A DNA stretch of 64,000 bases from Xiphophorus maculatus. Taxonomy: Eukaryota > Chordata > Actinopteri > Cyprinodontiformes > Poeciliidae. Position 1 is the first letter of the stretch; every line of letters begins with the position of its first letter. The notes beneath the pieces are model-generated. The model saw only the letters and a list, made by a program, of their open reading frames with translations. It was not told the origin of the DNA and did not search any database. Shown here in pieces: positions 1-64,000 of the stretch. The stretch is from NCBI RefSeq assembly GCF_002775205.1, contig NC_036443.1, positions 13,651,373-13,715,372 of the forward strand, in the 5' to 3' direction. A program made the translations under genes and the position numbers.

Positions 1-2841
1 AACAACAATACCTGTCCCCAAGCATGAGAACACGTGGATGCTCTGTTGCTGTACTTCCAAGATATTCCACCATATTTGTCCCAATCTGGTGTGTGGAAAA
101 AGCAGAAAGGAAGCCATTAGTCATTTAAAGGTAAGGAGGAACATTCCCCACTAATAATTTTTGACTAATTCTTATATGATTTTTGTTTGATACATTATCA
201 AAAGACCCTTGCGTTTGAAGTTTACATATACTAAATAAAAAGACATATTTTTGGTCAACGCTGTCTCATGTTATATGACATTAAAATTCTTATTTCACGT
301 CAATTAGGACTTGGTAAATTCCAGATTAATGACAGAGAGAACAGTGAGGGAAAAAAAGCATATTTGTTTTAAACTTCTGGTTTCAACTACATTTAAACAG
401 CAAAGAACTCATTCTGACATGAACTTACTGGCTGGACATCAATGAAGGCTTGCTGGACTTCAAGGTTGCTGGGTCTGACCACCTTTCGCCCAACTCTGTA
501 GGGAACAGCAGGGAGGAGTTTTGGCAGCAGCTGCAGTGCCACGTCACCTTGTTTGTCTGTCAAAGAAAAACTCAGATTAAAATGCTACGCAATCAAAAAA
601 GAGCCACAGGAGAAAAAAATTAGTTCAGAAAATGTTCCTTTTGAGCTTCAATACCTTGTGGAAGCAACTCAATCTCAGGCAGAAGACCGCTCTCCTCCTT
701 CTTCCCCATGCGAATGACCTTTGATGAGAACAAGGTGTTCCAGTTCTCTGTCAGTTTTCCACAAGACTGTGGATATAAAACGGCAAAGTCCTGCAAAATC
801 TAACAATCAGAAAAGACAAAAATACAAATCAAATGTAAAAGTGAAATGAACTATTACATTCAACCTTTCATGGGTGCTACAAATGTATGTTCTGGGTAGT
901 TTGACATTTTGAGTTTGATTGTAATTGTACATTTTCACATGGTATTGCAGTTTATTGTTTAACATTTAACTGATCTCAATATGAGGTATAACCTCACCAT
1001 CCCTGGTGTGTCCAACAAACGTGGGAACTCTGCAAAAATCTGCTGCATTGGGATTGTCCCACTTGAGCGGATCCATCCTGCGCGATATACTGCAGTTTCC
1101 CGCATGTATTGGACAACCTGGTCTGCGGGCCAGAAGTTATTTTTTAGCCATTCTGTCATCTGGATGGCACGCTCAGCACTGATGGTTGGTTCTGTGGGGA
1201 AAAAAATATTACAGGAATTAAAAGAAAAAAATGTGAGGTAATTCACAGCAATAAGAGCTTAGATTGCTGCTCAAAACAATAGGGCTTGGAAAAAGTCTAT
1301 GTGCTAGTACCAGGCAAACTTGATCTTTTTGGTGGAGCTTCTGGGGCTGAAAGCATCTTCTTCCTTGGTTGATGCCTTTTCCTTACATTACGGAGACGCT
1401 CCTCCAGAAAGCCAGTTGCTGGCCTGTGTTGTCTTCCGCGGGTAAACCAGGCGTCCTGAACATTTTTAACAAAAGAAATATAAAAGTTAAATGTTAGCCT
1501 TTCTGTTTTAATGTCCAAATTTTTTATTAAACCTACAACTCAAAGCTCAAACACCATAGTTACAATGATATTTAATGCTAACCATTGTGCAAGTTGTTGA
1601 AGTACTTGTGTGCTAGTTCTCTGAAGTGTGAAAACTTACATATCCTGTACCATGGCTGTCTCTTAAACATGGAAACTGGTCCACAATCGAAGATGCCAGA
1701 ATTGCTTTAGTGTCTAAAGATGGGCTGGAAACAAAAAAAATTACACTCAGTAAGACAGGCAAGTAAAATATTTTATTTTAATTAGTTATTGTAAGATGAA
1801 AACATAGAGCAGAAACCTTAAAACACAAACAATTTCCAAAAAATCCAGTTTTTATTAGCCCAACACATACTTTAAGACTTCTTACTGGAGAAATTTTACT
1901 TAGGTGAGCACTGCACAATGCCGTTAATGTTCTCACCAAGAGCAAAATGTCACAAAAACAACCTAATTGATCCAGTTTTTACAAGAAATACTCACTTTTC
2001 TCCATATTGATCCATCAAGTGTGACACAAGTGTTCTGACCATGCACCGTCTTTCACGAATGGATATATGCTGATTTCCATCAAGACTGATAACCACAGGT
2101 CTACCTTCAGGGGAGGCACTGAGGATCTCACGGATGTTCTACAGATAAATAGTGAAAAATAAAATAGCTGTTATTTAGGTGCAGTTTAATATTCTTAGAA
2201 ATTTAAGAAAAGATGAGATGTGTCATTTTTAATTTTAATTAGTAAGAATGGATGTCAATATGTTATGTAGGAAAGGTTGATTGTGCAGCTTAACTTACAA
2301 ATGCTGCTCTTCCAACAGAAGAAACTCCACTCTCTAATTCAGCATGTGGTGTAGGATCAGCATCTTCAGTTGTTTTAGGGCTAGATGTCCAGTGTGCTCA
2401 AAGTGAGCACACTGGAGCACACTATCTTGAAGTTGAATATGTGTTATGAATTACTCTTAGGTGAGAAAAAAATTCCTTATGTTATGTCCTAAAGACATCC
2501 CACATTTAAAACACACATATCCCATTTTGTCTTGTCCTATGACTCAAAGCATACCTCAAGAAATTTTGCAAAATGACGTTGAAATTTCAGACGAGGACCA
2601 AGGTGAGGAATCAGGGATGTCAGGCAGTTAGCATCCAAAAGAAAGAAGCTTTCTTCATCAATGTTTTCAGCTGAAATATATTAGAAATTACATATTAATA
2701 TTTTCAATCCAAAGAATTCCTGCCAATGCATGCTTTTAAGTACACACACACACACATGTATATACTTAACCTACCTTCAAAAGCAGGGATTAGGTCAGAA
2801 AGTTTCCATTCAGTCAGCTTCTGTTTTACAAACTCATCCAT
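1..2841 (-). CDS. SAM-domain protein, SAMD3-like teleost family (5' part; continues past left edge)
   Basis: This is the 5' part of a multi-exon gene read on the minus strand. Coding exons by splice signals and phase: 2841-2775, 2670-2555, a problematic exon ending at 2299, 2138-1996, 1724-1640, 1455-1311, 1191-998, 799-655, 556-429 and 85-1. The start ATG at 2841 has A at -3 and G at +4. Residues 1-61 (MDEFVKQKLTEW..., then IPHLGPRLKFQRHF) look like a SAM domain. Later exons carry hallmarks of the fish 'SAMD3-like' group: RRCMVRTLVSHLMDQYGEK, then DAWFTRGRQHRPATGFLEER, then IGTNMVEYLGST. I recall this family as numerous in fish and without an assigned biochemical role. All junctions keep frame except exon 3: no upstream AG gives the needed phase without crossing a stop. 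Skipping exon 3 keeps frame, as does an internal acceptor leaving 33 nt (2331-2299). The 799 acceptor could instead be 790. The gene may be intact with an optional exon, or decaying. Confidence 0.75.
2389..2415. repeat. Perfect inverted repeat, 12-bp arms, 3-bp spacer
   Basis: The arms CCAGTGTGCTCA and TGAGCACACTGG flank AAG. It lies just upstream (in transcript sense) of the third exon of the SAM-domain gene, where the expected splice acceptor cannot be placed in phase. An inverted duplication here could have replaced the original acceptor; that is inference. Confidence 0.9.
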
Positions 2842-4138
2842 CTTTCAGATCTTTCAGGGAAAAAAGTGATACAATTTGAGTCATTTTTTTCCTATGTGGA
2901 AAATAACCTGTACAATGTGTGCAAAAATATTTTATTTAGGACAATCACCAAATATTTTACAGCAAATAAGAAAAAAATAATAGGACATTGACTATATGTT
3001 TAGCAGCTAATAACCCTGAACAAATGTAAAACATCACTTTTTGGGACACCAGGAGAGATCACACTGTTCAGTCTTGTTTTCACCAGCGCAACCTGATACC
3101 TGACAACATGAAGCAGATCTGTGTAAACCCAAAAGTTAATCCAGCTGTTTTCACTAATAACTGTATGTTTTTAATTCCACCTTGGTGGCTAATAATGGCC
3201 AGAATAACATACGTGCGCATTATCTAATTTCTGCGTCATGATGATGTTGCTGCTTACATAAAATCATATGGTAATGACAGATACAGTATAGCCGTCAGTT
3301 TGTGTTAAGCATATGCCATCGCAGAGTGTGCTGATCTGACAGAACACCGGTGGGGACGACTCCAAACATGTCGGAGCACTTTTAAATTAAGAGATATTTC
3401 AATAAATCGAGCAGATATTTTATTGTTACATAGTTAAATCTTCACTAGAAATCTGTAAAAGTTACTTTTATTTGACAGAAAGCATATTATCCAACTTTAG
3501 CTTCCCCTCCTCTGCCATTGCTGGTGCATACTTTTTTTTTCTTCTCCACTGCCTCAGTCGGTTTCACCCAGGTTAGCCGTATAATAGCATAGCATAGTGT
3601 GTTCAGTAAGAAATAAAAGGCTTAATGAAAATGGCATTTAACAGTTATATTACTGATATATTACTATGAATACCTGTATAGCCTGTATCGCTTCGGACAC
3701 CGCTACTGCAAAGCCTCCAGTCCCTACTTGTCGCTATAGATCCGTTATTAGCATTCTGGCTAAGCTACCACCTTTTGCGCGCGCTAGTGAACGAGGCCCG
3801 CGAAAACCAGGGAGCAAAGCGCCATCTCTCCCTCCCACACCCTCACCTTTTTTTTTAAACCAAATTGGATAAATTATCTTTGAATTAAATGAATTATTTC
3901 AAAAACATTACCCTATCAACGAAGATGATAGGTTAAATCAAATAATTAAATTAAAGTTACATAAATTTAATTTAAAAAATCTGTAGTATATGAAGAATAC
4001 AATAACCCTATAAACTTTAAAAATATTATGCCATGATATTGTAACTTACCATGTTTTATTTGAATTGAGAAATCCAGTGTTGTCTGATCAGGTCACAGTC
4101 CAGTTGAAAATGGAGGTTTGTGAAGAGGGCAATGGATT

Positions 4139-4381
4139 TTTACCCAATTGGTTGGGTCAAACTGTATTTGACCCAACCAATTGGGTAAAGTGTTGAGTCA
4201 ACTGAACCTGAAACCTAACAGAATCAGTTAAGTGGAGTTCATTAAAACAAAAAAAAAAGTCAACCCAACCGCTGGGTCACTACTTTTGATCCAATATTGG
4301 GTCAAAGTAACCCAACATATGACCCAGCATCTCTTACCCAGAAGTTGGGTTATGAAAATAACCCAGCATTTTTTACTGTGT
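4139..4381. repeat. TTGGGT/ACCCAA-rich repeat (MITE-like) containing a 23-bp perfect hairpin
   Basis: The stretch is a degenerate run of TTGGGT and ACCCAA units in both orientations. At 4139-4161 and 4167-4189 there is a perfect 23-bp inverted repeat with a 5-base loop. The right boundary reads TTTTTTACTGTG, so the reverse strand begins CACAGTAAAAAATGCTGGGTT. I recall that as the start of a very common fish interspersed repeat; the superfamily is not assigned. Confidence 0.6.
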
Positions 4382-4683
4382 TCTGAATCGACAATCAATT
4401 AAGAATTGCTTTGCTTGGGGTAAAAAAAAAAACCATAATCACCCCTATCATTTGCTCTGTAATATCCGGCTTCCATTTCATCTCCAGAGCTTTTAGCGCG
4501 TCTTTGGCGCGGTCAGTTTCGGTAAACAGCGCTCTGTGGATTTGAGCGCATTATACCGATCAGCGACTCCACCACTGCAGTAGCAGCAGCTCGTTGCGGA
4601 AAAGAGCCGCATGCGGGCCTGCGTGGAGCCGCAGAGAGCCAGTCATAGGTAGACTGCTCATTTTTAATGATCCCAGTGGCTCC

Positions 4684-4684
<1 letters not shown>

Positions 4685-4716
<32 letters not shown>

Positions 4717-4718
4717 GC

Positions 4719-4779
<61 letters not shown>
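4685..4779. repeat. Compound trinucleotide microsatellite (GCT)10-(GAT)20
   Basis: Ten GCT units are followed, after a short GCGCT junction, by about twenty GAT units with no interruption. It lies in a GC-richer segment about 0.3 kb upstream of the likely AMIGO1 first exon. Open frames across it would encode poly-Cys/poly-Asp or poly-Ala/poly-Met, with no conserved protein around them, so it is treated as non-coding. Confidence 0.9.
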
Positions 4780-4781
<2 letters not shown>

Positions 4782-4979
4782 CCGGACTTAAACCGAACCT
4801 GCACCAAAATGCGCCAGAATCTTACTCGCTCCGGAGCAAAACGTGCTTATGAAAAAAAAAAAACAACCGACTAGAATCTGATAACTAAATGAGGGTGATT
4901 GGTTAAATGAACGCCTGATTTCTGCGTTTTACGTAAGCAATTTTTTTTTTTTTTTTTTTTTTTTGCGTAATTTTGCGCC

Positions 4980-5188
4980 GGGTGTTAGATGCCTCGTGGA
5001 GCGGGATTATTTTTGCCAAAGAGATCTGAGCAGGGGTTCTCCCTCCTCCCTGCATCAGCCGTCCTCAGCAGCAGACGCGGAAGCTCGCTCAGACAGCTCC
5101 TCGTCTGCAGAAACGCCGTAAACAAACGCAGGGAGCTGGTTTCACGAAATCAGCGTCGCCTTCTGCTGCTGCACCCCGACGACTGAAG
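4980..5188 (+). promoter_or_regulatory. amigo1: Likely non-coding first exon and proximal promoter of AMIGO1
   Basis: The stretch is GC-rich with no conserved protein and ends in CTGAAG followed by GCAAGT, which matches the consensus of GC-type splice donors (AAG|GCAAGT). The next acceptor in the right place is the TTTTCAG ending at 7971, just upstream of the AMIGO1 coding exon. As I recall, mammalian AMIGO1 has the same design: an untranslated first exon and a single coding exon. The transcription start cannot be located. Confidence 0.4.
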
Positions 5189-7971
5189 GCAAGTGTTCTC
5201 TCCATCTTTATTTCTTTGTACTTGTTATTTTGTCAACATGATCGTGCAGTGCAACGGCTTGCACGGCTCTTACATAAAATGAGCGGAGGGCAGTTTATGA
5301 ACATGACACGACTTGGTAGTACTGATATTTGCATGATTTTGCCTGTGTGCGTTTATTTGTTTGGACTTTTTTTTTTTTACTGTGTGCGGCAGCGTGCAGC
5401 TGTGTCAGGGAGATCAAGAAATGGCGAGGTAGAGATGGAAAGATGGGCAGAGCAAAGGGAATCAGTTTGTGTCTTAGGGAGTGTGAATACACATGGGTTA
5501 GTTACAACACCGTGTTGTGCGTCTGTTTGATTTAAAGACAGACACGTAGAGCTGCACAGGAAAGTTGTGCTGATGGAGAGGTGAAGGCTGAAAGGAAAAT
5601 TACGCGAACCTCTACACTGGGGGGTTATTTTTTATTACGAGTCCACTAAACACACCATTTACTGAAATTAAATAGAATTTTTTAAACAGAAATAATTTGA
5701 GTTAATGCATTTCTTTTTTTTTTTATTACAATTTATTTTTCTTAGTTTTTTTCATAAAAGATGGTTAAAGTTGAAATGTCCGCCAGAGCCGGCACAAGAT
5801 TGTACCGGGCCTTAAGCAGATTTTAATAAGGGGGGCTTCTACTTCTTAGCCCCTTCAGCCGCTGCCCACAGTTTTAAGGTGGGTCCTGTTTGAACTCAAA
5901 GGTCGTGTTTTCCAGTTACCAGTTAAAAAAAAAGGAAGACCCTAAAGACCCTCCGACTAGTAAAGTTTTGCATCAGTGTGGAGGTTTTCCCCCCAGAAAC
6001 TTTCTAAGCCAGATCCACCAGCAGCCTACTAATGTTTTCATGTAAAAAAAAAAAAAAGTTAAAAGAAGATGTGAAAATATGATGAGGTAATTATGTGTTA
6101 TTGGAAGACATTGTTGACAATACACGAACTAGAGTCTTAAAAAGGCAAACACAATAAATGCATTGAGCTCAATAAATGTAATTTATTTTGCACTTCAGTT
6201 AAATCCTAATTAAGTAATCAACCGGCGGCTCTGGAAAAAGCTATGTAAAGCTGGTCACATTTGAAACAAAGAAATGAAAAGAAATACTGTCTAAAATGAA
6301 CAATGATAAATAAGCATATTTGTATTGTTAACTAAATATTGTAGGGTTCACAATTTAGGTTTTTATAGCACTAAGTTTTTGTGTGTTTTCTAAATTCTAC
6401 CTTTTTGTTTAAAGGTCCTACCTTTCTGTTTTGAGGTGCCTTTGCAGAACAGGTGTGCCTGTCCCAAAACTGATGCGATCCTTCTAGTCCGAGGGAAACC
6501 CTGAATGTGGCTGCAGCACATAAAGAAGTGGTAGATGTTGCAGGTGTTAACTATTTATTTACACTTTTAATGATAACTATCTCATTAAACAACTGGCTCT
6601 CTGTTTAAAAAAAAAAATCAAGCAACTTGTTGTGAAATAAATATAAGAACATCCTGTTTTGCTAATAGCAGTTCACACCAAATCAAACAGCAAGTCACAA
6701 CCTTTTACAACTTGCAACTAGAACGCTCTCAGCTCGGCCGTGATGTCATTCCAACCTTTGACTTCCAGCGCTAATCGAATGCAGTTTCAACACGGATTCG
6801 GTTGAGTCAGGAAGGAGGGGCCAAGTTTGGCTGACAGCTATTGGCAAAATTTGCAAATATATGTCAAGATGGATTTCACAGCAGTTCCCGTGTGGATGAA
6901 AAGTGACTCTAGCTCAGGTACAAGCAGCAGAAAAAAATCTGTTAGTAATAAATTAGGAGTCTTCACTAAGTTAATCAAACTTCAGTGTCTTATTAAAGTG
7001 TTCACTCCTTTCGAACCTTTTCATACCATGACTCTTTAAAAACACACACTTTAATGTGTGTTATTGGGATTTTCTGATATGCCTAGGCCGGTCCTATTGC
7101 GATAAACAATAATATTGTTGTTTGGAAACCTTTTTCAATTAATAATGGCATTGAGAAGACAATCTCAAAGCTCAATAAACTTTAAAATCTAATTAACATT
7201 TGAACACTGAAACTATAAGACCTTTAAAATATTCAAAAAGAATAAAGAAAACAGCAGAAAACAAATAAAACAAATTATGAAGTCGGTGTAAACAAAATTA
7301 TCTTTCAAAAAAATGGTTAGTTGAGATCAAAGCACCAGACTGAAGATTTTTATCATCCAGTTTATGGTAAAAGAGAAAAACGATAAATCATGCAAATAGA
7401 AATTATTGAGTTTCTTTTAATTTATCATGCAATTAATTGATTTATTGTTTATTGTTTACCAACAAAGAGGAATGAAAATAAAAAATAATTTCCAGAATAA
7501 TTCACCAATCTAGGATCTAGGCATCTAGTTAGTAACTCAAATCCACCTGTTTGTAATGTAGTCACAGTGTATCTGCAACTGTTCTGCTTTAGCAGTCATG
7601 ATGGCCGAGGAACATAGAAAGATCAGGGTTAAAGGTCAAACCAACCAAGTCATGGTTGCACACCTAATCTGATAAGTAGGGGGAAAGAGCGTTAGTCAGA
7701 GAAGTAGTCTTGAAAGAAAAAGATTCCAATGAACAAAAATGACATTTTGAGATTTATGGCCTACGTGAGAGCTCAAGTGTTCTCGGGGCCTCCTGAAGAT
7801 TTTGGGGTCTTGGTTCGGTTTACCTCTGGTTGACAGTTTTATCCTCCATTTAAAAGAGAAGTAAAATCCAGAAATTTTGTATTGTATTCATATGATTGGA
7901 GTATTTTTCAGAAACTGCGTATTTTATGTTTTGTTTTAAAAATCTAATAACATGTTTGTCTTATTTTTCAG
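5189..7971 (+). other. Probable 5'-UTR intron of AMIGO1; no genes seen
   Basis: This AT-rich stretch has no supported exon. It runs from the putative GC donor at 5189 to a good acceptor (polypyrimidine tract then CAG) ending at 7971. Open frames inside are short and unrecognisable. Confidence 0.4.
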
Positions 7972-7984
7972 CTTTTATTCACCA

Positions 7985-8037
7985 ATGTGCTTGGGACTCC
8001 TACATCCTAGAGCGTTTTCCTGAAAATGGGATCATAA
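7985..8037 (+). promoter_or_regulatory. Two upstream ORFs in the AMIGO1 leader
   Basis: In the presumed 5' UTR part of the coding exon, an ATG at 7985 opens a 12-codon frame ending at TGA 8021-8023. A second ATG at 8026 opens ATG-GGA-TCA-TAA, ending at 8037. Both close before the main ATG at 8071, so scanning ribosomes would meet them first. A translational effect is inference. Confidence 0.45.
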
Positions 8038-8070
8038 TAAACCTCTCGAGGATTGAGAACAACTGCTAGC

Positions 8071-9588
8071 ATGTTGCAATCTTCCTCCAGAGCAGGTGAA
8101 ACTTTACCCCTCTGTAAGTTTCAGAATAAGTTGCAGAGATGGGGCCTGGTTCTCACCCTCTGCGCCGCCGTCCTCTGGCTTCCTGAGGCAGCGGGGTCGA
8201 CACTGAACTGCCATACGACGTGCATCTGCGCCTCGAACATCGTCAGCTGCTCCAAGATGGACCTGAGTGCCGTTCCCACTGGTCTGCCACTCTATACCAC
8301 TGTGCTGGATCTCAGCTACAACGCCATATCTCGGCTCAGATCTGATTGGACTACTGTCAAGCTTCCGAATCTCCATAACCTCTTGCTCAGCCACAACGAT
8401 CTCTTTTTCCTTTCCTCTGAAGCTTTTATAAATGTGAAGCAACTGCGCTACTTGGACCTGTCCTCCAACAAACTGCATATGCTGGATGAGTTTGTTTTCG
8501 AGCCTTTGGTCTACTTGGAGGTCCTCTTGCTCTACAACAACCAAATTTCACAGATTGACAGGACAGCCTTTGCCACCATGATCAACCTTCAGAAGCTGTA
8601 TCTCAGCCAGAACCAAATCTCCCGCTTCCCAGGGGAGCTGATCAAAGACAGGTATCGCCTGGAAAAGCTGAGCCTCCTGGACGTTTCGTCCAACAGGATC
8701 AAAAAGGTTCCCATAGATGACCTTAATATGCTGCCTGCCTGGATTAAAAATGGCCTCTACTTCCACAACAACCCTCTGCAGTGTACCTGTAATCTCTACA
8801 CACTCCTGGCCCACTGGTACATTCGTAAGCTGAACTCTGTTGTGGACTTCAGTGACGAGTTCACGTGCGTCCTGCCTAATTCGCAGAAAACCCAGATTTT
8901 CGATCTTAGTGGCGAAAGCATGAACTGCAGCACGTTCAAGGAGGCAGACGAAGAGGCTTTCCTGGAGCAAACGTTGATCCTCAGCTGTGACACCAAACAC
9001 CGTGACATGATGAAGACCTGGGCGTTGCCCGGGACGTCAGGAGACAACCAGACTGCAAAGGTCCTGCCAAACGGGAATCTGCAGATAAGTCCGGTGAGGT
9101 ACGATGACTCCGGGACCTACACGTGCTTTGCTGTGAGCGAAAGTTTTAATGAGACTATCTACATTGTGCTGAAGGTTCACAACTTCACCATGCATGGGGC
9201 TGGGGAGACTTTGAACACAGCTTACACTACCTTGGTGGGCTGCCTGGCCAGTGTGGTGCTGGTGCTCATGTACCTCTACTTGACACCGTGCCGCTGTTTC
9301 TGCTGTCCCAGCAAAGGGAAGAACCGGGGCGAGGACAGCATCCACTCCTCGATGCTCAGCGTCACTCCCACCCACGAGGACCCGGCGATGAAGGCCGAGC
9401 TGAACAGGCACGTTGCGTTCATCGACTCCAAAGACTTGCAGGGCCAGAATGGCAAGGTGAATCCCAACGGGGACGAGGACAATGACGACTTGGATGGAGA
9501 GGCTGGCTCTCTCATGAAGGGGAAGAGGAAGAAATCGGTAGCAGAGTCCATTAGCTCCGTCTTCTCAGACACTCCCATGGTGGTTTGA
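8071..9588 (+). CDS. amigo1: Amphoterin-induced protein 1 (AMIGO1), LRR/Ig adhesion protein
   Basis: The protein is 505 residues in one exon, close to the human length (about 493). Order: N-terminal signal region with hydrophobic core about 24-42 (WGLVLTLCAAVLWLP); cysteine-rich LRR cap (CHTTCICASNIVSCSK, about 47-62); six leucine-rich repeats to about 210, with LYLSQNQISRFP; C-terminal LRR cap from NNPLQCTC; one Ig domain (about 285-365) with the DSGTYTC motif; a transmembrane helix (about 385-410, TTLVGCLASVVLVLMYLYLT); and a cytoplasmic tail ending SVFSDTPMVV, nearly identical to the mammalian terminus. AMIGO1 is known as a neuronal homophilic adhesion protein and an auxiliary subunit of Kv2 potassium channels. 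The first in-frame ATG is 8071; the frame extends a few codons 5' without an ATG. It lies upstream of, and convergent with, the synaptophysin-like gene. Confidence 0.96.
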   Translation: MLQSSSRAGETLPLCKFQNKLQRWGLVLTLCAAVLWLPEAAGSTLNCHTTCICASNIVSCSKMDLSAVPTGLPLYTTVLDLSYNAISRLRSDWTTVKLPNLHNLLLSHNDLFFLSSEAFINVKQLRYLDLSSNKLHMLDEFVFEPLVYLEVLLLYNNQISQIDRTAFATMINLQKLYLSQNQISRFPGELIKDRYRLEKLSLLDVSSNRIKKVPIDDLNMLPAWIKNGLYFHNNPLQCTCNLYTLLAHWYIRKLNSVVDFSDEFTCVLPNSQKTQIFDLSGESMNCSTFKEADEEAFLEQTLILSCDTKHRDMMKTWALPGTSGDNQTAKVLPNGNLQISPVRYDDSGTYTCFAVSESFNETIYIVLKVHNFTMHGAGETLNTAYTTLVGCLASVVLVLMYLYLTPCRCFCCPSKGKNRGEDSIHSSMLSVTPTHEDPAMKAELNRHVAFIDSKDLQGQNGKVNPNGDEDNDDLDGEAGSLMKGKRKKSVAESISSVFSDTPMVV

Positions 9589-11119
9589 GTCGACAGTGAC
9601 GCTAATGGGCACATTAAGAGCCATGATTTATTGAATTTAAACTCCTACTGTGACCCTGTGCGGGGAAAGGCTAGAGGGATGGATAGCAAACTTATTATTG
9701 CATCTGAAAGGGAGCTCAAAGCGAATTGTCTTGTTGTCAAAGAGGACAATAAGCCAGACTTTTCCAGCGTTTCAACCTGTAGCAATTACTATTCATACTG
9801 TGAAAGGAAAGGATGCATATAGGATGTGGAACCTATTAGAGAAGAAATGTGGTTGTTAGCAGCACTCAGGAAGCGATGTACTACAACCGATTGAGAATTG
9901 TAAAAATTTGCAGATTTCAAAAACAACATTTTACATTTTGGTATAAATCAAAACCGTGGTTTCCTCATAATTGTATTTTTAATGAAGAATTTGGATAGGC
10001 TGCATCATATCAAACAAAGACAGAAACTGACGTGACCAGGCTCTGAGTAGAAGTGACATTCACCTCGAATTATATATATACGTAGTGACACGGCATGCCA
10101 TAAAAACTATTGCATTAAATTATATGAGATCCTAACGCTTGAGATATGTAACCAAGGTAAGAACATATGGATTTCTCAGAAATAGGTTTTTACCCTATTT
10201 TTTATCTGACCCTTAGCGGATACAGATTGATCCTGCTTTATATAAGTTATGAAGCCATATCTGGCAGCTATTTATCAATTACACATGATAAGTAAAAATT
10301 TCCTAATTGCACGGTTGACAATTTTTGCGTAACCATATGCTGAAATAATTGTGCATTCAGTTTCTCCCTTATTGTTTCTGCATATCTGCAGTGAAAACCA
10401 GACAATATTTTGACCGCCTCTCACAGGTAATCGTACGCAGTCGCCTGCAGAAGCACATAAGGTGCAGAAAGGTATTTTGTTCTGACAGATTATTAACATG
10501 TTGTCTCAATCCTGTAAACACATAGGTACTAAACTCCTTACAAGGACGGAGACAGCTCTGGTTGTCGTCCGCGGAGGTGCCAAATGCTGTTAAATTTTCT
10601 TCTTGGCAAAGTAACAGCATTGGTTGTGCTAATCCAGAGCTTAAAGCTCAGATGCTCAGATGCTTAGCTTATGCTGCATTATGTTATTTTATTCTTAAGA
10701 GAAGAGGTGCACATTACGGGAAAGCTGAAAGTCTATACTTTTTTATTGTTTGAGTAGGCAAGCCTGTGTTCAGATGTGATAAATGAGATGTAGTTTGAAA
10801 AATGAGGTTCGGTTCGATCAATAGTTCCCAGTGTCACACCTGAAATGTAGCCTTTTTTTTTTCTCCCTTTCTTGCTAGAATCTGATGTTTGTTGTATCAG
10901 CAGTAAAGCATTGGGGTCTGAGTAACCTTAATGGTTTCCGTCTTAAAAATAAGCTTATGAATAATGGAGATGCAGCTGTACATTACTGGCAGGAAAAGCT
11001 AGAGTTAGCCCCAGCTGCCACAAAAACAAAATTATCAGGGTTTTTTGAAACGGACTGTGCAAGATTGTCAAAGTGGGGTTCTGCTAAAAGGTTATAAGCT
11101 GTTAATAACTAAATATCTT

Positions 11120-11760
11120 AAAGTTAGAATAAATCCAGACTAGTTGGTACCGCAGGCAAAGCTAACAGCAAGTCCGAAAGGGGTAAACATGTCTACCATT
11201 TTAAAATAACTACAAAGTCAAGATGGTCCTAGCCATTTATGGAACCGTTTTTTAGATGTAAGCCGTATTTAAGTTTGCATTCTGGCGTTCTTTAAAGGAG
11301 CATCCACCTGCAGGTTCTGTTTTAAGCTCCTACATTCTCATGCTTTGTCCTGTTAAAGTTAATAAATCTTTGATGCCCTGATGTCTACACCTGACCCTAA
11401 TCTTGACATCTAATCTTGACCCTTTCCTGTAACATTAAACAGATGCTGACTTGGTTCTCCGAAGAAAAGTACATAAATGCATGTTTCATTAGGTACTTTT
11501 TTCAAACAGGAAAATAATTTGTTATTCAATACCTCATAGGTCTATTCCTATATAGATATTTATTTGCTTCTCTGTAAATGACAGGACAATGCAAGTATGA
11601 TGATGTTTTAAAAGGCTATTAGATGGGGTTTGAATAAACCGCTGTGACATCTTTAAAAGTTGTTTTAAGGCTGTGGAAGTTTGTTTTGGTCCTGACTCCT
11701 CTCTGTCATGCTGTTAGGATTTACTATCCGGTACCAACTAATCTGGATTTATACAAAATT
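11120..11760. mobile_element. Non-autonomous DNA element with about 24-bp terminal inverted repeats
   Basis: Bases 11129-11152 (ATAAATCCAGACTAGTTGGT...) match the reverse complement of 11729-11752 with one mismatch. Weaker similarity continues inward (CTAACAGCA on both sides). The interior of about 575 bp has no open frame of note, so it would be non-autonomous. No clear target-site duplication was seen and the superfamily is unassigned. Confidence 0.6.
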
Positions 11761-14700
11761 AAAACGATAGGAGTCTTACCTGCAGCAGGTTGTTTTTTGG
11801 TCAGAGTAAATGCTGAGTAGAAATGGTCGGGCAGTGTAAAAATCATGAAAAATCATTACTGATGCACCACTATTTTTTATACCAAAACTTTCTCTTGACT
11901 GGAAACTTTCTACATGCTATGTTCTCCTCCATTTGTTTTGTGAAAAAAACTGCCTAGTTCAGACAGGTTGTTGGATTAAACATTTATAAAATACTTCTTA
12001 TTAAGGCCTATGAGATTGTCAGGTTTGGAGTTTCTTTTAAATCTGCTTTGATCAACTCTCCTTTTGGTTTAGCCATTAGCTGGATTCATGCTAACGCCCC
12101 GCCCATACGAACCTGGATACTTTGCAAAATAGAGATTTTTTACAGGATTTTTCTGGTAACAGAGGTTTTAAAAGTTGTTTTCCAAAATGGTTTATACGTT
12201 TTGTTTAGGATTGATTTACATTCACATCACTCTATCCTGACCCTTCAGGCGTGGAAGCTAATAATGAAGAGGGATGAGGAAACTATGTTGTTGTGGGAGA
12301 CTCTTAACCCCAGCATTGCTTTTGCTCCTCTGCAGAGCTCCTTCTTTTGAATTCAGAGGTAGTTAAAGTCTCCACCTGCAATATTGCTCTAGCTTAGAGT
12401 AAAATGCAGCATACTGAGTTTCTTTCCTTCAAATTTGTCCTTATCTCCTGGAGACACAATAACTGCTTAAACCTCTTCAGAACCCATCTTCAAATATTCT
12501 TCAAATATCCCTTTAGATACCCTTAGAATATCATTTAAACATTGAACGCTTTGGTTCATCCAGAAGGAGCAGTTTCATTAATCTGTCCTGGGTTTATGTT
12601 GCAGCACAACAAGGCCAACTGGGCGTAAATGCTATTTTTATCTTTTGATTGGAAGAAGTTTGAGTCTGCCTTCCATGTCTTTCTCTCTTTGAACCAGTGG
12701 GGATCGATCATGTTATCGTCACCGTGACACAAAACGAGGCATTTTCTTTGCCTTAATCTGTACTGACAGCCCCAGTTCAGCCCAGATGTGTTTGCTTTGT
12801 TTGCGTCTTTCCCGGTCATTATAAAGCTGCCCTTTCTTAGGCTGGAAAGCAATCACTCAGCAATGAATGCGATGCCCTTTAAGAAGTCTGCAATTTGCCT
12901 GAAGCTTTCATCAAGCGTTTTCACTCCCAACTGAGTCATGTGGTTGCAAAGTGCAGCACAATACCAAATTTCCTTTATGCCTCTGACTTGTTATTCAAAA
13001 CAAAAAATTCTAAAACAATGATGACTACATAAAATCGCATCTTCGAAACTTTAAAAAAAATCAATTTACGCATTTCTGGTGCAATGTTTTCTTACGCAAA
13101 ATTCTTGGAATATTCACAGTTGCCGCATGCACAGCAGCATCTCCTGAGTGGGTGAGAAAAGGAAGTCACACTTGTCAGAGAGGTGGTGTGTGCGAATCAT
13201 ATCACTCTGTCACACGCTGAAACACCAGGTGGAGAAACAGACAGCAGCAGAAAATACCAAGCCACACTTAAAAAAGCTGCATACATAACCCTCACAGACG
13301 GGCAGCGTTTGTCCTAGAGAGAAAACCGTTTTAAGGGTTTTTCTTGTTTTTTGTCCTTTTGCAGCTGAAATGTGTGCTTTTAATCCATCATAATGGTGAC
13401 ACTTAAGACAGCGCGAGAAGCTGAGATCACAAACTTATATCATGGCTTTTGAGTAGCTCGGCACATTAATCAACCATTATGAAGAAGGAGATACATTTCC
13501 ACTAGATCCACTCTGATGTTCGACCTCCACAGTTCGTATCGTAGTTCTCTATTGCGTTTTGTTAAGTGCTTTTTGCAAAGGTCCTGACATAAAGGGAAAA
13601 TCTCGGCTATTTTTCTCCAAAGCAAATCTGCCTTTGTGTATATCTATTTAAACAATATAAATATCTATCTATCTATATATATATACATGTATGTATTAAG
13701 ACTCGCATTCTGTGTTTAGTATTGATTAGCTGTGTACTGTTCTGATGTACTGACTGTATTCTTGTATATTCCAATACTGTTCATTTTACATTTTGTCTGC
13801 CTTTGTGCTAATGTTATCTGTTCCAACATCCAAGTCTTATTATAAATGTTTATTTTTAAGCAGGGTAGGAATTAGTTATTTTTTATTGAAATGGCTGGGC
13901 AAACAGAAAATGCCTGAACATGGTATCAAAACCTGCATGTAGAGAGTGCCACGTTTCTTTCTTTCTTTTTTAAAAAAAAAATAACTTAAGAGATATAAAT
14001 CCTAATCGGCAGTGACTAGACTGTATGTAGCCTCTAGTTATATTCAATCAGTATTGGATTTTTTTTGTTCCTAAAGCCATAAGAAATTAAAAACACAGTG
14101 CTTTACTAGATTGTTATGCCATACGATGTAGGGAGCTGCTGGCAGGTGAGTGAGGGAAGTGGGAAACAGAGGGGTCCACTGAATTTCTGAAAAACAAGTG
14201 GGTATGAGAAGCTCACTAAATAGTAGATAAATAGATTTCCTCAGGACTGTGTAACGTCTCTAACTTCCTCACATTTACAGCATCTTTTAAGCAAAACCCT
14301 CAAACCTACTATTTCCGCACCTTGCAGGCTCTTTGCTCTTAAGATTAGATAAATCCAGCCAGGTTAAAAAGGGAAGAGAACGCGTTCTTACTACCCCGCT
14401 GCACATAATCATCTTTCATCCATAGCTATAAAGTAGCAATCAGCCATGAGTAGGTGAGGCAGAAAGCTTGTTGCTTTTACCCGAGGCCATAGCATAAGAA
14501 GGGAGCTTTAAGCAGCACTGAAAGCACTGTGTTTATTGACCACAACTTTAAAAATGATAAGGTTGGTCACTGCCATAAAAACTCAGAGGCCTCGTAGCTG
14601 AAGGATAATGGCTTTGCATGGTATGCTTAAAAGCTTCTCTGGCTGCAGGATAGCTGCAAACTATAGGCATTAAAGAAGAGTAATACACAATAATTTGACA

Positions 14701-14991
14701 TAATAAAAGATACAGTTTTACATCTTGTGTCGTTTTCATTTGTCTATAAATCATAAGGCAATTAAACTGTGATGCTAACTTTATTGCAAAGTTCTGATCT
14801 GCTTTGCCTAATACATAGTGGGTTAAATCTGTGGATTAGGTGGTGCTCCACTCATAGCACCATATATAACCCTTCTATTGAAATCTAACTGTTGTTCATA
14901 CATTTAATATACAGTCAGTCAGCTTTAGTAGATTGACTAGATTGAGTAAATGCTTTTTCATAGATCATAGCTCAGTCAAGATGCTCTAAAC

Positions 14992-15204
14992 CGGCGTTTC
15001 CCAATTCCGGTCCTCAGGCCTCCCTGCCCTGCATGTTTTAGGTGTTTCCCTTCTGCTACACACCTGGATTGAATATATGGGTGATCAACAGGTTTCTGCA
15101 GCACTTGATGGTCATGCAATCATTTGAATCAGCTGCTCTGGAATAGAGGCACATCTAAAACATGCAGAGCAGGGGGGCCTGAGGACCGGAATTGGGAAAC
15201 GCTG
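14992..15204. mobile_element. hAT-type MITE, 213 bp, with 8-bp target-site duplication
   Basis: The element has terminal inverted repeats of about 29 bp, CGGCGTTTCCCAATTCCGGT... and CAGCGTTTCCCAATTCCGGT... on the reverse strand, differing at one position. It is flanked on both sides by CTCTAAAC (14984-14991 and 15205-15212). An 8-bp duplication and CAG-type ends fit hAT superfamily insertions. There is no coding capacity. The clean duplication argues for a fairly young insertion. Confidence 0.88.
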
Positions 15205-15979
15205 CTCTAAACCAGTGATCAGTGTTTTACTGCCCTCTGGTGGTAAAACATGCATCGTACAACCATTAACGTTAACCTGCAACGATTTATAAATGATTCT
15301 TTATAATCTAATACATTAGTATAAATAAAGTAAAGAGAAGGAGATCAAACATACTGATTGTAGTGGTGACAGCAAAATCTCTAAGCTTCTCAATTGTTAA
15401 GGTCAAAATTTGAATAAGGTCATTTTACCATAAATCAGCCAAGAGGTGCTCTGAATTTCTGACAGTCGTCAAAACAAGTAGAAAACTCATGAAGAGTCAA
15501 TATCTACTCCCAGAGAGCTCCAGATGATAAGAAAAAGTCGTTTCAAAGTTAGGAAATGCGTGCTCACTGCATAGCACTCCCCTGCTGAAGGAAAAGACGC
15601 ATGGAAGATTTTCTGAGGAACATTTGGACTAAAAATTTAATTCTTTGGATCCTGTTACACATATTTGGGGGAGAAACCGCACTTCATATCACTCCAAACA
15701 CATTGGTGCCAGGGGTTTCATCATACTGCACTGGCAGACATCATATAATTGGAGAAAATTCACTGTGACAGTCATGACAAGAATTAGAATATAAAACAGT
15801 GGTGGATGTTTTTTTTTCTTTTTCTTTCAGCAGAATAATCATCCTAAACAGATCTGAAGACTATAAACTGGTTCTAGAGAAATAAAATTTAAGCTGCATG
15901 GTAGTGGCCCAGTCAATCACAAAGCATGAATCTAACTGAATACTTGGGGAAAGTAGTAAATATCGTGTCATCATGGACG

Positions 15980-16190
15980 GACATTGTGTTGAAGGCGGAG
16001 TGTCAGAAAGAGCAGGCGCTTTAGAGACCGAGGCCAATTTCAAGGCATAAATTATGAATTTCTTTTAAGTTATGTTTGACATATACAGCATTTTCATAAC
16101 AATAGAAGGCAGTATAGTTACTTTATTGGGCTATAAAATGGCCCTGTATGCCTAGAAAAAACATAATACCTCCTCTTCACGTAACAGAAA
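15980..16190 (+). mobile_element. Interspersed repeat A, copy 1 (direct)
   Basis: Copy 1 shares GTCAGAAAG-AGCAGG, GAGGCCAATT-CAAGG, ATTTCTTTTAAG, ATAACAA, TATAGTTAC and CTATAAAATGGC with a copy near 25.12-25.30 kb, and in reverse complement with one near 20.98-21.20 kb. Ends are approximate. No coding content is visible; it is probably a small non-autonomous element. Confidence 0.6.
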
Positions 16191-16704
16191 ACCTGCCTTG
16201 TCCGCGCATTTACAATAATTTATTTTTGTGACAGAACCTAAGGTTGTTTGGCATCATTTGACTTAATCTGAGGTTCGTTACTGACATCTAAATTTATATA
16301 CTGAAAGCACTAGTAAGTCCTTAAGCAATCACACTAAACGTTTTAAGCAGATAAAGCAAAGAAAAATGTTCCAAATGAGCATAATTCAACTAAACTGTGA
16401 GGAAACAACTACGGCAGACATGGGGATGAAACGCGGATATTGTTTTTTAGAAATTTTCAAAACGGACAACCATTTTCTTGGCAAATTAATTTTTCTTATT
16501 GCAAAGAGCAGGTAGAGAGGCAAGACAGATACAGACCGAGAGACATGAAGTGAAGTAAGAATAACTTAAACACATCTCAACTGTTGAAGCAATTAATTGC
16601 ATTAAACAATAGTACAACCAAACACAAACACTGTAAATACACTTGCTTGGACATTTTCCAAAAAGACAAGGCGAAAGTATATGTAATGTAACGAGAATTT
16701 TTTT

Positions 16705-16710
16705 TTTATT
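16705..16710 (-). terminator. Candidate poly(A) signal of the synaptophysin-like gene
   Basis: AATAAA on the minus strand (TTTATT on plus) is the nearest perfect signal downstream of the stop at 17327 and would give a 3' UTR of about 0.6 kb. It sits in a T-rich run, so the assignment is weak. Confidence 0.35.
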
Positions 16711-17326
16711 TGAAATTGTAACAGTAAAATGCTCTTAACGGATTCAACGGAAACACTGCATTCAGCACAATATTCAGATGTTAGTCTAAACTAGAAATAT
16801 TACCATCACTGTGACAGCAATTATTATGACTGCGAAAAGAAGAAAAAAAAACTATTTGACCTTTACATAATAATCTCACAGTGGCATTTATATAATTTCA
16901 ACGTGGGCTTCATTTTAACTAAACACATTCAAGTACTTGAACTGAAACTGGAAGTCTGATTAATATTCTTATCAGCCCTGAGTTTTGTACAATATTTAAT
17001 TGCAGAAAATTTGCATGGAACAAAGATACTGTACAGTATCCTGTGAAAAAGGTGTGCAGCTGTTAAAGCAGGTTTTGCATTTGTACCTGTGTCATCTACA
17101 AACTCAAAACTCAAAAGTCTGTATGCGTTAGTATTACATGGGTCAGTCTGTATTAACACTTGGCTAAACAATAAATTTTAGTACCTCTTGAAATGAAATG
17201 ACAAAAATTAAAAAATAAATGTCTGATTAAGCAAAAAAAAAACCAACAACATAAAATTAGAATCTTTTCTGCAAAAAGTGCAGTCAGCTGCACATAGACT
17301 GTTTCTCAAATGAGGGAGCCATGCAG

Positions 17327-22786
<5,460 letters not shown>

Positions 22787-23261
22787 GTTCGCTCCGAGGG
22801 AAAAACAGACTAATAAAACTTATCCGCTTCTTTTCGGCCTTGCAGCTCCGTGCAGGCTCCTTGTGTCGAGTCAAACTTTTCTGCGAATCGCAGTGGCTGA
22901 CACGTGACCATAGACGTTAAGGCGTTAAGAAGAGGGGACGGCAGGGGGCGCTGCTGGGAAAGCGAAGAAATAAGGGGATTTTTATTTTTTTTACTCGTCA
23001 TGTGGACTTGATTTTTATCCAAAACATACTGACTAGGGTTTTATTAGTTTTATTGAGAAGAATTTCTGAATTAAATCGGATTTAGCAAAAAAATTTCTTC
23101 CTCTCTAATGCAAAATCAGATTACAGATGAATGGTTACATTTGTGGAAGTGGCTCCAACAGATTCTTGGAGAAACATGCGAGTTCTCAGTCCAGAAGATA
23201 CAGGAAAGTACTCTCTAGCGCTCTGTGATGAACAGCCACTTCGCAGAGGGAAAACGTTTTT

Positions 23262-24060
23262 TACACAACTGGTCAAAAGTTTTGAGACGCCTCAATTTGT
23301 CAAAGTCCCAGTGCACAAAGAAGTGAAAGCGACCGAGGCTAAAAATGAATCACAGAATCAGTTCATAGGTCAACATTTATTCTAAACTTTAGTCTCATCA
23401 AAGTTGCCACCTTTTGTAGATATAACAGCTGAACAAACTTGTAGATGTTTTTTCTATGTGAGAAATCAAAAGACTCTTCCGAGAGTTCTTCCTGTTTCTA
23501 TTGCAGAAATGTCCATGAGTATGTGGCACTTGAAGGTTGAAGGCTGAAGGTTGCTTCGCTTTCATTCAGCTCTATCCAAACTCCCAACACCCAGCTTGAA
23601 GAGATTAAGTCTGGAGACTGATCTGCATACTCCATGTTTTCAAGCTTACTCATTTTTTTATGAGCTAGTTCTGGCATAGTTTGGATTAATGCTTTGGGTC
23701 ATCATCTTGCTGTACGATGAACCTCTGACAAACTAGGAACCATTCTTTCCCCTACTGAACAGCGTAGAAAGATCCTGCTTGAGGAACCGAATATTTCAAA
23801 TTTTCATTCATCACACCGTCTTCCAGTTTTCAGAACTCCATCAGTAGTGTTTCATGGCCCAGTCAAGCCTGTTTATCTCATTCTCACTTTGTAGCAATGG
23901 CTTTTTTAAAAAAAAAACTCATCCTGTCAAGCCTGAACCTGGAAATCTTCCTCTCACAGTTGAAAATTAGATTTGTTTACTATGACCACAATTAATCACC
24001 TAATCTGTTAACTCTCAGAAACTGGTCTCCTAATTCAGTTGTGGCTTTGGGTCAATCAGA
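23262..24060. mobile_element. Degenerate fish DNA transposon remnant (CTGGTCAAAAGTTTTGAGAC type)
   Basis: It begins with ACTGGTCAAAAGTTTTGAGACGC and includes TTTGGGTCATCATCTTGCTG-type text, which I recall from a widespread fish DNA-transposon family. No intact transposase frame is present. The right boundary is approximate. Confidence 0.45.
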
Positions 24061-25114
24061 CCTCTTCCTGTCAGAGATTTTCCTAGGGGACTTTTGATGG
24101 CTAGCCCCTTACCTGACACCCCCAAAACGCATACATGTTAGGGCTCCATGAGGACACCGGTGTTGTCATCATGACAGGTAAGGGATTAAGGAACTCACTT
24201 TCCTTTCTTTGCCTCTTATTTGTAAGAAATGTCTACATTTTTAAGTGTCACGATGGCCTCCCTCTCTCTTTCATTGTTACTTGACTTTTTTCCCCCCACA
24301 TCTGGAAAGACAAACAAAACTTTTTACTGCAGTAAAGTATTCAAAACTCTGCAGGATCTAAGATTTTCACCACAAGTCAGATTTGACTTTCTACATCTGG
24401 CGGTCCTGTCCCACTTACGTGGGGGGGAAAAAAAACCCGTCGCTTGGTTAGACTGGTAATCAAAGCGCCATGAATGAGGTCCAGAGTTTCTTTGTGGGGA
24501 TGGGAGAAACATAACAAAAGAATAACTGTCTCTCTCCGCAGCACTCTGAAGCCATTCCTCTCGGCTAGGCACATGACATCCTGTTGTAAATGTGCCAAAA
24601 AGCACCTGAATGACTCACCGACCTCAATGCATCCACTGATGAGAAGTTGTGTTTAGCCTGTAGCCAGAAAAAAAGAAAATATCTGCACAAATGCATGAAA
24701 CAGTCCTGATCGAAATGTGGTCTCTGCATCGTCTGTTGCTAATTTCACCTCAGACTGAGATCTTTTTAACTGTTGCAATAAATTATGTAAATTCCTCTTA
24801 TCAATGTGCATACTTATATTTAATATAAACTACTAAACTTAGCATACAGTATCTTTTTCATCTTTGCTAATACGATCTGGTTTAAAATTACTGTAAGTGG
24901 GGCTAATATTCCCAGAGAAAGAATTTCTTCAATAAACCCACAAGTGACGGATTGCTGCAGATTCATTTTGACATGAACACACTTTTCCACTCAGCTCCAT
25001 AAGACTAGCAGCAGCAGCAAATAGAAAACATTTGGTAGAACTGCGGGTCTGATGACCTTATCATACAAACTACCTCTCAGTAAAGCACTTCTAAGAACAG
25101 TTGTTCTCAGTTGT

Positions 25115-25300
25115 GATGACTGAGAGTCAGAAAGGGCAGGAGCTTCTTAAAGACAAAGAGGCCAATTCCAAGGTGTCACATTACAAAGTCAAATTTCTTT
25201 TAAGCATTTTTATAACAACCAAAGGTAATATAGTTACCCGATTGTTCTATAAAATGGCTCTATGTGCCTGGAAAATACATAATGCCACCCCTTTAAGTGG
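25115..25300 (+). mobile_element. Interspersed repeat A, copy 3 (direct)
   Basis: It shares AGTCAGAAAGGGCAGG, GAGGCCAATTCCAAGG, ATTTCTTTTAAG, TATAGTTAC and CTATAAAATGGC with the copy near 15.98 kb in the same order and orientation. It has no coding content. Boundaries are approximate. Confidence 0.6.
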
Positions 25301-28130
25301 ATAATATACATCCATTTCATCAAGCACACATTTCTCTATTAAAAAGATAAAAACGATGTAATATTCTAATCTTAAATGTTGTGTTTTCATTTGCTGAAAA
25401 ACATACAACATTGAAAACGTCAGTCCCAGTGTACTTAATCTACCTAATGTGTCTCACTCAGTAATTAAGTTTTCAGAAAAAAAAAAGGAAAAACTTTTTA
25501 ATATTATAGTTCACTGGTATGAACCTGCATACCTGCCCTGGTCACTGAGGCCATTTCTAGAAATTTTATGAGCAGTAACTGGAAAACAAATAGGTTGGGT
25601 GTGATGGGGAGTTTGTTGTTCCACAAAATTTCACTTGGAAAAAAAAATACTACTACTGGTTTTACTGGTTTTGTTGCTTTGATAGAGGCTAGAATATATG
25701 TAATGTCAGACATTTATACATGCTCAGAACTGGGCTGAGGCATGAGCGAACTGAGCCACTGCTGGCACCCAGACCATCAAGAAACCCAACCCTCCTGTTT
25801 GACTATTGGAAACGATGGTTTCGGGAGGCTTATTCAAAAGATTTTAAATTGTTTAAAAATATATATTTTAAAATGCATAAAGAAAAGAACTTCATAGCCA
25901 ATAAGTTACAACTATCCTTAACTGATTTAGACCTAACCAGTTAAACTTGGAAAAATGTTCAAGTTGTATTAAAACACTGCTAGTGTTGACTGTAGGGTGG
26001 TGAGTTTAACCCCATTTACTCCCAATTCAGAGTTTTCTTCAGGCCTCATTCACCACTGGGCCAGGCCCAGTGCACATAGTTAAACTAAAAAAAAACATTT
26101 TTTTACTATTTAAAAATATGCAGATATTCAGATTGTCTAAAAAGCTACACATAGATAGTTAATTAAGTAAAAGGAGATCATTTACATTACAGCCAAACAG
26201 ACTTAACTTACTGAATGGACATAACCACAACAATAACCACATGTCTCTTTCAAGGAATAAAGGTTCTTAAGGGTGCCTTTCTTGTAGTTTCTGCCTCTGG
26301 GGACAGGCTATATTTCACTCTCTGTGCAGGAATGCAGCCATAAAAACAAGCTGTGTGGTTTTGAGAGCAAATTCAGGACTTCAGTAGCACAAAACTAAGA
26401 TAATAAAGAATATAGTTAATGATTTAAAGTAAATATTAAAAATAGCCCCTTAAGGTGTTCTTTAATGACTAAAACCTGATTGACATATTTTTTTTTTTGG
26501 GCCACGATAAGATGCAGCATTTCTTCTGTTGTTTTATTGTTGCTAGTTCACAGACTTGCTAAACAGGTTGAGCCGCTCCGTGAGCAAAAAGTGGGGAAGT
26601 GCAAACACTTGCTGCTCTGCTCCTCCCATCTCTCATTCCTTGTCAGAACTGTGTGTGTGAAGGCATTGATCGTGGTGTGGAGCAGAAAGGTTGGAAAACC
26701 AGAGCGTGAACGTGTGAACCTATTGTGTATTACTACAAAAAAATAAATTATATTTCATTTTTGTCATTTGCAACACGTGACAAGTCATCCTAGTTAGAGG
26801 AACAAATTTACTATGATTCAGAAAACATTTTTTGTAGTTCTCTTAATCTGGAACTATTCATAATATAATATAATGTGAGCATGCCTGACAAATAAACACA
26901 CAGGAATGTGAGATACTTTTTGCATAAATGTATGAACTCTTACATATTATTATGTTTTGCTGTTAAGTTAAGTTTTAAACAATCTGGAAATTGAAGTAGT
27001 TTTGTATATTGGCCAACGATTGAATATTTGGTACTTCTACTGCAGCATGGTTCAATAATAAAGAAATGGACAAAAATGATCCCCTTCTTTTTTTATTATT
27101 TCTGGGGGAAAACAACAACATAAAACATAAATAAAATAAAAATACAAACATAAAACAGACAATCACCCCTCCAAATTGGGGGATGTGGTTTTATTATCTT
27201 GCTTTATCTGATGACGAATCTCACATACTTATATGACAGAAATGAGGTTGGAAATGTAAAACCTTTTCGACTCATTTTCACCTTTTTATCTACCTCACGA
27301 TGAAACGGGCTTAAAATAGGGAAAAAAGAAAAAAAAAAAAGAAAAGTAGTAAATAAATGATTGACATGCTAAACTCATTCTGATTATTGCATCAACAGCC
27401 TACATATGTATAAGATTTATTTATTTTTATTTTTTCTTCTAATTACCACCACCTGTGCTAAGGTCGATGCAGCATAAATTAATTTATAGGCTGCAGTTTT
27501 GCTGTCCCCGTCGTTATAAACTGCGTTGTCAGTAAAGGACTCGAAGTCTCTTTCAACGTTTTGCTCTTTTCACTCTTTTTGTGCTCAGTCAGAAAGTTCA
27601 GACTACTAGACAGAGCTGCATGGTAGTAGCTATCGCTCAACCTACCTTGACTGTCCTTTGACAGCTAATTGTGCAGTCCAACCTCTCTTTTTTTAATATA
27701 ATTTAACCAACCAGAAAAGCCAAGGGGTTGGCCATGCTGCACAATAAGCCAATCACAAACGAGCACAGCAGTAGACTATGCAGACCATTTGTCTTACTGT
27801 ACAGTATATCATGTTGGCTGTGGAGCGGCAGCGCGAATAATTGGTGTCACACCAACCGGTTTATTATGCGCAAGAAAATCAGATAATTTTCAGTTTTTGT
27901 AGTTATTGTTTGTTTTCCCCCTTTTGCAGAGAAACAAGGACGTTCTTTGTTTTCAAAGCAGGTGCAGTCGCTGTCAGGACGACTACTGTTGTTGATGTCA
28001 TCCGCGGCGGAGCTGCAGCGACCTTCAATTCTTCAACGAGCCCAGGATAAACAAAGAGGGATTTAGTGCTTTTTCTTTTCTTTTCTTTTTGGGTCGCCTT
28101 TCGCTTTTGCCGCTTTCATCAGCTGGCAGG

Positions 28131-31100
28131 ATGGGGCTCCTGCTGCATTGTCTCCTGCTGCTCGCCGTCTGCGCTCTCCCAGCCGGTGGCTTGGATTTCC
28201 AGCCGGGATCCAAAGCTCTCGGACAGCCGGTGTTCGTGAGGCGCTCCGTGGAGAGGAGAGCCGCGCAAATCGCGAAGAGGTCCCTGCCGTCGTGGCCGGG
28301 CGCATCGCACCACCACAGGATACGGCGAAGGAGCGTCGACCAGGGCGAGTCGTGCAAAAAGCACGAAGGGTATCAGAGCAAGTTAAAAGACAACACCCAC
28401 AGTGTAAGTTACCATCAGAGGTCCTGTTTCAAGTCGCAGTCCGACAATTAAACTGCGCCTGGGGAGGGAGGAGAGTGCGCAGGTGCTTACCAGGTGCACG
28501 AATAGGCCTAATGTGCTGTTCCTGGTAGATAAATGGAGCTTTTTTATTTCATATTCTTAATTGCTGGATGTCACACGGGTGTAACTCTTTTCCATAGAGA
28601 AAGAGAAGGCCAGAAGCATAAGAGAATTAGGGCCTCTAAACTATCAGGAGTACCCCCCCAAAAAAGACTTAAATTGCTATATAGAGATCAAAAGTTAGTA
28701 TTTGTTCATCAGCAATGGCCTGTGTATGTTTTGGTAATAATAAAATCAAATCACAGGCAAAGACATATCAAATTGTAAATGCAAATCAAAACTAAAGTGC
28801 ACCTTTGCAGTTCCTCAATTTTTTCAGACTCTAAGTAGAGATGCTCTTGTTTATTGCCTCTGTTCAGTTGTATTTCCTGTAAGAATTTGGCACAGTGTAA
28901 TAAAATCAAGTTAAACAACAGTCAGGCCTGTTTATGCATCCCAAAAGGTTGCACTAGTATCTGCGACACACATTTGTTTTCCTTCTGGACCACACAGCAT
29001 CCATTTGTTTTCTCTTCTGCCCTGAAAGCCAAACTGCCTGAACGCTGACAGGAAATTTGAAACCAGTTGAAATCCTTGTGACTGACGATGTGTTGGTTAT
29101 TTTGTAATTAAAAGCTGTGCTTGTGCTGGGGAAGTTGGAGCACTTCAGAAGCAGGAAGTGTTGTTAGGTAGCAGAGACAGAAACAAACAGCAACAAAAAA
29201 AAACTAACCAGGAAGACCAGCTCATAAATCTACTCTTCAAAAACAAAACCAGAGACTAAATAAGAACCATGCGCTGCTTATTTGCCTGGCTCACCGGTGC
29301 CATGTGATCAACTTTGCATGCCGTACTTTGTATACTTGGCTCCAGTAATCTCAGGCCGAGAGAGTTCCTCGAAGCTCAGCCTCGTCTTTCCGCAGAGGTT
29401 ACCATCCAGGTCCCACCGGCACCGGCCTGCTTTCGGCATGAACAGCTCTCAGCACAGTGTGTGATGAGTAATGGGCCCACAAATTGTTGTTTAGGAAATG
29501 AATCTTGAAGAGGCAGCAGGTCTCCGTTTGACAGTGAATGCAAAAGTATACTTGATAAAGGTGATTCTGTCTGCTTTCTGAAAACTTTATCTGCTGCTAA
29601 CTTATGAAAATTAATAAACATTATAGAAGAAAATACCCCAAGGTATTTTAAAATAAGTGTAGGCGTGTTGTTACCAGTTTCAAAGTAGTGGTCGGTTATC
29701 AGTGTACTGTTGACACTGTTCATAGTCAGTCAGCGGGGTTAAACAATGCTATCACACTTTCCTTCTCACGAACAAGAAAAGCAAAAATGGCTGTTTGGAA
29801 ATATCACTTGGTGAAAAACATGAAGAGACATGATGTGGAAAAAAGGACCCTTAAAATTTACCATCCATTACCTTTAAGTACGGCTGTTTGAAAAGCTCTG
29901 GCTGGCAGCAAACGGCAGCATATCTGTGAAGCAGGTCGGCTACTGGATCAGGTAGCCCAACAATTAATACCATCTTGTTACATGTATGTTAATTTATGAG
30001 GAACAAAATAGCTAAACAGTATTAGCATCTGCATTATAATCACTTGGAAACTTGTCCTTATGGTCTATGAAAATCAAAATTACAGTAAGTATCCATCCAT
30101 TGCTCTCAAAGTGTGCTGTAAGCAGAATCGGTGGTACTTGGGCTGTGTTCAATCACACTCAATAAATGTTTGTAAGTTAAATGAAAACATATATAGTGTG
30201 TTATAGTTGAGAGCTAACCAGGAACACGTCTAGGTGGCTAAAGGTGCTGTGTTTCATTTACCTCATCTGACATCTGAACTTGAAAATGACTTAGTCTCAT
30301 TAATCACACACACTCACATGCAGATGATTGTATGAATACGTGTTGGTAACTGTCCCATTTCTGCCAGCTACTGCATGTGATAAGGATGTTTACATTCATC
30401 CGATTAAGCTACTCTTCAACAATTGTTTGTTCTCTTTTTCCCAGTATACACTGAACGACCTGAGTGGCTCCGTGTCACTGGCCTGGGTTGGAGATGGCAC
30501 AGGGGTGAGTGTTGTACGCATCAGGTCAAGATCGAGTCAAATATGTTTGGTTCTTTTAGTGTAAGCCAGTCTGCAGGCAAATATGAAAATGTATTTTTTT
30601 GTCACGCGAGAGTTGTATGACATTACTTGTGTGTCCTTGAACCGTTGTTCTTCGCAGGTCATACTGGCTTTGACCACATTTCAGGTGCCTATCTTCTTGT
30701 TGAGATTCGGCCAGTCCAAACTCTACCGTAGGTAGGTCTCGTAAACTCACCCGTTAGGAAGTTGGCCTGCTGCGTGTCAGATTACATCTCATTGTTGTTG
30801 CAACTTCTTCTCCGCCAGTGAGGACTACGGGAAGTCGTTTGAGGACGTGACCAACTTAATCAACAACACGTTCATTTCAGCGGAGTTTGGCATAGCAATC
30901 GGCCCTGAGAATTCAGGCAAAGTAAGCCACATCCTCTTCCTTGCCACTGCCTCATCTGGTTGTTTTTGACTTGTGTAGACAGAAGCACTGCAATGGTGTC
31001 TGAACAGCAACATTTGAACTCTGGCTTTTAGGTGATCCTGACAGCTGAAATCTCTGGAGGAGATGGGTATCGGATTTTTGCCTCCAGTGACTTTGGGAAG

Positions 31101-34100
31101 ACTTTTGCCCACCTGAACTTGCCTTTCAATCCCATGATGCAGATCTCATACAACCCTGAGAACTCCAATGTGCTGGCAGTCCTCAGCATGAGGGTAAGAA
31201 GTGCATGCAGAAGACTTTTAAGGAAAGAAACAAAGTTGGTTGGACAGTAATAATGCTGAAAGCCCAATTTGTTGGAGCAATTATGATGCAACTAAAAAGG
31301 ACTTGAATTAAATTCAATTCAAAAAAACTTATATTAATCCCAAATGGAAACAACAAGCACTGTTGTTCTAAGCCCAAATTTCCTTTAAGAATAAAATAAT
31401 TTAGGTTCTTGTTAGATGATTAGCTAATGACTAGTTAGCTCTAGCAGAGAGGCTGAGGGGCTTTTAGCACAAAATCAAAAACTAAATGTTTCATAGCAGT
31501 GCTAAATAAACTAAATATCATTAGTGCTCATTGTTATTAGTTTGATATTTTTTCAATGATTTTGCTAAATTACACTCGACTTTTCTTGAATATGTGTTTT
31601 AGAAAAGTAGATTTTTTGCTAACAGACAAATCAACCAGTTTGAGATCAGAAGTCTGATCTCAAACTTCTGCTTAACATCCTTCTAATGCAGAAGTGATGA
31701 TGGTTAAACAGTTCAGGAAATGACAAAACCTGCTCCGAATTGCTTAAAACTGAAGATCGTTTTAGAATTTTTAGGAAATCTTTTTTTAAAACTTGCTCCT
31801 CTTTCACTTTTAGTTAGCAATGGTGAGAACTACTTTCTGTTTCTCCAAACTTATAGTCTTAAAATGTCATCTTTTATATAGCTTGAAATCTATGTTTGAC
31901 TTTAAAAAGTATTCTACAAATAAAAACACACTTAAAAGACATTTTTATTTAAAAAAAAGGAAAGTTTAGTTTTTAATTCTTATTCCGAAAAAGATTTGGG
32001 ACACCTGTAGTTTGTAATTAGTTACCATTTAGACTTGCCCATGTCTAAACTAGGTAAGTTTAGACATGGGCAAGTCTAAATGGTCAGTTGTATTATTCAT
32101 GATTTTTTGTAATTTTATACTTTCATCTAGAGAAAAAGGTAAATGTGAAATACATGTGAGAATTAGGTTGAAGAAGGGAGTGACTCGACGTGGAATGACC
32201 CAATTTATTTATGAGACTTAAACACCACTTTGTTTGCTTAGTGTTTATTTATTAACACACTCTGGGGTTTATGAGCTGGTCTTTCAACTTTAGCTTGAAC
32301 CTCACAAAAGTTTATTTTTTATTTTGTATGAATTCTTGAGTTAATAATTATTTCCTTTCTCAGAATGAACTTTGGCTTTCGGAAGATTTTGGACGCAACT
32401 GGAAGAAAATCTCCGACATGGTGTGCCTTTTTAAATGGTGAGAGACGGTTGACACTGAACTCATTTAATATCCACTATAGTTTGATGTGTAGAAGCTTTT
32501 ATAATCTGTGGTGCTGTTCTTTCATTTTCGGCTGTAATAAAGCTTCGGTATAGGAAGACAGTTTAGTTCCTACTCTCTGCTGTGGTGTGAGGTGAATAAA
32601 ACAAATATTTTCAAACCATAGACTAAATGTGGTTGACACATACTGAATGTGCTGAAGTTATTCTCATGCATTGAATCAGATTCAACTCTATTCTGAAATA
32701 AACTAAATAGTCTGCATCAGCCGCCAAACATGCAGTAAAACTGGATTGCTCGGCTGGTGCCAAGCCCTTCTTGAGTCCAGGGATGTTTTCAAACACATTT
32801 CCTTTTGCTTATCGCTTTGCAACCTTTGTGTAGCACTTTAGTTTCAGTTTTAAGGCTGTAACGAGTCGTCTGACGTGTGGAAAATGGCGTTCACAGGAGC
32901 TGTTTCTCTGAGGCAGAAGCTTTTCTTTCTTAATCAAAAATGACACGTCTGAGCTGGGAGCATGAAAACATGGTGCCTTGCTAAAGTATTCATACCCTTA
33001 AGTTTAACTAAACTTAAAGGATGCATGATTTTCAATGCTTTTTAAAATACAAATAAATTTAAAAAACGGTTTCGTACAACTTTATTGAGCCTCCATTTAT
33101 TCTGATACCTCTAAATAAAATGCAGTGCATCTCACTGTCTTTAGAAGTTACCTAATTTGAACATATATGAATTAGTTGTGCATTGATTGCAGCTTTCTGA
33201 CCGATCGCCAATTACCGATCTTTTAAAAAGCCGAACTTACCGATTCCGATTTTGGCTGATACCATTTTTTTTGTCTGAAATGTTGCTCAATAGATCAGGA
33301 AAGTTGTTGAATTGGCAACAATGGGGACACCGATGTCATCAACCCTTTGTTGACATCGGTGGATAAGATCGGCTTCACGTGTAAAAATCGGCCGATCACC
33401 GATCTCTCAAAATTAAGGAAATCAGCACAGATAAATTGGTGCACCCTAATACGAATCAATACAACCTCAGCATAAATCCAGTTTTATTTGCTAGGGAACA
33501 TTGGTGAACAAACAGAGACCAAAGAGCACAGCAGGCAGATCACAGAGAAGTTCAGTTTAGTTCAGTTCAGATGATCCTCTGATGGCAGATAGTAGAACTG
33601 CAACAACAGCAAAAACCTACTGAGAAATACGTGGCCAGTTAAAATGACAGAAGAAGAAGAAGAGCATAGATCAAAGAAGCAGCCAAAAGGCTTTTGATTA
33701 CCATGCAGAAGTTGCAAAGGTCAGGTAGGAAAATCTAGTGACAAGACAGCCATCAGTTGTGCCCTTCACAAATGAAGCCTTTATGGAAGAGTAGTAAGTT
33801 TAAAATTTTAAGTTTTAAATTAAACTTAATGGTTGATATTTAGAAGTCTGTGTGGCAAACAGAAAAGTAACTGTGGTCATAAAGTGAGGACACCAGCAAC
33901 ATTTGAAATACTGCGAAGCCAACTTTTTTTGCTGAACCAACGCTTTTGGCCTTGAAGGTTTTATGCAGACACTTTAGGCAAAGTTGAAAATTTTGGAAAG
34001 CTACCTGAACGCACCGACATGGTGATGGCCATGCGTTCCTCCTGCTGGAACGAATGTGGCGGTCAGAGTTGATGGGAAGACGGACGGAGCTAAATTCACA

Positions 34101-37100
34101 GCAGTCCCAGAAAGAAACTGGTTAGACGAGGCTTGTTTTCCAAGAAGACGATCCATTTTAAAATAATTCTAGACAAAAATGTCAGTCTTTTTTATGTACA
34201 AAGTTGGAAAAGAATTATCCTCAAGCTGTAATTTCAGGAAAACGGTGTTCCGCAGAGCATAATTTTAGAGGAATGATAACAAACTTTTTAAAAAAGTATC
34301 AACACATAATGTCCAACAAAATGCTTAGTGGTTGTAATGTTAAAAAACATCTTAAAAAGTTAAATTGGTTTGAACATGCAGTATATCAAACTTCATTGTA
34401 GGTAATGCCTAGACATTTTGCTCAGTCCACAAATTGCTTTACTTTGCATATTTATAATTATTAATCAATCTCTTAAGACTTTCAACTGTGTTTTATTTAC
34501 AACAGCGGAGAAATAAGTGAAACAAAGTAACTTTTCCCTTACTCTGACATTGTAACTCGTAACAATGGGAACAAAGCTGTGTGTAACCTATTTTTCCTCA
34601 CAAAGCGTCTCTTCTTTTGTCTCCATTTCCATGTAGGGGAAGAAAAAATACCATCTTCTTCACAAGCAGCCAAAATGGATCCTGCAGTAAGTGATTCCTC
34701 CCCAAGCAAAATTGAAACATGCTGGGCTCCAGCATTTCACTCCTTCTCCAGTTTTTCTTTTCATACTTTGATGTGGCTAAGCTAAGCGTAGTTAAAAGTA
34801 TCTTAGGTGTCTAGAGGACAGGATAAATGATTCCAACAATTGCATCCAGCGATATTATAAAATGTATCAAGATGGTAAAAGTTGATGTCAGATGAGGCGA
34901 GGAGTTGGTCAAAAATGCTACATGCTCTGACTGTTTCACATTTCAATATTTCTGACGATTTCAATGACCTGCCTCCATGATTCAGGTGACAGGGGAATGT
35001 TGCAGCTAAAGAGAACCACAGACTTGGGTAAAACCATCAAGACTGTTGCCAGCAAGATCTTCTCTTTTGGCCTGGGTGGACGCTTCCTCTTTGCTTCAGT
35101 AATGACGGGAAAGGTCAGTGTAAAAGAATTTATTTAAGGCTGTGTGATTAAAACATCAGAGGAGACCTTTAGTTGTTTAGGCCTTTAGGTTGGTAACAAA
35201 ATTCATTCTTCGGGTATTTCCACATCTAGATTAAAAAGAGAAGTTATTGACGTACAATGCCAACATTGCACATGAGGAAGTATCACACTTCTCCCATAAA
35301 CTTGATAGAGAAATGTACATTACAAGTGCCTTTTAAAAATATCTTTCGCTATTTGATGTGTTCATCAGATATTTATCAGAACCGTCTGAAATGTCACCTA
35401 CATGGGGAAGCTATTTGCATAGGATGCACACGTTCCTTAGAAACTGGGAATTTTTTTTTTTAAACTTTAGAAAAAGTCTTATTGATTCCCTCCTCCCCCA
35501 ACTCTTCCTTTGGTTTTCATTTCTTCAGCAAAAAATGTCAGTAAGTTTTCATTCAGAAAAATGGAGTTGATAAGTTTTTTCTGAACAAAACGATAACACT
35601 GACACTGTCAGTGTTTATGGGATCCAAACTAGAGTTCCTATGTTTTAAATGATGCTCTTTAAATGAGCTTGTCTCTGACCTGAACTCCTTCTGCTTCTTT
35701 GTCCATGCAGGGCACTATGAGGATGATCCACGTGTCTGTGGATCAGGGTGAGAACTGGAACATGGCTCAGCTCCCTCCGGTTGGCCATGAGCAGTTCTAC
35801 TCCATCCTGGCAGCAAATGACGATATGGTCTTCATGCATGTTGACGAGCCTGGAGGTCAGAGCAAGCAGTTACTCAGATGTTTAATAAAATAGTATTGGT
35901 ATGGAGCTCTTGTAGACATGGGTATGTTTGATAATGGTGCAAGGGAATTACTTTTGTAAGTAAATTATTAAGTAAATAAAACAACAACAAAAAAACAGCA
36001 TTCAAATTAGTTACCTTGTTTATCCGGTTTTGCACATGCAAAGCTTTGCCTGTGGTATTGATTGTCAAATTTGATAACATGCTCATATCAGTTTTATCTT
36101 GCACCAGCAGACCATGTAGTTGTTTCTTGTCATTTTTGACACTATCAGGACTTTAACAAACCCCGTTTTCAACCGATCCCTCTAATACCCTTTGGGCTGA
36201 TGCCATTTAGATTTTCCTGCATATCTGTTTTCGGCGCCTACATACTCCAGTTGTAACATCATTACCCTATCGTGTTTATTTTTAGATCCTCATCAGGTCC
36301 TGTGTGATCTTCTTTTACAGATACTGGTTTTGGTACAATTTATGTTTCGGACGATCGAGGCACGGTCTACTCCAAGTCACTGGAGCGTCATCTTTATACG
36401 ACGACGGGGGGCGACACCGACTTCACCAACGTCACTTCCCTGAGAGGAGTCTTCATCACCAGTGTGTTGGCAGAAGGTACTTTGTGTTTCTAAGTATGCA
36501 GATGCTGGAATAACTCACACCCGTCTTACATGTATTCACATTTTCTCACAAAACAAATGTCAAAGTATAACTGTGAAGTGGAAGAACAAAAATGCGAACA
36601 AATATTTTGTAGAAGCACCGTTCGGTGTAGACGGAACTGCAAGCCTTTTGGGTTATGTCTCCACCACATTTGCAAATTTAGAGGTAGAAACATTGCACAT
36701 CCTTTCTTGCTAAATGGTTCATATTGGATTGTTTTAACTCAACCTAATCCTCCAATCAACTCCAGCAACCCATGTAGTCCTACATACTTTTAGCTTTTAG
36801 CTTTGGTCTGTCACATAAATTGCCACTCAAGTTTGTAGCTATAATATCACAAAATGTGGGAAGGTTTAAAAGAAGGGATGTGAATACTTTAGCAAAAGAC
36901 TGTGGCAGCCTTCAGATTCTTCTTAGAAACAGACTCACACACATTGCTCCTCCACTACACACCCTCAGAAGTGTGTGAAGTAAATATTTAATTAGACACT
37001 CGCTGTTAGACCCATTTCTCATCCCTGCTTTTGCATTGTATTGATTTGCCTGTTTATGTGTTGAATTTATTGAATCAAGCTTTTTTTTTTTGCCAACATT

Positions 37101-40100
37101 ATTCCTGGCTTTCGCCCTCGGCTACCTGTAAATGCGTTCTCCTTGTGTTTTTTTTAATTTTTTTTATTTATTTCCAGATACCTCTGTGCAGTCTGTGGTG
37201 TCCTTTGATCAGGGAGGAGAGTGGGTTCCCCTGCAGAGACCTGCCAACACCAAGTGTGACGCTACAGCCAAGGATCCAGACAAGGTATAATTAGACAAAG
37301 CATTGCCGTGTTTATGTTCTCAATGTTTTTGCGCATCTGCAGGTTCAGGTGTGATTCTAACCTTTGCAGCAACCGCATATCACTTTGGATTGTGTTTCTC
37401 TTGAATCTACAGTGCAGTCTCCACATCCATGCGGCTTACAGCATTGCTATGAAGCTGGACGTCCCCATGCCGCCCCTGACGGAGCCAAACGCTGTGGGTC
37501 TAATCATAGCTCATGGTAATCATGTTGACCCTGTAGGACAGAAATGTTTGAAACAAACCCGATTGCTTTTGGCGCTCTGAGCATTTTTGACGTGTTTTTT
37601 TCAGGCAGCGTCGGGGACGCCATCTCTGTGATGAAGTCGGATGTTTATGTGTCCGATGATGGAGGCTACACCTGGATAAAGGCTCTTAATGGGCCCCATC
37701 ACTACGCCATGCTGGACTCAGGAGGGCTGCTGGTGGCTGTGGAGGACAATGGCAAACCCATCAACAAAATCAAGTGAGTTGTTTAGTTAAAATGAATGTA
37801 AAGCCTGGGGTGATTTGCTTCTGTAGCTTTTGTGATTGGATAGATAAAATATTTGGCCTCTCACTTATACACCAACGAATCCCTCTCTGCAGGTTTTAAG
37901 CCTGTACTAAACAAGCCTGTAATTACAGGATTTGCTACTAATTCAGATGAATCGTATAAATATCAATGCTTTGTGCAAGCGAGCTCCACCCTGTCCTTTC
38001 TTCGACTTTCATACTTTTATTCTAGATTTTCAGCACTCTTTAACCTTCCTGACAGATTTTCCACCGATGAAGGACAGTGCTGGAGTATTTATGAATTCAC
38101 CAAAGAGCCAATCTCGTTCACGGGGCTGGCTTCAGAGCCGGGAGCTCGCTCCATGAATGTCAGCATCTGGGGCTACAAAGATTCCCTGATCACCCAGAAC
38201 TGGGTCTCCTTCACCATCGACTTCAGGGAACTGCTCACCAGAGACTGCAAGTCATGCAATAAAAGAGATTACTCCTAATTCCTAACTGCATGTCTTCAAG
38301 GATTTTGACCTTACTTATGATTTTGTAGGTAACGACGATGACTATGTGCAGTGGTTGGCCCACTCTGATGACATCAGTGACCCGACAGACGGCTGCATGC
38401 TGGGTTACAAAGAGACGTTCTTGCGGCTCAGAAAGGACTCCGTTTGCTGGAATGGACGTGATTACACTGTGAACACACAGCCAACTCCATGTGCATGCAC
38501 CCTGGACGACTTCTTGTGGTGAGATACAGAGAAGGTGTTTCTGTTCTTGTTCAAACCTGAAAAGTGGTTTTGCAAATGTTCACGGCTCTTGAGCTATGCC
38601 ACAGTTTGTCACCTTGCAGCGGCTAATGTACTCTAATAAGATTTTTATGCAAGAGATGACAACAAAATAGTTTCTAACATGTGAAGTAGAAGAAAGCTAT
38701 GCATGGTTTTCAAAATCATTTACAAATAAAACCTGAAAAGGGTGTCATGCATTGTCATTCAGTCTGTAACACAATCCCCTGAATGAAATCCACTTTAACA
38801 GTGATGGTCCACCTAAACTGGAAACCAGGGAAGGAGTGCATTAATCAGAAAAGGGCATCCAAGAGAACCACAGCTCAGGAGGGAGAATCTGTTGACGGGA
38901 TAATTATGAGTCACGTACTCTGGTAATTTAAGGAGGAGCGGCAAATAAAATTGTTGAAATAGCACCAAATCCTGTTTTCAATCCAAGTACCGTGTGTGTC
39001 TAAAAACTACCACTGCATCATCCTGAGCACGTCGTCCCCACAGTGACACACAGTAGTGGAAGCATCAGGTTTTGGGAAAACCTTTCCTTAGTAAGGCAGC
39101 AAGGCCAGAGATTCTGCTTGTAGCAGAATATGAATTATCGTCACACATTTCAGATTTTTTTTTATTCGAACAAACAAAAAAAGAAAACCAGGAGTATTTT
39201 TTTTCTCTACAAAGCTGTTATATGGAAAATAGTTAAAGGGTATGAATACCTTATTGATAAGAGAGTATTGATCCTGATATTGTGTGACTCCTTGCAGTGA
39301 CTTTGGATACTCGCGTAAAGAGAACAGCTCTGAGTGTGTGGAGCAGCCGGACCTGCAGGGCAAAGTGTTGGAGTTCTGCCTGCATGGCAAAGAGGAGCAA
39401 CTGCAGACCAAAGGGTAAGGTTTCAGATTCTGTCAAATTCGAGTTTAATTACATCGCTACGGTTCACTTCCCAAGTGATGTATAAGCATCACATGAGTTA
39501 GCTCTGTACTTTGGACATTAATGTTCCAGAACTTGATTTAGCTGGTTTCTAAGTGAGTAATCTCTGTTGGTTTCTGGAAAATTTGTTCAGTATTGGTGGA
39601 GATTTACGTGTTGCATTGTTGATTTAGCTGAAGCCATACTAGGTACAAGGAGGAAGTTTGTGTTTTGTGTCAGTGCTTGACAATTAGTTCCTTAAAAATA
39701 AGGAACTAATTGCCATGCAGAAAGAGGTGAAAGGAAACTAATGAGGGTCACAGTGAAGCTTGTTGTAAGAGTGAATTTTACTCAAAACTAAACATTTGGC
39801 AAGTTTTACTGACATACTAGTCCATCTCTAATTACTATATAGCTTAACAATTATTACTGCACATTGTATTTGCAAGGAACAGCAGATAATTAAGATATGT
39901 GTACTAAGGATTTAAATTTTTTTCTCTTATATTGTTTTTTGAAGTCAGTTAAAAAGATTAGTTGTTCTTTTCTTATGCGCAAATCCCTGAACACCTATTA
40001 GACACGTTCATGCTGGACAACTCTAAAATAATCTGTGTTTTGGTCCTCAGGTACAGGAAAATCCCTGGAGATAAATGTGAAGGAGGACAGATGCCTCAAC

Positions 40101-43100
40101 GTAAAGAGATTGACCTCAGTAAGAGGTGTGTCAGTGATCTTGTATCTCCAGAGCTTCAGGTTGGTGCCTCTGCGAAAGCAAACCGCAGTCATTTGTTTAT
40201 CTGTGGTCTGGTTTTGTGTTTGCATTTCTCACATTTCTGTCCGTTTGTGTTTTCTGCAGACAGACGGTCACTCCTCCAAGTCTGTGGCCATACTGTTAGC
40301 GGTCGTCGTCGTCATGCTGCTGAGCGTCGCAGCAGGAGTGGTCTTTGTCAGGAAGTACGTCTGCGGCGGCAGGTTGGTGTCATTTACCTTATAAACCACA
40401 GGCCTAATGTATCCTCTCCTCACATTTTGAATGGCTTTTGGTTTCCTGACAGTCTTTTTAATGTGTTCTGCAGGTTTTTGGTGCACAGGTACTCTGTGCT
40501 GCAGCAACACGTTGAGGACAACGCTGCAGACGGGATAGATGAGCCGCTGGACACCAACCACGCCCCCAACGGCAAAATAGAGTTTCACGATGACTCTGAC
40601 GAGGTATGTCGGAAAAAACTGTTTTCTCCTTAACATAACGTAAAATATCTCACACACACGCAGTCTTTGGGTTTTCTACACTAAATGTAAGCTGGTTTCT
40701 TTCTGTATAGAATTATAAATACTGAGCAATTAAAGTAAACTAAAGAGTACATGAAGGTTTTTATTTGCAGTAAGCAGAGAAGTGCATCCTTTTTGCATCA
40801 CCTTCTTGCAGGTGACGAATATGTGGAAAAGGATTGCATTTTTAATTTTAACTATGGTGAATGTGTGATTTTTATAGTGCATCACTTCCTGAACTGTTGG
40901 CAATATCACTGGACTATTGTAACAGCCTTGTTTATTTGTTCCAACTGCATCTAATACAAAATACAGAGTCTTATATTGTCACTGGTTTTTAAATACTTGA
41001 ACAAATTTCTTAAGTTCTAATATTTCTCGTTAACGGTAAAAAAGCAGGTTAACTTTTAAAATCCTGTTGCAAAGTATTAAGGTGTCTGCTCCTCAGTATG
41101 TGGAGGAATGTGTAGTGGGAGTTAAACATTAGGGTGATGGCCTTTTTACCACTCTGAAAGCTTTCCAACCTGAAAGCCTTGGAGCTTATCACTAAAGATA
41201 AATCATCAACACACCAGTGGAAACATTCAGAAAACTGGTCAGCAATTCGGGTTTCGCTGCTTTGATGCCAATAAAGGTTATGTTTGGAATTGAGTCATTT
41301 TACTTTATTCAATTTTTTTTTTTTTTTTTTTTTGTGTGTTGAATTTATAAAAATGTATATTAATCTACCAGAGGTATGAACATCTGCAGAGTCCTCCAGG
41401 GGACATGGGAATTTATTTTCTTTTGCGTTCCCTCGCAATAATCTACTGATCAGTTATAATTGAATACTGTAAGACCTTTTTACGGTGTACTTTCTTCCTT
41501 AATACAAGGTTATGTGAGGTTTTTCCATGTATGTTAATATCTCTTTGTGAAATATCTGACATTTGATATATATATTTTTTTTTAATATAGAAAGGCACCA
41601 CAAACCTATGATGTAAACAGAAACTTTCCATAAGTAGGAAAGAAATAAAAATACATCCAACTATTTGGACTATTTCTGAATTATTATTGCGGGTAATAAG
41701 TCATCTGACAGTTTTAATTGTGTCTCTGTTGTGTTTGTAGTCTGAATGTTTTAAAGGGCTGCTTTCAGTGCCGTTCCATCTTAGCCTTAACGGACATAAA
41801 CAGGCAGTAAATAAATCGATTTTCAGTCAGTGTTTTGGACCAAACGTGTTTACTATTATTAAATCTTTGGTGCAAAAAACTGATTGAAAGTCGATTTATT
41901 CACTGCATGTTTATGTCTGTTAAGGTTGAGATGGAACTGAACATGAAAACGGCCCTTTAGACCATTCAGACAATCAGCACAACAGAGACACAATCAAAAC
42001 TGTCAGATGACTTATTACCCCACGATAACTCGGAAATAGTCCATATTAGGATGTATTTTTATTTCTTTCCTACTTACGGAAAGTTTCTGTTTATATCATA
42101 GGTTTGTGGTGCCTAAAGAAAAAGATATAAAACTTCAGATATTTCACAATAAGATATTAACGTTCATGGCAAAACCTCACATAACCTTATATTAAAGCAG
42201 AAAGTACGGCAGCCACCGTAAGAAAGGCTTACAGTATTTAATTTTGCCACATGAACTGATCAGTACAGTATTGCGAGGGAACGCAAAAGAAAAAATTTCC
42301 CTCGTGTCCCTGGAGGGCTCCGTAAACATCAGAACTGTGCATGAAATGTAAATAATTTAAATAAAACCTGGTGGCCTTTAGCAGAAAACTGAAAATCAAT
42401 CATCATGATCCAAAACAGTTTGACGACTGATCACAGAAGAAATATAAGAGTTGAGTTAATTTTAAGGCTTTTTACACATCTTTAATTTTAAGGCTTTTTA
42501 CACAGCTATCATTGGTAGCAATGATAGCTACCAATCAGCATTGAGGATTCTGTATATTTGCAATTACGCAATAGTAAGCATTGATTATAACTTTTTACTA
42601 ACCCACTATCTCATAATAAACATATGACATTGTGATAATTTATTTAACAATTGAAAAAGTGCAATGTTTTTTTTTTTTTTTTTATTAAAGTGAAACCAGG
42701 ATTATATTTGTTCAAATTCAGATCATTGCTTGTTCTAGCTAACTACTGGCTGAAAAATTTGCTCTGTTTCGATGCAAATGCTTAAACTTTCATTACTTTT
42801 AACATGAGCGTTCCATCCAACGATCCCTCAGTTGTGTTTGTTTGGCTGGAACACTGAAGTCAGTGTTTCAGCGTCTCTGGAGCCACTGATTGTTCTGGCC
42901 AGCTTCATTCTGAGCAGAGGTAAGACTCGGCTCGGGTTAATTTATGAGTAAACATGTAGTAACCCGAAGCGGACATTGCCTCACCCAGACTCAACACTGA
43001 AGCTCTGCAATGCGACACCAACCTTTAAAAAGGCGACACAGAAACTAGTTATCTTCACACTCTGAAGGGATCTTGGAGGTTAGACATATGTACGTCACTT

Positions 43101-43210
43101 GTGAAACAGAGTTGGGTGTGTTTTTGTGTGCAGTGTCTTATTTACCCACAGTGTTGGTTCTGGCTTCAGTGCTATGCTGTCTTGTGTTTGTGCAGGATCT
43201 GCTTGAATAG
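28131..43210 (+). CDS. sort1: Sortilin (Vps10-domain sorting receptor), complete
   Basis: Twenty exons keep frame and give 822 residues (human 831). Exon ends: 28131-28403, 30445-30504, 30658-30731, 30819-30921, 31032-31193, 32364-32437, 34637-34686, 34986-35113, 35711-35855, 36321-36476, 37178-37284, 37413-37515, 37605-37773, 38056-38246, 38329-38518, 39298-39414, 40051-40159, 40260-40372, 40474-40603, 43196-43210. A signal peptide (1-20) precedes a propeptide with a furin-type site RIRRR|S at 63-68. The Vps10 propeller shows Asp-box repeats ([48 protein letters not shown]), followed by the cysteine-rich 10CC region. The transmembrane helix is about 745-767. The tail has the KYVCGG palmitoylation-type cysteine, YSVL, and acidic dileucine DDSDEDLLE. 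Known role: binding proneurotrophins, progranulin and other ligands and sorting between Golgi, endosomes and the cell surface. Odd points are a GC-AG intron 14 and a 15-nt last exon. Confidence 0.96.
31637..31666. repeat. Perfect inverted repeat, 14-bp arms, 2-bp spacer
   Basis: The arms AGTTTGAGATCAGA and TCTGATCTCAAACT flank AG, in SORT1 intron 5. A further pair, ACTTCTGC and GCAGAAGT, follows immediately with a longer loop. Confidence 0.9.
32024..32084. repeat. Perfect inverted repeat, 28-bp arms, 5-bp spacer
   Basis: Bases 32024-32051 are the exact reverse complement of 32057-32084, around AGGTA, in SORT1 intron 5. It is the longest perfect short-loop palindrome in the window. Neither end has the form of a known transposon terminus, and no target-site duplication is obvious. 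Confidence 0.95.
32971..34130. mobile_element. CAGTGCCTTGC-family repeat remnant filling SORT1 intron 6
   Basis: It starts GGTGCCTTGCTAAAGTATTC and later contains CAGAGTTGATGGGAAGACGG and GGAGCTAAATTCACAGCAGT, stretches I associate with the same fish repeat family seen near 17.6, 38.7, 58.0 and 63.7 kb. A second element (about 33180-33455) appears inserted within it. No transposase frame survives and the right end is approximate. Confidence 0.5.
33180..33455. mobile_element. Degenerate GTGCACC/CCGATC-type MITE nested in SORT1 intron 6
   Basis: It carries many CCGATC/GATCGG words and ends in TTGGTGCACCCTAATAC. It resembles the better-preserved element at 43893-44283 whose ends read AGAGATGCACCGATCA. 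An internal inverted repeat, CACCGATGTCA (33328-33338) and TGACATCGGTG (33351-33361), is present. Probably hAT-like, from memory of similar fish repeats. Confidence 0.5.
36540..36905. mobile_element. Repeat remnant in SORT1 intron 10
   Basis: It ends GGGATGTGAATACTTTAGCAAAAGACTGTGG, the reverse-oriented counterpart of the GCCTTGCTAAAGTATTCATACCC end seen near 32.97 kb. The left boundary is unclear and it has no coding capacity. Confidence 0.4.
38247..38328 (+). other. sort1: GC-AG intron (SORT1 intron 14, 82 bp)
   Basis: Frame and homology require GAC-T at 38246 to join GT-AAC at 38329, making Cys-Asn ([15 protein letters not shown]). The intron therefore starts GCAAGT, the consensus GC donor, and ends TTTTGTAG. 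The nearest GT donor, two bases further in, would put a TAA stop at the junction. Retaining the intron would stop translation within the luminal 10CC region, at TAA 38277-38279. Confidence 0.85.
38700..39250. mobile_element. CAGTGCCTTGC-family repeat remnant in SORT1 intron 15
   Basis: It contains CCCCACAGTGACACACAGTAGTGGAAGCATCAGGTTTTGGG, a diverged form of the family's internal 'CACAGTGAA-CATGGTGGTGGCAGCATCATG' text, and ends AAAGGGTATGAATACC. No open transposase is present. Boundaries are approximate. Confidence 0.5.
39681..39712. repeat. Perfect inverted repeat, 14-bp arms, 4-bp spacer
   Basis: The arms CAATTAGTTCCTTA and TAAGGAACTAATTG flank AAAA, in SORT1 intron 16. Confidence 0.92.
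41378..42332. mobile_element. Foldback element: two ~464-bp inverted arms with a ~27-bp loop
   Basis: The left arm (about 41378-41841) and right arm (about 41869-42332) are imperfect reverse complements over their whole length. Shared words include TTTTGCGTTCCCTCGCAAT, GGTTATGTGAGGTTTT, GGCACCACAAACCTATGAT, AGTAGGAAAGAAATAAAAAT and TAATAAGTCATCTGACAGTTTT. Small differences and indels show it is not a simple assembly mirror. It lies in SORT1 intron 19 and has no coding frame. The structure fits a foldback or MITE-like non-autonomous transposon; family and target-site duplication were not identified. Confidence 0.85.
42504..42535. repeat. Two overlapping inverted repeats next to a 23-bp direct duplication
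   Basis: AGCTATCATTG (42504-42514) pairs with CAATGATAGCT (42519-42529). ATTGGTAGC (42511-42519) pairs with GCTACCAAT (42527-42535). Just upstream, TTAATTTTAAGGCTTTTTAC plus ACA occurs twice within about 50 bp. It lies in SORT1 intron 19. Confidence 0.85.
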
Positions 43211-43892
43211 CAGGCGCCACCTCTTAACCAAGCGAGCAACAGGTTGTCCCGCAGCCAGCCGCTGTTCCCGTCACTCTCCTCTCCAGCTACTTTTTCCTTC
43301 CACCCTCTGATGTAAACTTCAGCCTCAGCGACAGAGACTCTCCTGTCATTGGCTAAGTCAAATGAATGTAAGAAGGTTTCCTGAGAGCTAATGCCGCAGT
43401 TGGGGAGAACCATGAAAGAAGTCGTGTTTAAGGTGTCGGTTGTACTGAGTAAGTTTTAAACTTTCAGTTATTTATTTCACTAAATGAAGAAACAGCTGAG
43501 CTGCTGAGAAAATTTGACTAGCGCACTAGGAATGAAGGAAAAGTGAGTTGTATAAAGTCTCCTCTGTTTTACGGGTCCTGCCTCTTCCATTTCCTTGAAG
43601 TGCTCCTGGAAATCTTTTTTTTCACTTTTGAAGAGTTGTCTTGTACATAAATACTGTTTTCCTTTAACGATTTCAATCAGATATCAATTTGGAGATTTGG
43701 GGCCACAACTGGCCTCTAGCTAATATTAATCTTCACAGATGAGTCGAGTCTTAATCCCTTCTTTTATCGAAGTATTTTCCCAAATTGTTTCCATGTTTGT
43801 AGAAATTTTGCCCGTTGGTGAAATCTTCCACATTTCTCTGTGTTCTTGGAGTGCAAGTATGTAGATCTTTGCACTGTGGTGAAGAAGTAAGA

Positions 43893-44283
43893 AGAGATGC
43901 ACCGATCAGAGTTTTTCCGGCCAATACTGATTCCTATTTTCTAATTTTGACCGTTTTTTTCCCCCAGTTTGACTACATCACATAAGTTAGTAGTTTTAAT
44001 GCAGTTTTATTTAAGAGGTGGAAATATTGAATCCAACAAAAAATAAGGAAATTATATTATCTACATTTAAGCATATTTTCCTTTCCTTTCTCATTTTTAA
44101 TAAAGACATTACGTTGAATGCTTTTGACTGATATATTAATTGGCCGTAAATTATGTGAATTCTTAGATTTGACGCATTTAACAGGGAAAATAGGAAATCA
44201 TATTTTCCAGTATTTGCTTTACCAATCACCAATCGGAGCATCGGCCTGTTTCCGGTCTCTTGCTGATTGATCGGTGCATCTCT
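43893..44283. mobile_element. MITE with AGAGATGCACCGATCA terminal inverted repeats (391 bp)
   Basis: The left end reads AGAGATGCACCGATCAG and the right end, reverse-complemented, AGAGATGCACCGATCAATCAG. Internal text includes CCGATC/GATCGG-like words. It is non-coding and lies in the presumed SORT1 3' UTR. The ends resemble fish hAT-type MITEs as I recall them; no clear 8-bp duplication was seen. Confidence 0.75.
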
Positions 44284-45382
44284 CATAATAAGGCATCTCT
44301 ATGAGGTTTGATAGCAATAACCTGTGAAGATTTTGTATGTTTAAGACATTGTCCATGCATGACAAAACATCTCTTAGAGTTGTTGGTTGTCTTGTTAAAG
44401 CTCAGACTGCAGTTCTAACTACTGAAAGCACAAAAGCCCCCTTGTACGTTCGGCATTTGTCGATCATTTTTCCTAAACGAGACCTGTTGTAACAGTAGTG
44501 ATCGCTGTCATCCTATATACCTGTGTTTGTAATAATCTGAGCAGTTTTTATACTAACTTCTACAAAATATGTGACATATCTTTTGCATTAACTAGAAAAC
44601 CAAATGCATAAAAAAAAAAATTGGCGATGAAAACATAACAGCAATGCAAAGAAGGTAATTAATTGTGTAAATGTTGTAAAGCATAATTACTGTAGCCTGG
44701 TAGGGGTTGGATGAGCTGCAATACAAACGTTAATGTTTGTTTCTGGTTGCGTCTTTTACACTGTTTTATCTGTAACCATGTCAACCACGTCTCTGATTTG
44801 TCTTAAAAACATTTTCGCACAGTCTTGTTTTAAATAGGTTTACATTATTTATAACCAGCTGGTGTAGAGTGCAGTAAATTGGATGTGGTTAAACAAGTGC
44901 CTGGTGTGATAATCTGACATGTGGCCGGCGTCCACCATCTTATTAGTTTTAACCGTTAATGTCGGTGACAACTCCAAGCTTCACTTATTACCCTGATAAA
45001 GACTCCTGGCGCAGTAAATATCTATTTTATACAGGTTAGTGCTAAACTGCATGTAAACAATACTTAACTCTAAAAGGTTTTTAAGCAAAAACTATTTTTG
45101 GGGGCTGATATTAAAATTGGTTCTGGTTCAGACGGTTTGACAAGAAATTAAGTTCAAAAGAGAAAAAGGTTACTATGTAGCTGCATTACACTGGAAAATA
45201 AGATCTATTTAATGAAGCTTTATTGCATTGTGTTAAAGAAAACACGTTTTCCTTGCATTTTCGAACTGATGTATCAATTTTAAAGAGTCTTTGTGATTGG
45301 TTGTGTAAATATTCAAGTTTGAACATTTGTAACTGCTGTTTCTCTTTACTGTGTATTGGAGGCTCTTTTCTTTGGGTTTGGC

Positions 45383-45388
45383 AATAAA
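45383..45388 (+). terminator. sort1: SORT1 poly(A) signal
   Basis: AATAAA occurs in GGCAATAAAGTCGTGTTCCTC, followed within about 20 bases by a T/GT-rich stretch (CTCTTTTTGTGTTT), the usual downstream element. Confidence 0.65.
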
Positions 45389-45405
45389 GTCGTGTTCCTC
45401 TTTTT

Positions 45406-46850
45406 GTGTTTACTTATTTCATGTGAATACCATCAGCTTAAAAAAAAGTTTATTAATGGTTTAAAATCTTGTATACTGGAATTTAAATGTTGTGTTTCTA
45501 AGGTCTTAAATGCACTTTAAGTTCTTTAAAGTTTTGTTGTCACTGTCGACAGTTGATGTAATAGCCTCCATATTGACATTATGCTAATTTAAAAACCTTA
45601 TTAGAGTAGAAATGCACACAGAAGTCAGCTACTAGTCAATACATTGTATCTGGTTTAAGCAATAGTTGTATTTTTGGTTTTGGTATGTATACATGTCTGT
45701 ATAACATGTAATGGACATTAAAAAAAACATTTTTTACACTTTCACAAATAGCTTGTATGTAAAAACTAAATCTGTATTTGACATTACAATCACAACTTTC
45801 ACTGTAATTTCTTGGGATTTTATGTGATCGGCCACAATGAAGAGTGTGTTTTAAAATGGAAGGCGTAGAATTTGAAATCTGAAGTATGGCATGCATTTAT
45901 ACTCACCCTTTATTCTCATACTCCAAAATAAACTCTGAAACCACTGATTGCTTTCTTCAAACATGCAGAAATCAAGATGCACTTTAGCAACTGGAGATTT
46001 CTGCAGGTAGGCAAATTAAACACAACACCTGCAGGATGTGGTTATGCTGCCTCAGACTGAAGTTGCTGCTATGACTTCTTCCTGCGATAAATGATACTGA
46101 TATGGGTGTGGCATAACACAAGGAACTCTGAATGAGTGTGTCTGAATAATGTATTTCAAAATGTCTTATTAAACCCTGATGAGGTTGAGACATGTGACAC
46201 TGGAAATGCTTAAATATACTCATTAATCTCTGATCCTGACTTTGAACATCTGCAAACTCTGTGTATTAACAGTTTGTTTTTAGCTTTATTTGGCCTCGGT
46301 CCAAATAAAGCTAAAAAATAATTTGAATAGGGAAATTTAAGAATGACACTTAATAGTTTTGGAGCAAAACACTTGTCATCTAGTGTTACTGGGCAAGGAA
46401 GTTAAATCTACACCTTCAGCAAGCATCCATTATTTAAGAGTATATCTATGCAAATTATACCACTGAATGACTCATTTTCCTTCTATAAATATTAGATAAG
46501 AATTTAAATCTAGGGAGAAGGAAGATTCAGAAGTTTTTGTAGAGATAACAGCCTGTTTTCCCTCAAGCTGAATGGCTTAACATGTTCTCTCATATGTCAA
46601 AAACCTTTTGCAAGGTTCTCTTACATATTTTCTGAGAGCTGAATACAATTTTTAAAAAAACATATCTAACTTACTTTCCCTTCATTTAGGTGTTACTCTG
46701 AGTAAATCAGTTTGATTAAATTCTAATAAAATGTGCAGCTGTAATGTGAAAAGCATTAATACTGCAATACAGCACATGAAAAAAAAAACCAAATATATAT
46801 ATATTTAAAAAGCTAAAAGAAATGGCTTCAATATAAAACTAATTCCATGG
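45406..46850. other. Short convergent intergenic region between SORT1 and neugrin
   Basis: No gene is seen. Repeat-like text near 45.65-45.96 kb (GGGATTTTATGTGATCGGCCAC...) resembles interior parts of the CAGTGCCTTGC family. A 17-bp perfect inverted repeat at 46277-46317 is listed separately. Confidence 0.5.
46277..46317. repeat. Perfect inverted repeat, 17-bp arms, 7-bp spacer
   Basis: The arms TTTTTAGCTTTATTTGG and CCAAATAAAGCTAAAAA flank CCTCGGT, in intergenic DNA downstream of SORT1. Confidence 0.92.
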
Positions 46851-46875
46851 ATTTTGATCATTTCTAAGAAAATTA

Positions 46876-46881
46876 TTTATT
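46876..46881 (-). terminator. ngrn: Neugrin poly(A) signal
   Basis: AATAAA on the minus strand lies about 60 bases after the neugrin stop (TGA at 46939-46937), giving a very short 3' UTR. Confidence 0.55.
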
Positions 46882-46936
46882 ACATTAATTTCAGTGTACA
46901 AATCATCTTCATTCAGCATTTCAACTCATTCTGTCC

Positions 46937-48192
46937 TCAGGTTCTATACAAAAAGTTTCCCTCTGCATCAAAGAAATCGTTCCCCACCTGCACCACAGGT
47001 GCGGGTTTATCCATGTCCAGAATCTCCTCAAGGTCCTCCTCTGTCAGAACCTGCCCATCCCAGCTCTCCTCCCACTCCTCATCCTCCTCTGTTTCCTTTG
47101 TACTAAAACCATCCCTGTCTACTGTTGACCCCTTCACTCTAGCCTCTTTGTAAGTCCCAGCTGGTAGCTTTGCAGGCTGAACAGGAACAAGAGATGCTGA
47201 ACCTTTACTTTGAAACACCTGAGCCGGAGCAGTCTCAGAAATCAGAGCACCTTCTGTCTGTCTAGGTATGAGTGTAGCTGGTGTTTGACTTTGAGGAAGC
47301 TTCAGTTTGTTCTCCTGCCTCCTGCTATCAGAAGGTAACACCTGCTGGCTGAGTCTAACCATCACTTTAGCATCCTGTTTGACTTTTCTGTTGGGAGAGG
47401 GAGTAAACTTGCTCTTCAGGACCCTCAGGATGACGTCTTGGGAGACAGAGAAGCCCTCAGCGAGGCGCTCGATCGTCCACTCCTCTGGCTGCTCTTGCTT
47501 CAAATATCTGAAATAAGTGTGTGAAAAGTGTCAGCAATCTAAAGAGTCATGTTTGCTTTTGCTTCTACTAAACAAAAGTTATTTAGAGCCACAAAACCAA
47601 TATTACTTTTTGTATAAGAGTAGAATCAACACTCACCATACACAGGTTTTGGTCTAATGGTAAAAATTCACCTCAATTTTGCCTCTATTTTTAGGTTTTT
47701 GGTGAAAAAAAAAGTAGCGCACACACTACACTGAAAAAAAGAGACCATCACCTTATTTGCTCAATAGCATCCCACGTTAGTTTCCTCTGTGGGGCTCCTG
47801 GTGGAGTCATTTTCCTTCTTATCATATCAAACTTCACTGATCGCTGTCTCTTTTTCTCCTTGCTGAAAAGAAACATAAGATAAGCTGCTTACAATGATCA
47901 CGTTTGCATTCAGAATATGTTTTGGAGTTGTAATAATAATGTATAATGGTCATTACTCCAGCACATCCTGGAGCTTATCCTCCAGCCCCTCCAGCTCAGG
48001 CTCTACGTCATCGTCGAATCTGGACGTTTGTGGTCTGGTTCCGTCTCCGCTCACATGGTTCTGTCCCACCCAGACTTTGCTGCTGCCTCTGCTGGAGAAT
48101 CTGACGCCGTTTAAATAAACGGGGGAAGCCAAAGAGGGAGCAGAAAACCTAAAGAGGAGGCAGCAGACCTGAAACGGTCGGGCCATGCTCAT
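46937..48192 (-). CDS. ngrn: Neugrin (mitochondrial, FLRT/16S-rRNA module protein)
   Basis: Three exons keep frame: 48192-47957, 47862-47752 and 47507-46937, giving 305 residues (human about 291). The conserved core spans exons 2-3: SVKFDMIRRKMTPPGAPQRK, LTWDAIEQIRYLKQEQPEEW, then IERLAEGFSVSQDVILRVLK and SKFTPSPNRKVKQD; the C-terminus is FFDAEGNFLYRT, matching the mammalian end. The N-terminus (MSMARPFQVCCLLFRFSAPS...) is basic, hydrophobic and poor in acids, as expected of a mitochondrial targeting peptide. A second ATG six bases on (48186, A at -3, G at +4) has the better context and may be the true start. Neugrin is known to act with RPUSD4, FASTKD2 and others on mitochondrial 16S rRNA; the older neurite-outgrowth link gave the name. 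The acidic middle of exon 3 is poorly conserved, as in mammals. Confidence 0.93.
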
Positions 48193-48776
48193 AGGCGGAC
48201 GGGCTTCATTCGAGTGCAATAATAACAAAAAGATTAGATTTTGTCAGTCGGCAAAAACTAAGACGGAATGAACAAAGAATAGTTTGCGATAATGCAAAGC
48301 GTGCGTTTATCTTATCTGAGAATAAACACGAGACTTGGCTAAAGCTCAGTGCCTCCTTCTGACTTCACATGCACTCTTCACAGTGTGACTACTTCCGCAA
48401 ACACAGCTCAGTGCTATGAACTAATGCAAGGCTGCCACCTAGCGGTACGGAGGACAGTTGGTGTCTACAACATGAAATTGTAGTGCCAACGTAAACCCGA
48501 AAGAAATTGATTTTAGCCAGGTCCAAACGTGCCAAATTTGAATGAGCTTGCAATTAAATAATTGACACGTGACATTGAATTAAATAAATATAAATATGCG
48601 AATACTTATTTAAATATTAAACAACTTGTTGAATAAATTATTGAATAGATGTAAATCACTACACAATAATGAATGAAAAGTTAAAATAGCTAAAAATCAC
48701 TTGAAAATTGTTTAAGTACTTTACTCTAATCTTCACCATTACATAATTTAAACTGTTAGTGTGATTCTGTATGTCA

Positions 48777-49011
48777 CAGGTGTCAAACTGTGACATAGGG
48801 CAGGGCAGTGGTGCAGGGCAACTTTTAGATGTGCTGCTGCTGAATAGAGCGGCAGACCTGAACAGAATAATTAGGTCACTAGTAAGGCTGTAGAGAACTT
48901 ATCTACACAAGAAGGAGGTAATTAAGCGATTTCATTCCAGTGTTTTGTACATGTGGCACATCTAAAAACTGCAGGACAGTTGCCCTTGAGGACTGGAGTT
49001 TGAGACCCCTG
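48777..49011. mobile_element. hAT-like MITE with CAGG(G)GTCTCAAACT ends (about 235 bp)
   Basis: The left end CAGGTGTCAAACT pairs with the right end, reverse-complemented CAGGGGTCTCAAACTCCAG. Internal inverted similarity includes TTTTAGATGTGC and GCACATCTAAAAA. It resembles the element at 14992-15204 in layout (CAG start, AGATGTGCC motif). No target-site duplication is visible, suggesting an older insertion. Confidence 0.65.
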
Positions 49012-49120
49012 CTCTAAATAGATCATGACCAGAGCTTGGTACTTAGTTCAATTTATCTGAGTTGTTTATAATGTATATATTTATAATTAACTGTTTCATT
49101 GTAAATGGTAATGAAGGAAC

Positions 49121-49121
<1 letters not shown>

Positions 49122-49210
<89 letters not shown>
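49122..49210. repeat. (TAA)n microsatellite, about 29-30 units, uninterrupted
   Basis: It is a pure ATA/TAA repeat of about 89 bases with no interruptions, about 0.4 kb upstream of the NFYA first exon. A tract this long and pure is likely length-polymorphic. Confidence 0.97.
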
Positions 49211-49212
<2 letters not shown>

Positions 49213-49614
49213 GTTTGAGAGATAAAACTTAGTATTTTTAATAATTTGATTATTTACATTTTCATTTTCTTTAATATAACATTTCAAAATAAATCTAATA
49301 AATTAATTAATGTATTGGGACACCTTTGGTCCTTAGTTGTTTTTTTTTTTTATGTCCGATTGTATCCTACATGTGAATGGAGAATTCACAGCAAATTAAC
49401 AAACAGTGAACACCAAATAATGTCCATGCCAGGTGTCAATATGTCACTACTACAAAACAATGCATATTGGTTGCAGTAAAATTTTAATTTAAAGGCACCT
49501 AATGATTCGTAAGTGTAGCACCATCCAGTGGTAGGTAGGGGTACTGCACGTTTATACGTCCCCTGTAGTCATGTGTCACGCAGCTGCGCACCTCCTCCCA
49601 GCTGCCGTTGTTTC

Positions 49615-49705
49615 ATTTGCGCCATTTTGTCCGCTCACTTTGTTGATTGGGTTTTAGCGAGCTGTACTGGAGCCAATCAGAGGGAAACCGGACAGTGAAG
49701 ATACG
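49615..49705 (+). promoter_or_regulatory. nfya: NFYA promoter and non-coding first exon with two CCAAT boxes
   Basis: GATTGG (49645-49650, an inverted CCAAT) and CCAAT (49673-49677, in GGAGCCAATCAGAGG, a near-ideal NF-Y site) lie 23 bases apart, preceded by GCGCCATTTTGT, which resembles a YY1 site. The segment ends in ATACG|GTAAG, a good splice donor; the matching acceptor is TCTCAG ending at 50442, just upstream of the start codon. NF-Y binding its own subunit's promoter would be autoregulation; that is inference. Confidence 0.55.
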
Positions 49706-50463
49706 GTAAGGGAGCCACGATTGAAGGCATTGGTAGTTGTCAGCACGGATTGGTTTGTCATGGACCAACCAAATTACTAACCCTGCTTAATGCAAGAAAA
49801 AAATTTAATTTGAGAGTAATTTTGACCGCTGTGTCCGAGGACTTGTTTAGCCACAAAGACCTTCGTCTTCTCGTTCGGTGTTAGGCTACTGGGGGGAAAA
49901 ACATGAGCTCCCTGCTGCACTAATGTTAGCCTTTGTGCTAAAAGGAGTGTTAAACAAAGCGGCACTTCCCAATGAAGCCGTAAACTCATCAGCGGATGAG
50001 TATGCCAGCTAATGTTTGGTTACAATTTGAAACAAGAAGCAAAACGCCCGACTTTCCACTTGAAGATAGCGAGCATCCATTTTGTGCTTTCTAGAATTTA
50101 CCACAGCTAGCTCTCAAAGCCTTGTTAGCCCCATATTATTACAACAGTGAATAAAACGCGGATAAATGTTGCCCTTCTTGTTCTCCTATGTTGTCCCAGA
50201 TATAAAAATTGTGTTTTAAGATACATTGTTGAATTTATTTAAGATAAGTAGGCGTTGCGTGTTTAAAATTAAAGCAACCAAAACACGGCAGAAATAAAAA
50301 GATAAAGAACGACCTTTTTTTTACGAGATAATAATCGGCAAATACAGTCATGTTTGATTGATACAATATCTGCTTGAAATATGTATTTTTTAAATATGTG
50401 AATGTATTAATGACTGTATAACTGTACGTGTCTTTGTCTCAGGAGGATTGATCATATTAAAGC

Positions 50464-53400
50464 ATGGAGCAGTACACCACTGCCACCACTACAACAGGGG
50501 AGCAGATTGTTGTGCAGACTGCTAATGGACAGATCCAGCAGCAGGTGAGACCACACTTTGAGCAGTTTCTTTAACAGTGCTTTGTTTTTTTAACCTCATT
50601 TTATTTTCTAAAGCAGCCAGATAAAAGGAGCCCTAAAGGAAGTCACATTTATTGCTTTGATATTTACCAACAAGCCCATGGTTACTTCAACCAATGCCAC
50701 ATTTTAAGTGAATATGTTTTCTCTTTTGTTTTCTGGCAAGAAATAATGTAAGCACGTAACAAAGAGTAGGAAAACATAACATTTTTCAAAGGTTATCTGC
50801 TTATTGAATTATGATGGTCTAAATTTGATTTGATTTTGTTTTTGGGTTTTTTTGTAAAACAGTTTTTTTTTTGTTTGCCCTGCATCTTTCTAGTCCTCAG
50901 CCATTTTGTTCTTTATTATTCACCAATGCCAATTTTTCAAAAAAGCTAACCTGAATATAATGATTTCAAATAAATAAAACAATCCTTTTTGAAAATATAA
51001 TTTTCAGCATATGCCTAAAATATATCTTTTAATATTTTACTTTGTAAAAATACACTTCTTTAAGGTTTGCACAATATCAGAAATTATTTTTGATCCTGTT
51101 GCTCAAAATGGTGATGACATAACTTAATTAATCCACATTTTCTGCCTTTACCATCTCTCAATATCTTCACCTTTCTCAAAAAGCTTTAGTATTAGACTGG
51201 AATCTATCCAATAAACTGATTATTTTGTTACACACAGTGATGTTGTAATTACTACTGCAATTTGACATACTATGCAGTTCTAATTTCAGTATTTAATGCC
51301 ATGTTTTTACATATTCATGTATAAATATGGCATTATTTATACATAAATATAAATAATGCCATATAACTATTCAGTAATAGTTGTCGTCCGTTATCTTGAT
51401 ACAACGATCAAATTGTTCTTATCTGGATTCTGGGTCAGTTTGATTCGTCTGTTAATTCGTCATTCCATTTAATTCCTATGTGTCACTGGTTTGTTTCTTG
51501 TCACTTCCATTTTGGACCACTGCGTTTAACCGATGCCTGTTGGTTGTTGAATATTTCTGGATATTTTATATTATACAATCACTAGAACCACTGACTATTT
51601 CTATTTTGGTTGGAAAATGACCAATGATGCAAGCAGGAGTGACACCCTGCTTTATAAACAATTCGTCAGTCACAGAATCACATTTCCTTTCTGTATACAA
51701 ACATTGGTTGTCATAGTGGGAACAAAATGTTCCCAAAGCCTTGTGAACTGGTGTAGTACATGGAAGGCTGTTCCTTGTTATAAAAGTGACCAAAACATTG
51801 TCATAATTTTCATTTATATTTAGTTGATTATTACAAAATACTTTTTTTTATGTCTAAGGCTTGTTTACAAAAGCCATTTTTTTATAAATGTTGTAATGTG
51901 TAGCTTAGTTGTTTTGTCCCATTAACTTAATCTTCTTTACTGATTTATTTTTGATCACTTTAACTGTTTTTGATGACTATCTTTTTAAAACAATGTAGCT
52001 TTGTTTTTCTATAGATTCTATAGACCTTTACCTTTATCAAGTTACGTAATCCACTTGTGTCCTGAAGTGACCAGTTTGAGTCAGATATGAGTCACTGGTA
52101 CATGATTTCTACAGGATCCTCTCAGAGCTGGTGGATACAATGTGGATGATTTTTGGAAAACATTGTACCAAAAACTATCCAGTCTGCGGAAAAATACTCA
52201 GGCGGCTTGAGAGCTTTTTCTCAAAACAATAATTAAAATATAAAGCCACAAGGCTCGAGATAATGCGGACAAAGCGTCTTGTCGTCCTTGATTGTGCTTT
52301 AATTATTTCCATCCAGAAGACAAAGATCACTGAAGTATCAGTCGGCAAAGGTATGAGTAATTTTGGTCTTTACCGTACTTGTCTGAGAGTGTAACGTCCC
52401 GCCTTGCCTGCAGACACAAGGCACAGTGACGGCTGTGCAGCTGCAAGCAGAGGCGCCAGGCCAGCAGGTGCAGACACTCCAGGTAGTGGTGTCACAGCCG
52501 CCCTGTCACTGCAATAACGCTTTAATAAGTGACCAGTTTGCATGCCGTACCTAGGGCTGTTCTCATGACCTGTCTGTGGCGTTTGAACCATCGTCTTTCT
52601 CCCCCCCGCCTCCAGCATTTCCTGCAACTACCTGTACTGCATGTTCCTCAGCACAGTGTGTTGTGTTTGCCAGCCTGCAGTGTGTGCGGCTTTCCTCCAA
52701 TGGCTGTGAAAGAAAAAAAAAACAGAAATCAGTGTTTTGTCTAAGTTGTGTTTTCTCTGCTTTAAAGAAGGAAAAAAAACAAGTTCAAAACGTTCTTGTT
52801 TTTTTAGATGTACTGTTGGAAGCACGGGTAATGTGAACTTTATGGAGTTCAGCATTGAAAAGGATGCATCCACTGTCACTGCTGTCAGCTGCATCTCATT
52901 CATAGCTGTGATGATGATGTTGTCTCTGTATTGTTTTTTTTTTTTGCATTATAACAACTGATGAATTCTCTCAGGCTTTTTCCTTTGGGACTTATTTTCT
53001 TCCACAATATGCATTTTATGCAAGTTAAGAGTTAAGTTCATCCTTATCAGTCACACACATCTTATCTTACACTTGTACATTCAGGAGACAAAACTTCACA
53101 GTGATACATTTTCAGTTTTCTCCAAAGTTTTGTGTAACTGAGGTGTATTTTACTTGCATGCAGCCCTTCATGTCCCATGTGGGCGCTGATGGGTCACACT
53201 GCATGAGGGCCACTTTAATAGCTTTGTATTCCTCTCTGCAGGTTCAGGGGCAGCCCCTCATGGTACAGGTGAGCGGCGGACAGCTCATCACATCGTCAGG
53301 CCAGCCCATTATGGTGCAAGCCATGTCAGGGAGTCAAGGTCAGACCATAATGCAGGTTCCTGTGTCTGGAGCTCAAGGTCTGCAGCAGGTAAAAGACAAG

Positions 53401-56400
53401 TGTCCATGAAGATCTGTGATTAAATTTAACAATCGGAGAATGTAATGTCACATGTTGCCCATGTTTATAGCGATGAGACCATTTTTGTCTTGGTTTATTA
53501 TGGTATTGATGATCCATTAAGACACATTTAATTGTCTCCTTAGATCCAACTATTGCAGCCTGGTCAGATACAGCTTCAAGGTGGTCAGACTCTGCAGCTC
53601 CAGGGCCAGCAGGGTCAGCCTCAACAAATCATCATCCAGCAGCCCCAGACGGCTATCACTGCTGGACAGAACCAGGTCATTAATTTTGACAGACTTCAGC
53701 ATCATTGACCTTCTGTTGTACCACAGAAGACAGAAACTAGCAGTCTCTGCTTTCTGGTTTTGCTCCTGCAGAAACGGAAAGTGACAATGACGGTTGGATT
53801 TTTGATTATAAGCCATTTTTAATCCAGCTGCTAACATTTCTAACTCTTCACTTACTCTGGCATCTCAGTAAATGGACTTTACTCCATAGAAACATCATGA
53901 CAGGACATTTTAGCTGTTCTGGTTGTGTAAACCGTTAAAATCTTTACGCATCACTGGTAACCTGCCCTGGAGTATTCACAAATATGACTTATCCTTTAAA
54001 AATACATTTCAGTTACTAAACTGCTAGATAATTCCCTCCAAAGGGTAAAAATGAGTACAGGAAGTCTATGTTTTCTAATATCTCTTCTCTATGCTGTAAA
54101 TTAGAGCCAGCAGATCAGCGTACAGGGTCAACAGGTGGCACAGACAGCTGACGGGCAGACCATCGTCTACCAGCCCGTCAACGCAGATGGCTCTGTTCTA
54201 CAGCAGGGTACAATTATTTCTTCTTTTTTTGTTGTTGTGTGCAAACTTCATAAGCATATTTATTTATTTTTAGCTGTGAGTCTCAACAATGCCTGTGCTA
54301 ATTATTTCTCTCCAGGAATGATCACAATCCCCGCTGCCAGCTTGGCAGGTGCTCAGATAGTGCAAGCAACAGGGGGCGCTAACACCAACACTACCAACAG
54401 CGGCCAAGGCACTGTGACCGTCACCCTGCCTGTCTCCGGCAACATGGTCAATGCAGGTGGAATGGTCATGGTAAGACCCTGTGCAGAGGTACTCAGCATC
54501 TTTATTTTTTTTTCCTGTCTTTTTACATCTAGACTGACACATGGGTGCAGAGTTTGGGGAAACGAGCACCAACAGTAGCCAATTTCTGGTTTTGTCACAG
54601 AGGTTGTTGGGATCATTTCAGTGTTGTCTGAATATGTTAAGTTATACACTCATGAGTCATCACACCTGCTATGTGTGTCCTTTATGTAAACCCCTCTAGC
54701 ATTTTCATGATTAATGTTCATAAGACTAATAGATTTTAATCAATTTTAATTTGACATAGTCCACCTTTTGGGGCTTTTGTTGGTTTGCAGAATCATTTGA
54801 TTGACTCTGTGAATGCAGCAATCAGGTCTGAATCTCCCCTCTGTTAAAACTAAGTACTTAAAATGAAAACTTCTGTTTAGTTGCAAAAGGTGTGATGGCT
54901 GTGAAGTGTTGTATGGAAACGTGCCATGACTGATTTCTACATCTGCATATTTTTAAGTTTAAGTTTTTAAAATGGTAAGGGTTTTTGAGTACTTTGTTCA
55001 TGTTTCTTTTCCTGCGCTTACCAGATGGTGCCGGGTGGAGGCGGCGTTCCCACCATGCAGCGTATCCCCCTCCCGGGAGCTGAAATGCTGGAGGAAGAGC
55101 CTCTGTACGTCAACGCCAAACAATATCATCGTATTCTGAAGCGAAGGCAAGCCCGGGCCAAACTGGAGGCTGAGGGCAAGATCCCCAAGGAGAGGAGGGT
55201 ATGCAGTGCTTTGTTTCTCTTAGAGAAAAACTACAATAAACTGCCTTTACTGATGGTGGTCAATAAGACTCTTGAATAAGCTGTCTATCTAGTAACTTGT
55301 ACTTGTGTGAAAATGTCTCAAATATTTAACCTGCAGTGGAAAAAAGTGGACCTGTTTTTGAACTGTACTAATTTATTTTGGCAACAGTTTCCGTCTTGGT
55401 TTGTTTTTCCCATCCCCAGCCGGGACGGTTGGAAGTTGTTGCAGTATGACAAAATTAGTAAAACTACCACAGTTTCACAGTGTAGTAGCATTGTTTAGGT
55501 AGTGTTATGTCTGTTCAAGTGTATCAGAGGGAAAGTGTAATGTTGCCATAGGACTGCGTGTATACTTGTTCATATTGTCTATGTAGGACCTTTTTTGGTA
55601 TAATCACTTGTCTTCTGAAGTCCAACGGGCCTTATAGGGACCTGACCTTAATACATTGGACCCGTATTTATAGGCATAGGGGTTAGAGGTATGGGGCCAG
55701 TTAACTTGAGAAATTGCCATTTATTCTTAATATAAAAATAAACTTGCAGCATGTGTGGGTTTTTCTCTTTTTCCTTCAAAACAAATAAACACAAACTATA
55801 AAACTTTATTATGATCATAGTAAGTTGCTTGCTGTTTGTACATCATGGAAAAAAGTCAAGAATAATTCTGGTACTGGGGTATGACCTTCTATAATCTAGT
55901 AGTAATACAGAAGGGAATAAATCAATGAATTTAAATTTTTCAATGGACCAATAATTTTTGGTCCATTGAAATAGTTTTTAAAAAAAATGTATTTCCTTGT
56001 CTCCTACAGAAATATCTACACGAGTCTCGTCACCGTCATGCTATGCAGCGTAAGCGTGGAGACGGAGGGCGGTTCTTTTCCCCTAAAGAAAAGGAGGAGG
56101 CGGCTTTAGGCCTATCGCAAGTAAGAAGTTATGATGGGGGGGGAAAAACAAGCTCTAAAGTTGCAACTTGTCTGTCATACATTTTTAAGCTTTCATAATG
56201 GATGAGTAACTTTATATTTAAGATGCAAGCATGTTCCTAGGCATGTGTGAAAACTCTTGGAAATCATGGAATTTTATTTTGTATTTTTCCAAGTCTGGAT
56301 AAGTACAGAGAGACAAAAATTGAGCATAAAAAATGCAATTACAACAATTTATTTCTTATTTTATCATTTAAAAGATAAGCTTCAGAATTTTTACAAAGAG

Positions 56401-57112
56401 CTTCTTGCATTGACCTTTAATAACATTCCTACTGATTGTCTGTTTAAAGATAGAAACAGAGCCCATGATTAAGCCATGCTTTTCCAAAACACAATTGTAA
56501 AAACGTCATTTCATTAATATTTTATTGATGTTTTTTTTTTCTCTTCCCTGTGAAGTACAAGGTTTAAAAGTAAACCTGATGGTTTTAAAGATTTTGCAAT
56601 TGTGTCTTGTTTAGCAAAGCGCTAACATTTGGGTGAATTTTACAGATATAACAAGAGAAATCTAACGTTGTTATTTCCTGTATTTAATGCAGGTGTTCTG
56701 GTTTTGTCGACATGTTAGAATAGTGCTTATCTAATTACGAAGGGAAGTAGTGCTTTACCACATTGCCAAATCCAACATCAGCATAGTTTTGCAGTCGAGT
56801 TCTTCCTCATATGCACAGTTCCAAAAAAGACAATGTACAATTGTGTTTAGACCTACAATGATTATCTACATATTGGACTTATCTCCATACTTGTATGACA
56901 TTTTCTTGAATATGTTCATGTAAACATCCGTACCACACACGTACGTACAAACAAAAAAAGAATTTGTCAGCAAAAGTATGAAATGAAGACATTTAAAATT
57001 AGCAGGAAGCCTTGTTAAAACTTCTCGTAATAAATGGTTGCTCTTTTCGCAGCAGGAAATCGCCCCGGCAGCAACAGATGAGACAGTGACTCAGATGATC
57101 AGAGTGTCCTAG
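50464..57112 (+). CDS. nfya: Nuclear transcription factor Y subunit alpha (NF-YA), complete
   Basis: Nine coding exons keep frame: 50464-50544, 52414-52482, 53242-53388, 53544-53675, 54105-54207, 54316-54470, 55025-55198, 56010-56120 and 57053-57112, giving 343 residues (human 347). Residues about 20-230 form the Gln-rich activation region (QGQPLMVQVSGGQLITSSGQ, GQTIVYQPVNADGS, MITIPAASLAGAQIV). NF-YA1 (about 247-285, EEPLYVNAKQYHRILKRRQA) binds the NF-YB/NF-YC histone-fold dimer. NF-YA2 (about 288-312, KYLHESRHRHAMQRKRGDGG) contacts the CCAAT box. The tail ends TQMIRVS. The factor activates many housekeeping and cell-cycle promoters in the nucleus. The last exon has a tandem CAG-CAG acceptor that could add or drop one Gln. 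Compared with human, a VTVPVSG-type stretch before GMITIP is missing. Exon 3 is followed by GTAGTGGTG, so a shifted donor could restore the human-like VV. Confidence 0.96.
51325..51364. repeat. Perfect inverted repeat, 17-bp arms, 6-bp spacer
   Basis: ATATGGCATTATTTATA (51325-51341) pairs with TATAAATAATGCCATAT (51348-51364). Another AATGCCAT lies about 30 bases upstream, so the motif is partly triplicated. It is in the first large intron of the NFYA coding region. Confidence 0.92.
55938..55971. repeat. Perfect inverted repeat, 14-bp arms, 6-bp spacer
   Basis: TTTCAATGGACCAA pairs with TTGGTCCATTGAAA around TAATTT, about 40 bases upstream of the acceptor of the NFYA DNA-binding exon (56010). 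A hairpin this near a branch point could affect splicing. Confidence 0.92.
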
Positions 57113-57960
57113 CGTTTTCCCTGACATCATGACCTGCCTGTGACTCTTCAACCCAGCTAACCATCCGGCCCACTCTTCTGTAGTCCTCAACACACCCAGC
57201 AGTGCTTTCACTGTGGCGTTTTCTTTTCTCTCTCAACTTCTTGACTGGTCTTCCAGGGAGCTGGCTGTGCCACAGCTGAGCCAGAAGACGTCTCTGGTCT
57301 TCTTCATTAAAATGGAGGATGTTATCATGTTGGCTGAGCCCAGTTTCGTTGTATTTTTCTGTTTTAAGGTTCTTTTTTTTTGTCAACTCATCACACCGAG
57401 GAGAAAAAAAAGACAGTCACACTCAGACTCTGGTCTGTCGACAATTTGTTGATCTGTCTCCAGTTGACTTTTCTTTTTTTTTATGGTACCATTTTATTTT
57501 TTTTTTGTTTTCTGACGCATTTGTTACTTTATGCTACCCTGCTGTTTTGTATCATTGATTCCTCCTTTACATAAAAATGTAATTATTTAAATCCATGTAC
57601 TTTTTGGACTTGCCTAATGGCTGCATAGTACATGGTGCTCCAGAGATGTGATAGTAATGTGAAGACATTGTATAGAAGGATGCATTTTATACAATTTATA
57701 GTTGGACTTTGTGTTTTGCTGGGGAAAAAAAGCAATTCTTTGTAATACAAACTCCATTCATGTATAGTTGAGAACTTTTCATCTGTAAGTCCACCTAAGT
57801 GTTTTTTGGGGGTTTTTTTGTAGATAGAGATTTTTATCCATCAGCATCTGTCAATGTTAATATTTTTTTTTATAATTGTGAAAAGGACATTGTCTTCATG
57901 TTGTCTTCAAAAACATGTCAATTAAAATTTTATTAAGAAATGAGATATTTTGTTTCATTA
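57113..57960 (+). other. nfya: NFYA 3' UTR with ATTAAA poly(A) signal at 57921-57926
   Basis: The stretch after the stop is T-rich without spliced coding sequence. ATTAAA, the commonest variant poly(A) signal, occurs at 57921-57926 and is followed by a TTTTGTTTC-type region. Confidence 0.5.
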
Positions 57961-59400
57961 CTTAAGAACTAATTAGGAAAGCCCCCGGAGTCTTAACTGG
58001 GGCAGACTTTTTTTTCATTTTCTTTAGTTGAACCAAATACAGTGCCTCGTAAAATTATTCCTAATCCTGAACCTTTGTGATGTTATGACCACAAACCTTT
58101 TAATGTGTTTTATTGGGATATTATGTGATGCCACACAATGGCATGTACATATAATTTAGAATCAAATAGACATGCTTTCAACTTTTTCTTAAAAAACTGA
58201 ACGCATTGCCTGCAATTTATAATCAAGGTGTAAATCTGCTTCAGATACCTTCACTTGTGAATCTGCACGTCAGTCTTTAGCTTTTGCCGTCTCTAGTAGT
58301 TTTTCTTTGGTTTGTGCAGTATTTAGCTCCATTTATATTCCATCTCCTGTGACCAGCTTCCCTGTCCAGCATACACACAGCATGATGCTGCCACTACTGT
58401 GTTTGGAGCCCCGGGGCTTGTGATAATTGGAAGTGGCAATTAGTTGCACTGGATTTTATAAATGATTATCAAAGAAAAGGGTACTTAAGACAAAACCTTT
58501 CAGAAATTTTATTAAGTAAGAAAAATAAAGGAAAGTCGTGCACTTTTTTTCCACTTTACAAATTTATGCTAACTTTTGACAGTCTATTCATGTCAAGAAA
58601 ATACACTGAGGTCCAAAATCTTCACCTGCAAAACAGCAGTAACTTGCAAATAAATGTGAGATGGAAAATAATGTTATCATGAATTGTAATAGTAGCAGTT
58701 TATTTTCACCTGGTTGTGTAATGGATTTACATTGTTCCCTTTTTTCCAAGACATTTATGACCCCAAAGCCTTTTGGCCTTAATGCATTTTTTTTGGTAAA
58801 ACTTTCGGCCTCTGCAGAAAGTTTTCAAAGGGATGTATGATGGGGGGAACCTATAATCCTGGAATGGCACACTATGATCCAGGTTTTCTTCTGTTTGATT
58901 AGGATGTTGTCCTATAAGGTGGAGGGAAACCCCTAGGGTTGCTTAATTTGGAGCTTCACCTAAGGTCTTAAGGCACAAAACAATGCTCTTTATGTTTTAT
59001 TTTATTTTATAAAAGTATTTTTTATTAGAAATGTCAATCTTCAATATCTAAGCAAATCAAATAAAATTGTAACGTGTTACTCCTAGATTGCCTATTTTTA
59101 TTTTGAGGAGGATACAATTACCCTTCGGACCATTTTTATTTTTTTAAATTTATTTTTTACTTTTTTTGGTTTTCATTCAATATATGCAAACTGATACATA
59201 ACAGTACATAGTATTTCGAGTATTTTCTATGTACTCGAGTATTCTCTCTCCGACGATCCCGCCCAATTCATTATATCAATGTTTAAAACAGGCTACAACT
59301 ATTTAAACATTTTGTTGTTGTTTTTTCTCAATCTATCCCTGTTCAGGACCCTTTAAGCTTAATAAAGCGCAGCAAATCAGAAGCGGTGGATTGTCTAGAG
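57961..59400. other. Intergenic DNA between NFYA and the next gene
   Basis: No gene is seen. It contains a CAGTGCCTTGC-family repeat (about 58040-58450) and otherwise AT-rich single-copy-looking sequence. Confidence 0.5.
58040..58450 (+). mobile_element. CAGTGCCTTGC-family repeat remnant
   Basis: It begins CAGTGCCTCGTAAAATTATTC and contains CACAAACCTTTTAATGTGTT and GCATGATGCTGCCACTACTGTG, both hallmarks of the family as recalled from fish genomes. No intact open frame is present. Confidence 0.6.
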
Positions 59401-59965
59401 GGATCTCAGAGTCAACCAATCACAGCAAAGAAGGCGGGACTTGTTCTCAGCCTCCTTGGCAACGGTCAAACAGGCTTTACGGACCAAGGTTTACTTTATG
59501 CAAACTGACGACGAGTTACACAAGTAGGAAGTAAATACTATGAAAACTCTTTACGAACAGAATTTCCCGTCTTTCTGTTCCGAATCCCGTCCTCCGGTTG
59601 GAGCGCTGTCTGTGTGGATGATCATCGCCTGAACACAGCCCACTTCCTCAGGTGACAGGCTGAGCCTACCGCCCCCTCCCATCAGAGATGCTTCTGTACG
59701 AGGTTGACAGCACAACGCAGGACCAGCAACTGCCTCCGCAGCGCTTATAGGGAATTAAAGACGCCAGAAAACTTGACCCAAGCGTCTAATTTGTACTTAT
59801 ATAGATCGCAGGATCCGTTCGGTCATTTTTAAACCAACACGCCAAAGAGCAAAGAAGGCGACGGACGGAGCTAACGTTAGTTTAAACTCCACAGACAACC
59901 GGCTTCTCTCTTTTTCTCCCCCCCCCCCTCTCATCTCCTCCTTGTTTTAGTATCACTTAGATGCG
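59401..59965 (+). promoter_or_regulatory. Promoter and 5' UTR region of the unidentified gene, with an upstream ORF
   Basis: CCAAT (59416-59420, in CAACCAATCACAG) and GGCGGGAC (about 59433-59440, GC box or E2F-like) lie in a GC-richer stretch ahead of the ATG at 59966. An ATG at 59688 opens a 20-codon frame that stops at 59748-59750, before the main ATG, so it may act as an upstream ORF. The transcription start is not determined. Confidence 0.4.
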
Positions 59966-60157
59966 ATGACAGACTCGGCAGTGGACAGCAAGACGGAGGT
60001 CAAGCAGGCCACTAAATATGTCAAAGAGACCGAAAACGTCGCGGAAAAATACTCCGCATTGACCGTCAGCAAGAACAGCAGCGACGTGAACATGAACGTT
60101 GGAGAGATGCCCTCTGCGGCGTTCACCGCAGTCCCGACTCTGAAGTCGGTGAAGAAG
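59966..60157 (+). CDS. First coding exon of an unidentified gene (partial)
   Basis: An ATG in the context GCGATGA opens 64 codons ending SVKK at a good donor (GAAGAAG|GTAAGA). The peptide starts MTDSAVDSKTEVKQATKYVK and is charged and Ser/Thr/Val-rich, with no signal peptide or membrane segment, so it would begin a cytoplasmic or nuclear protein. I do not recognise the family. The case for a gene is the promoter-like GC-rich upstream region with CCAAT and GC boxes, a frame open to the donor, and codon-like composition. No second exon was found in the remaining 3.8 kb, so the next intron is long or runs past the right edge. Reading through the donor gives another 57 codons of unlike composition, which I take to be intron. 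Confidence 0.55.
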
Positions 60158-62346
60158 GTAAGAAACGTGATGCCCGCCATCACTTGCTGCCATTGGGCAA
60201 AAGAACAGCCGGTCACATGTGAGGAGGACACGTTCACGTTGGTGCGGAGAACTGTGCTGCAGTCTCGGCTACTGCTGGACAGTATGGGGAAAGAAGCCAC
60301 AGTGAATGCGTTGCAAAGCCACACTCTTTAACATTTAGTTAACTAACATGCAGTTAGTTAGCACTAACATGCAGTTGGTATTAAAAAGCAGGGTAATTCA
60401 GTCGGGTTAGTAGTTTCAGTGGGACATACTGTATATATTTGTTCCCACTTCACTTGGTATGAAAGAAGTCGTTATAGAAGAATTACAACTGATACTGTAA
60501 TACTGTGTGACATGTCATTTTAAACAATATTACCGTCAAGCGTTAGGTATCCTTATACTGTTTCTATACAATGTTAATGTAAATATTCTTTGTTTAGGAA
60601 ACTAAACCTAAAGCTTACATGTAAGGCCTTAGTAATCTCCATGTGGGGGGGGGGAGCTTCCACACTAAGTATGTGGTAGTTAATGCCATAGAAGATTTTC
60701 TGTGAGAAAACATTCAACCCCACATAACCTCTGGTTTATGTAGCTTTTCTTAGAGGCGCAGGAATGTGGATGTTAAAATTGTAAAAACGATAAGAATCAA
60801 TCAATCCAGCAAGAATCAGAATCAGCCAACTTTCTCTTGAACGGCTCTGCTCAGTGACTGGCAGGTCAGATATTATAAAAGAAAATAAACTCTATTTGTT
60901 ATGTGATTCAAGACTTACAGCTCCCTCTATTTTCCCTCCAACCAAGAGCATGCACTTTGATGCATTTCTTTGAGTTTAATAAAAATCCAGTAGGGGTTAG
61001 GAACACAGGCTTATTGCAGGATATTCTTGTTGCATACTTTTTAATTTTCAGTTGGATTAAAATCTACTTCTTCTACAAACCACTTTTTAAAATAAGGTTA
61101 AGTCCTTCAAACAATCTGAATTGTTTCAAAATTAAAACAGAGAATTTATACTTGAAAGAAAACTGATTTAGATTTTTTTTTTTAGTGTTCCCATGCAGTA
61201 TTGATAAAATATATTGTGTGTTTTGAAAACACCAAAGAGCAAAAAGACTATTTTTAAATCTTTGATTTCAGTCCTTGGTAAAGTGACAAAATGCACGGTT
61301 TATTCAATCTCGATCAGAACTTGAAAAGCACTTTTTTCCATCTTCTCTTCATTACATGTATCCAAAGTAAGATACCCCACGACTTCTGTTCAATAATGAT
61401 GCATTGTTTTACGTTTAATTTGAAATATATTGCTGCGCTTTGATGCATCAATGAATATAATCTTATCTCTTTATTTTTAGTTCAAAATCATCCCTTCTAC
61501 AAAAGAAACTAATGTACATATTTTTCCTTTGATGTCTGATAGCTCTTAGAAATAAAATGTCGAATAAGTCAAATTGGGACTTGTCAAAGAAAACTGGATA
61601 TCCAGTTCGCCAAGAGAAAGCTGAGTGGTGCATCCAGCTCTACCATCTTAACCAGTCCAACCATCTAGCTGTTGAACTCTGTCATTGTTGACCCGGTCAG
61701 CTTTGACTAAGTTCAGGCTTCTCATGTGGGTGGGAATCATTAGTTTTTGGAGCAGCTTGATAAGAGTGTATTTACTGCACACTGTGCACCTGAGGGAAAA
61801 GACTTTGAATGTCTTGGCTGCTTTACAACGGCGCAAAACAAAAAAGACTTTCTCTAGTCAGATGTTCATATTACACATCCACTGCTGGTTCCCAGCACCG
61901 GATAAATCTGAGTGTTTATTCACTGCCGGTTACAGGTCGAGGGCTGTGTTTCTGAGAACCGGCTCACATTTAGAGGAGAAGATGTTTTTTTTTTTTTTTT
62001 ATCTCCAGAAATAGCCATTCGTTTAGTATTTTGTTCCCTGAATATGTAACGTCCTTAAAAAAAAAAAAAGATACTCGGTATAATTGTTTTACAGTAGTTG
62101 CTAGAAGGCTTAGATTCTCACAGCAGGATAACCTTTCACTCTGTCATTATTTTTATGTTCCTTAATTTGTATTCTTGTGGAAAATAGGAAACTTTAGATC
62201 AGCAATGTTTATATTTTTTACATCTTCATCATGAATGCAGTTTTTAAATGTTGTTACACGGCCTGAAACTGAGTATACTTTAAGTTTTAAAAATCAATTT
62301 TTTAATCCATTTGATGTAATCTGTTACATGTGATACATGTAACAAA

Positions 62347-62437
62347 TTACATGTATCTGTTACATGCTTACATGTAACAGATACATGTAAGCATCTGTTA
62401 CATGTAACTAAGCATGTAACAGATGCTTAGTTACATG
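62347..62437. repeat. Nested cluster of three perfect inverted repeats built from ATCTGTTACATG units
   Basis: Pair A: 62347-62366 with 62371-62390 (20-bp arms, 4-base spacer). Pair B: 62388-62404 with 62413-62429 (17-bp arms, 8-base spacer). Pair C: 62401-62415 with 62423-62437 (15-bp arms, 7-base spacer). B and C interlock, and all reuse the same ATCTGTTACATG core, so the block looks like successive inverted copies of one short word. Confidence 0.95.
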
Positions 62438-63681
62438 ATTTTTATTTAATTGTATATGTATTAGATAGGTAAATCTTCACAAAACAGTGACTGTTTTTCG
62501 TTTGTTCTTAATATTATAATATAAGTAGTATAATATCTCTACTTCCTTGCTTTATTTCTTGTGACTCAACAAAATCTAAAAGTTCTTTATTAGTATTAAT
62601 GTGCCAACATCCAAAGCCTCTTCATAGCCATTCAAATACAGAGCCAACCAGATCCTTCAAATGTTTGATTATATGTTGTTTGCATAAAATTAGTCATAGA
62701 TTTGAATCCACACTGGTGACGATTCGTTATCCTATAAAAAAATGTCTCATTACAGATTTCACCTCACAATCTGCTTTGCTTTTGCATCAAAAACAGCAAA
62801 AGCTTTAAATGAGTCCAAGTTACAGTGTAGAAACACATAAACGCGTAAGAACGATATGTCATTTCTGCAGATTAAAAGAAGGTTGTTTCCACATATTTCT
62901 AATGTCATGAAAACATAGATATTATACTCACTTTATTTTTGCTAAATAATCACCTTGAATATTAAATCTTTGTTTTTGTCCTACATCTACTGTATGTCTG
63001 TGTTTGTGATTTAGCTTCTGTAAAGACAGCCCGTCTCATACCAAGTTGAATACTCATAATATGAACCAAATTACATAAAAATTACAAAAGATAGCCATGT
63101 CTGCGTTCCCAGCAGCGGGGCTCAGAGGCTTTAAAATATTAGCTTAGACCTCCTTCCTGTCTGACAGGCAATATTGTGTGGACTGTGAGCTGCCTCCGGG
63201 AAGCCTGTTTCCAAACATATTGAATGATAGGAATGTGCATCAGCTTTATGAAAACAACGCTTTGTTATGAATAAAACTGAGAGTCCAGTGTCTGACTCAA
63301 GTCACCTGTTTGCAAAATCAGTAAAGACGACTTCTACAAATCATTGTAAGAAGAAAAACTTCGTTACTATTTTGGTTTACACTGCATTGACTTTGACGGT
63401 CGGAAAAATGTCCGGTGGATAAATACAATCAATTCTACAAATTTGATTGAGTGAGTGTGATGGTGGGTGAGTCAAAGAACAGCAAACCTCTGCCTCCTCC
63501 TCTATTTTCTTTCAATACAAAACAGTTATGCAATACGTCACCCCCCCCCCTCCCCCACCGACCTCCAGAGAACGGGACTTACTCACATTGAATTTGTTCC
63601 TGCATCATCATTTTGTATCTGATCCCTGTGGAGGTGTGGACTGCTGCGTGCCCACTTTGAAGTTTGGTTATATCATGTTTA

Positions 63682-64000
63682 CAGTGCCTTGCAAACTTAT
63701 TTGCACTATTGATCTTCTCCACATTTTGTCATGGTAAAACCACAAACCCGGAGGGATTTGTTAGGATTTTAGGTGGCAGACCAACACAAAGAAGTGAGGA
63801 ATTGTGAAGTGCAAGGCAAAGCACATGTGGGTTTTCAAAGATATTAATAAACATTTGTTTTCTATTTGGAAGACTTAAAAGAGCCGTGTCAGTTTTCCTT
63901 CCACTGCTCAACTATGGACTACTTTGTCTTGGTCTACCACAAACAAGCCGAACAAAATACATTGACGTTTGTTAATTATGTGTCAAAATGTGAAAAAGTT
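63682..64000 (+). mobile_element. CAGTGCCTTGC-family repeat, cut by the right edge
   Basis: It starts at TA-CAGTGCCTTGCAAACTTATTTGCAC and continues with CCACATTTTGTCATGGTAAAACCACAAAC to the window end. This is the clearest 5' end of the family in the window. The TA before CAGTGCC is compatible with a Tc1/mariner-type target site, but that classification is from memory. Confidence 0.65.

Follow-up and report, generated by a model that had tools for sequence, protein, structure and literature searches.

Perfect short-spacer hairpins in a fish genome as probable scars of local inverted copying

Hairpins in the window and their excess over chance

The window, the whole stretch of DNA analysed here, comprises 64,000 bases (38.6% GC) at C1:13651373-13715372; the assembly spans 704.3 Mb in 101 contigs, and C1 itself measures 32.3 Mb. 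Within the window lie an LRR-Ig gene (8041-9588), a neugrin gene on the minus strand (about 46.9-47.5 kb) and an NF-YA exon beginning at 56010. From our own reading of the sequence, we further take there to be sortilin-like exons at about 28.1 and 40.4 kb.

A sequence-only reading of this DNA had listed twelve perfect inverted repeats, and all twelve are present letter for letter. The first had been given as arm 12 and spacer 3 from 2389; the hairpin is there, with an arm of 13 and a spacer of 3 at 2388-2416. Three of the repeats, those at 62347, 62388 and 62401, overlap within a single cluster (62314-62437), so the window holds ten independent loci rather than twelve. Arms of the window hairpins range from 11 to 28 nt and spacers from 2 to 8 nt.

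Several loci are simple perfect hairpins: 4139-4189 (arm 23, spacer 5), 31637-31666 (arm 14, spacer 2), 46277-46317 (arm 17, spacer 7) and 55938-55971 (arm 14, spacer 6). The sequence-only reading had placed all the repeats in introns or intergenic DNA; the last of these hairpins, whose placement we examined, stops 38 nt ahead of the NF-YA exon start, a 3' splice site. At 32024-32084 (arm 28, spacer 5) each arm contains a smaller 7-nt inverted repeat. The hairpin at 39674-39719 has a perfect core (39681-39712, arm 14, spacer 4) and a mismatched extension that brings each arm to 21 positions with two mismatches.

Other loci are compound. At 2388-2416, 9 nt of the arm are copied a third time at 2415-2423. 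The locus at 42456-42535 begins with a 23-nt direct repeat (42456-42478 and 42482-42504), continues into a perfect hairpin at 42504-42529 (arm 11, spacer 4) and carries a second inverted repeat (42511-42519 with 42527-42535) that overlaps this hairpin. Three arms are combined at 51294-51364, where inverted repeats occupy 51294-51335 (arm 19, spacer 4, two mismatches), 51317-51344 (arm 11, spacer 6) and 51325-51364 (arm 17, spacer 6). In the cluster at 62314-62437, inverted copies of a unit of about 12-20 nt alternate, and further arms were found there. Exact extra copies of at least 9 nt, drawn from hairpin-related or adjoining sequence, lie within 60 nt at four of the ten window loci (2388, 42504, 51317 and 62322). 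Beyond the original twelve, we found inverted repeats at 35595 (arm 10, spacer 1), at 48770 (arm 10, spacer 8) and, overlapping 51325, at 51317 (arm 11, spacer 6), as well as imperfect hairpins at 3946, 33328 and 42845.

The sequence-only reading had claimed an excess over chance and had set a dinucleotide-matched shuffle beforehand as one refuting test. When the window was compared with 100 dinucleotide shuffles in 2-kb blocks, at spacers of 0-10, the shuffles did not reproduce its counts. For arms of at least 11 there were 16 centres in the window against a mean of 0.30 per shuffle, and for arms of at least 14 there were 11 against none in 100 shuffles; these counts include simple-sequence arms and take overlapping centres of one cluster separately. 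Simple-sequence arms and overlaps were removed before the non-redundant counts, and a microsatellite origin was rejected. Twelve non-redundant window loci then remained at spacers of 0-100, eleven with a spacer of 2-7 and one with a spacer of 12. Shuffles of the window (20) predict 0-0.15 loci per 2-nt spacer class up to spacer 13. The window excess is confined almost wholly to spacers of 2-8. Direct repeats of equal length with a gap of 0-13 number four in the window.

Genomic spread and decay of the hairpins

We compared the window with twenty-eight 10-kb pieces of the same assembly (280 kb, of which 200 kb formed a first sample). With arms of at least 11 and spacers up to 8, this sample contains 25 loci, and the window 11. 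Leaving out five that belong to arrays or repeat families reduces the 25 to 20. These data indicate that the short-spacer hairpin class is general to the genome and not specific to the window.

Two features of these counts argue against the explanation we favour below, that hairpins are born when a DNA end turns back and copies its neighbourhood. The first is that the window is rich in long arms, a surplus that a uniform process does not predict. Nine loci have arms of at least 14 in the window against eight in the 280-kb sample (binomial P = 0.0015, or P = 0.004 with eight window loci when the 62-kb cluster is taken as one; the window was selected after the fact in both cases). For arms of at least 11, the difference between window and sample gives P = 0.06, or 0.10 with the cluster as one. 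The second is that the excess in the sample does not end at short spacers. In the first 200 kb, enrichment over shuffles is greatest up to spacer 13 and is still several-fold out to spacer 100, and part of this long-spacer enrichment comes from arrays.

A survey of 118,019 genomes (PMC13155455) gives, in the text available, a Metazoan mean of 4.55 inverted-repeat bases per kb; by the same definition the window has 8.1. Eukaryotic inverted repeats are described there as mostly having zero spacer and AT-rich arms, whereas none of 18 in the window has a zero spacer. Among the literature matches listed, titles and abstract openings contained no report of a short-hairpin excess in fish.

We also asked how often arm sequence recurs beside a hairpin, using 60 random places per locus as the control for 60-nt flanks. 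Across the window and the first sample, and with three of 45 loci dropped beforehand, 15 of 42 loci had arm copies in their flanks at P ≤ 0.05, against about two expected. In the window the signal comes from 51325, 62347 and 62401 alone, the last two belonging to one cluster, and at least seven of the 15 loci lie in AT-rich or array-like repeats.

Perfect arms had been said to imply recent origin or ongoing correction. This gains a little from the mismatch counts, in which perfect hairpins outnumber decayed ones, but detection itself falls as mismatches accumulate. Among hairpins scoring at least 11, the window has 10, 2 and 1 loci with zero, one and two mismatches; the sample has 30, 17 and 1, plus five with 3-9. 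Steady birth with slow decay would give flatter counts for long arms. The steeper counts could therefore reflect hairpins being lost quickly, formed more often of late or re-corrected, a point we do not press, given the drop in detection with each mismatch.

Repeat copies that carry one arm

Hairpins that lie in dispersed or tandem repeats can be compared with other copies of the same repeat. We assembled 106 hairpins from the window and the sample (score at least 10, spacer up to 15). A repeat match overlaps 31 of them, and in 13 an alignment spans the hairpin. Two of the 13 have clear one-armed copies (L003:558 and L021:305), two have weak ones (L024:9311 and L006:4499) and nine have none. 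The nine (L003:7334, with a mixed result, L006:4511, L009:8309, L017:2663, L019:422, L019:733, L020:6413, L020:8125 and L020:8624) are mostly array-like hairpins common to the copies, with arms matched about equally or in a mixed way. From the 18 matched but unspanned hairpins, five were aligned one by one: L002:4105 and L015:9400 proved one-armed by MAFFT alignment, and L008:6425, L028:743 and L028:3612 yielded no readable ancestral state. All loci with a readable ancestral state lie in sampled pieces outside the window, and none of the ten window loci was informative.

At four sampled loci (L003:558, L002:4105, L015:9400 and L021:305), then, other repeat copies have a single arm, and the second arm is a reverse complement, 10-16 nt long, of adjacent sequence. 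This is the product expected of template switching: a reverse complement of adjacent ancestral sequence, and an ancestor lacking the second arm.

The hairpin at L003:558-591 (arm 14, spacer 6, one mismatch) arose by a pure 15-nt insertion, AAAGCATTAAATTGA, between AAATT and GGGCC. Eight other aligned copies lack the insert (the L004 copy is poorly aligned); the inserted arm is matched at 0-0.29 in seven of eight spanning BLAST alignments and at 0.57 in one. Over 14 bases the insert is complementary, save at one position, to CAATTTAATACTTT next to it. At that position the insert implies G but the present source arm has A; among the other readable copies, five have G and two have A. The CTTT of the L003 copy, where the consensus reads CCTT, is reproduced in the insert as well, and the template was therefore the local copy. 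By eye, a CAATTT run is common to the junction and the copied stretch.

At L002:4105-4145 (arm 16, spacer 9), GTTGGTA of the L009 copy, which is 90% identical and is the one close copy on which this event rests, is replaced by 20 nt. The new sequence consists of two patches, reverse complements of the downstream GCACTGTTG and TGCAGCAAGAAGGTCC, with shared edge bases. At L015:9400-9425 (arm 11, spacer 4) about 7 nt are replaced by 13: the repeat family reads TTAAAG-AGGCGGT-ATTATGTATTTTCC, and L015 reads TTAAAG-AAATACACAAAAT-ATTGTGTATTTCC. The new arm again copies the version of the other arm found in L015 itself.

The hairpin at L021:305-330 (arm 13, spacer 0, one mismatch) belongs to a tandem array. 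The unit at 305 and one more have CCCCCAAAGAGG(C/T), nearly the reverse complement of GCCTTTTTGGGGG beside it, where two other units have CACCTCTTCGTG; the flanking sequence is almost the same in these units. Among the three other units, two thus lack the left arm and have an unlike block of the same length at its position, and the hairpin is presumably the derived state. In the weak case L024:9311-9336, the new arm is matched at 0.5-0.7 and the other at 0.6-1.0 between repeats about 70% alike, a difference that may be ordinary divergence. In the weak case L006:4499-4523, the arms are matched at 0.82 and 0.36 in one copy.

A scan of short insertions between repeat copies, run without L021, found inverted copies of at least 9 nt in one of 161, against 0.6 expected, and hence no excess; the scan was swamped by the L011 minisatellite and missed the L002 event. 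Its single match is L003:578-597.

Origin and rate of the hairpins

We favour the reading that the hairpins are scars of independent copying events by fold-back or strand switch, to which we assign a probability of about 0.75. A growing 3' DNA end would fold back, or switch to the opposite strand, at a short local complementarity, copy about 10-28 nt of the adjoining DNA as its reverse complement, then return. Each event would be independent and would create a perfect hairpin from ordinary sequence in a single step, and several rounds at some loci would yield the compound clusters. Spacers of 2-7 in 11 of the 12 window loci would follow, because DNA that turns back needs a short loop. The excess over shuffles, the unrelated arm sequences and the arm copies in flanks also speak for this reading; the nine spanned hairpins that lack a one-armed copy and the outcome of the insertion scan speak against it. 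The one-armed copies support such synthesis as a process in this genome, judged from sequence comparison, and for the window's own ten loci we infer the same origin from the sampled ones.

The available portions of the literature predict such products from two directions, template-switch models (PMC8794818, PMC7954356) and stem-loop synthesis by polymerase theta (PMC11292364). Short-range template switches, described by a four-point model in great apes and RNA genes (PMC7954356, PMC8794818), likewise copy a neighbour in reverse complement, make a perfect hairpin in one event and start from an ancestor without one arm. Those papers, as far as their available text goes, treat apes and RNA genes, whereas here the events are read from repeat copies inside one fish genome. 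The sequence-only reading had proposed replication template switching. That template switching makes hairpins of this class in this genome is supported by four one-armed sampled hairpins, with two weak cases and nine spanned ones that show no such copy, but end joining by polymerase theta leaves inverted insertions of this kind too, and we give the two about equal odds. The polymerase, and the trigger (fork stalling or a DNA break), we likewise infer.

Theta-mediated end joining, in which broken ends fold back, extend on themselves and are then joined, is the closest competitor, at somewhat less than an even chance. It would leave inverted templated insertions accompanied by minor losses of sequence, often over several rounds. 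In the text available of PMC11292364, theta gives inverted insertions of 3-30 bp, and pairing of 1-3 bp with a 6-nt loop is the most favourable arrangement in Drosophila; window arms of 11-28 and spacers of 2-8, most of them 2-7, agree with this in size and loop, although arms up to 28 sit at the upper end of the range. Known theta insertions (PMC11292364, PMC4490562) resemble the hairpins in size range, short loops, some small losses and several rounds. About 7 nt were replaced at both L002 and L015, and the 42504 locus joins a 23-nt direct repeat to two inverted repeats. The small losses and multiple patches at L002 lean toward theta. L003 differs from such insertions in having no loss, and its loss-free insertion with a shared CAATTT run leans toward strand switching; L021 is a replacement of equal length. 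In zebrafish, polq expression is strong in gonads and early embryos require the gene for break repair, but polq mutants are viable and fertile (PMC11811205, in part). Replication template switching predicts nearly identical products. Small inverted triplications linked to FEN1/rad27 (PMC13334657, in part) share the layout of copy, inverted copy and copy seen at 51294-51364, but at an average of 148/160/148 bp they are about ten times longer.

An origin of the hairpins as small foldback (MITE-like) transposons inserted ready-made, either their ends or the complete elements, is improbable. Short palindromic elements do occur in fish, the imperfect hairpin at 33328, outside the ten, adjoins a dispersed repeat, and a 9-nt AT-rich direct repeat, TTTGTAATT, lies on either side of 32024. 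The latter is 4 and 21 nt from the hairpin edges and unrelated to the hairpin. The ten arm sequences are mutually unrelated, comparison of the window with itself yielded no match between different hairpins, and the hairpins with 200-bp flanks have no copies in the window plus the first 200-kb sample; unrelated sequences without second copies argue against a transposon family. A genome search, done for 32024 alone of the ten and scoring best candidates only, found one place in the assembly, and window flanks read by eye had no consistent target-site duplication at the hairpin edges. Within the scope of these searches we rejected a transposon family.

Selection for functional hairpins, such as microRNA precursors, splicing structures or paired binding sites, is very unlikely. 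The position of 55938, 38 nt from a splice site, speaks for it. MicroRNA precursors do not resemble hairpins with such short loops, the sequences are unrelated, and similar hairpins are scattered over the sampled pieces. Rfam families were rejected as candidates, with no match at gathering score. Least probable of all are inverted chimeric reads from library or assembly, since chimeras rarely survive consensus, the contigs are chromosome-sized and the two arms at L003 now differ by one base, a divergence unexpected in a fresh artefact.

The fold-back and strand-switch reading also bears on rate. The repeat family that holds the L003 and L015 events and the weak L024 case has 11 copies, 2920 sites and 462 substitutions, or two fair events and one weak event at one per 150-230 substitutions. 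Human and chimpanzee differ by some 35 million substitutions. With about 2750 template-switch events per pairwise ape comparison (PMC7954356, in part), the ape rate is one per 13,000. The fish rate per substitution thus looks much higher, a lead only, as thresholds differ, the family was picked for its hairpins and two or three events are involved. Template-switch mutation is a known mechanism, and it is possibly its local frequency that is unusual.

More doubtful is the wider proposal that local inverted copying ranks, in this fish lineage, among the major classes of germline mutation, tens of times as frequent per substitution as reported in apes, perhaps through prominent theta-type repair in gonads and early embryos, and that it seeds new perfect hairpins at about one per 6-11 kb, some of them next to splice sites. 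If the rate holds, single-step birth of hairpins would be a routine source of stem-loops in fish, among them candidate RNA hairpins, splicing structures and fragile sites. Ancestral states could be read from the copies of ordinary dispersed repeats that a single assembly contains, making mechanism and rate testable without sister genomes or mutants.

Large imperfect palindromes

The window also holds two larger imperfect palindromes. One spans 0.9 kb at 41389-42320 (about 81%) and looks like a large foldback element; about 180 bp separate it from the perfect hairpin at 42504-42529. The other, at 14982-15214, has arms of 112 nt that are 72% complementary, with a spacer of 9 nt.

Dispersed repeats and further hairpins

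Three window copies of an unclassified dispersed repeat (15960-16177, 20960-21300 and 24986-25310) diverge from its consensus by 15-19%, and the 344 kb examined contained 11 copies that were 90 nt or longer. A hairpin at 33328-33361 (arm 15, spacer 4, one mismatch) lies about 13 nt past the segment common to the window and a dispersed repeat in L028, a 10-kb piece of the same assembly. Further copies of the L028 repeat, if read, could give the age of this hairpin. In L010, another such piece, two tandem copies of a hairpin (arm 12, spacer 4) occupy positions 6-61, and the left arm is shortened in the second copy.

A CCAAT motif beside the NF-YA exon

The hairpin at 55938-55971, near an NF-YA exon, includes ACCAAT, which holds the CCAAT-box core, the motif bound by NF-Y. 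The occurrence of this motif near NF-YA is probably a coincidence.
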